Assembly (NCBI GenBank): GCA_035079385.1
Contig: JAVHKY010000043.1
Span: 1,302,001-1,366,000 of the forward strand
DNA: 64,000 nucleotides
DNA from: Aspidiotus rigidus
Lineage: Eukaryota; Arthropoda; Insecta; Hemiptera; Diaspididae
Direction of reading: 5' to 3'
Shown here: one piece after another, positions 1-64,000 of the stretch
Layout: each line of letters begins with the position of its first letter
How positions within the stretch are numbered: position 1 is the stretch's first letter
Notes under the pieces: generated by a model
What the model was told of the DNA's origin: nothing
The model's input: only the letters and a program-made list of their open reading frames with translations
Database searches by the model: none
Made by a program: the position numbers and the translations under genes

Positions 1-779
1 GAAATATTCCCCTCTGATATTCTGTAGGTGCCAGTGCATCTTCTAGAGGTCTAGGCCTAGAATATGCGTCCTCTCATAATTGTCAGTAATTCAGAAATTT
101 ATGTGTATAGTTTTACACCATCTTTTACTAAATTGAAGATTAAATTAGTTTCTTTGGATTGCGCGTGTGAGCCGCTCATTCAACCCCCTCCCCCCCCCCA
201 AAAAAAAAAAAACCATTAGCTTAAAATATTAAAAACTATACTTATACTAGACCAAACCTCCAAAAGCTATTACCTTAAAATTTTGTAAACTAGACCGAAA
301 CTAGATTAAAAGGGGAGTGGGAGGGGGTGAACGAGCGGAGCAAGTGAGCCCCACAAGAGAAGTGCAACCAGCCTGGTATGTACGGAGGTATAGTACAAAT
401 GATACAGATTGCCAAGTATATCAGTATTCATTCTGTATATCATTCCATTTGCACGGCTATACTGACATTCAACCGCAAAATACTCGTATACTAAGAAAGA
501 CATGAAACATGATCTTCATTCATTCGGCTATGCCAGAAAATCTGTAAAATTTTTTAGTGATAGCTCTAGTTGCGGAAGAATAATATCCTCTCCATTACAA
601 AATCGTATCTACGCCACTATTTCGGAAAGAGGCTGCCCAATCGAGACGTACCTCATGGATGAAAGGTATTCTCTGTAACCTGCCTACGAGAATACAGGCG
701 AGTTGGAGAGTGCGTATAACTATAATATTTACAAAAATATTACTATACAATTTAATCTAATTTGTTTACTCAAATAATA
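1..779. other. Non-coding, no gene recognised
   Basis: I see no coding exon. It contains a C-run followed by an A-run at about 185-212 and a purine-rich patch at about 308-360. The two small open frames at 306-505 overlap on opposite strands and show no family motif. The 3' tail of the neighbouring LINE may begin within the last part of this stretch. Confidence 0.5.
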
Positions 780-2215
780 CATCTTATAGATTGATGGCTG
801 TTCTGGATTTTCACTTGGCGTCAGCTGTCGAAGTGGTATTCTTGGTCTTCGGCTCTCATTCCTTGCGATATGCTATCTTTGCTGTGATTCGGCTGCCGTC
901 AAACCAGATCAAGTTCTAAATTGGATACGCGCAGACAAGAATTTGCCCACCTTTTCATTGGTCATCTTCTTTTTTCATTTGTTCCTGGTCTGCCTGGTGC
1001 TTGGTTCCGTCACTTCCACTTGAAGTTCTGATTTTAGATCCTTCACAGACGCAGGCAGGGCTGTCCTCTACATAGCTCCATGCACTGGATGTGGTGTTCG
1101 GTACTTTCGGTATAGTATAGGGGTTTTTGAGTAGCCTATGCCCCAGTGTTTCTTCACCGATGCCACAGGGGCAGTTGCTTTCGGCTTGGGCGACTAAAGA
1201 GGTGCGATTTGATGTACCGTGTCAGGTTATTGCTCGCGTACTAGAGGAACTGGACACAAACCTTTTAGACAGAGTCGTGATTACACTGTAGGGAATAGGT
1301 AAAAGTAGGTCCAGTTGCACTTCTCGTAAGCTTACCACTCCTGTTCCCATTGATGGAGGGTGTCTCTTTTCCATCATTTTCGAGCTTTGGGAAGTGAGAT
1401 GAGATTTTGTTGTTGGATAAGTCCATCTTTGACCGTGTTGATCGAAGTTGAAGGGCCCTAAAATATTATTGATTCTCCGTGCTCCAGTAGCAGCTTCCCC
1501 TGCTACCAGGCTAGCTCCTTCGATGGAATTATCTCCATATTCTCGGCTTGCAATGATGTTGCGTCTCCATTGTATACTGTTCACCATCGTGATACACGAT
1601 TTGAGGCGTCGCCACGAATAATAGATGCCACTGCAGTAAGGAAGTAAGGAGTATTGCAGATTGATATCTATACATGTTTCGACATACTTTCTGCAGCATT
1701 GGTATCCTTTTGCTGCACTTCTGTGGCGATGTACTGCAGATGCTCTTTGACTAGTAACTTTCGCGCGGTTTGCTTTTACGCCGAGGTATTTGATGCAGTC
1801 GAAGTCTTTTGGTACTACGGTTATGTTTTCGTCCTGGTAGCGGAATATGTTGACTGGACGTCGCCAAAGCGGTCTCTGTATTTGCGTAAGCTAGGAACTC
1901 CGTTTCCCCTATGCTTAGTTCTAGTCCTACTTCAGCTAGTTTGGTTTTTGTATACATAATGCATTTTTTGAGCCTTCTGAAGTTTGTACTCCGCTGATGA
2001 TGAGGGTATCGTCGGCATAGACACAAGTATCTGGATACTTCGCCTCCAAAATTCGTATCATTTCATCGTAAAGGATGTTCTATGTAATGTGGCTGCAAGA
2101 ATGGATCCTTGTGAGCGGTCTCGGCCGAGTACAACTGTTATGCATATTACGACGTACCGCGGGGTTCGTGTGGATAGCAGACCTTTGAGAATATCCTCAA
2201 TTGACTAAACACGGC
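780..2215 (-). mobile_element. Degenerate non-LTR retrotransposon (LINE, R1/Jockey-like), reverse transcriptase to 3' end
   Basis: Read on the minus strand, this stretch carries broken reverse-transcriptase sequence. A segment near 2020-2120 reads like the RT palm (NILYDEMIRILEAKYPDT) and runs into YADDTLIISGVQ, with the catalytic YADD box at 2008-2019. After that the frame shifts several times (about 1780-1990), though DFDCIKYLGVKANRAK remains readable. At about 1130-1184 comes a C-x-C...H zinc-knuckle-like tail (CPCGIGEETLGHRLL), as in the C-terminus of R1/Jockey-clade proteins. The 121-codon open stretch at 1222-1587 lies between RT and tail and is probably the thumb/linker. No endonuclease domain or intact ORF is left, so this is a dead 3' fragment. 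Clade is inferred from motif style only; the 3' edge is approximate. Confidence 0.72.
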
Positions 2216-2475
2216 TAAATATGTTACAGTGAACCATAATTAAAGGCCATCGCTGTATTGTAAAGAGAGGAAATATATAGCTGTTAATGTTGAAACAGAC
2301 ATAGGTATTCTGAAAGCTGAGTACTACCTATTCGCTTATATTTAAGGAACGTCAACAAAATTACGATAAGAGGTGCGATCAATTAATATTTGTTTTACCA
2401 TCAGGAAATGTTTGCAGCGTAGTATTTCGTCAGATCTACACATAAATGTAATATTTCACTTGAGATATAAATTGC

Positions 2476-2521
2476 TCCCGATGATGACGCGAGAAGCGTC
2501 AGAAGCGTCATCGTCGGGAGT
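2476..2521. repeat. Short near-perfect hairpin
   Basis: CTCCCGATGATGACGC at the left pairs with GCGTCATCGTCGGGAG at the right with one mismatch, leaving a loop of about 14 bases. It is followed by TAATAAA. It could be a very short foldback remnant or a transcribed hairpin. There is no gene next to it to decide. The rest of 2216-3449 shows no supportable gene. Confidence 0.55.
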
Positions 2522-3449
2522 AATAAAACCTTTGTTCTTAGAGAACTGGCTAATCAGATAAAACTCTTTATTTCTTAAAAATCAAATCATCTGATCATCT
2601 CTTTCTGTTTATAAAGTTGCTGGCTGGTCGTGTAGCCATCGATTATGCGAGTGCGACAAAAAATTAGCTGAGTGTTTGAGAAGTCAACCGTGCCCCAGAC
2701 GTAAGGCAATATGCGATTCTTCGTGGCGATTGTTTCAAAATTGGAGGTTATTGCATTAAAAACAAGAATGCAACACCTCCTAAAGTCGGTAAAATACCGA
2801 TAAAAACGACGTTGGTAAGCGCATAGATACGGCATTTTTACAATTACCTGATATGTAGTTACGAAACTCGGAAAAATTTTTTTGAACGTGTCTATCAAAT
2901 TTTGACCCTTGGCACTTGAATCAATTTCAATTCTTCATCTAACCGAATAGAGGGACTTCATCGAAATTAAAATGGAAAAATTCTAGTTTAAAATAAATTT
3001 CCTATCTGCTTCTACTCAACCACTCGTAGTAAATAAAAGAGACCTCTTGAGCAAAGGTCGATGTGATGAGCTACAAGTTTCTCTTAATTGAAAGATGACA
3101 AATATTTCAGACCTATAAATGAGATTATGAGTTACGATTTTCAGTCAAATTTTTTATTTTTCATGCTAGCCTACCAAAGCTTTGTTTGTGCGCTCAAATG
3201 AAACAAAGAATCTGGATTTTCCCACATTTACTCTAGATATCGGAAAACAAGAAATTCTAGGCATAGTCTGAACCAGAATAAAAAGTAGATATTTCTAAAG
3301 CTTTTTTTTCAACGCTGCAGAGAGTTATTAAACGCATAATATTCCATACATCAATTTTTAATAGAATCAAAAATTCAATACCTACATAGGTACCCATGTT
3401 ACAGTCAAAATCCAAAATCAATAAAATTCTAGAAATCACTACTCAAAAC

Positions 3450-4029
3450 GGCTGTTAGCAGTTTGCGGCCAAAATTGTACAGTTTGCGTCCCACCCACTG
3501 TCCTAGTTGCGGCCGAAAGAAATTGAAGTAGTATCCAAGTTGCGGCCGGAAAAAAAAAAAATATTTTCTTTGAAAATAATTGCAGCACATACATTGTCAT
3601 TAAAACTCTAGTCGAGAAATTAATAAAAGTAGCTGTAAAACAACAAAATTTAGCCCCCCTCTTACTGTACATTTTTGACATACTTCAAAAAAATTATGTA
3701 ATAAGAGCACGAACACCACGAATACTCATTCACGAGATCAACTGAGAAACTATGAGAAAATGAAAAGATGAAGCACAATATTGCTTCTTATTCACATTTG
3801 GTTTCGTTAAAACACGAAGGTGAATCATGGAAAGTTCGTCACTAGTGGCATGGCAGACAAAACTTCTGCACGGGTCAATCGCTAAACCTTTTCCATGGTC
3901 CTAAATTCCATTTTAGATGGGCCGCAAACTGGGCACTTTTTCAATTTTAGTTGGGCCGCAAACTGGGTATTTGTTTAATTTCAGTTGGGCCGCAAAAAGT
4001 ATCCTCGGGGCCGCAAACCAGATGCAGCC
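3450..4029. mobile_element. Non-autonomous hAT-like element, copy 1 (GGCTG...CAGCC), with 8-bp TSD
   Basis: A 580-bp element begins GGCTGTTAGCAGTTTGCG and ends CGCAAACCAGATGCAGCC. It is flanked by the identical 8-mer CTCAAAAC at 3442-3449 and 4030-4037, which is the duplication size of hAT transposons. The left end carries repeated TTGCGGCC words and the right end carries the inverse GGGCCGCAAACTGGG repeated four times, so the ends are built from one phrase. A second copy lies at 36570-37128 and is almost identical. This copy has 21 extra bases near its left end (about 3462-3482), a local duplication of GTTTGC-type sequence. The 80-codon minus-strand open frame inside is not a transposase. 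Confidence 0.9.
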
Positions 4030-4037
4030 CTCAAAAC

Positions 4038-5015
4038 TAGTTTCCACATTTCCACGAATATTTCAGTCATAACTAGTTTTTAATTTTATTCTAGAATAAA
4101 CCTGGTCCCTCAACTTGAAACTAAAAATAAGAGTGATTATAATTATATAGGGAAAAGTCGGATGAATCCAATTGGTAAAATTAAGCAGTGCTTGAGTAGC
4201 AGCTATCTGGAGAGAGAATTTGACATTTGACCTTTGATTAGACTTCAAAAATACCTTGCACTGGAAGCCAGATACCGCGAAGAATTTATTGATACAATAT
4301 CAGACTCACAGCATCCTTGAAAAGCAAATTCGCACGCGAAAATCTTGATTTTTGATTCTTTGGCTCTAGTTAAAATGGAGTAGGCTATATCTATTCTTAT
4401 AATAGGAGGCTCAGTTTTATAAGTATGTGTTGTGATACTTTGTCCCGAGGCTAACAGACTGAAGCAGAAGGTCGTGGCGTCTCCACGCTGGAATCGTAAG
4501 CTTTTACGCACGCCGTTTACTTCGTGTCTAAATGTAAAAGTTTCACATTCATTCTATAGTCACACTGTGCAACGTTTTTTTCTCTCATAAAATAATATCT
4601 TTCATTCACGGATTAAATTAGGAATATTTTTTATAGGTAAAATAGGAACCTACCTACTTCCTTCTCCTTATTTAGCTACATACTGTGATAGATATAAATA
4701 TAGGTACCTATGTCTATAGATACATTACTTTGGCGTTATTGTATTATTTATAGGTACCTACTTATTGATGTAAAATCCGTCTATTTACTAATAATTGGTT
4801 GGTGAACCGTCTAACTGGCTGCTAACTGTTCGTGATTTCAATTTTCATTCTTTTATTTATTTACCTATGCATGGATACGCATCACGATAATAGCAAGAAT
4901 TTTTTATTTTCGTAAATAAGACAATTTTTATTGACTGGAATTAGACTCGATCGCTGAAGCTAATTCTTTTACTCTTCTGATGATAAAATAACATGTACGA
5001 CGAATAGACTTAAAA
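4038..5015. other. Intergenic and putative upstream region of the 5016 gene
   Basis: No exon seen. The last 400 bases are AT-rich and include several GTAGGTACCTA-type runs (about 4645-4765), which recur throughout the window and look like genome-wide simple sequence. No clear TATA box or initiator could be assigned to the gene that starts at 5016. Confidence 0.45.
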
Positions 5016-8000
5016 ATGATAAATTTTCACATTCTAAATACCGATTTCGTGTTCGTGATCTTGATAATTACAAACGTTTGCTCGTACTTTGCTGAAGTGG
5101 AAGCAGACCCGTTACCTGATGTTCGCCGAAATTACGATTTTGCTGAACGTTCTCGCAAAGACATCGACAGCGACCACAAACGCGGAGCTATTACAAAAGT
5201 GGGTACACCTTTCGACGATAAAGAGCGAAATATTGGTGAGGAAACTGTCGACCTCAGCCACAAGAGTGAAGAGGATGGTAGAAGTTTGAACTTCGATATG
5301 GGAGTGAAAGGTAAAAACTTTTAGGTTACTAGAAAACGTGAAGGGAGGCTTCGAAGATACGTATCCTTAAAAAGTATGGTACTTTCAGGCGGCGACCATG
5401 AAGGCTTATATGCGACGGAAACCGGACTAAATGATAACGATGGAAAAGACTCGGTTTTACATTTGCCCCCAAAAACTGGAAATGCAGGTGTCGACGATTC
5501 GCGATTTCCTGTTGCAAGCGGTGACAGAAAAACCAGCATTCGTAAAAATCAAGGTCTGGATAGGCATGGTGAAGGCCTGAATAGAACTGTTGAAGGAATA
5601 AATAACGTACCGGTACCGGAAGTTGGCGAAAACTACGATGAAACAGGCAATTCAGACGCCAAAGTCTCCCTCGCGCATAAAATTGACAATAATACAGGCG
5701 TCGCGCAACTTTCGAGTGAAAACGAGAAAGCTGCGAAGAGTAACTATGAGATAATGAATGGAGGTCTTCACGGTGAAAAGATTCACAATAAACCTATGGT
5801 ATTCCCAAAAAATGGTGTTAGCCAGGCGGACAGCGAAAAACGTGTCATGCAGACGGAAGGTTCGAATGGGAATAATAAAGGGTTGCACGGAAATAATGAA
5901 ATTTTAAATAAGGGTGCACACGATGTAGAAAATAAAAAGTATGGCGACATAGGTACGAAGAAAAATGAAGACCAAGGTGCGAACACGGACGATCAAAATT
6001 CAAATGTATACGATAGGAATTTTGGTACGGGTGAAAGAGCACACGACTCTGATGATACTCCGAACGACCCCAAATTTTATTCAGAGGTTAAGACTAAGGG
6101 TAGCAACGGAAATATTGTGAGCGGCGACAATGTGGTTTCAAACGGCAAGGATTTACACAAAAATGGAAAGAGTGTGAATAGCAACGAGAAAGACTTACCC
6201 AACGAGGGCGACAAAGACGCATCGCCTTTAAAAACTGCGAAACAGAATAACTTGAACGCTGTTGGAAATGCCAATCATGAAGGTGTAAATGATGATAGTC
6301 CAGACGTACACAATGTGGGGGATGGAGAGAGGGGCCATGAAATTCCATTTCCATCCAGCGATTATGACAAAAAAGGCGTTTTGGATCCGATTGAGGGTAA
6401 AGGAGAAGCAGTAAATGATAACAAAGAAAATGTAAACGTCGATAAAGAAAACGCAGATTTTCTAAAAACCGCAGACAAAGATGTCGAGAACGCTAATTCA
6501 CCTTTGATAATTGAGAATGGTCGACGTAAAGTCTATGCAAGTCCCAAAAGTGGAACGAACGACAACGGCAACGAATCCTACCAATCAGAAAACGGCCAAA
6601 AAGAAGGGCATGACGTCGATGAAAGCGGAAATTTACCTTCGAAGAGTGGGCGATTCAATCATATGGAAGATGTAAATTCCGCGAAGAATCATGAGGAAGC
6701 AGAGAAAAGCTTGTATAACCAAGAAAAAGAAACTCGCAATAAAGATGTGGCGTCACCGGAAATAGCGAATAGCCCTAATGAAGGCGCCGACTCATTTCTA
6801 ACAAATGCATCCGACAGTAAGAATGATATCGTAAATCCTGCAAATAGCGATAAAGAGACGATAAACGAGGAACGTCTGGCTGTCGATAATAATAGTTTGC
6901 ACACGAAAAATGCCGAGTCACAAAAAACAATCGTTAACGACAAGAAAGACGCGGAATCGCCATCTGAAAGTGGATTAAAGAGTGACAAAGATGTTGTGAA
7001 TCCGATGAACATCGAAAAACAGGCAGCAAACAGTGATACATTGAATGCCGAAGAGAGAGGCTCTTCTCAACTACAAAAAGGAAATAATATTGCAGTCATT
7101 CAGACAGCTGCAAGCAACGACCACAAAAGCGGCGGTGTAGATCCATCAAAAGATGAAAATAATGTTGATAAGGAAGGCAACATTGTGGCCGAGTCTGAAA
7201 ATGACTACAAAGAGCCGGTGAAAGTCAATGCTGAACATCTGAATGAAGTCGATAAAGATACGAAAGTTGGAAATGAAGGTTTGCGCAGACCAGGTAGCGA
7301 AGATGACAAAGGCTTTGTTTCCATAAAACCTACTATTGATAAAGAATCAGGCATGGAGTCGCCCGTAAGCTTCAAAGACAGAGGTTATGAGAACGTTGTA
7401 AACTCGTCAAACAGCAATGGAAAAAGTATAGCAGGCAGCAGTCAAAAAGATTTTCACGCCAATGAAAACAATAAAATAGTACACGAACCACAAGACAGAA
7501 TCAAAGAAGAGAAAGGTACACTTATGGACAATAAAGGTGATCTGCACTCTAAAGTGGGAAATGAAAATGTTGAGAGCGTTGTAAGCTCTGAAAAAAGCGA
7601 TAACGATAAACACCAGCAAGGAAACGATGATAAAGGTAAGATACCTCTGAAACCGAATGAAGATGACGATGATAAAAAAGCGGCAGAGTTATCATTGAAG
7701 AAAGAGGGAGACGGTGACCAAATAGCTCGAGAAGATTCTAAAATTGCCGCAAATGGTACAAATGTGAACGAAGTGATAAAAGTAAGTAACAGACATTTTG
7801 AATTCGCTGTCTTCAAAAAAAAAGAAAAAAAAAAAAAAAAAAAATTATAGCGTAAATCGTAGTACGGTACATCGTCTCATAGTTTGTGCTTACAGCCGCA
7901 TCATTATTTCGGATACAATCTTATAAATGATGCTTTAATTTAAAAAAAAAAAAAGAAAACCTGAAATTTAATTGGGAGATATTTTTGGCACTTCCAATCT

Positions 8001-8737
8001 GAATCAAGACGAGTGAAAATATTCCAAAATTACAGTGAATCTTGAAAAAACATTTTCAGCCTATTCGGTTTAGTTTAGTTCTTTCTGAATAGTAACTCAC
8101 TGATACTCATAGACCTGCCAGTTATTGTACAGTCTACATGAATATCACCTGAACTGGAACAGAGAAAAGTTCCAGGAATTGCATACGTTAAGCTACATTT
8201 CGCGAAGCGAATCTTGATTAAGTATGCAACCTAATAACCTAAGTTACTTATTAATTTTTATGATCTCATTATTCGCAAGTTTTAGAATTCTTCCCTTGCT
8301 CTAGGTTCTTATTTTTTATTGTTTTTTTGCCTTCCTCTTCTTACAACTCGTAAACCTGGTGGTTTCACCTGTAGGCTAGGTAGTTTCAAACATTTTCAAT
8401 ACTCGTATATCATTCACAAAATAATTCTGTTTAGATTTTATTAGAATTTTAATTTTTTTAGAATCGAAATCAGGTACAATCGCACAACGACAAAAACGAG
8501 AAAACTGATGGTTTCGCGAATTCGGTTGACGAAAAAAAATTTGTAAATGAATCATCACAAGCGCATTCTGAAGAATTGGCTGCAGAGATAACGTCTGGAG
8601 ATGAAGCTCGAGACCATCAATTAGGAAACGGAAAGCAGTTCAGTATTGGTGAGGCAGGAACTGGTGGCGCTGTGACTATAAAAGCATCCATTGTTTTCGT
8701 CTTAATCAGTTTAATGATTAACTCAAAAAGAAATTAG
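5016..8737 (+). CDS. Unrecognised secreted or membrane-tethered, highly hydrophilic Asn/Lys/Asp/Glu-rich protein (3 exons)
   Basis: Exons 5016-5310, 5389-7781 and 8462-8737 join in phase (G|GTAAAA to CAG|GC; AAA|GTAAGT to TAG|AAT) and encode 987 residues. Residues 1-30 look like a signal peptide (FVFVILIITNVCSYFAEVEA). The next 900 or so residues are polar and low in complexity, full of N, K, D, E, S and G. I find no Cys or Trp in them, as expected for an intrinsically disordered protein. Loosely repeated blocks such as NDIVNPANSDKETINEE and KDVVNPMNIEKQAANSD suggest internal duplication. The last exon ends with a hydrophobic stretch (ASIVFVLISLMI) and a short NSKRN tail, so the protein is either GPI-anchored or single-pass. 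A consensus AATAAA lies at 9031-9036. Start chosen because the signal peptide begins there. Function unknown. Confidence 0.82.
7812..7847 (+). repeat. Poly-A tract just inside intron 2 of the 5016 gene
   Basis: An A-rich run interrupted by single G residues starts about 30 bases after the GTAAGT donor at 7782. It lets the open frame read on to 7850 with a lysine tail, which is not the real C-terminus. The third exon at 8462 continues in phase. Run length is likely to vary between alleles. Confidence 0.7.
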
Positions 8738-8849
8738 TAACTCTTTTTATTTATCCTTTGATGATTTTTCGACGTTGGATACGTGCCTGAATTGCGTTTC
8801 GTGTACATTCCACGTAATTCTTTTATTCGCTTTCATTCATTTAGTATTC

Positions 8850-8854
<5 letters not shown>

Positions 8855-8880
<26 letters not shown>

Positions 8881-8910
8881 ATATTATTAAGTTATTATTA
8901 TTATTCATTA
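8855..8910 (+). repeat. (ATT)n microsatellite in the 3' UTR of the 5016 gene
   Basis: Mostly ATT triplets, slightly interrupted, between the stop codon at 8737 and the polyadenylation signal at 9031. Confidence 0.85.
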
Positions 8911-9030
8911 TTTATTTCATGTTATCTCTTTTTTCTTGCTCGATTTTTCCCCCCAAAGCTTATCCTATAATTATATTTCACGAATACATAGTAATACCTA
9001 GTTTGTCTACAAGTTTAATTTTCGATGTAC

Positions 9031-9036
9031 AATAAA
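9031..9036 (+). terminator. Polyadenylation signal AATAAA for the 5016 gene
   Basis: Canonical AATAAA about 294 bases after the stop codon at 8737. It is the first such hexamer downstream, so it probably ends this transcript. Confidence 0.6.
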
Positions 9037-9039
9037 AAG

Positions 9040-10479
9040 GTAATAAAAATGTATCCAATATTTTTGAGTAAGTCCCTATTCCATGTACCACTATTCAATG
9101 TAGGTGATCCCCTTACAAATATTCGCCGCAAAATCGAAATATGGTAATTTTTATGGTGTACAGTTTGTTCTTACTCTTCTTTCCAATTTCAGTAATATTT
9201 TATAAAACTTATAAATCGTGATTTCAAATGAGAAGTTTTCGAGTTCTTCATTTTTGCTCTTCATTTGGAACTTACGTAAGTACCGGTATGGTTTAAAATG
9301 AGGAAGTAGTGAAAACCTTTAAAATAACGCACATTTCTTTGCCTTGAATAATGAGCCATAATAACTTGTTCTCCCTCTTGATTTTCAACCATACGATGAT
9401 GATGACTAGGCTATGAGAAATGAAGCCATTCCAGTCTTCTTAATTCTCATTTCAGTTAATTTTTCAACTCAGCTAAGACCCCAACAAATTTTTGTGGTCG
9501 GAATACCCAGGTAGGTGAGGCATCATTTTATTTGATTTCTGTAGCGTCTATATCTCTTCCGTATGTTTGAGAAGCTACCTGGTCATATTTTAGTAGATAG
9601 ATTAAGATGAAATGCTTATTGAAATAATTTCATTTTTGTTGAAGGTACAGATTTAAAATCACATCGTATCGTCGAATGAAAGAAAAAAAGAAAAGAAAAC
9701 GTCAATCATTAATGCCTATTATTTTTATCAAGTTTTGACACTAGCGGAAGTGAGTTCTCGATCAAAAAAGTTTTTTAGCCTAGTAACAATTTAACAGCAG
9801 ATCTGACAGCGAAATGAAATAGCCAATTTTTAAGAAAACGCTGTGCTAGCGTCTCTACCAATTGTTAGTAGGGTTCAGCAAATATAGTTATTTTATAAAA
9901 TACTTCTTTCCATCTGTGACCAAATGTCCAGATAGTAGAAAGCAATAATAATGCACTAGATAGTAGATTTTTTTGTGAAGCATACCAAGTGTGTATGAAA
10001 AGATTCAAGAGTAAGCCTATAAGGTTACCTTATTTCAATATACGAAATAATTACGATAGTTCCAAAATCGGTACCTACACGTGCTCTTTAAGAACTCCAA
10101 ATAAATACACATCTTCTCAGAACGTCGACGCAAGCATAAATGCAGCATCAATAACATGAAAAACGTCAATGGTCCAACATTTTACGCTCTGGATGCCAAA
10201 CACAATTTCAACTTTAGCGATTTCTCCATGCCTATAACTACGAACAACTTAAAATGAAGATTTAACCAGCATAACGAACATTTCAAACTAATACCAACGG
10301 TCTTTCTAGCGTACACAATTCGATAATAGTGAAGTGATCGCATTCATCATTAGCCTACCTGGTATGCTACTTTTCTCTCATTCGCTTCTGTAGTCAATCA
10401 GCACATCGTTTTGCTCCTGATGATGCAGACTGGTCTGCAAGTCAATCTCTTTTCATCTTTTTTTTTTTTCCTTTTTCTT

Positions 10480-10480
<1 letters not shown>
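9040..10480. other. Intergenic, nothing recognised
   Basis: No open frame with family similarity, no clear inverted repeat and no RNA gene seen on either strand. AT-rich throughout. Confidence 0.4.

Positions 10481-10482
<2 letters not shown>

Positions 10483-10528
<46 letters not shown>
10483..10528 (+). repeat. (GA)n microsatellite
   Basis: About 22 uninterrupted GA units, preceded by a pyrimidine-rich run. Likely polymorphic. Confidence 0.95.
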
Positions 10529-10532
<4 letters not shown>

Positions 10533-10741
10533 ATAACTGTACGCCAGCCAAACACCTGCTGGAAAAGGCGAGCGAGCGCTAACTAATGATAATTAACACC
10601 AAATTTATGCTCCCAACGCGAATATGTTTTGAGGCTGGTGGTTGAAGATACTTTTTGTGTAGGAAAAAAATGATCTTCGAACGAGGGGAGCATTTAATTG
10701 ACTGTGATAGTGACCTCACAATATTTTTTTCCATCACTTAA

Positions 10742-11178
10742 GGGTGTGCTCTACCTAGTCACTCACACGTAGACACACACAAAAATATGTATCACATGTT
10801 ACGATATTTGCCCCGAGATAACTGATTAAATAAAGAATGAAATATCTCGAAACTTCGTATTTACATAGACAAAACTTAGGAAAATACGGCTAATTGGTTC
10901 AAACGAACTAATTTTGTTCACTAATTGGAATTCAACGATTCGAAGATGGCCTCTTCAGACGTAAGTTTGAAGTTTCCTGGAGATCATTCAAAATATTTCG
11001 CGATCTGTCAACTAATTAGCCGTATTTTCCTCAACTTCAAGAATAAATTATACCATGTTCCGAATCATTTTGTACATTATTCGATATGTTATATGTGGGC
11101 AAAAATCATTACCCGCAAGACGCCATTTTGTGTAATACACGTGTATTTTCTGTGTGAGTGACTAGGTAGAGCATACCC
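10742..11178. mobile_element. TTAA-flanked palindromic MITE, copy 1 (piggyBac/Kolobok type)
   Basis: The termini are inverted: GGGTGTGCTCTACCTAGTCA at the left and its near-complement ending GAGCATACCC at the right, with arms extending past ACTCACAC. TTAA flanks both sides (10738-10741 and 11179-11182), matching TTAA-specific superfamilies. The interior is partly self-complementary around GCTAATTGG/CCAATTAG words. A relative with the same terminus lies at 26175-26646. No transposase is encoded; the 78-codon frame at 10925-11161 reads into the right arm and is not a gene. Confidence 0.85.
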
Positions 11179-12029
11179 TTAATTTTAAATAAAGTGGTGG
11201 AAAAGACTCTTAATTGTATACATTTTAAAATAAAATGAATACACCTACTTCCTATAAAACCATCACTAAAGCAGTAAACAGGATAAAAAAATTTCAGCGA
11301 ATGAAAATGAAAAAATGATCATTTTATTGCAACTCATTTCTTTATCGAAGAGAAAAATAAAACACCAGAGTCGTGCCAAGATTCAAAACATTTTTCTCAT
11401 TCGCTAAACGAAGATTGATTCGCCAAACAATGAAAGAATTATAGGCGTAATGAGAAAAGAAAAAACAGACAACAGAAAAAAAGAAAGGAAAAATTACAGT
11501 ATACGATTACGGGTAAGGCAATGGAAAAGAAACACACGATTCTAGCTAGTGATTACAGAAAATATGACCAATATTGATTGTAACGTAGAATACAGCTCGA
11601 ATAATGATGTGGATCACAGGTATTTGGGTTTTACGAGCAACGATGATGAATCACGGGGCAACTGGTATACACTAGTAACATCAACTACAATAAAGCGTCT
11701 TGAGAAAATCCGCTTCTATTAGATTCTGTCGCGAGGCTGAATCCAGTATATTTGAAATATCTGAAAACGACAGGAAATATCAAACCAACAGAACAGAATT
11801 ACTGAATTTTCCAAGTTTAATAATGCAGGGGCGGATTCAGACGGTGATTTTGGAAAGGAAAAAGTCATAACTGTCATAACTTTTTTTTCTAATTGAAAAA
11901 AATAATTTTTCTTTCTCTATTTGCTCGTTTTCCCCCTTTTCTTTTCGTTCAATTTACCAAGTTCTTTTTCTGCCCCGTAAATCCGTCCCTCATTCATGAG
12001 TGATGAAAAATTCAATAAAGGAAGTAGGG

Positions 12030-12205
12030 TTCGCAACCGAAATAATTTCAAACGGTTGACGGTTATTGGTCAGGTCGTACTCACAATTTGAAACGGTTAT
12101 TGGTCAAACGGTGAGAAAATTTCAATTATGACTGTTATAACCGTTGCAACCCAAACTTTTTTTATTTCGGTTATTGGTTATAACTTCAAACCTTAATTTC
12201 TAGTA
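12030..12205. repeat. Phrase-repeat block built on CGGTTATTGG
   Basis: Variants of CGGTTATTGGT/AACGGTTGAC occur about six times in 175 bases, with an internal inversion (GTTATAACCGTT). It resembles the subterminal repeats of the other phrase-repeat elements here, but I could not find its ends or a target duplication. A minus-strand AATAAA (TTTATT at 12161-12166) inside it may serve as polyadenylation signal for the Spag-like gene. Confidence 0.55.
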
Positions 12206-12283
12206 ATAATAACCACTGCGAGAATGTTGCTTTTCATTTAATTTTACTAGCGCGACCGGTCTGATACCCAGTGATATTCTTTT

Positions 12284-14996
12284 TTAAAATGACGTAAATA
12301 CCGAAAATATTTTCAACTCACCGTTACGAGTCCGTTTATCTACTAGCTTGAAGTAATGGTTGAAATTTTTCAAACGAGCTATCTCTTTAAAATATTCGGA
12401 CATCAAAATCCATTCCTTTCTGTGATCGAAATCCGTACATATGGAATTCATTATATCGGTCAAGGTCGATTCATTCAATACCTCACCAAAGACTGCATAA
12501 GATTTTGTTGATAATTGCACGCACAATTTCGTAAATCAAAAATAAAAATAAATACGCACTCTTCTCAACTGACTGCGGTTGTGTATCTCTTAACAGTATT
12601 CGAGGACTCTTCGTATTCAGGGAATTCATATCGATACCATGACTTTCAAACGTATCTGAAACTTTCGTGAAATATTCAGTAACTTCTTCCCATTGCCAAG
12701 GCATCCTACGCTTTATTTTTGTAGTCGAGGAATCAAACTCCGCCATTTTCAGCATAAATTCGTTTTGGTTCGCTGCTTCATTGTGATTGCCAGAAGTGCT
12801 GTAGCATTTGATCTTCATTTCACCGAGTAATTTAAAAGTGATTGGTGTCCATTTCGGCCGATTTCCTATTCGTAAACTATTGTTGGTTTTAAAACTTGAT
12901 CGATCTTCTTCGGTGCAGAAGTTACATACACATGATTTCGAACAACCAGTTTTATCTATCTCCATTAGATAATCAATACATTCTCTATTCGCTTCCGCAT
13001 AAGCGATTAGCTGACTCTCAACGACTTGAAAAGTTTCTCTATTACCAAAATTCTCACGAAGTCTGCAAATGTAACGAAATTCTAAACAATGACACAATAA
13101 TTCTGCCGTACAAAGTCAAATTGACGGATCTACAATATAAGGGTGTTCTCAACAATAGGTTGTACGTGTCTTGGAAATAAAGCTTTGTATTTATATACCT
13201 CCATTATTCCAGTCAAATGCAGATACAATAAGTTTTTCGACATATCTAAATCGTGATGTGCAGTATCTGAAGACCAAGTATTTGTCGAAGTAAATTATTA
13301 CTATTATTAAACTCTACGTTGAAAACAGAAACCAGTAAGGAACTATTACAGGAAACTGATTTTCTTCCAAACCTATTTTTGATTTTTGTTTTCTTAATAT
13401 ATTACCGTAATCATTATTTTGCAGACACGTCAACTTAATTTTGAACAGCAGAATTTGGTAATATGTAATTTGACACCAAATTAAAAAGGGGGGAAAAGAA
13501 GAAAAAATGAACCAAGAAAACAAGAAATATGATGTTCACGTTGAGGGATACATCAGTAATGTCTGTAAAAAATTTAGATCAATTTATGACGCGTTTTCTT
13601 CTTCTAAGTTCCTTTTGCGATGATATACTTCTAACCTATAAATTCTTCCTTTCAACGTTGGTATAATACTTCCAATTTCTTCGCGTAACCTTTTCGAACT
13701 CCCACTTTCAGGATTTAGGGATAATAATTTGTCTATGTCTTTCAGAGCCTGAAACAAAAATAGAACGTACACAGAATTAACAATTCGATAGTAACTTCCA
13801 ATTTCAAGTTGAAATTTCAAACACTGGTCTTCATCTTCGATGAAGATACTGCAAGTTCCAATTTCAATTGATATATTTTACAATAATCCAAAGAAAATAT
13901 TTACTTTTACAAAGTGAGATTACACAATTTATTAGAAGAGAATGAAGCCTGCAAAAAATTAAAGTCTCCAGAGTTTAACTCACCTCACGATACATTTTCA
14001 GTTGTTTTCTACAAGTTGCTCTTCTAAACAATGCTTTAATATTTTTCGGATCAGCTCGAAGAACTTCGTTCAAATCTGGAACCGCCGACTTGAAATCGTT
14101 CATTTTCATGTCTAAAATAAAAACAAACCCAGCACATAACTCTCAGTAATATGATAATAATTTCTTCACCACTTACTTGCTTGAGCTCGATTGTTGTACG
14201 CATCGAGAAGATCAACACCGTAGTGTATACAATTCGAATAATGTTCACAAGCTTTCTCATATTCTCCAGTCGCATAAGCTTCATTCCCTTTAGCTTTTTG
14301 AAATTTGGTAAAGAGGCTTTTCGTGTACATGAGTTTACGTTCTAAAATTTGTATTCTCGCGATTAGCTCCTACACATCACATTAATTTCGATCGACACAC
14401 AGTTTGATTAACATCAAATTTATTGATTACAAAAATAACGCACCCTCTTCTCTATCATATTCTTTATATTCCTCGTCCCAGTTTTCACGATTTTTCATTT
14501 CTATGTTATTGCATTCCGGTAAGACTGTGCAATCGGATGGAAATTTCTGAAACGTTGATAAACAATCCGGAGATACAGAAACAGTATAATATGAAGGACG
14601 CAGACGAGTTGCTCACAACGTCACCGACCTCATAATCAGAATGAAAGTTTTCTCCGATTTTGCTAGCCAAATCCTTTGTTCTCGATCGTTCATCATATAC
14701 TCGAAAACGGATGACATTTTCATTTATTGGAAAGTTGCAGCGCCAAACCGACGGAATATCGTTGATGGGTATTGCCTTTGAATTTATTTGAGCGTCTTTG
14801 CAAAACATATAAGTTTCCCAATCCTAATACATAGTATTTTACAAAATCAACAAATTCGAGATTATCAACAATCCGCGTAATCTACCTGCATATCTTCCAA
14901 AATTTCATCCTGATCCGCTTTCGGCAAGCCATCAAACAGCACAGCTCCTTCAGTGGTCGGGTAAGTGTCGGAAAAGAAATCATCCGTTGTACCCAT
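12284..14996 (-). CDS. Spag: SPAG1/Spag-like Hsp90 co-chaperone: TPR domain plus RPAP3_C domain (8 exons)
   Basis: Minus-strand exons, 5' to 3': 14996-14886, 14823-14629, 14546-14444, 14369-14177, 14111-13984, 13748-13636, 13062-12560 and 12492-12284. The protein starts MGTTDDFFSDTYPTTEGAVL. A charged patch (NWDEEYKEYD) precedes a three-motif TPR domain: KAKGNEAYATGEYEKACEHY, DAYNNRAQANMKMNDFKSAV and ADPKNIKALFRRATC. A polar linker leads to an RPAP3_C domain (FGEVLNESTLTDIM to EIARLKNFNHYFKLVDK). This architecture matches SPAG1 and RPAP3, which link Hsp90 to R2TP and dynein-arm assembly; the short single-TPR form fits insect Spag. Oddities: the exon 3 to exon 4 join is one base out of frame (see findings). 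Exon 8 contains a strong internal donor (AACG|GTGAGT, 12322/12321), so the true C-terminus may lie in a further exon. The exon 6 donor (TATAG|GTTAGA) is weak but in phase. Confidence 0.85.
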
Positions 14997-16561
14997 CGTT
15001 TCAAGTTCAACACGTCTTCGTCAATTTGCCAGTGAACCGATTTGAAATCAATAATGAATCGATATCATTGATGCAAGCCGTCCGTAAAACAAAAGGTATT
15101 TAGAACATGATATTCCAAAGACATTTTACTTTCAGCATATTCTCAATTCATATCATATCTCCGATGCCAATAATATTATAGTGTTCAAACAGTACTGTGT
15201 TCACAATTATTTGAGTAACTCGCGCAGTTTCATGTTGTTGCCACGGAACATGAATGTTGAGCGCTGGCGTAGCATTGCTCACGAGTTTTTTGGAAATAGC
15301 TGGCTGACGATGGAGAAAACGTATTTTTCAAATTTTAATTTCTAAAATTCTAATGAACCGTTTATATTCATGTATGGCTTAAAGAAAAGCTGGAAGCCTC
15401 GTCTTTAATATTCAAAAGAAAAAATAGGTAGGTGTCGATCGATTTTTGGAGATAACACGCAGTTTCTAAACATACTTTTTACGTGTATTTCTCCCATAAG
15501 AGCATAAGCAATGCGACGCTGCGCGCCTATAGTGATAAATTTTGTTACATTTTTTTGTATTCATTGCGTATATAGGAAGATGCACAACTTGTTACGTTAA
15601 ATATATATGACTTTGCACGGTACATTCAATGGGGTTTGCTCAGGGTTTGCTATTATTTTCTACTATACTCCGTTCACGTTAAGGAAGGATAGAAATATGA
15701 CCTCGAGAACGAAACGCTCCGAGTAATTTTAATCTACCGTTCCGTTCTCAAGGTCATATTTCTATCCTTCCTTAATGTGAACAGAGTATAGTACTATATA
15801 GGTTTCTACTGCATAGGGCCTCTTGTTTATATGTATGAACGAGAACGATGAATTGAAGGAATCGAAGAATTGAATGAGCCGTAATTAGCTTTTTTGGTGA
15901 GACATTGTATCTGTGAGTTTTTATAGTCTTTCGAAGTTTCGACTGTGAAGATCAGGTTCAAGATCGATAGTTGAAAGTCGAAAGGGGCAAGAGCCAGTAT
16001 TTTCGACACCGCCAGTGCCAGAGGAAAAATGAAATAAAGAGGAGAAAATAAAAGGCGCGATCAGTACAACTAACTAAAGTAAAAGTAATCTATAGGCGCG
16101 ATGGGCGCGATCTTTGACATCTTTACTTTGTAATCTGCTTTTCATGGCGTGCACAGCAGTGCCGATCTCTTTCCTAGTTCTCAAACTCTTAATTAATAAC
16201 TTTGGTTGTGCTTAATCTCATTTTACCGTTTGTTCAATCTCTCGTAGTTCACTCGTTTCGATCATTCCACAATATTAAAATTATATTGAAAATTGAAGTC
16301 GAGATGTTCATATATTTTTTCATAATTGTAAATGTATCTATGTTATCAATACACTAGATATCATAATGTGTTCCAGTTTCAACAGATTGATTATTTACTA
16401 GCATTGTTAGTTCCATCAGTTCATTACCATCGGTTGACGTTTTAGCCTTATGATCAATTACTATCTTTAGAGATATTTTGTTTCAAGCTAGTCTTCGAAT
16501 ACTGTCCTTAATATTTTGTATTGGAGTTACTTTAGTTAAATTCCGAATTGACGAGCAAATT
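14997..16561. promoter_or_regulatory. Divergent intergenic region between Spag-like gene and HAT1
   Basis: The two genes are transcribed away from each other, with start codons at 14996 (minus) and 16562 (plus), so both promoters should lie here. It also holds a small foldback element at 15663-15791. No TATA box or binding site could be assigned with confidence. Confidence 0.45.
15663..15791. mobile_element. Small palindromic MITE with TA flanks
   Basis: About 50-bp arms: CTATACTCCGTTCACGTTAA at the left matches the complement of the right end GTGAACAGAGTATAG. The arms continue through GGAAGGATAGAAATATGACC with few mismatches and a loop of about 30 bases. TA dinucleotides flank it at 15661-15662 and 15792-15793, as expected for a Tc1/mariner-type insertion. 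It encodes nothing. Confidence 0.82.
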
Positions 16562-19500
16562 ATGGTCGAATTGGATAACGTGCCACTCGAAAATTTAGAT
16601 GGTGATGTGGAACGCAATTTCGTAGCAGAATGCAATGAAGTTATACGTTTCAAACTCGGTACATAAATTAGTTCACGTATTCTTTTACTTTGTCATATGT
16701 GATGTGTTCTAATTCATCGTGTTGATCTTATGTATTCAGTTCGTAAGCCTTCTGATATCGAATCTGAAGAGAATGAATTCTTACCAGATATGTCACATCA
16801 GGTGTTCGGTAAAACGTGAGTATCGTACGATTTATCCATTACTTTTATTTGTGACGACTTCTGAGAAAACCGGGCTTAGGGTGAAAAAGTTGATTTTGAG
16901 ATACAGCCGAAAAACGAAAAAAATCCGATTTTTACCCATTTTCAGTTTTTGATAGAAATAAATTGTCTCATCGGATTCGTTATGAAATTTTACCCTAGAA
17001 TCATGTTAGTTTCACAAATTTTCGATCAACAGGACGATTACTACAGCACTTTAAAGGTTCGAAAACTTTAAACGCTGTTTTCTCGAAAACTTTAAACACT
17101 GTTTTCTCGAAAACTTCTTTCTTCAAAGTTTTGACTTCGAACGTCTACGTCTCGATGAGTTTTCAAGTTAGAAGGTTGCTTGAAGTCGCATTGGACTCGT
17201 GGAAGTGTCCTCTACAAGATTTTAACAAAAAAACGATTTTTATGATTTTCACCCTAAGCCCGGTTTTCTCAGAAGTCGTCACATTTGGTACCTTACTAAA
17301 AGATCCAAATAATTGATTCTATTCTTCGATTCAGAGAGAAGATTTTTGGATATAAAGATTTAAAAATAGAATTGTTTTACACTGCTGGCTGGCTGCGTAC
17401 GTACATGAACGTGTCTTTCACGGATAAAATTGATCCTTCTGTCATTGGGTTGCCGGTAACTGTTGAATAATGGAAGTACTCGTGTGAATGTAAGTCATAA
17501 TGAGAAAATTGTTTACGCTTTTTAGGCCGACGATGTGGTTGACATATTATCAAAATTTCTATCACATGAGTATTTGGAGAACATCGATTCGTTTGTAAGT
17601 ACATTAGAGGATGAACCCACTTTCAAACCGTCAGGTACCCTTCTGCATAAATTCAATGAAAGACTCGTCGGTAAAGTACCTTTGGGTAGTTGTATAAATT
17701 CGACTTCATTGTTCTGTGTTTTGAAAATAGTCCTAAATTCCAGACGATCATGATGATAGTACATTTGAAATTTATCATTTGCACATTTCAAATACGAGTA
17801 GCAAATTTTTTGAAACCTATTACCAGCGATTACAACGTTTTCTCATTTGGTACATTGATGGCGCTAGTTACGTCGATACCGATGATGACAAGTGGAATTT
17901 CTTTTTAATGTAAGTAAGATATAATAATTCTTTTGATATCAAAATCAAATATACTCCCAAATTCAAAGAAAATTTGTCTGGTCCTTGTTCTCTGATTTAT
18001 CGCGATCCAAACAAGCCCAAGCCGCATTTTAGTGAACGTTGGAAACATTTTTGTTGACAAGAGTGCATATCCGATCCCATTGAGATAAATGTTGAGCAAC
18101 ATGTTGGAGTATTTTCAAACATCCAGTGTGAAAGCGGCTTTATACCAAAAATTTCATTCATGTAGACCTACTAGTCCTGACCTTGTATTTTGCTAGCTGA
18201 AGATATTTCATAGAAACAATTTTTTTTAAAAAAAGCTTTGGATTTCAAATCGCAAGTTTATTTTGTTGCTTTATGATTGAACTTTCTATTGAGAGACTAT
18301 AAAACTCGGTATTTTACTGAGTTTAGAAGGTATTGCAGTCTTGCGCGCGATGGAATTTTTGGTGTGGTGCATGTTTTCTCGGCGTTTCAGAGGTTGTGGA
18401 TCACGATTTTAACATTGGCTCGAATTAGTATATCCTTTTTTTAATAATATATGTATGTATGATTGTACCCTTAAATATTTTTGGGCACGAATGTTCTCTG
18501 TTGGTATTGAGTCGATTTATATGAAATTGAGAAGTATTGAAGTTTTATATGTGTACTAGAATAGAGTTATTTTTTTGAAAATCGGGTCGGTAGTTTTTGA
18601 GGATTTTTCTATATCAATTTATAAAAATTCGGAGCGCGGTATGTCGAACATTAGTTTAACCTTCCCCCGTTGAACAGAATGAATGCTGCTATGGAAAAAG
18701 AAGAGTGTTTCTTTTCCTCTAGTGTGAGTAATAGTTCTTTCATGTTTGATGATTAAAAATTTTTGACGGATATTCCATTCATTGAAGCGGGAAAGGGACG
18801 GGTATTCGAGTGAGGATTACTGATAGTGATATAGAGTGAATAATTGCTTAGGAAGTTTTGAAAAGATGCTCGTCATGGAAAACTAAGTTATTTTGCTGTT
18901 GAAAATGAGAACGATTTAGTAATATGACGTAGCCAATTATGAACAAAAAGGAAAAAAAGAAGTAAAGATGTAAGAAAATAAGAAAGGGAAAATCGGTTTC
19001 CCTTTCGCGCTGCGAAAGTTTTTTCTTTTTTTAGCAAACAACTTCTAAGTTTGAGGAGTCGAAAATGTGTATATATTTTTTTTTTGTCGTAAAATTCATC
19101 CGAACTTATTTTCTTTCCCTCCACTAGATATGAGAAGTATAAAAATGAGAATAATGATCAGTGCTACGGAATAGTTGGTGTCACCACGGTGTATGAATAC
19201 TACGCATATCCACAAAATATCAGACCTAGAATCAGTCAGCTTCTTGTACTTCCTCCTTTTCAGAACTGTGGTATAGCTGTGCATTTGCTCGAGTCTATTT
19301 ATAATTTCTACGGAAAGAACAACGACGTTGTCGATATTACGGGTTTAATATTTTTATATCCTATAAAAACTAAACAAATATTTATTGTTTCAGTATCGTT
19401 TGACATATTTTTTATTATTCATTCTACCTTTTAGTCGAAGATCCAACAGATAATTGCCAAGCAATTCGTGATTATGTCGATCTGTGCCGATGCGAAAGAC

Positions 19501-21508
19501 TTGATATTTTCAATTATGAAAATTTGAAGAATGGATTCACGAAAGATATGGAAATCAAATTACAAAAAGAACTGAAAATCCATAAAGTAAAGTTCCCAAT
19601 TTTATCTTCTGTTAGTTTATCCTAAACGCTTAGATATTTTCGTCAATCGCTTCTCTGGTCACTTACGTTAGGTAACCAACGGTTCTAACGCGGCGTCTAG
19701 ATTTTTCTCAATGTTGTTGTTTATTTACGTCAATTTCCCGTGGAACTTCACGGTCGATACCGGTAGTAGCAGTATTTAAACTCGAGAACGTACCTGACGT
19801 TTCGCGACATTCCGCGGCAAATCGATGCGAATAAACGAGGACATTATAAGAAATCTAGACGTGCTATCGAAAAACCGGAAACTGCATTGAATTCAGCGTT
19901 GAAAATTACTCAGGAAGCACTTATTCAAATGAATGCTACAAACAAAAAATTTCTTCTTGTTCAGCAGTGTAATTTATGAGTTACAAGTGCGCTTCTTATC
20001 CAGATTTGTCGGTGAAATTTATAATATTGTGGGAATTTGCCTTTTGTAGGAAATGGAAGCATTACAGAATTGTAGTTGTGAAGAGGAAAGAAAGCAAATT
20101 GGATTTGTGTATTTCTATACGAGATTCGTTCTTTTTCGGCTTTTATTTTTGTCGGGCTTACATTTTCAGAAGATCGTTTGCACCTGGTTGGGCGAATGAC
20201 CTTGAATTAGTTTGGAAATTCGAAAAAATTTTGGAAGGTGACATATAAGTTTTCCAAGAGAGAGAAACAATCAATAACAGTTTTGAAGGCAGCGGGGACT
20301 GTGACTCAGTTCCGAGACTTCTCCTTCATGGCCTACTCTACTGCATGCGTCGCGACGTGTCAACAAGAGGAACGCTTTGAAAAAGTTTCGGTTTTCAAGA
20401 GTTGAATGGGATTTTGAGCTGAATTTATTTTTGCGTAATTTGTTTTTACGCAAAAACGCGGAACATTAGATGTGCACTTCAGATGTACGGTAGTCTAGAA
20501 TTTGAGCCTAGACCGAACTTTCTACGACTTTTTTGTGTTAGATTTTTTATCAAAATGTACCAAATTTGACGAGGTTTTCAAGGATGAGAATTTTCTTGAA
20601 CCTTCAAATTTTACTCGATTTACTAGTTAAATTGAGCGCTGATTCCGGAAAAAGTTACGCGAAACAGACGTACGATACAATTTTTTTGATTATCTACGCC
20701 ATTACAGACTTCAGGGTAGCAGAAAAAAAAAGATTCCCTCCCCCCCCCCCCCCATTCCGAAGCCCTAGTACAAAGCTAGCCTTTCCCCTACCTAATTCCT
20801 GAATTTGCATCTTTACGTCCGTACGGCTCTTGACATCTCCTTGTATACTACTGTAGCTAGGATTATTTTAGACTTATACTAGACCTGTTCATAGACAGTA
20901 TACACTAACCTAGAGCACATTGGATGAACGAGCTCAGAGCGAGAGCCAATCTCATTAATTTCCGTTCTGAAATATTCCCCTAAAATATTAACGACGTTAC
21001 AATGATTGACTAATTACAATTCGTCCTTGAATTGAAAGTACCCACTTGTTAGCTGTGAATATTTCTCCGTAGAAGACCGTATTGTGAAAGTCAAGGTACG
21101 CCTATTTCTAATCCTTCATATATGGGTTTCTTGCAGAAACAAAGCAGAAGATTGTACGAAATCATGTTGTTAAAAACAATAAATAAATCCGACGAAGAAA
21201 ATTACAAAAAATATCGTATAATGGTGAAAAATAGATTGAACGCTCCATTCTTAGTAAGTTTTATATTTTCTAAAGTGTGTTCTTTCTTGCTTCGGTATAA
21301 TCAAATTTGCAACTTCATCTCGATTTCTTAGAGAATGAGCTCCAACATGCGTCGACGTATGAATCAAACACTGAAACCGGATGAAGTTGAATGCGCCAAT
21401 GTATTTCAAAAACCTGAAATACGACTGAATACGCTTGCAAAAATGTATAATGAACTGGAAGAGCAATATGAACGTGTATTGTCTCGCTATGAAAATCGGA
21501 TGAACTAA
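16562..21508 (+). CDS. HAT1: Histone acetyltransferase type B catalytic subunit HAT1 (9 exons)
   Basis: Exons 16562-16658, 16740-16815, 17335-17455, 17526-17670, 17744-17909, 19128-19342, 19435-19586, 21137-21253 and 21332-21508 sum to 421 codons, close to the family's usual 420 or so. HAT1 acetylates newly made histone H4 (K5, K12) before nucleosome assembly. The N-terminal domain is recognisable in TEKIFGYKDLKIELFYTAGW and FKPSGTLLHKF. The GNAT core has TVYEYYAYPQNIRPRISQ, LLVLPPFQNCGIAVHLLE (Q-x-x-G-x-A acetyl-CoA loop) and DITVEDP, whose Glu-Asp pair corresponds to catalytic acidic residues in known HAT1. The C-terminal helical region (KQSRRLYEIMLLKTINKSD) is complete. The start at 16562 fits the family; an upstream in-frame Met at 16478 would add a hydrophobic leader and is less likely. 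All junctions are GT-AG and in phase. Confidence 0.95.
16851..17282. mobile_element. Foldback element in HAT1 intron 2
   Basis: GTGACGACTTCTGAGAAAAC at the left is the exact inverse complement of the right end, and the match continues through CGGGCTTAGGGTGAAAA (about 37-bp arms). Both sides are flanked by ATTT (16847-16850 and 17283-17286), a possible 4-bp duplication. Inside are three direct copies of a TTTTCTCGAAAACTTTAAAC-type unit at about 17053-17115. The element accounts for most of this 519-bp intron. Confidence 0.85.
17910..19127 (+). other. HAT1 intron 5, no internal gene recognised
   Basis: A 1.2-kb GT-AG intron. Apart from AT-rich sequence I see no convincing repeat boundary or nested gene. 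Confidence 0.5.
19587..21136 (+). other. HAT1 intron 7, no internal gene recognised
   Basis: A 1.55-kb GT-AG intron. It contains a poly-C run at about 20740-20753 and several short open frames without family motifs. The 90-codon frame at 19976-20248 shows no recognisable domain. Confidence 0.5.
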
Positions 21509-21784
21509 GTTTCGTTCCCCAGCCAAATGATTATTTTTGTTGATCGTAAAATTTTGATCGTTGATCGTTCTCATTATTATCAAATTGTGTAAAATTCATT
21601 GTGTATTTTGTTCTATCTTCTATTAGTAAGCAACTCCAAATATGGCAAAAAATTGTATTTAAAAATTGATTGCAATTTGTTACATTTCACTTTTACTTCT
21701 CCCTCTTTGGAGAGCTTTACGAAACTTGCAGTCACACATTCATAAAGCTTCGTTATTGGTATGATTCACTGCGATGAAAGCACC

Positions 21785-21790
21785 AATAAA
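21785..21790 (+). terminator. Candidate polyadenylation signal of HAT1
   Basis: AATAAA 277 bases after the HAT1 stop codon and only 25 bases from the end of the convergent bL9m coding sequence. If used, HAT1 transcripts would probably overlap the 3' end of the opposite gene. Confidence 0.45.
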
Positions 21791-21814
21791 ATATAGCTTT
21801 AAGAATCTAGGTAT

Positions 21815-22999
21815 TCAACGCGTTCGCTTACGCCTATTCGAAGATTTTGATGAATTTTGGCTGTCATCTTCTAAAAACTCAGGCAGAGGAATCGATTTCA
21901 ATTCTTCTTCTTCTTCGGGAAATACTGGGTCTGAAGCTACACATTCATGATCTGGCGGTAACACAACTTTTTTATGAAATATCTTCGTGTAGTGACGTAA
22001 TCTACATCGAACTGCAACTCGTTCACAATTATTAATCTATAAAAATCGATTGAGGAATGAAAATCTGACCACTCAAACATTTGCGTTTTAAATATTTCTA
22101 CTTACGGTTATATGAATGACAAAATCTTTCCCTTCTAAATCCATGTTCGGTCCCGTGATAGGTTTTTCAGGTAATTCTATGCACTCGTCATTCAAAATGT
22201 GAACACCCATGAGTCGGTAGTTCACTCGTACATTCCAAGGCTCTATAGTCCAGGGTTCGTGCATGTTCATGTACACAGATAAGGTTCTTCTCCTCAACAT
22301 GTTCACAGTCTGGGACAAAGCGACTAGCTTATTAGATGGAAAAACAATTCGTTAATGAAAATGTGTAGAGATTCACCTTGAAAGCTGTAAGAGAGCTATG
22401 TTTATCAATCTCTGACTCGGTTAATATTTTCATTTTGGCTAAATTTTCGGGTGTTATGTACATAGCATCACCCAGTATTATTAATTCGTATGCCACCATT
22501 TGATCTAAAAACACTCTTTGTCCCGGCTCACCAACATCTGATGACATCAAATGATACTAATTACTTCACTTTTGCCTCTGAAGAAGCGTATTGTTCAAAT
22601 GAAATACATCAGATGAGCTAAATACCTTCCACGTACTTCTTCAGAATTATTTCAACTTTGGGTAGTGGCGTTTGATTGGTGTTTCCAACCACTTCATATT
22701 CTTCGTGGATAGGATCTACATTCCGCATGACATTATCAGTAGTCTGAAGATTCGAGAGCACAGGTATAGGAACTCGGCGCTTCAGGATGAATCCATTCTG
22801 AAAGGGAAATATTGTAAAAATGGTAAAATTAGACCCTGCCTGATGAAGGTACGATCGCGTGCGAATATTGTTGAGAGTCGGTACGTACCCGACAGAAAGA
22901 CTTCAGAGGATGAGATGGGAATAGAAACGATTTCGTGACGGTACAAGTCCATTTCAAGATGAAACCGGCGCAGAGGATTGAAGACCGACTAACCGCCAT
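21815..22999 (-). CDS. mRpL9: Mitochondrial large-subunit ribosomal protein bL9m (5 exons)
   Basis: Minus-strand exons 22999-22889, 22797-22626, 22537-22377, 22309-22106 and 22036-21815 give 289 residues. Exon 1 (MAVSRSSILCAGFILKW...) is basic and amphipathic, as expected for a mitochondrial import sequence. The bL9 N-domain follows: PKVEIILKKYVEDVGEPGQR, then a VFLDQM...AYELIILGDAMYITPEN segment that aligns with the [22 protein letters not shown] region of animal MRPL9. The C-domain has LMGVHILNDECIELPEKPIT and a beta-rich HITINNCERVAVRC. The tail is acidic then basic (EEEEELKSIP...RRKRTR). bL9m sits at the base of the L1 stalk in the mitoribosome. The gene is convergent with HAT1, 306 bases apart. 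All junctions are in phase, two of them with GTAAGT or GTACGT donors. Confidence 0.93.
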
Positions 23000-23359
23000 A
23001 AAATGCCAATACGCACGAAAACCGATTTGGTATTAAACCGAATTTCAGAGATAATAACAAGTGAATGGTAGGTATTTACGTTTTTCGGATCAATAGAATG
23101 ATCATACTACAACGGGTATAATTAAATTATATTCTTTTATTGCCGTGCAGTCTGATCATAACAGTAATGAACAGCAGAACTTGAAAGTTCCCAGCTGGGA
23201 GGACAACGCTGCTACTTAGTAGACGAGTCGGTATTTCACGCCACACTCGGACTCGGAGGGAAAGTGATTCCGCGAGCCTCTTCCTTCACGCCTACGTCAC
23301 AGCATCGTTGTATTCAAAAATATAATTTCGAGATTTGCAAAGCCTCCTATAGTTAGAAG

Positions 23360-23861
23360 TATAGATACCTAAAAGAGACAAGATAGCCCACGATAGCCAA
23401 CTCTCCATATGCGCTGTGTTAAAATCCGGTACCCGATTTTTGTCGAGCTAATTTACGTGCCGAGAGATAGCGCCACTGTATTGTAGGGCTAAGTTAACAT
23501 TGCGCTTATGGACGTTTTTCAGTATTCATCAATTATCTCGGAAACCGTTCATTTTTACGAAGAAATGAAAAGAACAAAATTCATTCCCCTTGTAATTTCC
23601 TATCGTATGAGACCTATTTCATATTTTGAAAAAAAAAAATTCAAAGTAGGTCTCATTTGATAGGAAATTACAAGGGGAATAAATTTTGTTCTCTTCATTT
23701 TTTCATAAAAATGAACGGTTTCCGAGATAATTGATGAAAACTGAAAAACATCCATAAGCGCAATGTTAATTTAGCCCAAGAATACTGTGTCGCTGTGTTG
23801 GCGTGCGGTGGAACACTTGAACTAACGAAGTTAGCTACCTTGTCTCTTTTAGGTATCTATA
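23360..23861. mobile_element. Palindromic MITE E1 with 8-bp TSD (hAT-like)
   Basis: The termini TATAGATACCTAAAAGAGAC are exact inverses of each other. GTTAGAAG is repeated at 23352-23359 and 23862-23869. The whole 502 bp folds back on itself around about 23625, with arms containing GAAATGAAAAGAACAAAAT, GGAAATTACAAGGGGAAT and CATTGCGCTTATGGACG. No coding capacity. Its right end abuts the next element (E2), and the duplicated target overlaps E2's first bases. Confidence 0.9.
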
Positions 23862-23864
23862 GTT

Positions 23865-24128
23865 AGAAGCCATGAACGTAAAATTGGCAACTGCACAACC
23901 GTGGGCCGACCACGGGCCGACTTTTACATTGCTCTTATGGGGAGAAACTCTTTGAGCGTCTGTTTCTTAAGAAAATATTAAGTTTTTGAAAAAATCGAAA
24001 AGAACAAAAGTTGTAGCTTGTGAAATTTCCTTTAAATAAGGGTCAACTCGATTTTTTCATGAGAGAGGTGTTTTACATGTAAATGCGTGGGCCGAATGCG
24101 GTGTTGCCTTTCTACGTTCATGGCTTCT
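23865..24128. mobile_element. Palindromic MITE E2, abutting E1
   Basis: AGAAGCCATGAACGTA at the left is the inverse of TACGTTCATGGCTTCT at the right, followed inward by GGCAAC and GTGGGCCGA on both arms. The interior has ACATTGCTCTTATGGGG and ATCGAAAAGAACAAAAG, the same kind of blocks as in E1, although the termini differ. No coding capacity. Confidence 0.82.
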
Positions 24129-25689
24129 GATCGATGGTGCTTAGGGAAAGTAAACAAACTTTTTTTACACGGACTTTTCTATAAGAAAAAAAATTGAATT
24201 CGATCATTTGCTCATATTTGAATAGAAGAATAAAGTGAGAAACAAAAAATACATTCTCAAATACTTGAGATCTTCCAGATCTTGATTATCAACGTTGAAT
24301 TCCTTATTTATTTCTCATTTTGAAATACTAACACATGATCGAAATGTTCCCTGTGTATTCTTATGGGAGTCGATAATGTTCGCACCATCGCATGATACTA
24401 TCCAGGGCTGAGAACACTTATTTTCTTTTTGAACGGTTCCGGTTATGAAGGTTCTTGAATTGAATTGTGGGATCCGGTTCCTTTCGGTTCCGGTTCCAGC
24501 ATCCTAGAAATACGGGAGGAGAACCGCTTCCTTCCTGAACCGGTATTCGGTTCCGGTTCTCACCCCTGATACTATCGAAAAATTCTGCGATACTATCGCA
24601 GAATATCACGCACTATCGATCAAAATTGCTCGATGTTAGCAGTTAGTGACGTCACGTGAACGAAGAGGATAACAGGGATGACAAGCCGTTCGTCATTGGC
24701 TTAAACTTTGTCTTAAGCTTGTAAGCCGTTGGGCTGATTTTGATTGGATTTTGGAACGGCTTTTTGTCATTCCATATTCATTAACTGCTTAAAGCTTTTC
24801 ATGATTGGCTATTGGCTTAATTTCCAAGTTTTATCTCAATTCAGTGTAGAATCAACCGTAGAGTTCAAAAATGCCACTCTTTTTCATCGGAGATCGAATT
24901 ACACAACAACCCTACCTTCAATTTTCCATCACGTTAAATTCAACTACCACACATGAGTGAACCTCAAAGAAATTGAAATGAAGCGAAGAATACTGTTACT
25001 CTCTTGCAATAAGGTGCCACAGCTGTTTTCGAGATCCCCTGCTGTAAAGGTTTTCAGCAACTTATCCAATAGACTGAGTTTTTCGTGATAACAAAATATC
25101 GATTACAGTGTGATTACAGTAGCAAAAGTACCCAAAATATTTCCAATCGCAAATTTGCTCCGCATAAGAAAACATAGGAAGCAAACCGATCATATGGTAT
25201 TAATTAAAATTGAGAAAGAATTGAGGGGTTAAAAGTTCAATTTTGGAAGCTGATTACCTCACACATTATAAAAATAAACTTTTTTGCCCTCAATCCTTTT
25301 TAATTTTTGTTTAATTTCATACTGATCTTTGCTTCCCATGTATTTCTTATGGGAGTAAAATTGCGCTTGGAAATATGACAATTAACAATTTAACATGTAA
25401 GAAGAAAATCAAATCAAATCTATGAATTCATCAGATCATTCATCAATCATCACTGGGACGGGAATTCTATCCCAACAGATATTTTTTGATTTTTGCTCGG
25501 CCTAGTATTTAGAAGTAGATTGTTATTATAATTCATTCAATTTTTCAAAAAACAACAAAATGCTCCTGTTGCTGTTAGGTATTGTGTTTGCGGGACAAAT
25601 GTCACCTACTCAGGTGCTCACAAATACAATGATAGTGAAGTGTAGTACTTCGCCAAAGGCTCCAATTTTTTGACTGGGCGGCCTCGGCT
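24129..25689. other. Intergenic, phrase-repeat patches, no gene
   Basis: About 24421-24565 is built from GGTTCCGGTT-type words in one orientation and GGTTCTCCTCC/GAACCGG in the other. About 24680-24860 repeats ATTGGCTTA and AAGCCGTT words, which appear again at 26930-26995. No exon of a known family was found. The 63- and 70-codon frames here are readings of these repeats. Confidence 0.5.
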
Positions 25690-25699
25690 GGCCTCAACT

Positions 25700-25966
25700 T
25701 AGACCATACAATAGATAGACCAAGCATCAGCCATATAAGCGTGTACAACGCGTTGAACGGAAGACATGATGAGAAAATAAGGGGGACTGGACCTCAATGA
25801 AGGCAACGCGGGTGAACGCGCGGAGCAGTGAAAAGCACTGTACACCCGCGCCGCTCATCAAACTTGAAAACAAGGTCCAGTCCCCCTTATTTTCTTATGT
25901 GTATTCTTATCACATTCTCCGTTCAAAGATTCATTACTATGCTCGGTCTATATGTTGTATGGTCTA
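25700..25966. mobile_element. MITE with TAGACCATACAA termini
   Basis: Left TAGACCATACAA and right TTGTATGGTCTA are inverse termini. GGCCTCAACT (25690-25699) and GGCCCCAACT (25968-25977) flank it as a near-identical 10-base duplication. Inner arms AAAATAAGGGGGACTGGACC and their complement (about 25776 and 25870-25895) form a second, longer stem around a GC-rich loop. It has no coding capacity. Confidence 0.8.
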
Positions 25967-26174
25967 AGGCCCCAACTATCACAAATAAATGAAACATCAA
26001 CCACAAGTCTTGCAGAACTTTGTTGTAGACATTGCAGAAATGGTCAACTTATCATTTTATCAACAATATATTTTCATATTTTTCGTGTTTTTCTTTATTA
26101 ATTAGCTGCTTGTGCTGCTTCCACAGATTTGTAGGCTTTTTACATTTTGAACTACTGGCTTACAACTGGCTTAA

Positions 26175-26646
26175 GGGCAGGCTCTACCTCGTTACTAACA
26201 CATGCAAAATACACTGTAAATACTTGAAACTATGCAACCTGCAGTACACCATGGGAAAATATCCTGGAATACTAATTTACAACTTGAAATTAGCTCCAAA
26301 TCTCTCGAAACTTTGTAATAAGATGATACATGACACTATCAAGACCGGAAATTAGTTAATAATCGCTAGTTTCAATTATTATTAGATCAACAATCGAATG
26401 AAAAAAAGGATTATTCGCACGTTATCAGTTGAAAGGAGCGATACTTCTCACGAAAGAATAACGTTATTTGAAGAAGTATAGGTGTTATAAACCAATTTGC
26501 GGTGTTTTTAGAACCTTCAACTTTTGATGTACCAAGTTTCATATAATTTGGTGCGCATTTCAAGTCGTAATTAGTATTCTCCGTAACGTGTTTGTGTTCC
26601 CACGGTTCTGTGTGTTCTTGTGTTAGTAACGAGGTAGAGCACGCCC
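26175..26646. mobile_element. TTAA-flanked palindromic MITE, copy 2
   Basis: Left GGGCAGGCTCTACCTCGTTA and right TAACGAGGTAGAGCACGCCC are inverse and carry the same terminus as the element at 10742-11178. TTAA is present on both sides (26171-26174 and 26647-26650). The 107- and 83-codon open frames inside run through the arms and show no protein family. Similarity to copy 1 is confined mainly to the termini, so the two are related but old or internally replaced. Confidence 0.85.
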
Positions 26647-26992
26647 TTAATTCGGAGTGCAAGCGCGAAAGAGTCGCGCTCTACAATTTCAATGGTGTGG
26701 AAAAAAAGAACTTGATCATTTTCCGGAAGTCTTCAGATCAAGATGAAAAATAATGGTCTCATTTGAAAGACAATTTAAAGGCTAATCAAATTTATTCTTT
26801 TCAATTTTTTAATTAAAGCTTTCGTTCCCAAAATATTTTGAGATTATAGTTGACACATAGTTAAATGGGAAATTGTACATGGTCACGTCTATAAGAGAGT
26901 CGACAGTAGCGCGCAATCGCTACCAGCACTGCGAATAAGCCGTTCAAACCCAGCTGCTGCTTCTGCTAAGCCGTTCATTGGCTTGGTAAGCC

Positions 26993-27622
26993 GCTATATG
27001 ATGTAGGTATAATGGGCCGACATCTTGATTGCAGAAAACGTAAACACGAGAAAAACTTCCATAAGAGCCAATGTTGAATTCAAATAAATTTGTGATTTTC
27101 AATGAAGGATAACTCGAGATCGGCTCAATAGATATTTTTGATATTACCTTCGTTGAAAAGGAAATTTTATGGACAACAAATCATCTTCTCTTTGATTTTT
27201 CCCTAGAAGCATTTTTTTGGGAGTTATCGATTAATAATGGAAACATTGGAAACACGTTTTTTCGGCCGTTCTGCATAACAAGTGTGAGCCGTGTAACCAC
27301 GTAACAACTATACTTCTTGTTACGCAGAACAGCTGAAAAAACGTGTTTCAATTATTAATCGGTAACTCCGAAAAAAAATGCTTCTAGAGAAAAATCAAAG
27401 GGCAGATAATTTTTTGACCATAAAATTTATTTTCCAACGAGGGTAATATCAAAATAATCCATGGTGCCGATCTCGAGTTATCGTTCATTGAAAATCACGA
27501 ATTATATTGAAATTTACCAAATTTACATTGGCTCTTATGGGTCTTTACTTATGGGAGTTTTTCTCATGTTTACGTTTTCTGCAATCAAGATGGCGGTCCA
27601 TTATACCCACATCATATAGGCG
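26993..27622. mobile_element. Large palindromic MITE E3
   Basis: CTATATGATGTAGGTATAAT at the left matches the complement of the right end (ATTATACCCACATCATATAG). The arms continue through TTGATTGCAGAAAACGTAAA, and the 630-bp element is palindromic to its centre near 27305. Both arms hold a CATTGGCTCTTATGG-like block and AACTCGAGATCGGC. A clean target duplication was not found. Confidence 0.85.
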
Positions 27623-27641
27623 CTGATTGTTTCGTCTACTA

Positions 27642-27733
27642 TAGTACGTTCCAAATAAGAGTGCCCGCTTTCGACAACAGCGCATATGGGCGATTGCTTA
27701 TCAAAAGCGGGCACTCTTATTTGGAACGTACTA
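27642..27733. mobile_element. Short hairpin MITE with TA flanks
   Basis: TAGTACGTTCCAAATAAGAG at the left is the exact inverse of the right end, with arms of about 31 bp (through TGCCCGCTTT) and a loop of about 30 bases. TA is present on each side. Its perfect arms suggest recent insertion. Confidence 0.88.
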
Positions 27734-28206
27734 TAACATACTACTACTTGATTTCGGTCAGCTATGCAGCTTTCCAGCAGAACTTATCAACCGATTTTCT
27801 AAAGGATAATACTTTTTAGCATACAAAGATTTTCCAATTTGCAACCAAAATTTTCTAATTTTCTTATTAAGCTGATCGTGTGACTGCAACTACATCTGAA
27901 TCTGACTATAAACTGATCTTATCACGAAGTGTTTACTTGAAGCAGTAGTACAATAATTGGACTATTGGAGTAGCCCACCGAAAAAAATATTTACATTAAT
28001 TTTGCAATCCAAGTCTCATTTTTCGTCACGACGTCGCTTTAAAAGATATCTATCATTTGCATCAAACCACTAAAATTTGGTTGAAAACAAATAATTGATC
28101 ACTTCTTCTGCTTAGAAATCAGGAAATGATTTCTCGAAATTGAAAACGCTACAAATCTCATTCAGTTATCATTGTTTCTTTTTCTTCTCTTCTTGAGACT
28201 ACGGTG

Positions 28207-30627
28207 ATGAGTTCTACGGAACTAAAATCTGGTAATGTCATAATATTCTATTATACTTTATCCTCAATTCTGACAAATATTTTTCAATATTTTCATTTCA
28301 TGACAGATTTTGTGATCGAAAGTTCGCATAAACCACTGCTCATTATTGTAGCTGCATTCTCGTTGGCTCTGTCAGTATTTTTATGTATTTATTTTAAGTT
28401 TCCTCAGCTGAAAGAGTAAGTTCGTATTTCATTTTTACCATTATTTTGTATGTGAATTCTTATGATCCTTTATTTCATGTGTTTTTTTGATAGGAATGAA
28501 CGTATTCACATTAAACTTCCCTTAAACATTGAAGAGGCCAAAAACCTTGGTAGAGTTCTCGATGTATACAAAGAAGAATTTTATGTTGAAGTTATGTCAA
28601 CGTTTGTGTTTGCGTATATATTGTATCCTTTTTATTTCTTTTTCTGTATGAGTTATACGAATTATCGACGAGCTATCCAGTTGTCGTAATTTGCCTCCGA
28701 ATAGCATAATTTATGCGCTTATATTCTAACCTTACCTGAACCTATTCAGCTTACAAACTTTCGCAATTCCTGGTTCGATATCGCTATCCATATTGGCAGG
28801 ATTTTTGTATTCGTTTCCTACAGCATTGATGTTGATATGCTTCTGTTCTGCCACGGGCGCTTCTCTTTGTTACCTTTTATCTTATAATTTTGGAAGGCGT
28901 TTAGTCGCCAAATATTTTTCTAGTCAACTTTCGTCGTATGCGAATAAGGTACTGGATTTTTAAGTATATATATTACTATAATTCTCGAGCTCTGAAAAAT
29001 AATCATTTCTCTCATAAAAATTTGAACTCTGTTCTAGGTAAAGGAACACCAAGATAATATTTTGTATTATATGATATTCTTGAGAATCACACCGTTTTTT
29101 CCTAATTGGTTGATCAATATTGCTGCTCCTTTGGTCGAAGTACCTTTCATGGCGTTTTGGCTTGGTACCTTCCTTGGTAAGTTGAAAAATCCTAAAATTT
29201 TTGATTTTCTGGAGCATGAATTTCTGGGTTCGGTGTAAATTATACGCCGATAAATTGTGCGGAGGAAATTATACTCAAGTACATGCTTCGCAAGCAAAAA
29301 TTATACACAGACAAGAATTGACTCGAATGAAATTCTTCGTGGACAAAATGGTACGTCAAGACACTGTACGTATTGGTATGTTCACAATTATGGACAAGTG
29401 AAAGAAGTTGAACGAGATTACGAATGTGCATGCTTTACAGGGATAATGTTGGAGTTCTAAAGGTTTCATCTCCTCTATAAAGCTTGACGAAGTTAAGTTC
29501 GTTCCCCTTCTGGTAAGGATACCTTGAGGAGTAAATTTTAGCTGCGAATACCACAGATCCCTCATGTTACATGAGGAGTTAGAGAAATTCTTTGATCTGC
29601 TCGATATCTGCTCGTCGCTGAACTTTTGAAAATTTAATAATAACATTTGATGCACTGTTCGACTCTGAGGTCTTCCCGCAACCACTGAAACCGTACTCCA
29701 TTATTTTGAAGAAGATATATGGATTGGCCGCCCATACTGGAGAAGGGGACTAGGCCAATTCGGACTCTACCAGCCGTATTCCCAAACAAACAATATAATT
29801 TTAAGTGCACTTAAGAGTCCCAGAAAGTCCCAAAAAAAACACTTAAGTAACCTCGCGAGGTTACTTGAGTGTTTTTTCGGTTCTTTAAGCAAACTTAAAA
29901 TTATTTTGTTTGTTTGGGAATACGGCTGTACATCACTCAACATTTCTTTATCAGGTGGTGGATTTTGTCCTAACTCTGATAAGAAATTGGAACGTGCGGT
30001 ACGTTGCGGAGAACAGGCAGTACACAACGACGCTAGCGCGCCATCGTCGTGTAGAGTCCGACGTGAAGTTGTTACAAAGCTGCGGCTGGTAACATACTAC
30101 AAACGAACAAAGCGGCGGAAAGTTGACGTACCGGATTTGAATTCACTGTCGATACTATTCATCTCATGGAAGAAAATTCACTTTTTTTTGAATTTACTAT
30201 ACAAAAAATTTTACTCTACCTTTTTTTTATGTATAATTGTACACCATATTGCGTACATTCTTATATACCGTACTTGTGCGTACAAATTTGTCTGCGAAGA
30301 ATTTTATTTGCGTACAGTTCTTGTTTGCGTATAATTTTTATTTGCAAAGAATTCACTCACGTACAATTCCTTTGTACTATTTACCTGTGTACAAATTACC
30401 CGCGTACAATTTTTCGGATACCGAATTTCTGTTATTGACTCATATTCTTCGCAGGAGTCGCGCCACCATCATTCGTCGCCATTCAAGCAGGCAAAACATT
30501 GCATCAGTTGACCTCTGTAGGTGGTACATGGTCTTGGAATTCCATAATTTTATTAGTCGTATTTGCTATCGGATCATTATTGCCTGTCCTTTTCAAAAGA
30601 GGAAGGAAAAAGAACAAAGATCAATGA
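28207..30627 (+). CDS. stas: TMEM41B/stasimon ER membrane protein, VTT (DedA) family (6 exons)
   Basis: Exons 28207-28231, 28307-28415, 28494-28622, 28750-28948, 29038-29176 and 30455-30627 encode 257 residues. An N-terminal membrane segment (LLIIVAAFSLALSVFL) precedes FPQLKENERIHIKLP and the VTT core: IFLQTFAIPGS, LSILAGFLYSFP, a CFCSATGASLCYLLSYNFGR helix, FLRITPFFPNWLINI and LGTFLGVAPPSFVAIQAG. A last membrane segment and a lysine-rich tail (KRGRKKNKDQ) could act as ER retention signal. TMEM41B is an ER phospholipid scramblase needed for autophagy and lipid mobilisation; stasimon is its Drosophila orthologue, linked to motor-circuit function. All conserved blocks of the family are present. 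The start at 28207 gives a short cytosolic N-terminus; the human protein is about 34 residues longer there. Confidence 0.95.
29771..29928. mobile_element. Palindromic MITE in stasimon intron 5
   Basis: CAGCCGTATTCCCAAACAAA at the left is the inverse of the right end. The 158-bp element is palindromic around CCTCGCGAGG at about 29857. TAC flanks both ends (29768-29770 and 29929-29931), a possible 3-bp duplication. No coding capacity. Confidence 0.86.
30225..30425 (+). repeat. Phrase-repeat block built on GCGTACAATT in stasimon intron 5
   Basis: About ten variants of TGCGTACAATT/TGTGTACAAATT occur in 200 bases just upstream of the last stasimon exon. Two overlapping open frames (142 and 140 codons) cross it, but they merely read the repeat and then run into the true exon at 30455. 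Confidence 0.6.
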
Positions 30628-30869
30628 TGTTGCTTCTCTATTTGTGCCATTTCTTCTAGACGTATCCATATTTTTTGAGGTTCACGAAGCATGGTTAAAT
30701 CGATGAATTTAAATTGTGATAATTATCTCAAGGTTACTTTTGATCGGTGTATTCAATATAAGTTGTACTCCTTCTACGATCCTGAGTAGAATAATTTAAT
30801 ATTGTGACAGATGGAATTTGTGAAATCGTCGTTTTTGAATCAGTTCATCACATCTAAGTAGAATTTATT

Positions 30870-30895
30870 TATTTATTTATTTATTCATTTTTTGG
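30870..30895 (+). repeat. (TTTA)n microsatellite 3' of stasimon
   Basis: Six or so TTTA units about 240 bases after the stasimon stop codon, probably within the 3' UTR. Confidence 0.8.
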
Positions 30896-31730
30896 AGTTG
30901 TTTGTAATGAGGAATGTAAAAATAATATCTCTTTGCAAGATATGTGTATAAGTATAGCCGCAAATCCTGTAAACCGTAGATCTCGGAAACCAATCAATAA
31001 TTTTTCATCAAACGTTGTTAGTTTTTAGCCTCTGAATAGAATATCTGAAGCAGAGGTGTCGAGCTAAACACCATTGGCGTAGAGGTTATCCGGCTGAAGA
31101 ATTGGCACTGGCACATAGCCGCCTGAGAGAAGGCCGGGACAGAATGCGTGTAAAAATAGGGTCACTTTGAAAAGTCATGAAAAAACAGGGAATTCTCATT
31201 TTCAAATATGGCCCAAATTTTAGCCTTTATCCTTGTGCTCCTCTCACAATGATTTTAGGTTTAATAGGTACTTATCTCCAGAGCTGGAAAGCCAATAGAC
31301 AGAACATAAGCTTTTGGATTCTAGCTTTCATTCTGTAAAATGAAACTTTGGGCCATTGACTATACACGCACCAGACAAATACTCACATTGTTGAAAAACT
31401 TTTCAATTTGTTGGAAGGTTTTCCCTCGTTACCCAGCAGAGTGAAAGAGAGAGAACATTGTTCTACACCCTTGTCTTATAACGCAGCGCACTCTTGTGGT
31501 TGTATCCATCAAAGTGACTAATTCTTTGACAATACGAGTATTTGTTTGGTACATGTATAGTCCATGCTTTAGGCTTTCAACTTTTCATTTCAAAATTCTT
31601 TGGCTTTTAGCTTTTAATGTTGGGATTTATTTTTGGCTTTTTGCTTTCAGTTTTTTTTTTTTTCCTAAAATTCTCTGGCTTTTATCTTCAAACTTTTTAG
31701 CCTTCAACTAGCTTTCCAATTCTACTTATC

Positions 31731-31966
31731 TATTTGGACTGTACAACCGTGTTTTGAAGCTCAAAAAAAATAAAATGGTATCATTTTAAAGGAAATTTCA
31801 TGCTCGTTCGATTTTGTTCTCTTCATTTTTCTTGTAAAATCTCTATATTTTGAGTTATTTAGAAAACGTTGAAAAACTTCCATGTATGTTACCGTCCCCG
31901 TTCTCGTTTTCCCATAAGAATGCATTGGTGTATGCCCTTCAAAACGCGGTTGTACAGTTCAAATAC
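31731..31966. mobile_element. Palindromic MITE E5
   Basis: TATTTGGACTGTACAACCG at the left and CGGTTGTACAGTTCAAATA at the right are inverse with one mismatch, and the arms continue through GTTTTGAAG. The interior has AAAGGAAATTTCATG, GATTTTGTTCTCTTCATTTT and CCCATAAGAATGCATTG, the internal blocks shared with E1-E4 and E6. No target duplication was identified. Confidence 0.78.
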
Positions 31967-32057
31967 TATAAAAAAGAAACTCGTTTGATTGTAACTATAT
32001 CACACAGTGGCCGTCGTACCTACTGATGTGAAATTTACAGGACTGATGGACATTACT

Positions 32058-32763
32058 GGGAACAAGGCAATTCGCCGGGCACGATTCGCTGGAGCACGAT
32101 TCGCCGTAAGTTTTAGGCCAATTTTGGCCGCGTTCTCGATTCGCCGTGAGATCTGTTCGCCGAAAAAAAATTCACCGTAATAGAAATTCGCCATAATGTA
32201 TTCGCCATATTCGCCGTCAAAAGAAAAAAAAAAAAGCGAAATACAGAAATAAAACAAAATAAAATACAAAAAGGACGTTGGACGTTAGACGTTGGACTAA
32301 AACATTTTTATAAATTGTGCGCAAGTGCTTCGGCTTTCGTAATCTGTCACATTCGGTCATCGAGGACGACGTATTTCGATCTCTTCTGAGGGGGCTCGCG
32401 ACCCATCTCACTCTCTGTATATTCCAAGTCTCGTAGCTTCTGAGATGTACGAAGCATTTGAAGAAAGTCCCAAAATTAGGAATGACTGCAGGTGAATTGG
32501 TCTTGTGACTTCGAAGACTCCACCAAATTTATTGATATGACACCCGCCGTGCAACGACATGCATAAGAAGTCACAATATTTGCTTGTCTGCTTAGGAAAA
32601 GGGGTGCTGCATTGTCGACAGAAAGGAAGAAATAAGGCGAAAAGTTGACGACGGCGAGTCCTTATTCCGTCGAACTTAATTCATGACGAATAGATCCTCC
32701 GGCAAATCATTCTTCCGGCGACTCGTGCTCGGCGAATCGTGTACGGCGAATCGATAGGTACCC
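32058..32763. mobile_element. Phrase-repeat transposon built on CGATTCGCC, with 8-9 bp TSD
   Basis: The left end has CGATTCGCC-like words at least seven times (32070-32215) and the right end has the inverse GGCGAATCG words (32690-32752). ACATTACT(G) occurs exactly at both boundaries (32050-32057/8 and 32764-32771/2). Termini are GGGAAC and GTACCC, which are nearly inverse. An 8-bp duplication would make it hAT-like and a 9-bp one MULE-like. No transposase: the 89-codon minus-strand frame is a reading of the phrase. Confidence 0.82.
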
Positions 32764-32989
32764 ACATTACTGCGTGGATAAATTGTGTGAAAAAAAATTG
32801 TTCCCTTCAACATTCATCCTATCACTGCTAAGAATTTTCCATTGTATAATATTGGGACACTCCATCCCTCACAGTTAGGACATCTTGAACCCATTACTAT
32901 GAATGGAACAGACAACAAGCACGAATCTAAAAACAGAATAATTAGGTACTTATGAAAAATGTTCATTTGGCCTATTTGTCATTCACTTG

Positions 32990-33215
32990 TTTCTGCTGCC
33001 TTCCGTTGAATTTTCAATGTACCCGACAAACGTCTAAATTCGTTGTACATAGATTGACAGTTTACTGTAGTTATACGGACATTTCCATGAGTATGTCCGA
33101 CCAAGAGCACTGAATTTTGTTGGATACACATTGACAGGTCACTGTAGTTGGGCGGACATTTTTATGTGTATGCCCGACAGAGACCAGTGAATTTTCAATG
33201 TATAAAGCTGATCCA
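32990..33215. repeat. Diverged repeat built on GCCCGACA/TGTCCGAC words
   Basis: Two degenerate units, at about 33013-33095 and 33098-33190, share TTCGTTGTACAT, TGACAG..ACTGTAGTT and GCGGACATTT..ATG. Related TGTCCGA words appear again at 35020-35065. Confidence 0.5.
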
Positions 33216-33846
33216 ACTGTAGTATCCATCAAATAAGAAGGCCACAATACTGAGCGTATTTTCTCTAAACGTTCCATTAATTTTTTGGGCTTCTAATTTG
33301 ACTTATAGAAAGTAAAGCAAACGACCCAATGATAGTCAAAATGAGCGTCAAATGTGCTTGTTTGACGAGTGCAATTAGAGATGTAAGAAGGACGTATCCA
33401 CATATGAATATATCAAAGGTTTCTGAACGCCAATAGAATTTATCTAGGTGAACTATAATTTTCAATGTTTATAGAAGGTAACTCAGGGCTACCTTTACTA
33501 TCAGGCGGAGTAACTGAAAAACCCGTCGTCGTTGAGATAGACGTTTCGGTAAGCGTGGGGTAAGATGTTACTGTACCGCACTGCGTCCCCTACCTGACTT
33601 TTAATTTTAAAATTATTAGAACCCGTTCTGTAGTGAACCGATTTCATCGAGACTAGGCTTAAACCATTGGAAATTGTTTGCTTTTCAAAAAACTTTCTCT
33701 TCATTCTTTTGTGAAACCCGTTGTATAACAATGAATCTTGATTATTCAACGTTTTTGGATTCCTGGTCACTTTCACGAAGCGAATCTCACGAGAAGCACA
33801 TTTCATGAAAGACATTTTCACGAAAATTGCTTCTGATGTTTTTTCC

Positions 33847-34147
33847 ATTCGGGCCCAACAGCGCTAGCTTCGCTGATAACGCAACCGGGTACATAATAGA
33901 CATTGCGGGTATCGAGGTGAGCGGGTAGTAACTGTTTTCATAAAATTTCAATGTATTTCAAAACTGATAATTTCATTTGAAAGGAAATTTTATGATCAGC
34001 AAATTTAGTTCTATCAATTTTTTCGAAAAATTGCTTCTTTCCAAAGATATTTCAAATTGAAATTACATTGAGACAAATGCAATTTTTTCCTTCACCCCGG
34101 TTCCATTTTCGCGACTACAGCGAACCTAGCGGTTGTCGGGCCCGAAT
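33847..34147. mobile_element. Palindromic MITE E6 (ATTCGGGCCC termini)
   Basis: ATTCGGGCCCAACAGCGCTA at the left matches the complement of the right end (CTAGCGGTTGTCGGGCCCGAAT) with two mismatches; the stem includes TTCGCTG. The interior has TTGAAAGGAAATTTTATGA and AGTTCTATCAATTTTTTCGA, versions of the shared blocks described for E1-E5. No coding capacity. Confidence 0.78.
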
Positions 34148-35206
34148 TGTGTTCTGAGGTGTATCTCGGATCACTACAACCATCTGATGCGACGTTGTCA
34201 CATTGAGTTACTCGGCCTGATAGTAGTGGTGCGGCCGTGGGTAACTCCTACAAACATTTGCATAGAAGTGGAGACTAACTCTCACCTCTGCCTGGCCCCT
34301 GCTTACATGTATCATTAAAATTTTATGAGTGATGGAAATAAATACGCGTTTATACTATCTTTGCTGGTCCGATAGAAAGAAAGCAAAGGACGACACTTCT
34401 GCCGTACAAAGTTAAATTGACATATATTCATTTCATGAGATTACCAAACGGTATCTTTCACGTAACAAATGTCTAAGTGTGCGTAGTCAGCTCGTAATCA
34501 GTTTGTATGTGTGCGTGGCGATCCCTTTGTCGGCGAATATTTTATAGTGCGTTAATTTAACAAAGTCTTGATGATTTCCTACTCCATTTTCAACAAAGAA
34601 TCCAAAAATCAAATCAGATTTTCCCAACTTGACCTGGTTTTTGAGATAATGGAGATACGTCAAGATTATAAATCTATCAAATTGACGTAACTCCACTATC
34701 TCAAAAACCAGATTGAATTAGGAAAATCCAACGTCATTTTCGAATTTCTCGTTGAAAATTCGTGCGAAATCTTCCAAACGAACTCGATTGAAGTCCATTT
34801 TTATCATCGAGGAAAGATTATTCAGTTTCCCAGATGGACGTTCTGAATATACGTCAATTTGAGTTTGTACGGCAGACTTATTCTTAGTATGCACGGATGT
34901 GAACAAAGTTCTCACAAGTCCCACCAACAACTATTCAATTCAAATGTTTCAGTGGCAACGTCGTAGGCCAATTTTAATCCGACTCACTGTATATTGGGGC
35001 GTGCAAGGTTTCAAGTTTTATGTCCGACTAACATACATGAATTTCAAATGTGTGTCCGATAAACATTCTAAATTGAACGAAGTCCGATCAAGATACCACC
35101 CTACTCTCTTGTGGCTAGTATTGAATGTATCACGAATCTAAATCCGCGGAAACATTCAGAAGTGAGGAACAAGAAAAACTTACTCTTATTTTTCCCTAAC
35201 TCTCAT

Positions 35207-35610
35207 CAGTTACATCACACAGAAGTCCGCTCTTCGCGTTTGAACCCTATTTCATCTTGGTATGAAGCATTCAAGTCCGCGACTTGTTCATTTTATAAAC
35301 TCAGTCTTCCATTTATTTAATTTGAATTATACCGGTACTCGAGTCCGTTCTTCGTCCTGGAGCTCGTCTTTAATGCATAGGAATCACACTCGAATTCGCT
35401 CTTCGTCTACCACTCAACATAGGAAGACGTCAAACGTCCCCACTTCGTTCATTTGGACAACTCTCATCAATTACATCACACAGAAGTCCACTCTTTGCAT
35501 TTGAACTCTTTTTAATCTTGTTATAATACATACAAGTCCGCGATTCGTTCATTTCATAAACTCAGTCTTCCTTTTTTTGTGTTTGAATTACAGTCAGGTC
35601 CGCTTTTGGT
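35207..35610 (+). repeat. Tandem duplication of about 258 bp built on AAGTCCGC words
   Basis: A unit beginning at about 35210 (TTACATCACACAGAAGTCCG) recurs at about 35469 in the same orientation. It shares TTTGAA, ATACAAGTCCGCGA, GTTCATTT and ATAAACTCAGTCTTCC at roughly 85 per cent identity by eye. The 69- and 80-codon frames here are readings of the repeat. TE or satellite origin is not clear. Confidence 0.72.
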
Positions 35611-36569
35611 CCTGGGCCTCCTTATCAACATGGTAATTACACACTAGTCCAAGGCGGTAATCATACTATGAGAAATTCACACCTGATAATGCAAAACGTT
35701 TAAAAGAAATAGTGGTTGTACGTATTTGTTTTCTCGCTATTTCTTTGAACTCGGTGAAACTTGTTTATCCTCTTTCAATAGTAATGATCAATTTTTGACA
35801 TGTTCCATGTCTTTGCTCTAACCATCCCCTTCCCCCTTCCTGAAATTTGCATCCATACGTCCGTCTGTCCGACTATCACCATGCAACTTGGAAAAATTTC
35901 GGTCAATCTCTCGTCTCTTGATTCCTGGATTTGTATTTGTACGGCTCTGACCACTCCTTGTACACCAGCTTTATATTAGGCTTGTATGGCTTCTAGTAGA
36001 CCTCTACACATGCAGTATACTAGACTTATACTGGGCTAAGATTGAGGGCGAACTAGTCAGCCTAACGTACCGTTCACTGGACAAACGAGCAGGGGCATAT
36101 AACATATCATACAATATTCTCCATTTCTTTTTGTTTTTGTTTTTAGCTTAGTAGACCTAAAAAGTAATCTTTATCTATTTGGCTCTGTCAGAACATTTTC
36201 TTCGGCAAATCATGTCACAATTTTCCTGATTACACCAGAAAGAATGACGTACTATCTAATTATTTGAGTCAGGGCCTCTCAGGCCTCGATGTAATTTTTC
36301 ATTGTATTTCAAAGTTCTCCTCCTATCATATATATTTCTGAGTCTCATCCTGTTGTATACAGCTCGATGGGCAAAATTTCGTCCTTATCCCCTCCTGTCA
36401 TAATATAGCTCAAACGTCGAATTTTTTGGAAAGGTGTATGGAAAATGTACGACCCTGGAATACTATGCAATCTCTTGGTAAGGAAACTTTGGTTTCTCAA
36501 GAAAAAAAAAAAATCGAGTTTTGAGAAAAAATTCAGTTTTTTATAAAAGTCGTCCCAACGCGATAACTA

Positions 36570-37128
36570 GGCTGTTAGCAGTTTGCGTCCCACCCACTGT
36601 CCTAGTTGCGGCCGAAAGAAATTGAAGTAGTATCCAAGTTGCGGCCGGAAAAAAAAAAAATATTTTCTTTGAAAATAATTGCAGCACATACATTGTCATT
36701 AAAACTCTAGTCGAGAAATTAATAAAAGTAGCTGTAAAACAACAAAATTTAGCCCCCCTCTTACTGTACATTTTTGACATACTTCAAAAAAATTATGTAA
36801 TAAGAGCACGAACACCACGAATACTCATTCACGAGATCAACTGAGAAACTATGAGAAAATGAAAAGATGAAGCACAATATTGCTTCTTATTCACATTTGG
36901 TTTCGTTAAAACACGAAGGTGAATCATAGAAAGTTCGTCACTAGTGGCATGGCAGACAAAACTTCTGCACGGGTCAATCGCTAAACCTTTTCCATGGTCC
37001 TAAATTCCATTTTAGATGGGCCGCAAACTGGGCACTTGTTCAATTTTAGTTGGGCCGCAAACTGGGTATTTGTTTAATTTCAGTTGGGCCGCAAAAAGTA
37101 TCCTCGGGGCCGCAAACCAGATGCAGCC
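36570..37128. mobile_element. Non-autonomous hAT-like element, copy 2, with 8-bp TSD
   Basis: Near-identical to 3450-4029, the same way round. It is flanked by GATAACTA at 36562-36569 and 37129-37136. Compared with copy 1 it lacks a 21-base internal duplication near the left end and differs at only a few positions by eye, so both copies moved recently. It has no coding capacity. Confidence 0.92.
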
Positions 37129-37754
37129 GATAACTATGCTCTGAGGAATTTTGTAAACAACAAATTTCAAATTTTCGTTTAGTACTGAGCAGGAAGGTTA
37201 ATAATAATCTTGTGCTCCCGTCTATAACTGTAAGGACACGGGTGGACTCTTGTTAAAATAATACTAGGCCTCTGTGTTGGAAAAATGTTTCTTAGGATAC
37301 GCTAACGTTTGACAACAACTCTTTTTGAGTCTCCATTTCGACTGCTGGACAAACTCATAATTGCAGCAAAGTGTGTTCATTTGGTCCGCACTATGGCACT
37401 GCGAACTGAAATGACACACAAAAATAAAGACCGCTTTTCTTGTTTACTACCAACTTCCTCGCACAAAGCTGAGTCCGTTTTTTGTAGGAGAAGGTTTCAA
37501 GTAGAAAAAAAATTGCAATTTGTTGTTTTCTAGAACTAGGTTGTATTCATTTTACCAAATCTTTCTCTTAGATGTAAAAACCACATATCCAGGTTAATTT
37601 TTCAACAAACTAAAAGGAACAAACCGAAGTCCGTCCACTGTACCTCATCCGTAAATCAGAATCCGCACTACGTATTATCTGCATTCGTGTGTGTATGTGT
37701 GTATTGGTGCTGTACTTGATATTGAATTTTAATGAATCATCAACATAAGTTAAT

Positions 37755-38245
37755 GAAATTTTGATTTTTAAACGATTACTACGAGAAGGAGAAGGAGGGG
37801 CGGGGGAGGAGAAGAATGTTTGGAAGAATTTCGACTTTTTATCAGTTGAATACAAAAAAATGACGTTTAATAAAATTTTGAATTTTAAACTATGTACTAC
37901 GAGGGGAGGCGGGAGGATGTTCAGGAGAATTTCGACTCTTAATTACATTTTAAAATGGGACAGTAAAATTTTGAATTTCATGCGATAAATTACTTCAAAA
38001 ATCGGACTTGATAAAATTTTGACTTAAAACTATATGCTACGAGGCGACAGGAATCATTCCAGGGGGGGGGGGGGAGAGGAAAATGTTTAGAAGAATCTCG
38101 ACTTTTCATTAGCTAATTACATGGAAAACGGGTCATACAATTTTCAATTCCGCGAGGAGGAGGAGCAATTCAGAGAGAGAGAGACGGATATTTGGAATAA
38201 TTTCGACATTTCAATATGGAACTTCTGGCTGACAGTTCTTTCATT
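37755..38245 (+). repeat. Degenerate tandem repeat, unit about 120 bp, G-rich core
   Basis: About four units share AAATTTTGA(A/T)TTTTAAAC, TACTACGAG, a G-rich run and GAA(T)GTT..GAAGAATTTCGACT. They begin at about 37757, 37872, 38000 and 38110. One core is a run of 12 G at about 38061-38072. Units differ by insertions, so this is an old tandem array or a fragment of a phrase-repeat element. Confidence 0.6.
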
Positions 38246-41200
38246 GCAGAAATTTTTTTTTATTATTGTAGGCTATATCATCCAGAAAATGTATAAACGG
38301 ACACTACGGAAACATACTTCCTAGAAAGAAGTTCAAAATTACGTATGCAAAGTAGCATCCTCCAGCATTTTGTTCTTTATCTGCAATCCTTAGAACACAG
38401 AGAATTCTCTTAACCTCGTATCTACCTCTAAAATCCTTGTAGACCAGCATCTTCACCATTTTGTCACGACAATAATAGCGCGCCACTGGCGTAAAAAGTC
38501 CGGATTTTCAACAATAATAATTCAATGTTGGTTATTGGATGATGAATTAATAATTTTTGTTTTCAAATCATGTGATTTGAGAAAACATTGAAGAAAATGT
38601 ACACCATTGAATGGGACTTACCATTACCATTTTTGAAGATTGAGAGTAGATTTTAATATCAATAATTTTTTGTTCCGTGGTACAACATATAAATTTACAA
38701 TTTATAAATACACGAAGTTACAAAATTTGTAAAAATAAGCACGGATAAAATATGTGCATAGGTATTCTACTATTTTTGAGGTGTAAAAGTTCTAACCCAT
38801 TTGGTCGATGGAATCAAGTTTGAAGAAACTCTTCATACAAACCCATGTTTAATTAAATCTTATGTTTGTAGCGAATCACACGCAAGAAAAAAACTACCTA
38901 CTGAACTATTTTCATGCATCACCTTCTTCTAGATGTTTTCATGCACTACCTACTTGAATGTAGTTGTAGAAATGGTGAAGAAAGCGAGAGGAGCAGGAGA
39001 AAATGAACGTCCCGACGCTTTTGTCACTACTAATCACAATACACAAACATTCTGCGGTAAGACCAATGTAAAGTAAGGAACTACAAATATAGGTAAGATA
39101 TAGGTATGCGCAAGTGATAAGAAAAGGGCCATAGTTCTTTATGTATAGCAAGTAGGTTCCATTACAATGAAAATCAGGCAAACGTATATGCAATGTGGTA
39201 TAGACAGGAGCACTGCAGTAAGCATACCACATAAACTCTCAGACCATGGCAGTCCATGATCTCTGTGGTCAAAGACTCTCTGTAACGTTGTCAGTCACGG
39301 CCTTTTTCATAATATAAATAAGGCATCAATGTGGCAATGTAATAACGTTTCACTTTTGATTAAATTAATGGATACCTAGATGGAAGTGAAAAGATTTGAA
39401 TATTTTTATTTTCATGTGTAGGTAATCGAAAGATGAAATGATTTTCTATTTTTTGTACCAGTCGTACTCTGTTAAAAGCTAGAAGTCATATAGACAATAA
39501 AGTGGATACCAATATTCAAACTGCTGATCTGAACATCAAAATGTCAATCGTGAGTCAACTTATTGCACTGTTGCTATTATTTATATTATTCTGACCTAAA
39601 GTTAGGTAGGCCGTGTGTATCAGTTCAAATATATGCCGGCGTAGACTAAGTTTAGTATTGAAAATAATCCATGTCATCCGCTGAACATTAAAGTACGCTC
39701 TAGTCAAGAGTGAAAAAATAGATATTGAAAGATGATTAAAGTAGTGCCAAGTAAGCTTGCCTCTTTACTCTTCATTAAGTACTGCTCTGCCTCTACAAAT
39801 TTTTTCAACTCTTACCTAAATAGCTGTAGGAATATGTACAACGTTATCCAAGCCAATCAGCGTACTTGCAAAACAATTTACATTCAACGTTGTACATCAT
39901 TGTAATACTTGGTTAATTTTAGTCGGTGTTCTCTATAGTCCAAGTAAAAACTCCCAAATTCTCCATTAATATCTCCATTTCAAGAACATTTTGTGTGCCT
40001 ATTAAACAATAGGTATAAAAGGGAAACCAATCAAAAATATATGTATAGGAAAGAAATTTGACAAAATCATTTTCAAAAGCATTTGGAAATTAAGGTATTT
40101 CCTAGTTGTAAGAAAGATTGCCATCACTGTTGGAGCTTGCTGATTCTGTACAGGTATTGTGCTCGTCGTCATCGAGCATCATCATGAATGGACAATAATC
40201 CATAGGTAATTCGACATTATTTCTTTCCGTAATTGATTTCGATCATATTTATGCCTCCTTCCCCTCGTTTGGACATGGTCTTCAAACCAAAAGCGTTCAT
40301 ACATCATGAATAAATTTTCTGCAATTTTGTTACTGATTAGGTAATTTTTCTCTTCGAATACATATACCTAATGTCATAAGCAACTCACAGAATAACACTT
40401 GAAAAAAAAAACAATTTGTGCTTTAAAAAATATTATCGAAGAAACTGCCGTCAAGATCTAATTTTTCCAATATTGATTTGAATTGGTTTGATTTCATGAA
40501 TAGTAGTAGGTAATGAGAAGAAGGTTACTCATTCATCTAATTGAGCATTCTGTTCCGCTGTTTCTTGCGTCGACCCAATATATTATGGGTACCAAAGAAA
40601 ACTGGTTCGTCGGTCCAGTTTTCTCAAATTTTCTCATTCTTTCTCTTTTTTTTTTTTTTTTTTCACACATTTTACTCGTAACAGTGAATACGTATTTAAA
40701 AAATGTATTTCTATAAGTCGAATACCTACCAATAAGTTTGGTGACATTCAACCACGGAAAAAAAAATAAATAAAATACTTATATCGTCAAGATAATACTT
40801 TTTATTAGCTGAATTTAGCAATAATACATATTTTACATATTTATACTTATTCAAATAAACATGTAATGCGTTTCTTATTGGTATTAATTCTAATCTGCAG
40901 AAGTCTCTTTTCACGTAGAACAGAAGGTAGCTTACCGGTACTGGAAATTTAATCGTAATATATTTACTCGTAGGTACAAATTAAGTACTGGTACGTCCGT
41001 TTTCATTTTTTCTTTAATAACTGAGGAAGCCACAAGAGAGAGTTGTTTTTCAAAGTTAAAACTTCTATCGGTATCCTTACTCGTAGTATAGTGCATTCAA
41101 AAAAGAGCGAATCACACAAATAAATTATTTGAATTCAGACTCCATTTCAATCCTGCATTCTAATTATTTATTAGATAATTGGCCTGATTTTGCTGAGATT

Positions 41201-42059
41201 GAAGTTTAGGAATGATAAGGTGTAGATATTATAACTGTACTTAGGAACTCGCCCTTTTCTTCATCCTTGTTTATCTTATGAGTTAAATAAGTAAGTCTTT
41301 CAGGTTGTAAAACAAAAAAGAGAAGGAACTCTTGACCCAATTAACAGTCCTATTTTTATGTTTTATACATACACGCCTATATTAAGTAGGTACTCTATTG
41401 CGTACCTGTCGTCGTGAAAAGTTTCAAATAAAGAATAAAGAAATAAAGTATTTATTATATTTGCGTTAATACTGTAATACCGGTATACGGTTGTAGAACT
41501 TCTATGTCTTCTTTTTATTTTCAAAAAAATGATTTATATTGCTTTTCATTTTGAAAATTTAAGATAAGAACATGAAAAAATTTACGAGGTAGGTATTCCT
41601 ACACATATCGTGTTTTCGTGAACATCCCTCTTTTCTCCCAGACCCAGACAGATTACTATTAACGAAGTAAGTTTATTATTTGCGCACCTAAATAATATTG
41701 CACTGTATTTCAGTAAAGCGCACAGGTGTGGTGTGTGTCGGGTTTGCAGTATGATAACCAGTACTAATGTTCCTAAAAAACGTGAGATAAATCGGCGAAG
41801 AGTATTCTCGAGTAACAAACGCGGTAGTTGAAATATGATTGCGCGTTGTTCCTCTCGTCCTCGTCTGTCCCCTTCAGAAATCGCTTTTCTGTCGATCACA
41901 TCAAAGTAACGATCTAAACATAAGCGATGATGACGAACAGCTGTTGAAAGAAATTTTTTGAACGATACCATCCAAGTTCGCAAGTGTAAAAGTGTCACAT
42001 ATTCAAGATCAATGTTAAAAAGCACACGTATACATATTTTCTGTAATTCCAATCCATTA

Positions 42060-42346
42060 TACGAGTGAACGTTCCTACACGCATACTACACATCTTGAGC
42101 CCATTTAAGTGACAATATTTGAAATAATAATAATAATAATATAATAATAATAAATCATTCGACCTACAATAAAAATAGAATACCTAAAAATAGTTCTGGA
42201 AAAGACCTTATATATATGATGGAAGATGATAGTTTACAGGATTAATAATATTCATTTTGTGCTCAATCGAGATTGAAAATAACCATTATTTTCCGTGCAA
42301 ACTTCAATGTGCTCGTAAACATGTCCGTTTTATTATTACTTATAAC
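42060..42346 (+). promoter_or_regulatory. Upstream region of the Cys-loop channel gene
   Basis: AT-rich, with an (AAT)n run at 42128 and a TATATATA-like patch at about 42209-42217 (CTTATATATATGATGG) roughly 130 bases before the start codon. This patch could serve as TATA element, but that is inference only. Confidence 0.3.
42128..42153 (+). repeat. (AAT)n microsatellite in the upstream region of the channel gene
   Basis: Eight or so AAT units with one interruption, about 200 bases before the predicted start codon of the Cys-loop channel. Confidence 0.85.
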
Positions 42347-45300
42347 ATGCCATTCTGGATATTCTACGTTGGATTTTTCGTATTTCACCGCCAAATTTAT
42401 ACCGTTGCTGATCCTGATGTCGAGTACGTAAAATGTATTTTATACGATTTTGCTAAACCTATTTCAACTCTGTATAGGCCTCCTTCGAATTAAGTACAAG
42501 TTAGAGTGAAAAATTAAGAAGTGGTAGGCAGAGTGAGTTTGAAAAGGACTCGGAATATTAGACAGTAAAGTTTTTCGATCTAATTAATTTCTTATTATTT
42601 ATGAAATATATGTTACGTAACGCGCTAGAACGTATTCATACTCATATTATATATAGACATCAGAAATGGAATGCAGGTGAATTTTCTGCACGTATTCGTA
42701 GGTGCCCTCGTATACCTGCGCGAAAAGAAGTTTAATTTTCAGTTTTTTGTGAATTAGGTCTGCGATTTTCCATAGTTTGAGATGTCCATGAAATTAAAGA
42801 GAATTTGAACGAAATATACCTCATTAGTAATAGACATAAATTGTTCAAGGATGGAAAAAATATCATAGAGGAAATAGCCCCATAGAATGCTTATGCAGAT
42901 ATTTATTATAACAAGTTATATCGAAGCTTTCTAATTATGAAAATTTTTCTTTCACATTCTGCAACGTCGAGAAGAGTTTTCTAGTATTTTATGCCTACGT
43001 TCGTCTTGTATCTATCTAAATAATTGAAAAAGTGTAAAATAAAATTGACTTTTTCACCAGTAGAATCGTTTTAATTACATTTAATCGCAGGTAAAAAAGA
43101 AAGGGAGCTTGAAGTTATAGTGCAGCGCCGGTATCATGTTCAGAAGGAACTGGTATTGAAATTCTAAATAAGTATATAAATCCAGGAGAGGTTTTCAAAC
43201 AGATGTTCTTGTATAATATGTATTCTATTTTTGTCAACCGGAACCTATTTACACGGATGATCACTTTGAAATTGGCATTCAAAAAATAAGGATTTAGCTA
43301 TAAGAACCCATCCCATACAATGAGAAAATACTCGTAGGAAGCTATATTCTGATGATCGAGACGAGGTAGTTTTTCAAAACTTTCCCGTTGGTAGGTACCT
43401 ATTGCTGGTGACAATATTCCGCTTTATTCTTCTTGTCAATCATCAATCAACACGGTGTCTTCAGTCTAACGTTGGCGAAGGTATAGGCAACCTACACATA
43501 GATGTCTGGTACTTCTATGAAATTATACTAATTTTGAGCGAGTAGACCTCAGTATTTTCAAAATGAAACTGACAAAAATTGCTAAATTTGAAATACCTAC
43601 ATATTTTTTAGGAGGTATATTTTAAATAGTCTCAAAGGGGTGGGTACGAGTTCTGGCTATAGGCCTATTATTAAACAACTAAGACGCCTCTGGATATTAA
43701 GACAAGTGTGCTGTGTTTACTAAAGGGCCTCCGCCTTTGAAAGTTATTTAATCATTCGATCAAACATTTTGAATCGACGAATAAAATGCAAATTTGACGC
43801 AATCCGGTACATACATCAGCCACATTTTATATGAAAACGATGTTTACTACCTGTTGGTTTAATAAATCACATTTTTTCAGAATCTTGAGTCAAAGTAAAA
43901 GAAATGGCGCGTGAAGACGAATTTTGATAACCAAAATAATGTCTGTTGGCCTGAAAAGAAGACTTTACGCGAAACCAATGTTCCTACGGTCTATTGAAAT
44001 TCTGCGTCTTCAATAAACAGATTTGCGAAGCGAAAACAGCGTAACGCTTCTATAACGCACATTCTTGCTGCAGTTACGCAGAGTGTGATAATAGAACCGT
44101 GATTAGGCGCTTTTCATTCATATTCATATTTATGAATGAAAAACGAATATACTGACGCTGCATTGCAATGTCAACTTCGTTGTTTTACTTAAACTTTCAA
44201 ATTTTGAAAATTATGATATGTACGCCCTTGTATAATCGTCTTACTCGTAGTTTGTATATGTGTTTTCGGAGGTGAAAATTTGCGCCATGCATAGGAGAAG
44301 TTTTACCGTTTTGAATAACTGATAACTCTGGTTCGAAAAAGTGGCGTATTTACGGGGGTAACCTTCCAGAAAGCCGACAAAAACTTGTAAACCCATCAAC
44401 ATTTTCATCTAATGGAGCATTTTTTTTTTCTTTTTCTTACCTAATAGAAATCTTCTCCTCGAAAATTGTTAGCCACCAGAGAGAATTTCTAAATACGCCA
44501 CTGATGGTTCGAAAAGTGTCTATTTCCAAAGAAATCCAAATGAATTAATTTTTTTTTTTTCAATTTGATTTTATGCCGACAGATGAATCAGAGTTACATT
44601 TATGAACAAAATCGTTTTACTATCTCAGCGCGCACTAATCTGTGTATTGTGTATTTTATCATGAATTATCGTTCAAGTACCTAAAAAATGGGGGGAAAAT
44701 GAATAAGTAAAAAAAAGAAAAAGTCAATAATTTAATTATTCTTCTCTTAGACATCAGTGTAAGGAGTCTTTGAATTTCAATGGTAAAACTTCGGAGCAAA
44801 TATTATATTTGCTAACAGATCCTTGCCGTTACGATAGATGGAAGAGACCCAGCATCGATGGACAACCAACGTCTGTATCCATTCGTATCTACATTTATTT
44901 TATCGGAAACGTGGAAGCCCAACACCTGGTTGGTATACTGGAAGAAGTAGAATGCAGAGAAAAATTCCCAATCTTTAAATTATTAACAGTTCTATAATTC
45001 GAAAAATACTAATTCTTTTAATAATTTGGGCATCCACTTTCATGCAACACTAAAATCTCTGACTATAGTCAAAAACAAAACGAGATGCTATAACTTTATT
45101 TTTGAAAATTTGATTAAAAAAAAAATCTGACGTCACAGTTGGTGCGTCTATGAAAAACTTTATAAATTAATTCTATCTTCATAATGACTAGAGCATTGTC
45201 TGCGATGGTATTTTAAGCGGCTGACTCGAAGAAGTGAATATCACTTCCGCATATCAGCCTTTGAATATTTTAGATAATTCAACACTAAATAGAATAACAT

Positions 45301-46512
45301 TTTTTCAATTTGTACAAGAATACTAGGCCCGATATTTTTGAAAAAAAAGAAAGAAAAAGAAAAAAAAATGTTGATTAGGTAATGTTTATTCATAGTTTTA
45401 TCTTCTTCTTCTTCTTCTTCTTGTTTTGCAGCAATATACCACACATGTACTCATTCGATATCGGTGGATCGATCACCGATTGGCTCGAAATGTTACTTAT
45501 AATATTCAAGGAGAAAAACTCGTAAAAGATCGATTATGGACACCTCACGTTTACATCGTGAATGAATACGAATCCCGTGTTATGGGCTCCAGCAACCAAG
45601 ATGTGCTCGTTACTGTCATGCCGGATGGTACCATACTTTATTCTACTCGGTGAGTTACCTACGTTCGTACGAGTATTTTCACTGCCATTTTCTTGAAAAC
45701 AGTTTCTGAATACCTTTAGTGTATATATTAGTGTCTTGCAAACCAAAAAACACTCGAATCTGAAACAGATATATATGTATTATGATTAATAGAAAAAAAT
45801 ACATTGGTGTCTATCTTAGGCTACCACGACATTTTAATTGAAATTATACACGCTTCCTCGCTGTTCTCCCTCCAATAATGTTTCTTCAACATTAGAGAAG
45901 GTGGCATAAAAATTAACTCGTCAAGCTGAGCAAGATTAAGGATGTCAACGATAGAGGTGCAGAAATAAAACTTCCATCACCGTGGCAAAAACATAATGTT
46001 TCGTATCTCGTGTGTAGTCGATGACGTCATCAATATTTTTTCTCCGAAGTAGGTCAGGTCATGCCTACCATATGACTTAATATGACATCATTAGCGAGTT
46101 AAAATCCCATAGCCGTATTTTAGCTTTAGTGTTGAGTAGCGTCAAGGATCCTGTGAGGGAATTCAATAGGTAACCAGAATAGTGCTGAATCCGTTTCTAC
46201 TTTTTAAGGGGATAATTCACTCTACATCCTTGTAAAATTTACTGGTTACGGTACATTTGGCGCAGAAGTCGATTCAAGTCCTCAAAGTAGGTCAAGACCC
46301 GGTGTTTTGTATGTTGAGCTAAAATGCTAACAGGCTCACTCACTTCGCTCGCCCCCCCCCCCTCCAACAATATTTCTTAGCCTACTATACCGAATACTAG
46401 TGAATCTATTATTTTTGAAAATGAATCCCAAAATTGCGATAATTTTCACCATATTCCTTCCCTATCACACTGCACGGGTGCTCTCTCCTGAAATCTTCCA
46501 TCTGTGCGTACA

Positions 46513-46552
<40 letters not shown>

Positions 46553-49500
46553 AGAGGCTATATTATGCTCTTCTCGGTCAGTTTCATAAACTGTCTCCTT
46601 CTTTTCTTTCTCCTCCTTCTAGTTCGATGGTCTTACTAGAACAACGAACAACACTAAAGTTTTTCAAAAGCCACCTCTGAAGGAACATGAAATATGATCA
46701 TTCTTTTTTCTTTGTTTTTGCGTACTAGCAGAAAGTCGTTTCATTTTTTTTTTTTTTTTTCAAGGTCCTAAATTAAGTTATAAGATCATCTGGCTTCTAA
46801 GGAATGTAACCCCGACAATATTAATAGCATCAAGATGCTGACTAACAGACGAGGAATAAAGAATAGGAAAATTTACTAATTAGGACATGAGGAATTTTTA
46901 TTTTTTCAGTTTATCGTCCGATCTACAAGATCTTAACGCACATTGGTACTATTTCTCAGAGCCCATTTTTACGCTTTTACTAGTGAGTTTTCGCAGGGAT
47001 CAAGGAATCCGTCAACATTTGATTGCTAGGTCGCAATAGAATCGTGTCGAAGAAGAAAATTTATCCAATAAAATTTTTACATCCGTTGCGTTCGTGCGTG
47101 GCGCTCCGAAAAACTCACCATCTACGTAGACGTAGGTAGTCTATACCTTATTTTAACTTGAGTGTGATTGGTGTCGAATAGTTTTTTTCTTGAAATTAAG
47201 TCAGCTGTTATCGAATGCGATGAAACCATTAGTAAAATATCGAAGTGAGGAGGAATGGACTGGACTAGAAACTCAACTATGCTTCTTTCCAAAAACAGAA
47301 CTAGGCCAAAACAGAATACACTTTTTTGAAACGAATACAAAGGTATTTACCGGTATATATCAAATGGAGCTACTGATGCGGAAACCAACTAATGTACCAA
47401 TCTACACTTGCAGTGGACTTACATGAGTACATATGCTTAATATTTTTAGTTTAGTTTACTTACTTGCGAATCGAATGAAATATTCTGTACAAAAACTCAA
47501 AATAAGCTTCCTGCTTGTCTGGAACACGAGGATGTTAAGTTGATAAATTTTTACTCGGATGCATAAATTTATTCGTTGTACGGCGCGAATGTCTAAGTAG
47601 AGCGCTATGAATTATTTATCACGTTGCTAACAAAATGTGATGAAATAATATTCTTTTTCGTAACGCAGAAGCGCACCGGTGTATATTTTGATTAGGATCT
47701 ACCTATTCACGTATCTTATCTCTGTATCTTAGAGCACTTACTTCTAAATCTCCCTTTCTCTACTGATAAGGCTATAAAAATTTTGCCGTCAATCAATTAT
47801 GGTACAATTATCTGGGGTGTTGGAAGCCATTTTGATGAAAACGATTTTTCGTATTCGTCATTTTAGGGGGGGAGGGGAGGCATTCATACAGTTTTCTTTT
47901 ATTATTTTATTTTAAAATTTTTCTCTGGTCACAAGAAATCAAAGTTTGAGGGGGGTTTCTTCATTGTACCTGGAGAATCACAACACCCCTGATAATTCCA
48001 TTCTGAGACGACTACACATTAAGGGTAGTTAGGTATCAGAAAAGAGTACGGTTCTATCTTGAAATAAAACACAACTATTTTGAGATCTATTTCATTATCA
48101 CTTACTCAAACTCCTCGGAGGAGAATGACTTTCGAGGTCTGTCCTTCTGCGAGTACCTAATCGATCTACTTGATGGGAAAAAAAAAGAAATAAAAAAGGT
48201 AAGGATTTGTTGATGATACGGAACACCATAATAATAGTACAAAGTATATGACTTAGCTCTGTAGATACCTGGGTAAAATCATCGCACGTTTCAAAGCTGC
48301 TGGTGCTCCATTACATCGTTTAAGTTGCTGCAAAATCTATTGTAGGTACCTACTCAGTAGTCGACCATAATTTGTTCTTTTCAGGCGATCGGAAACAAAA
48401 GTTCCTTTGTTTCCGCATCCGAGTAACTTGTTGTTTTTAATCGCCAAAGAACGGTCTGCACAGTTCCTGACTGAATTCTCGCTCTATGTACGTGTACACA
48501 TACGTGTTCTTTGTAGGATTTTTCGTTTTCACAGACGATTCGCGGGTGACAGTAAACAAAATTTGATATTTGCTATCTCACATGAGTTGTTGGTGCCGTA
48601 CTCACAATAAGGACTTTTTCTGCACTTCTCGATTGAATTACATCATAACTTTATAGGTATACGTATCTGCAGTCGATGAATTTAGTCTTCATTTGTAGGT
48701 ATTTTTCCCTGTTCCAGATTAAAAGTAACATTACTCTGTCTGATGAATTTGCAAAAGTTTCCGTTCGACGATCAAGAATGTCCTCTAGTTCTCGAAAGTT
48801 GTAAGAAATTAATTTTGAATTGCTTTGTTCGGATTATGGTAGTTTAAATATTACGTAAATTTTATCTGTAAATTGGCTCTTCAACGAAATGCATTTATTG
48901 CAATCCTACAATATCCAGAGAGTAATTGATTGCCTTTCTTACTTACCGACCAGAACCACAAGGTTGTCTCATGTTTGCTGTTCCAGAAGCATCGTTCATC
49001 TATCTTGAACATTTTTTAAAGATAAAATTTTCAAAAACGTTTTTCAAGGGCAAAATGTTTGTTAGCAGGTTCGCGATCAATTTTTTATGGACAGAAATGA
49101 ATTCCACCTTGTTTCAACGAAGAAAAAAGTATTTTCTTGAAATAGCGAGAGAAATACCCCCCAAAAAAACGAAGGTAGTTGAGTGAATTTGAACATATTT
49201 TCTGGAGGTAAGAGATTATATGGAAGGGGTACGTTAAGATGCATGTAAATTTTCGAGGCATATGAAAAAGTACCTATTGAAACTATGTATATGTTACGCC
49301 GAATTCGGGCAATAACACAATGCGCGCAATCTTCAGTAATTTCACCGAATGCGCGCAGTCATTAACCACTTTGCTGATAGCGCGCATCCCAAAAATTTTT
49401 TGCAGACTGCGCGCAATGAATGATGAAAACGTATTTTTTGACTCTGATTCGGCAATATTTTTATGGGGAATGCGCGCATTCTTGTTCAGCTTTTTTGACA

Positions 49501-52500
49501 TTGACTTGGTAATATTTTACCGCGGGCGGAATATGCGCAATTTGAAACTCGCTGATTTTTTCAGTCGACTGATATTTAAAACCAAATAATTGTACAATAA
49601 CCTTTGCCATATCAATAAAGTACAAATACAAAGCACACTACCTGTAATACTCGAATGAAACGTCACCCGGAGATAAGAACAAGTTTATCCAAGGTACATA
49701 TTGTCAAGTGATGAATGAGTGATTAATACAGTCTACAAATCTGACTTACTGCACCCAGTTTTTTCCTGTCCAATCAAATTAATACCTTGAGTCAGGATGC
49801 TTTCCAGAAGGAACTAGGGACAATCAAGCACCTGGCTAGAGTGAATCAAGTGATAGGCCTAGTGGATATTGACTTAATGGTTTGTAGGAGGCTTACTAGA
49901 AAAAGCCTGGATTCTACCACCTCCCTCCCTAGGGATTCACACCTAGATAGGAGGAAACGTTGGATTAGACTTCCTTACTTGGGTAGATTTTTTTTGAAGT
50001 TGTGCCGTGTGCTCAGTCCTTTCGGGTTTCGACCGGTATTTTATAATACTAATACGGTAAAAAGTTGATTTGTGAAATTAAAAGACCCCATTCCTCTAAG
50101 CGAGAGGAGTGGCGTATACAGCAAAGCCTGCAACGGTTGCCCTGGAGTTTATGTAGGAATGCCCGGTCGTCAGCTCCAAAAAAGAATTGATGAGCCTATG
50201 AGCCACCCTTAACCGAACACCTTATCGCAAGTGACGACAGGGTCAAAGATGGGTCTGGTACCCTCCTCCATTAGGAGAACTCATACTTTAAACTTATGGC
50301 TTTGGAATATCAAAATCATACATCACGGGAATAATGAAGACTTCACCGTCTTAAACAGGTATATTCCTGATGAGGGTCTGGTTGAGCTAGTCTATGAGAA
50401 TGATTCACACTTCAATAGTATATTACGCTATAAGGGACGGAGGAGAGCGATTTCTATACGAGCGCTTTGGCGACCCGAGCCGCAGCAAGGGCCGCCATGC
50501 AGCGCGAGTATATCTCTTTCTCCGTTCACGTGTGGCGGACGCTATTTTTCGGTTCACATGAATAAAAATGCAAACGCGAGATGATCTGTAATTAAAATTT
50601 TAACTTTTCTATTAGAGCATCATAACATCGTTCATAGAAACACACATACAATAACAAAATTGTAATTTTCTTACAATTGATGAACACAAGGAAAAATTTG
50701 AGTGTTGTATTTAAAATTATTAAAAGATCATTTTCGTCGGCGATTGCCAAAATGTTCGGCGCATACAGAATACGCGCATGCGCGCAACCTAACTCTTCAA
50801 GCTCTAAAGTATAGCTCTAAAGTAAAAAAACGCGTCTGAACTCTGAAGGAACGTGTTTTTATTCATGTAAACCAAAAATGGCTATTTACAGTACATGTGG
50901 CGTAGGTGAGTCTTTTCATAACGAGAACATACGTTTGCGGAACGAGCAAGGCGAGTGAAGCAATGTATGTACGAGTTATAAAGACTCACCTACAACACTT
51001 GTACTGTACAAGACTTTAAAACACAAATACTTTGAAGACAAATTTGTACATCGGAAGTATATGTTTTCGTGCGGCATGTTTACGTCATAGTTTTTTTGCA
51101 ACGGTTTTCCGTGTATAAAAGACCATCGGTGACGTTATTTCGTTTTTTTCACACGCTCCGCGCTAACGCTGAAAATCGTTACCTACGTCACTGAAAATCG
51201 TTTCGCAAAAACGTACTTACAATGCATGCGTGTTTTAAATTATTTTTAATGAATGAGCCTTACTTTACGGACAACGATGTGAATGATTACACTTCCCTGA
51301 GTTTCTGGTATATTTTTACCAATGAAAGTTAGGTACTTAGACACAAAGGTTGATCATGAAATCTCGATTGGGACTCGCATAACCTACTAAAGCACATTGT
51401 AAGTATATGGTTGGGAAATCCATAAATAATTTTTCTGATGAGACGTCGGTGGTGAACTCAATTGCTTAATGTACTGGAATGGTTTTGAGATAGAGCCGTA
51501 TATCTGATGAAATATACCATCATAGAGTGATGGAAAATTCAACAAACAGAGGAGAATTCATTATGCGGTTGTTATGCAGAAAAGTTTACGAGTTAGGACC
51601 AGTGTTAGCTGCTAACCAAAGGTCAACCTTATCCTAACCACTCGTTAGCAATGAACTTGCGTTAGTAATCAGGAACAAGGAATTAATTCGATCCTTTAAA
51701 TTACGGCTATTCATAATGACGAATACACACGAGAGTGAAAAGCAAAAACAGAAAAATTACTCACGAGAGTAAAGAAAGTTGCAAAAACTGCAGAAATAAA
51801 TTCGACAAACTCGAAGCAAGAGATAGTGTCCTCGTTATTACGGGACATATTCACAAGGATTAGATTGAAGGAAAAATGCAAAGCCTGTATGAAGAAACCT
51901 TTGCTTGATAATTAAGACCTCTCTTAACTATAACAGTCGTCATCAGAATGATAGAAAAGCTAACAAACTAAATACAATTCGTCCTTATCAAATAAACCAA
52001 ACATCTAATCCTTGGGAAACTCGAAGCGCTTCCAGTTAAAAAACCATCATCAGCGAGAACAAGAAAGTAACTGACCCAACGATGAAACTAAACAAAGACA
52101 CCAACTCGAGACAAAAAGGAAAGAACTAATCATCGAGCTGTGATTCATAAACAAGCTCGATCAGACCTTAGTCTGGTATATGCCTGTTCAGCACGATGAC
52201 ACCACCCGTATACAAATGGTTTCTTTGTGTTCCAGGGCAATGCGTTTTAAGTACGAATCCTCCTTGTGGAAAAGCACCTAAGAACCTTCCCGGAAGCTAT
52301 GCCCACTGGTGATTAAGTGGTCAGCGAATGCTGAATCTTCCTCGCTGCCCTTCTCTCAGGCCTTCTTATGTTCAACCACCCTGATCTGTAACTGCCGACC
52401 AGTCTCTCCGATATAAACACCCTTACAATCTTTACACTCTAACCTATACACCCCACTCTCCTCCTCCTCCTCCCCCTCCTCCTCCTCATCCTCAGGAAGT

Positions 52501-55500
52501 CGGTCTTCCAGCTTAACAAACAACCCTTTAACTGTAACGGGATTGTGGAAAACAGGCCAAAAACCGAAGGGGAACTTTCCCAAGAAAGGGAGCCTAATCC
52601 ACCAAAATTTCTCCCGCCTCATGGAGCGGGGAAGGAAGGTAGTACAGTCGAGATGCTTCCTAACAACTCTCCTACAAACCATCGCGTCTATGTCCAAGTG
52701 AATCTCATTAACTCTGGCCAGATGTTTTATGGTCATCAACTCCTTCCTAAAGGCAGTTTGACTCAACGGATTATTATTTAATCTATGGACAAAACTGCAT
52801 ATTTGTGAGCGACAGAACAGAATGACGACCCGTAGACTAAAATACCGGTCGATTTATCTTTCCTATAAATCTCGAACTCCAGGACCCCATCTCTTTCGGA
52901 GACAGTTGAGTTCAGAATGTTCATCGAGGGACCACCAACTTTCAAAGTAAATTTTATGGAAGGGTATAGACTATTCAGATACGTGAGAAACTCCAAGCAG
53001 AGATCTCGGTATCCAGTCCACGTACACAGCGCGTCATCTACGTATCTGCGCCAATAGAAGATATTATTCAATAAAGGATGGCCAGAGGAGAAGAGATCAG
53101 ATTCAAACTTGGACATGAAGACCTCAGAGATTAGGAACCCAAAGGAGACCCAATAGGAATCCCCACCTCGTCAGGCAACTCGAAAAACTTCCCGTTGAAT
53201 TTACAAAAGTTCGGACACCAACAATTAAACATTCAACAGATCGAAAAATTCACTCAACTCATCATGAGGAGGGTTCAAGTTCACGAGGAGCTTACCCATC
53301 CGCTGCATGGTGACGGCCTTAGGGATGTTGGGGAACAGACCCACGACGTCAAAGGAACAAAGGGTCAAACCCGGAGGGAGGCGTTCATTTTTCAGGCTAT
53401 CGGTCAGAGAAGAAGAATTCTTAACGGAGTAAAGAGACTCTACCTCAACTCGGGATTTAAACCAACGATCCAAGTATTTGGCAAGGGAGTCAGTTGGGGA
53501 GGAGATGAAGGAAACTACGGGTCGCATCGGGATACCTTGCTTATGGACTTTAGGTAAACCGTAGAGGGAGGGAGACTTAGGGTTCGGATTTAGAAAGACT
53601 CTCTTAACGGAGGTACTCTTGATAATGAACGTACTCCTATTGATGACGCTACGAACCTCTTCGACATGGTTGGGAAAGTTACAGCTGTCATTCTCTTGCC
53701 CCACACTGCACAAGTACATCATGCACTTTAGAATTATACGATGCCTTCTCTATAATCACTACCGCATTACTTTTATCGGCCTTATTAATTATTAACTTCT
53801 CTTCCCGGAGTTTCCTCCTCAATCCTTTAATCACTATTCATACGCGGGAGGGGGTTATCCCGAACAATCTCGGCACACTTCTGTTGCATGTAACAACCGG
53901 GGCCTATTTTTGTGGTCAAATCCATAACTACGTTCGCGAGGGAGTCGCCGTTATTGGAAGGCGGTAATGCGAATTTTAGACCTTTTTCCAGAAGGTACAA
54001 TTCTTCACTACTGAACTCAACCTAAGGGTGATTGAGGACCCTAGGTTGGAAATTCGGCATCACATTATCGTCACAGACATCTTCCCTATCAACTCTGTCC
54101 CTTTCATACATTAGAGAACAGAGCTTCCACTCGAATTTATTTCTGCGGTTTTTGCAACTTTCTTGACTCTCGTGAGTAATTTTTCTGCTTTTGCTTCCTA
54201 CTCTCGTGAGTGTCCGTGATTAATCAGGATCAAGGTTAGTATATAAAATTGAAAAAGAAATCAGCTGCTCCAACACCACGAGTGAGATCAGCACCAGAAC
54301 GGAATATTCTAAGAGTAAGTATCCTTGAAGGTATGGTAACTGAACAGTGTTGGAGAATTTGAGAGTAGGTTTAACCAGCAATACCGTACGTCTCAATGGG
54401 CAAAGTGAGCTCATGCCTGGAACGTGAGAATCCTGAGATGGGCGATATGCTCATGAGAAACTCAATTTCACTGTAGTATCTGGATACCACAAACAAGTTT
54501 GCCTGCGACGATACAAAGGATAAAGTCCGGGAGCCGCGATGAGAGTGTAACAAAATAGTGGCGTGATGGTCGTATGAGTAATCATAGAAGTAAAATGACT
54601 CAATCAAAGTGTAGAATATGTAACTTGGATTTACAAATTTAGTACCTAACTAGGAATCATCCTATCTATTCGCGAGCGAACAGACTATCCAACATCTTTA
54701 TTATTTATTAAGGATCTCCCTTACATGGTATGGACTTTTTCAATTTTGTAAAACTTGACTGAAAATTTCTGATCAAGCTACTAAATCGAGCCGTATAAGT
54801 ATTTTACATACATTATGCATTGATTAATACTTTTTTGTTTTGAAATTATTGAAAATAAGAAAAAAAAAGAGTGAGGTACCTACTCAGTTTACTCGTTTGT
54901 TCTATCTGAATAGCGTTATTAGTAAATAAAAAATTATCTTAATTTTCATGGTCTGAAAAACGTGTAAATTTTTTTGGTTTTTTCCTCAACATGAAGCGTT
55001 ACTTGGCAACAGTACATAATTCCCGACTATACAGTCATAAAGGTCAGGGAATCAGATGTGGAAATTTGCGATATTTGATGGATAAAAAAAATACTTGACA
55101 AAATAATATGGTGGTAATGTTTATTCTGCCGATTGGAATTGAATACAGACTATAATTATCGTAGAGTAAAACTTTGTATATATGTATGTTTTATTTATTT
55201 ATTTTATTTTTTCATTGTAAACCAGGGACTTACAACACCAATGATCTCATTTTATCGTGGGAGACGATTTCGCCTATTGTACAGAATGCTCGACTCCATA
55301 TGACCGAATATAATTTGCTCCAAATCGGCACAAACGCTTCCTTCACGTTGTACTCTTTACCGTTGGATACATGGGCCACTTCCGAAGAAAATTACCATTA
55401 TTTTGGCAAATTCGGTAAGATTCATCAAAATTTCTAACATATGAAACCATCAAATGGAAAAAGACGTAGGTATATACTATTTTTCTAAAACTATCAGAAA

Positions 55501-58500
55501 GCAAAATTTAAAAATCAATCCAAAATGACGAGAGTAAGGGGAATAAAAGAGAACGCTTGAGCTTGAATAAATTTGATCTTTCAAGTGATTAACCTCGGTT
55601 ACTTGCGGTAACATATTTTTCTAAAAGTCCGTACAACTAGAGAGAAATAACTCAAATATATTGGTTCTCTTGCCTCGATAAGCCAAGAGCCCCTGTACAA
55701 ACGCGAGAAGAAGAAAAAAACTTCTTACTGAAAGATATTTCTAACGTTACTGCGAAGATGGATTCTGTTACTAAAGATTTTATTTTTGCATAGAATTTTT
55801 CAAATTTTCTCAGTCTTCAGAAAAGTTTCTTCCTCTCAGAACCTCAATAAGGATAGTAAAATACCCACTGCATAAATTTTTCAACCGTGAAGACCAGTAG
55901 CGTATTTAGAAATTCTTTCTTGTGGGGTCCAAAAATTTTCTAGGAAAAAATTTCCTTTGAGCAAAACAAAATAAAAAGAAAACTTACTAGTTGGTTGAAA
56001 ATTGATGATTTTATACAAGTTTTGGTCCTCTGTGGGAGTGCCCTCCCCTGTAAATACGCCACTGGTGAAGATTACTGTTGTTACTTTTTGATCGTGTATC
56101 TCAATTTCTTCCGTTATGTACCATCGCTGTTATGATTGTTGGATTCTTGTTATTATAGTATTATTTTCGTATTTCTCATTGATACAGTATAGGGTGGGAA
56201 CCCTTGGATGATACTCACAATTCTAAAAGTAGAGTAAGAAGATTCGTTTGAATAGAAGCTAAGACCCTACTGTTCTGTCAATTACTTTTGGAACTCATTT
56301 CAAATACATAGATGCGTTTAACATCTTCATTCCGCAAATCGAAGATGGCCGATTGTTAGGATATTTATAAGTCGGAGCATAAAATTGGTATGAAGTTGTT
56401 TTCTTCTCTTCTTATTGGCCTAAACGCGAAGATTATTTTCGACGATGTATGACGAAGCATCAATAATAGGTAATTATATTCAGGAAGATAAGATCTACAC
56501 GCGCAAATTCGATGGTGATAGACTTCAAATCTATTTCACCGATTCCTTAAGGATTTCCCTTTCTTTCTGAAGGAAGATATAGCTATAAGAACTCAGCTGG
56601 TTTGGAGCGAGCTCCACCAGGAAGAAAATAAATTATTTGTAAGTTAGAAAGAGTACTTTTAATGAAGATGAATGAGAAATGTCGCCCGAAAGAAGTGGGA
56701 AATGTCCTCGTTAGGGAAGTCCAGAGAATAGAGAAAAAAAGGAAATTTAAACGCCATTCACAAAAAATGACCTATAATTACTAAATCAAATGAATTTTTA
56801 CCAATTGATTGTGACAAAATATATTCAAGTTGATAAGTATGTCACATTTCAAAGTAAGCGACAAGATCACGGGCTTTCAGATTCTTGACTTGTAAGATGC
56901 TATAGTGGCTTAGCACAAAAATTCCTCCGTCGTCTAATTTATAATCTATCCATCATTATTCTTTAGCTGGTAATTATAGTTCCTTATCGGTTCAATTCCA
57001 CCTGGAGCGAGAGTATGGACACTACATCATGGACTATTACGTTCCGAGTGTTCTTTTGGTCACTGTTTCTTGGGTCACGTTTTGGCTTGATCCGAATGCG
57101 GTCCCTGGTCGAACGACTCTTGGTACGTCAGATCACTTCTTTTTTCGTTTTTATAGCTCTACGCCTCTCACCTCATGCTCAAGTTGTTTTGAATCATTCC
57201 GAAAGTTTTACAATCGATGTTTCTCACATATTCTTAAAATATTTTGGAGGAAGGGCAGACAGACGCAAGCTCCCTTGATGTAATTTTAAACCGAAAACCC
57301 AATAAAGAACGAATAGGAACCTCTAGCCTGAGCGAGAATCGAACCTGCGGTCTCTCGTTTCCATGACGAATGCAATAATAACTACGCAACCATATTAGAT
57401 TGTGATACTTCGATATTAGAAAGAAGTGCCACGTCGTGATCGACAGGGTACAAGGACAACAGTACATTAGGGTGTAGCAAACGCACTTGAAAGCTTAGAA
57501 CGAAGAGGTACGAATTTTCGAAGTGAGTTCCCTTTTTTTCTTATCTTTAGGATACTGTGACGTTCTATCAGTCACCAAATATATCTTGACACCGATAATA
57601 AAGAACAATTACGAAAACCGAGCTTTATCACTGGTACCGCAAGTACAACACTTCTAAACACCGTTAAACTGTAACACAATCGCGTTAAAGAACGAGAACA
57701 CGTTAAGTATCGCTTTTAAGATTACAACTGAATCGCTCTATCGGGTTGCTGCCGGCTATTTATAGTCTCACCCATAATTCCGGAATTCTCGAGATTTCTT
57801 CTAGAACGGCAAACAGGTTATGCAAGAGTCCTTACAATCAATCGAGCATGTTCCAGATTGTTCACGCGCATTCGGCAAACTAGTTAAGCAATAAGCGCGC
57901 TTCCTTGCGGCGTCTGCTATTATTAAAAGTTTAGCGGCATGTGCAAGCTCGGTGCTTGCGGCTTCATTGCAGAACGCCACAATACCTACCTTGTCAATAT
58001 CCTTTAAACATCCACTCTATTCACCATTCCGAAAATCAAGTAGTCAGATTGTGCTGCAACTTATTGTCGCATATTCTGCCACAGTCATAATGCTTTATGT
58101 AGCCATCCTCCCCCTCCTCCCCCAGAAAATAGTCTTCTTCAACACCAAATAGATTTTGCGACTTGAAAATGATTAAATTCGTTTCTATTACGTTTATTTC
58201 TCCTTTTATTCAGAGAGAGGCTTCGATGGTTCTTCATTCGTACTTTTTGATTAATGAAATGTTGTGCCATGTGTCACTATTTTTTGTGATCTTTGTGTTA
58301 CGGGATGTACTTTTCTCGACCACCATATTGATTTAGACGTGGAATTATTAGAAGATAATCGTTTTTTTGAAGTATCACGACCTGGATAAAGTAATGAAGT
58401 GAAGGTGGACATCTCATAACGATCCTTTAGCGTTGTATGAACACTAAAATCGTATTTACGAAAGTAGGTAAACGATGCGAAAGTACGTAAACGATGCGCA

Positions 58501-61500
58501 AGTGATTCATAAGAAGAAAACTCAAAGCTTTATTTTCTAATTCGAAGAGATATATGAAAAAATACAAATTATTTCACGTTTAATGAACGTATAATCAGGA
58601 ACAATTTCGAGCGTTTTAAAGCCTCAAAACATATTTGCCGACTGAGGACACAATTTTCTTTTGAATGAGAAAGAGTTCAGCAAAAAGCATCGAAATTGCG
58701 GCACATGAATGTAGCATAACCTGTTAACCCGATTGTCAGCTCGAAAAACGATATTCTTGAAGGGAGCTTGCGTCTCTTTACCCCTTCTCTATGTCCAAAA
58801 AGGTAAAATTATAAGTCTTATGACGTCATTCGGTTTCACTTGAGTACTGTCCATCTAGTTACTCTCAGAGCTGACCTGCAGAAGGGTGGCGTAAGGCTAT
58901 ATAGTACACCTAGGTACCTCTAGTGTTATTTTTTCGATGTCGTAGAATAAATTATTACAAAGTAACAAGTCATTATTGTTCAAATAGGAACCAGTACTAT
59001 GTTGACTTTTATTACTTTATCGAGAAATATTGGTAGTTCCTTACCAAAAGTGTCGTACATAAAAGCTACTGAGATATGGTTCATCGGCTGTACCATCTTC
59101 ATATTTGGTTCGTTACTCGAATTTGCTTTTGTAAATACGATTTGGAGACGAAGGTAAATAGAAAATGTCTGTAGCCGTAATTAGTTATTTATGTTTAACC
59201 CTTATTCATGCGCATGTACTACGCTAGATTTTGATTTTCTTACTACGTCTCATTTTACTCTATAATTCATTTTCGAAGTAGAGCGCGAGTTCGTTAGTTC
59301 TTTAATCTTTAGAACTTCCTCTCTACGATCTTTTACTACCCCTATACCGTAAAAGAAATTGAGGAGTCTTTCATAAGTATTGTAAACTCCAATTTAGCTC
59401 ATTCGTTTTCTGCCACAATACAATAACGTAATAATCAATTTCCTATATTTCTTTCTCATGTACAAAACTGATGGAAATTCCTGTCATTTTTAGCGTGACA
59501 GGAAAGTTTGCCCAACGAAAATTTGCCTGTAGGGAAAATTTAAAGATGAGCGAAGTGTAACACTAACCTATTCAGCAGGCAAACAATCTTGTTTCTTCTG
59601 TTGCATGTAAGAACTCGTTTCATTGTATGAGCAATCATTCAATACGTACTTGTTAACTAGATATTAGTTGTGTATGTCTTCTCTTTTTTTATCGGTATTA
59701 AAGTTGAGCATCATCATTTAGAATTCTATTCAAATTGTTTATTGTGTATTTTTCTACTGATTGCTTTTGTTGTTGTGATTATGACGCTGAGTTTTGTTAC
59801 ATCCGAAAAGGATCATCAGAAATTAGTAGATGGCGGCTTCCTATACCATTTTGATCGTAAACATAATGGTATTACTCATATTGGCGTTGTGTTAAGCGGA
59901 AACTGTGTAATGGACGAGTGAGTACGAAGGATGGGAAAATTGTTTGTTCGACAGCACACACGCATACAAGCGACAAATCCGTATTTTAAGTTCTAATAAG
60001 CCTTGTGAACATGTCCACTTTGAAATTTCTGTTAGTTGCCCCCTCCTTGCTTTTCTGGACACTCCTCCCGGCATTAGTGCGCGTTTGCGACTGCCTCTTA
60101 AATAGCCTTTGTGCCTTATCACAAGTAGGAACTTTCCTTTCAAAGTTGAAATACGGTAGGGCAATATTTTTTCGCAGCGCCGGTGGCCGAGCGGTTGAGT
60201 CGCGGACTTCTGATTCAGAGGTGCGTAGTTTAAACCTCGTCACTGGCAGGGCAAAAGAATATCCGTATTTCAACTTTCCTACTTCTAAGAATCCTTATGA
60301 ACATGTCCACTTTGAAATTTCTCTTGTTTTATTATTTATCGTGATTGTCACAACTTCTAGACTGGTGGACAAATCATGAAAATGGCCAATTTTTGCATTC
60401 CAACATAATTTCTTGAGATATTTGGGCAACCATAGACGGTACTGAAGGCAATAATTATGTAATTCAAACAATAACTGATATGATTTTATACGGCGAGAGG
60501 GCAATAAAATGATTTACTTGGAATACCGATAGAGTGCGTTGTACCTTCTGCAGACAGTTCAATCGTTCGCTGTATAAAATCATATCAGTTATTATTGTTT
60601 GAATTACATAATTATTGCCTTCAGTACCGTCTATTTGCATTTTAGTATAATAGAAGATTTTAGTTTGAAATGAAACTTATCGTTCAATTTGCATGATTTT
60701 TCTACCACAGGTGCCTCTATTAGTTTTTAGTGAAAGTGTATTGTAGGTATTTAATCCTCCTCGTCCACAGTGACATTAAAAACAAACTGAGTTTTATTTT
60801 GATTTTCAAATATGATGATGCTTAAAAAACTTCTTTTCATATGAACTTCTTCATAAGAACAAAAAATGAATTTGATCATTCGTTTGTACTTACTTGAAAA
60901 CAAGAATATAAGTTCAAAACAAAATTAAAAGAACCAGTAAATTGTTCAACAATTCACGCATTTCTGACGATGTTGAATGAAAAATCAACTTTTTCAAACT
61001 ATCAACTGAGAAACAATTTTCTGGGATTGATAATTTCTTGTCAACTTTGTAATTTTAAATTTCACGTTTTTGGGTGTTTCAAATTGTTCAGATAAGTAGG
61101 ATCAGCATGGGCTATAGGACAATCAGTATTGTCCAGTTATTACGTTTCCGCAATATTATCCTGAAACCCATCTTCCTCATAATGACATCCTTCTAGTTCA
61201 CTAATAATAAAAAGCACGTTATAGAACTAGGTGCATAAGGTGCGCGAGATCAACTTGTGCGTCACCTAGTTGTATAATATACTATTTTGTACTATTTATG
61301 TTTCTACGCATATTCTATTAAAACACGCATGCATTGTAAGTACGTTTTTGCGAAACGATTTTCAGTGACGTACTAGGTAACGATTTTCAGCGTGAGCGCG
61401 GAGCGTGTGAAAAAAACGAAATAACGTCACCGATGGTCTTTTATACACGGAAAACCCATGGCCATCTCTAGTTACAGGCCGGAATATTAAAGCTGGCAAC

Positions 61501-62895
61501 GTCGCGGTGACGAAAAATACGGGGCCGAGTTTTATACACGCTCTTATGCAAAATTTTGGAAAAACATGTTAATCGTTGATTTGCGAATAGTATTCAATTC
61601 CGAAGGGAAAAAGTTTATAAATACATCGAAAGAGTAAACGATTCTCGATTTTTTGAGCTAGATCTCGTTAAAATTGATCAACTACGAAGCAACTTATTCA
61701 AGTTTTTAAAAAAAAAGTCAGACAGAGGGCGAAGTGCAGTACATGTACCGCGCTTCGCCCTCTGTCTGACTTTTTTTTTTTAAACGTAAATAACTCGCTT
61801 CGTAGTTGATCAATCCTAACAAGACCTAGCTCAAAAAATCGAGAATCGTTGGCTCTTCAAATCACATTCTCTTCACTTTTTTCGAAAACTTCACCGTATT
61901 CGTGTCAAATAGTATTTTTGATGTTCTCCCATAAGAGACTGTACAAATATCGGCCCCGTCCAATGTTGTCGAGTTCGAATATTCCGGCCTGTAATTAGAG
62001 ACGGCCATAGAAAACCATTGCAAAAAAACTATGACGTAAACACGCCGCACGAAAACATATACTTCCGATGTACAAATTTGTCTTGATGTACAAATTTGTC
62101 TTCGAAGTATTTGTGTTTTAAAGCCTTGTACAGTACAAGTGTTGTAGGTGAGTCTTCGTTATGAAAAGACTCACCTACGCCACATGTACTGTAAATAGCC
62201 ATTCATCAACGAAAAAAATATTCATTTTCTGCAGGAGGTGAATTTTTGTTGGGCAAATTTTCATTACTGGTTAATTTTCATGACTGGCAAATTTTCTCCG
62301 GTGTATTTTCGTTGGGCGAATTTTCTTAGGCAAATTTTCTCTCGCACTAGAAGTCCTCTCCCGATAGATAACGTCAAATTGAAAAATTATTTTCTTCAAA
62401 GAAATTCTTTAGAAGATATCCTTTTTCTTTGCGGTCATTTTCATCAACTTCGTTCTTTTTATATTTTCCTTTTTCATCTGTGTTCTCCAAGTCACTGTAT
62501 CTTATTTATTATTCTTAATCGTATCGTAATTAGTGTTAAGTAACTTCACCGCTGATATTAATATTATTGCCATCATTACTCTCTGCCCTCTCCCCCCCCC
62601 CCCAAAAAAAAAAAAAAATCATTTTTTAATACCTGTTACTGTACTGTTCGTATCTATTACCAAAATCATAGGAAAGAAATAGAATTGAAAAAAGTAACGA
62701 GTAAACACGTGCTGAGAGCAACACTAACTCCGCAATTAAATCGTAGATCCTTATCGACATTATCTTCGACTCAGTCACTGCCGCACATACAACAAATTCA
62801 TGAAAATAACAAACGAATGGTTTGTATTTATCTGCGAGATTACTTGTAATACGAATTAATAGAAAAATCGTTTGACGGATTATAAACTTTTTTTT

Positions 62896-62927
<32 letters not shown>

Positions 62928-63166
62928 TAATCTAGAAACTAAACACCATTCAGACGGTACCATCGTCTGAATCAATTTGCAGCGAACCAACTCCTGATTG
63001 TAACAGTTTTGACATCGTATCCCACCATGGCGAAAAAGATCGCTTCAAACCGCACAAAATGACGCCTCAGCAGATAGCGAGCTGGATTGATAAACGAAGT
63101 CGTATATTTTTCCCGGTCGCATTTGTAATATTCAATATTTTCTACTGGATTTTCGTGTGGATCTAA
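42347..63166 (+). CDS. Cys-loop ligand-gated anion channel subunit, insect pHCl/Hodor-like (9 exons)
   Basis: Exons 42347-42423, 44751-44928, 45432-45649, 48718-48800, 55226-55414, 56967-57122, 58988-59153, 62672-62819 and 62936-63166 sum to 481 codons with every phase matched. Exon 1 gives a signal peptide (MPFWIFYVGFFVF). The extracellular domain has TDPCRYDRWKRP, SIRIYIYFIGNVEAQ, RYRWIDHRL and the Cys loop CLMNLQKFPFDDQEC (13 residues between cysteines). M1 is YIMDYYVPSVLLVTVSWVTF; M2 follows VPGRTTLG as TSTMLTFITLSRN; M3 is EIWFIGCTIFIFGSLLEFAF; M4 is FFPVAFVIFNIFYWIFVWI at the C-terminus. The LSW and WVTFWLD signatures match arthropod chloride channels (pHCl, Hodor/CG11340, CG7589, CG6927). 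PGR replaces the usual PAR before M2, and no second loop-C disulfide is visible. Ligand is unknown: protons or zinc for relatives. An upstream in-frame Met at 42257 is unlikely. Confidence 0.9.
44340..44503. mobile_element. hAT-like MITE (AGTGGCGTATTTA termini), copy A, in channel intron 2
   Basis: AGTGGCGTATTTACGGGGG at the left and AAATTTCT-like sequence ending TAAATACGCCACTG at the right form inverse termini. GGTTCGAAAA occurs on both sides (44330-44339 and 44506-44515). A reversed relative lies at 55895-56064 in the same gene. Confidence 0.82.
46347..46366 (+). repeat. Poly-C run in channel intron 3
   Basis: Ten uninterrupted C after GCTCG, followed by TCC. Homopolymers of this length also occur at about 195, 20740 and 62592. 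Confidence 0.8.
46517..46550 (+). repeat. (CT)n microsatellite in channel intron 3
   Basis: About 17 CT units, uninterrupted. Confidence 0.95.
49300..49545. repeat. Phrase-repeat block built on TGCGCGCA, in channel intron 4
   Basis: TGCGCGC(A/G) or its variants occur seven times in 245 bases (about 49320, 49350, 49380, 49408, 49468, 49523, 49533), with the GCGCGCA word in inverse-compatible settings. A TGATTCGGCAATATTTTTATG and a CTTGGTAATATTTTACCGC unit also look related. Edges and target duplication were not found. Two opposite open frames over it are readings of the repeat. Confidence 0.6.
49775..50430 (+). mobile_element. Truncated Penelope-like element, RT C-terminus plus GIY-YIG endonuclease
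   Basis: The frame LSQDAFQKELGTIKHLARVN...RPVFYNTNTVK corresponds to the region between RT and endonuclease. After a frameshift near 50065 the sequence continues as SGVYSKACNGCPGVYVGMPG and RQLQKRI, a GIY-YIG nuclease start with CxxC-type cysteines. Further EN remnants run to about 50430 with frameshifts and stops. The matching minus-strand copy at 52160-54215 has diverged coding sequence (LSQTAFRKELMTIKHLARVN), so these belong to two related subfamilies. It is a dead fragment. Confidence 0.82.
50878..51239 (+). mobile_element. 362-bp repeat family with internal hairpin, copy A (intact)
   Basis: Begins ATGGCTATTTACAGTACATG and ends GCATGCGTGTTTTAA. Inside, GTAGGTGAGTCTTTTCATAAC and its complement make a stem of about 20 bp around a 35-base loop. 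An inverted copy lies at 61318-62205, interrupted by a MITE. The family has no coding capacity and its insertion boundaries are defined only by comparing the two copies. Confidence 0.8.
51725..51830 (+). mobile_element. Penelope-like element 5' fragment, inverted relative to the main copy
   Basis: CACGAGAGTGAAAAGCAAAA through GAAAAATTACTCACGAGAGT and AGAAAGTTGCAAAAAC to GCAGAAATAAATTCGA matches the complement of about 54120-54210 at the 5' end of the minus-strand element. The two copies are head-away inverted on either side of that element, which fits the inverted or tandem pseudo-LTR arrangements known for Penelope elements. Coding potential is lost. Confidence 0.65.
52160..54215 (-). mobile_element. 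Penelope-like retroelement (RT plus GIY-YIG endonuclease), full-length but decayed
   Basis: On the minus strand, coding starts near 54215 (ESQESCKNRRNKFEWKLCSL). It continues through an N-terminal region with one in-frame stop and a frameshift, ADKSNAVVIIEKASY, then RT motifs: PKSPSLYGLPKVHK, MRPVVSFISSPTDSLAKYLD, TLCSFDVVGLFPNIP and the catalytic YVDD in FYWRRYVDDALCTW at about 53030-53050. After LSQTAFRKELMTIKHLARVN comes an acidic run (EDEEEEGEEEEE) and the GIY-YIG domain SGVYRLECKDCKGVYIGETG, RQLQIRVVEH, then degenerate EN sequence to about 52160. Several frameshifts and stops make it inactive. It lies in intron 4 of the channel gene, antisense to it. Confidence 0.92.
54220..55225. other. 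End of channel intron 4, no gene recognised
   Basis: Part of 54220-54620 is probably the 5' non-coding region of the Penelope-like element. The remainder to the exon at 55226 is AT-rich with nothing identifiable. Confidence 0.4.
55895..56064. mobile_element. hAT-like MITE (CAGTGGCGTA termini), copy B, with TSD, in channel intron 5
   Basis: CAGTAGCGTATTTAGAAATT at the left and GTAAATACGCCACTG at the right are inverse termini. GTGAAGAC (55887-55894) and GTGAAGAT (56065-56072) flank it, an 8-bp duplication with one change. It is the reverse orientation of copy A at 44340. CAGTGGCG-type ends are typical of insect hAT MITEs. Confidence 0.88.
57300..57400 (-). repeat. tRNA-derived SINE-like sequence
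   Basis: On the minus strand, ATGGTTGCGTAGTTATTATT leads to a 5-bp anticodon-like stem (TTCGT...ACGAG). A perfect pol III B box follows (GGTTCGATTCT), paired by CGCAGG and CTCGC flanks. The A-box region is degenerate and the acceptor stem does not pair, so this is not a functional tRNA. The downstream tail (AAGGGAGCTTGCGTCT, about 57258-57275 minus) recurs at about 58757-58775 on the plus strand. Confidence 0.6.
57556..57981 (-). mobile_element. Solo LTR of a Ty3/gypsy-like retrotransposon, with 4-bp TSD
   Basis: Read on the minus strand, it begins TGTGGCGTTCTGCAATGAAG and ends GATAGAACGTCACA, with short inverse TG...CA ends. ATAC is duplicated at 57552-57555 and 57982-57985. A TATAAATAG box lies about two-fifths of the way in (plus 57757-57765). 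The transcribed part is followed by the polyadenylation-type and TGATAGAACGTC end typical of LTRs. No internal gag/pol sequence is attached, so LTR-LTR recombination removed it. It lies antisense in intron 6 of the channel gene. Class is inferred from structure. Confidence 0.82.
59495..59565. repeat. Phrase-repeat patch built on AATTTGCC (left member)
   Basis: AAGTTTGCCCAACGAAAATTTGCCTGTAGGGAAAATTT in short words: TTTGCCC, AACGAAAATTTGCC, GGGAAAATTT. The inverse words (GGGCAAATTTTC, CGTTGGGCGAATTTTC) form a patch at 62235-62345. The two could be the ends of one 2.8-kb element that contains the FLYWCH fragment. Confidence 0.5.
59780..59995 (+). pseudogene. FLYWCH zinc-finger fragment, frameshifted
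   Basis: LSFVTSEKDHQKLVDGGFLY continues as HFDRKHNG in one frame. After a shift near 59870 it continues in another as YSYWRCVKRKLCNGRVSTKD and GKIVCSTAHTHTSDKS, ending at a stop. This matches the FLYWCH finger pattern (FLY...YWRC...C...H.H) with both cysteines and both histidines present. Such fingers occur in insect proteins and as the DNA-binding part of MULE transposases. It sits in intron 7 of the channel gene, in a TE-rich stretch. No start codon or flanking domain was found, so it is best read as a broken transposon-derived or retrocopied finger. Confidence 0.78.
59978..60330 (+). repeat. tRNA-headed SINE with duplicated body
   Basis: 60174-60250 resembles a type II tRNA: GCCGGTGGCCGAGCGGTTGA contains a good pol III A box. 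AGTTTAAACCTC is a B box with two substitutions. The body after it (ATCCGTATTTCAAC..., 60260-60325) contains TGAACATGTCCACTTTGAAATTTCT. The same body without a head occurs at 59978-60043. A second inverse-related CTTTCAAAGTTGAAATACGG lies just before the head. So this is a SINE with a head-less neighbour copy, not a functional tRNA gene. Confidence 0.68.
60433..60634. mobile_element. Near-perfect foldback element, 64-bp arms, TA flanks
   Basis: GACGGTACTGAAGGCAATAA at the left is the exact inverse of the right end. The match runs for about 64 bp (through TTATGTAATTCAAACAATAA and CTGATATGATTTTATACGGC) with one or two mismatches and a loop of about 70 bases. TA borders both ends (60431-60433 region and 60633-60635 region), suggesting a mariner-type insertion. 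It has no coding capacity and is probably recent. Confidence 0.85.
61318..62205 (-). mobile_element. 362-bp repeat family, copy B (inverted, split by MITE E4)
   Basis: 61318-61456 and 62009-62205 together correspond to the complement of 50878-51239. The left part has GAGCGTGTGAAAAAAACGAA and ACGTCACCGATGGTC. The right part has ATGACGTAAACACG, CATATACTTCCGATGTACAA and GGCGTAGGTGAGTC inverses. The copy lacks the loop of the internal hairpin seen in copy A (about 49 bases) and has a local duplication of TGATGTACAAATTTGTCT. It is interrupted by the 551-bp element at 61457-62008. Confidence 0.82.
61457..62008. mobile_element. Palindromic MITE E4 nested in the 362-bp repeat, 8-bp TSD
   Basis: CATGGCCATCTCTAGTTACA at the left matches the complement of the right end (TAATTAGAGACGGCCAT), and the arms continue through GGCCGGAATATT. 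GGAAAACC (61449-61456) and AGAAAACC (62009-62016) flank it, and the uninterrupted copy at 51097 confirms the empty site. The centre (about 61700-61775) has AAGTCAGACAGAGGGCGAAG as a very long stem around a CAGTACATGTACCGC loop. CTCTTATG blocks are present in both arms. It encodes nothing. Confidence 0.9.
62235..62345. repeat. Phrase-repeat patch built on GGGCAAATTTTC (right member)
   Basis: Six variants of GG(G)CAAATTTTC / GGTGAATTTTTG / GGGCGAATTTTC occur in 110 bases. It is the inverse of the words at 59495-59565. Confidence 0.6.
62592..62618 (+). repeat. Poly-C/poly-A run in channel intron 7
   Basis: Ten C followed by about fourteen A, the same order as at about 190-212. Confidence 0.85.
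62896..62928 (+). repeat. (CTTT)n microsatellite at the acceptor of the last channel exon
   Basis: Eight CTTT units immediately before the TAG acceptor at 62933-62935. It forms the polypyrimidine tract of this intron, so repeat length could affect splicing. Confidence 0.9.
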
Positions 63167-63305
63167 TGATTTTACTCGCTGTAAAAAACAGCACTGCTTT
63201 GTCGCGCTAGTTCTCCTTATCGGTGCAGATCAAAAACCGGTGGGATGTAGCGTGTATTGCGTATGGATATAAAATTTGTACATTGTACTCGGGTCTCTAA
63301 TATCG

Positions 63306-63311
63306 AATAAA
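63306..63311 (+). terminator. Polyadenylation signal AATAAA of the channel gene
   Basis: First canonical hexamer after the stop codon at 63166, 140 bases downstream. Confidence 0.65.
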
Positions 63312-63319
63312 CTTTGATA

Positions 63320-64000
63320 TCTAAAAAAATGTTCTTTGAAGTTGACAGCTATACTTTTCCAATGTTGCACACTCCAGAGGTTGGGTTGAAGAAACTCTTA
63401 ATTATTGTTACTAACTTGAGCATTAAAAGTGACTAAGAGGAAAAAAATCATTTATTAAAAGGAATTTTACAGCGACACAGTAAGTATCGATTCATAAAAG
63501 ACAACGGCGAAGATTTGAACGGCCAAATTTATATGGTGGAAGACTAAATAACGAAATGACTATATTCACTCATAAGGTAGGCTGCAAATTTGGAGGATAA
63601 GGAAGTATTGCTGTAAAATTTCTCATATATTTTATGTTTATCGATTTTTTTCCTGTAAGTCATTTTTAACGCTTCAGTTGGTAACAGTAATTGGGGTTTC
63701 TCACCCCAAACACTTATCCTTCTCTCTTTAGTTCAATTATAGTAACGTAAATTGTTTTATTGTCAGTTTAATCTACTTTGTCAGAAACACGGAACTTTTT
63801 TTTTTAAATCAACACATGGTGGTAAAACGCAATTTTACCTCTGCGAGTAGTTGAGCTTCGCCATTTTTTAATGGAAATTCCTTCTCGATACGAAAAATTA
63901 AAGTGAGGATTTTTTACTCATGCGTTTATTTACTTTGTTTTCGACTGGGTTCATAAGATTTCGCATTCGTTCAGCAGATTGTCCCTTTATTTTCTTAGTA
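63320..64000. other. Downstream intergenic, nothing recognised
   Basis: AT-rich sequence after the channel gene's polyadenylation signal. No open frame, repeat boundary or RNA gene can be supported. Confidence 0.4.

What the first reader, a model, noticed from the sequence alone, without database searches (positions are those of the whole stretch)
23360..62008. Palindromic MITE families with different ends share the same internal blocks
Foldback elements at 23360-23861, 23865-24128, 26993-27622, 31731-31966, 33847-34147 and 61457-62008 have unrelated termini. Their interiors nevertheless repeat the same blocks. One is CATTG(C/G)CTCTTATGG(GAG) or its complement, at about 23503, 23750, 23922, 27056, 27524, 31910, 61546 and 61925. 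Another is AATGAA(G/A)AGAACAAAAT(T), at 23565, 23690, 23995 and 31815, with related forms at 34005. A third is GGAAATTT(C/T) next to AAATGAGAC or TTTGAAAGG. Ordinary MITE families share ends, not middles, so this is the reverse of expectation. The blocks may be a common functional core (transcript, hairpin stabiliser or small-RNA source) that has repeatedly captured new termini. I know of no named group with this layout.
Basis: partly seen in the sequence, partly recalled or inferred. Interest (0 to 1): 0.75.

Follow-up and report, generated by a model that had tools for sequence, protein, structure and literature searches.

The report
One core shared by many MITEs
In this animal genome, tiny jumping-DNA families with different ends, and different kinds of insertion footprint, carry the same roughly 110-130-base middle piece, so the middles may have been passed between families; a simpler case is known from corals.

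Summary
Reversed-sequence controls gave nothing at E<=0.01. All seven are multicopy in the 441-Mb genome; for six (not D) the 40 best-scored matches span the core region. Ends fall into three footprint classes: 8-bp target duplication (A), 7-bp (B, C, F), none visible (E, O; D has similar tips). D1 and D3 differ in TIR body around one interior, D1 and D2 share ends but differ inside, and one old copy (L052) joins an F-type end to a B-like body. Best reading: an old core exchanged between MITE families probably served by different transposases, by nesting, gene conversion or template switching. Against it: the core tree is star-like, yet footprint classes cluster on it and one origin per class is not rejected. 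No function is shown. Coral CMITEs (PMC2872659) already show different TIRs around a shared interior, with one TSD class; sharing across TSD classes is the new part.

The parts
23338..23359 (-). Family B, left TIR piece (CAAAGCCTCCTATAGTTAGAAG), cut off from the rest of B by insertion of A
   Evidence: 6 fetched B copies have this TIR continuing into CCATGAACG; sequence read directly
23352..23359 (.). Target-site duplication GTTAGAAG of A (second copy 23862-23869)
23360..23861 (.). Family A MITE, palindromic, TIR TATAGATACCTAAAAGAGACAAG, 8-bp TSD, one core per arm
   Evidence: 40 scored of 687 candidates, other full-length copies 96-97%; 8 of 8 loci with exact 8-bp TSD, two of which (L032, L035) look like one duplicated insertion
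23494..23619 (-). Core, left arm of A
   Evidence: 96.2 bits; training row
23643..23769 (+). Core, right arm of A
   Evidence: 99.2 bits; training row
23870..24128 (-). Rest of family B MITE (window copy lacks the outer part of the right TIR)
   Evidence: 40 scored of 487 candidates, others 95-96%; tip CAAAGCCTCC, exact 7-bp TSD in 5 of 6 copies
23923..24047 (-). Core in B
   Evidence: 74.1 bits; training row
26650..26936 (+).
   Evidence: 40 scored of 174 candidates, other near-full-length copies 91-95%; ends
26749..26877 (+). Core in O
   Evidence: 73.9 bits; training row
26987..27627 (.). Family C MITE, palindromic, tip TAAGGCGCTATATG (decayed in this copy), 7-bp TSD in better-preserved copies
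   Evidence: 40 scored of 500 candidates, other long matches 80-86%; ends; TSD
27056..27073 (+). Block CTTCCATAAGAGCCAATG in C, lying before the core instead of after it as in A
   Evidence: A/C match 31 bp 87%
27146..27246 (+). Core, left arm of C, pointing inward (in A it points outward)
   Evidence: E 2.1e-9, E 4.8e-7; C not in the training set
27343..27447 (-). Core, right arm of C
   Evidence: E 9.3e-6, E 0.0099; C not in the training set
31732..31964 (+). Family D (D1) MITE, tip ATTTGGACTGTACAA, short TIR, single core
   Evidence: 40 scored of 64 candidates; 26 of 40 matches confined to query 37-165, the core being 42-160; consensus
31772..31890 (+). Core in D
   Evidence: 72.7 bits; training row
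33847..34147 (+). Family E MITE, tip ATTCGGGCCCAACAGCGCTAG, no TSD seen, single core
   Evidence: 40 scored of 183 candidates, others 98-99%; ends
33964..34086 (+). Core in E
   Evidence: 72.1 bits; training row
61457..62009 (.). Family F MITE, palindromic middle, tip CATGGCC, 7-bp TSD GAAAACC (61450-61456 and 62010-62016); core tentative
   Evidence: 40 scored of 769 candidates, others 96-99%; exact TSD in 6 of 8 fetched copies; unoccupied paralogue in window with one GAAAACC
61856..61938 (+). Weak core match in the right half of F
   Evidence: E 1.6e-4, E 0.053, E 0.0068
50877..51238 (-). Paralogue of the repeat that hosts F, without F (unoccupied site)
   Evidence: (61318-61456 and 62010-62203 match it with a 7-bp overlap at 51103-51109)

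Best explanation
The region holds several non-autonomous DNA-transposon (MITE) families that carry one homologous, non-coding core of about 110-130 bp. SHOWN: the core is homologous; it is found in A, B, C, D, E and O (F tentative); the scored copies of A, B, C, E, O and F span the core region; the ends fall into three classes by target-site duplication (8 bp; 7 bp; none visible with tip ATTYGG); D1 and D3 have different TIR bodies around the same interior. INFERRED: the three classes are moved by different transposases, and the core passed between families rather than every family descending whole from one MITE. The likely route is local exchange between co-resident elements: one MITE inserting into another (seen: A inside B's TIR, A inside another core element in L038), then ectopic gene conversion or template switching during gap repair, helped by the homology the core itself supplies. 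Inverted duplication of one half then gives palindromic members (A, C, F). The core is most simply a passenger, as no constraint was seen within copies of O.
For: Homology: (0 reversed hits). Family level. TSD classes: (A 8 of 8 exact at 8 bp; B 5 of 6, F 6 of 8, C 2 of 6 exact at 7 bp, and 6/6, 7/8, 4/6 with one mismatch allowed; E 0 of 7 and O 0 of 4 at lengths 2-10). Core with other ends: 26 of 40 D matches confined to the core; of those 26, 14 have a D3-type end, 9 a D1-type end, 3 neither; over the 37 fetched loci 14, 19 and 4, none mixed. Swapped parts: D1 and D2 share ends (33 bp 94%) and left half plus core (196 bp 87%) but differ between core and right TIR; L052 joins an F-type end (27 bp 93%, E 1e-6), B-like body and core (119 bp 74%, E 7e-12) and a D1-like piece (23 bp 91%, E 7e-5), E-values for an 11-sequence library. 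Nesting.
Against: The core tree does not demand exchange. TSD-class labels are clustered on it (3 changes, least possible 2; shuffled mean 6.4, 0 of 200 shuffles as low), as descent of ends together with core would give, although near-copies of one family (B, C, E, D) produce part of this; and an AU test does not reject one group for the no-TSD families (p 0.196) or the 7-bp families (p 0.177). D, E and O share the tip ATTYGG, so inside that class plain divergence of the TIR body would do. L052 is one old copy, its right end is not defined, and its own family search did not complete. No transposase search was made, so 'different transposases' rests on TSD length and tips. 7 and 8 bp could be one superfamily. 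F's core is weak.
Confidence: 0.58

Rival explanations
1. One ancestral MITE with this core gave rise to all families by ordinary descent, and the outer ends changed so fast (or were re-founded from flanking DNA) that they no longer look alike.
For: TSD-class labels cluster on the core tree (0 of 200 shuffles as low) and one origin per class is not rejected (AU p 0.196, 0.177). D, E and O share the tip ATTYGG. B, F and L052 share a subterminal word GCAAC (seen by eye).
Against: Transposase recognises ends, so ends should evolve slower than middles (general knowledge). Three TSD classes are hard to reach by drift. Orientation and order differ: the core points outward in A and inward in C, and the CCATAAGAG block lies before the core in C and after it in A.
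Confidence: 0.24
2. The core is selected: it helps these MITEs, for example as a transposition enhancer, a promoter or a source of regulatory RNA, and so is kept or re-acquired by families with different ends, like the highly conserved domains of SINEs.
For: Presence in at least six terminal families (F tentative) and three TSD classes. Lower core diversity in C (0.091 against 0.139; 2 of 609 circular shifts as low). The coral CMITE authors speculated the same (PMC2872659, text read).
Against: O shows no lower diversity in the core (0.0485 against 0.0447). The C contrast includes a hypervariable loop. No RNA fold in single cores (6 of 6). Cores of different families differ by roughly 20-30% over their best-matching stretches. 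Neutral decay after insertion would hide selection on source copies, so this is not excluded.
Confidence: 0.13
3. The core is a piece of an independent, older dispersed repeat into which several MITEs inserted, or which several MITEs picked up separately.
For: A related sub-clade of cores (L043, L044, L046; support 99/99) lies in longer repeats, including a 94% inverted pair 2565-3111 / 4625-5179 in L044. Of 16 hits outside the known window elements scanned for TIR plus 7- or 8-bp TSD, one (L038) gave a low-complexity match and the rest none.
Against: Within each MITE family the core sits at a fixed internal place, so capture would have preceded amplification. The tree is unrooted, so direction is open. 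Old copies lose their ends, so absence of TIRs is weak evidence.
Confidence: 0.04
4. The similarity is chance or AT-rich sequence bias.
For: The core is AT-rich and one of its words (AAAGGAAATTT) occurs at background rate in the sample (1 seen, 1.13 expected).
Against: Reversed sequence gives 0 hits against 42 and, in the 200-kb sample, 0 against 11 at E<=0.01. All 10 pairs among A, B, D, E, O exceed 200 of 200 shuffles.
Confidence: 0.01

Closest known systems
CMITE families of Acropora corals (Wang et al. 2010, PMC2872659; parts 1-3 of 4 read)
   Same: Several MITE families with different TIRs but a shared internal region that is more conserved between families than the TIRs; only a short terminal motif common to the TIRs; origin of the interior unknown
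   Different: CMITEs have TTAA duplications (piggyBac) and are about 100 bp. Here three TSD classes share the core, the core is far more diverged, elements are about 230-640 bp, some are palindromes, and core orientation differs
SINE highly conserved domains (CORE, V, Deu and others), and the V domain inside the MITE MER6 (PMC6887750; passages read)
   Same: A central domain shared by families with different ends; a domain carried into a DNA transposon
   Different: Those are retroelements; here only DNA elements are seen, and conservation between species could not be tested
Chimeric copies of Galileo in Drosophila mojavensis (PMC3573991; passages read)
   Same: 7-bp target duplications, long inverted repeats, and copies with both TIRs of one subfamily and the internal region of another, explained by ectopic recombination or gene conversion
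   Different: Exchange there is within one transposon family; here it would be between families with different TSD classes. No sequence relationship tested
Foldback4 of Drosophila (PMC2955051; passages read)
   Same: Palindromic non-autonomous elements built of recombined modules
   Different: Foldback4 copies share their ends and vary inside, the opposite of this case

Membership tests
MITE (generic non-autonomous DNA transposon) | Terminal inverted repeats | tested here: met
MITE (generic non-autonomous DNA transposon) | Many short, homogeneous copies without coding capacity | tested here: met
   64-769 first-look candidates per family, 40 scored in each; elements of 233-641 bp; no listed stop-to-stop ORF of 110 aa or more lies within A, B, C, D, E, O or F, but ORF 33501-33863 overlaps the first 17 bases of E
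MITE (generic non-autonomous DNA transposon) | Target-site duplication of fixed length per family | tested here: inconclusive
   Met for A, B, F and partly C; none visible for E and O. For D loci, 0 of 37 had a TIR with an exact 6-9 bp duplication, but these copies are old and some flanks were only 60 bases
MITE (generic non-autonomous DNA transposon) | Autonomous partner with matching ends | not tested
   no transposase search was made; genome search machine mostly unavailable
CMITE-like group (different TIRs, shared interior) | Interior conserved between families with different TIRs | tested here: met
CMITE-like group (different TIRs, shared interior) | TTAA duplication and CCYT tip (piggyBac) | tested here: not met
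   TSD 8 bp, 7 bp or none; tips TATAG, CAAAG, TAAGG, CATGG, ATTYGG
SINE with highly conserved domain | RNA-derived Pol III head and LINE-like tail | tested here: not met
   elements are bounded by TIRs; no tRNA gene in the window; in 23-35 kb all 22 Rfam matches are miRNA models below threshold
SINE with highly conserved domain | Central domain conserved across distant species | tested here: inconclusive
   0 matches in viral and prokaryote contigs, collections not meant to hold animal DNA
P/Galileo superfamily (for B, C, F) | 7-bp target duplication | tested here: met
   7 bp in Galileo from PMC3573991
P/Galileo superfamily (for B, C, F) | Homologous transposase and related TIR sequence | not tested
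   no transposase search made

The most novel reading that the evidence does not exclude
The core is a transferable internal domain of DNA transposons, the MITE counterpart of SINE conserved domains. It has been taken up repeatedly by non-autonomous elements that use at least three different transposases and still spreads in any family that holds it, because it aids replication, expression or recombination of its carrier.
Probability: 0.2. Interest if true: 0.75.

Novelty: new variant of a known kind. Interest (0 to 1): 0.5.

Why it matters
MITE families are classified mainly by their TIRs and duplications, on the assumption that the ends define descent. If one interior circulates among families with different transposase systems, MITE phylogenies and repeat libraries built on termini (or on whole-element clustering) mix histories, and the interior becomes a testable candidate for what makes some MITEs succeed. 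The set here, several young families in one genome with clear TSD classes, makes that test practical.

Tried and rejected
Chance or AT bias: rejected by reversed-sequence and shuffle controls, except that F's pairwise score is no better than one control pair. RNA function of the core: single cores fold no better than shuffles; 22 of 22 Rfam matches in 23-35 kb are below the curated thresholds and fit hairpins in general. Constraint inside copies: not seen in O, ambiguous in C. Relatives elsewhere: CATTGCTCTTATGGG hit 30 viral contigs, no more than I would expect by chance for a 15-mer in a collection of that size (my estimate), and these were not used; longer patterns gave 0. A tree of cores was built to count transfers; it is star-like and cannot. 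Searches for an enclosing TIR plus TSD found nothing in 37 D loci and one low-complexity match in 16 other hits. A query with the L052 mosaic did not complete. Literature: six searches in open-access papers; among the listed papers only the coral one fits closely.
Full report
SETTING. The window is part of a 441-Mb animal assembly in 102 contigs (G000, contig 43). An exon of a neurotransmitter-gated ion channel (PF02932) and fragments that look to me like a Penelope-type reverse transcriptase (by eye; no Pfam match) suggest an animal, probably an arthropod. The species was not identified.

IS IT THERE? The blocks sit at the stated places to within 8 bases. They are parts of one collinear stretch: TCATTTGAAAGGAAATTT, about 15 variable bases, TTTTGTTCTCTTCATTTTTTC, then GAGATAATT, then GAAAAACTTCCATAAGAGCAATG (alignment). 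Smith-Waterman scores against 200 dinucleotide shuffles put all 10 pairs among A, B, D, E and a seventh element O beyond every shuffle (z 7.3 to 18.1). C is marginal. F is weak: its best z is 3.5, and B reaches the same z against one of the nine control foldbacks (29771-29928). The only strong control pair is two foldbacks that share their own TIR. A sequence-only profile trained on A, B, D, E and O finds C in both arms (E 2.1e-9 and 9.3e-6) and F (E 1.6e-4); nhmmer is more cautious (C 4.8e-7 and 0.0099, F 0.053). On 292 kb of held sequence nhmmer gives 42 hits at E<=1, 23 of them training rows or copies of A and B and 19 others, and 0 on the reversed sequence (L031 repeats part of the window). 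A 200-kb sample of the genome (L039-L058: 40 kb upstream of the window, 160 kb at arbitrary places elsewhere) gives 13 hits at E<1e-3 with the first profile and 11 at E<=0.01 with an HMM built without rows from the sample, against 0 reversed. The latter is 55 per Mb (95% interval 27-98), or very roughly 12,000-43,000 in the genome if the sample is representative. Of single words in that sample, TCTTATGGG is enriched (7 seen, 1.03 expected) and AAAGGAAATTT is not (1 seen, 1.13 expected).

CORRECTIONS TO THE FINDING. Only A, C and F are long palindromes; B, D and E have TIRs and a single core. B begins at 23338: its TIR is CAAAGCCTCCTATAGTTAGAAGCC, and A is inserted inside it, duplicating GTTAGAAG. 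O (26650-26936) is a further family. In C the core points inward and the CCATAAGAG block precedes it, while in A the core points outward and the block follows it.

FAMILIES. Genome searches, which score only the best 40 candidates, gave (window copy included): A 40 of 687, B 40 of 487, C 40 of 500, D 40 of 64, E 40 of 183, O 40 of 174, F 40 of 769. For A, B, C, E, O and F the listed best matches run over most or all of the query, so they span the core region; I did not read each copy. D behaves differently: 26 of 40 matches lie wholly within query positions 37-165, the core being 42-160. I fetched 37 of the 39 other matches. D1-type ends were found in 19, D3-type ends in 14, neither in 4, and no mixture; among the 26 confined matches the numbers are 9, 14 and 3. 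Two pairs (L066/L090, L080/L082) are duplicate places 99.9-100% alike over their whole length, so the independent numbers are 18, 13 and 4. D3 has a 39-bp TIR, 97% matched in its consensus. It shares the tip ATTYGGACTG and about 150 bp of interior (74%) with D1, not the TIR body. D1 and D2 share ends and the left half plus core, but differ between the core and the right TIR.

TARGET-SITE DUPLICATIONS. With the tips fixed, exact duplications were 8 bp in 8 of 8 A loci (L032 and L035 look like one insertion held twice) and 7 bp in 5 of 6 B and 6 of 8 F copies. For C, 6 of 9 fetched copies had an intact tip on both sides and 2 of 6 were exact at 7 bp (4 of 6 with one mismatch). For E, 7 of 8 copies were usable (L103 and L104 again look like one insertion) and for O 4 of 8; none matched at any length from 2 to 10. 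In 37 D loci no TIR with an exact 6-9 bp duplication was found, but these copies are old. The tips ATTYGG...CCRAAT would allow an AT dinucleotide duplication by construction. The F insertion is confirmed by an unoccupied paralogue in the window with a single GAAAACC. So the core is carried by elements with three kinds of insertion footprint. That these mean different transposases is inference; no transposase search was made.

WHERE ELSE THE CORE IS. One old copy, L052 (2090-2480), joins an F-type end (27 bp 93%, E 1e-6) to a B-like body and core (119 bp 74%, E 7e-12) and a D1-like piece (23 bp 91%, E 7e-5); these E-values are for an 11-sequence library, and its right end is not defined. Two of eight A loci are inserted in core-bearing elements (L031, i.e. 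the window, and L038), and a third (L036) inside a CCCATAAGAG block with no core found in its 300-base flanks. A second sub-clade of cores (support 99/99) lies in longer repeats in L043, L044 and L046; L044 holds a 94% inverted pair with such cores. Of 16 hits scanned for TIR plus duplication, only L038 gave a match, of low complexity; for old copies this says little.

HOW IT PROBABLY WORKS. Shared middles with different ends arise if elements that sit in or beside each other exchange sequence. Nesting is seen here. Gene conversion or template switching during repair of a transposition gap would copy an interior between different ends, and the core supplies homology for further exchange. Palindromic members follow by inverted duplication. 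Galileo in Drosophila gives a within-family precedent: copies with both TIRs of one subfamily and the interior of another (PMC3573991, passages read).

AGAINST IT. The tree of 24 cores is star-like and cannot count transfers. TSD-class labels are clustered on it: 3 changes where 2 is the least possible, shuffled mean 6.4, 0 of 200 shuffles as low; the no-TSD label needs 2 changes against a shuffled mean of 4.7. Near-copies within families (E, B, C, D) make part of that, but it is what joint descent of ends and core would give. An AU test does not reject one group for the no-TSD families (p 0.196) or for the 7-bp families (p 0.177). On weighing this fully I lowered the exchange reading from 0.62 to 0.58 and raised plain descent from 0.20 to 0.24. 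Three TSD classes would still need at least two changes of ends if each class stands for one transposase.

FUNCTION. Nothing here shows one. Six single cores fold no better than shuffles (z -0.28 to 1.42). Core diversity among 10 O copies is not lower than the rest (0.0485 against 0.0447). In 10 C copies it is lower (0.091 against 0.139, 2 of 609 circular shifts), but a hypervariable loop is in the remainder. MITE copies decay neutrally after insertion, so this does not exclude a role in source elements.

WHAT IS KNOWN. Coral CMITEs (PMC2872659; parts 1-3 of 4 read) have the same layout: different TIRs with a conserved interior, within one TTAA class. SINE conserved domains, and the V domain in MER6, are the wider analogy (PMC6887750, passages read). 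Six literature searches in open-access papers listed no other paper that I recognised as a close case, judged from listings; subscription papers, Repbase and Dfam were not available. The case here is a new variant: sharing across TSD classes, with strong divergence, changes of orientation and palindromic members.

Noticed in passing
   Followed up: yes
25137-25376: Palindrome carrying TTCTTATGGGAG (25344) with no core hit; a similar stretch at 24291-24369 also carries the word
   Followed up: no
10738-11182 and 26171-26650: Two foldbacks that share a TIR of about 47 bp but have no core hit
   Followed up: no
33464-33518 and 34203-34258: An outer inverted repeat (77%) encloses element E, so E may be nested in an older element; weak core match at 33658-33741 (E 0.013; E 0.65)
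   Followed up: partly
3480-4029 and 36579-37128: 550-bp direct repeat, 99.6% identical
   Followed up: no
50877-51238 and 61318-62203: Inverted copies of one repeat, one with and one without the F insertion (unoccupied site)
   Followed up: yes
L044:2565-3111 and 4625-5179: 94% inverted repeat arms that carry a second sub-clade of the core; candidate for a larger carrier element
   Followed up: partly
L036:1501-1994: A copy of A inserted inside a CCCATAAGAG block, with duplication CATAAGAG
   Followed up: partly
L032/L035, L103/L104, L066/L090, L080/L082: Four pairs of places on different contigs (C61/C9, C40/C9, C61/C9, C24/C1) with the same sequence or flanks; possibly duplicated or haplotype contigs in the assembly
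   Followed up: no
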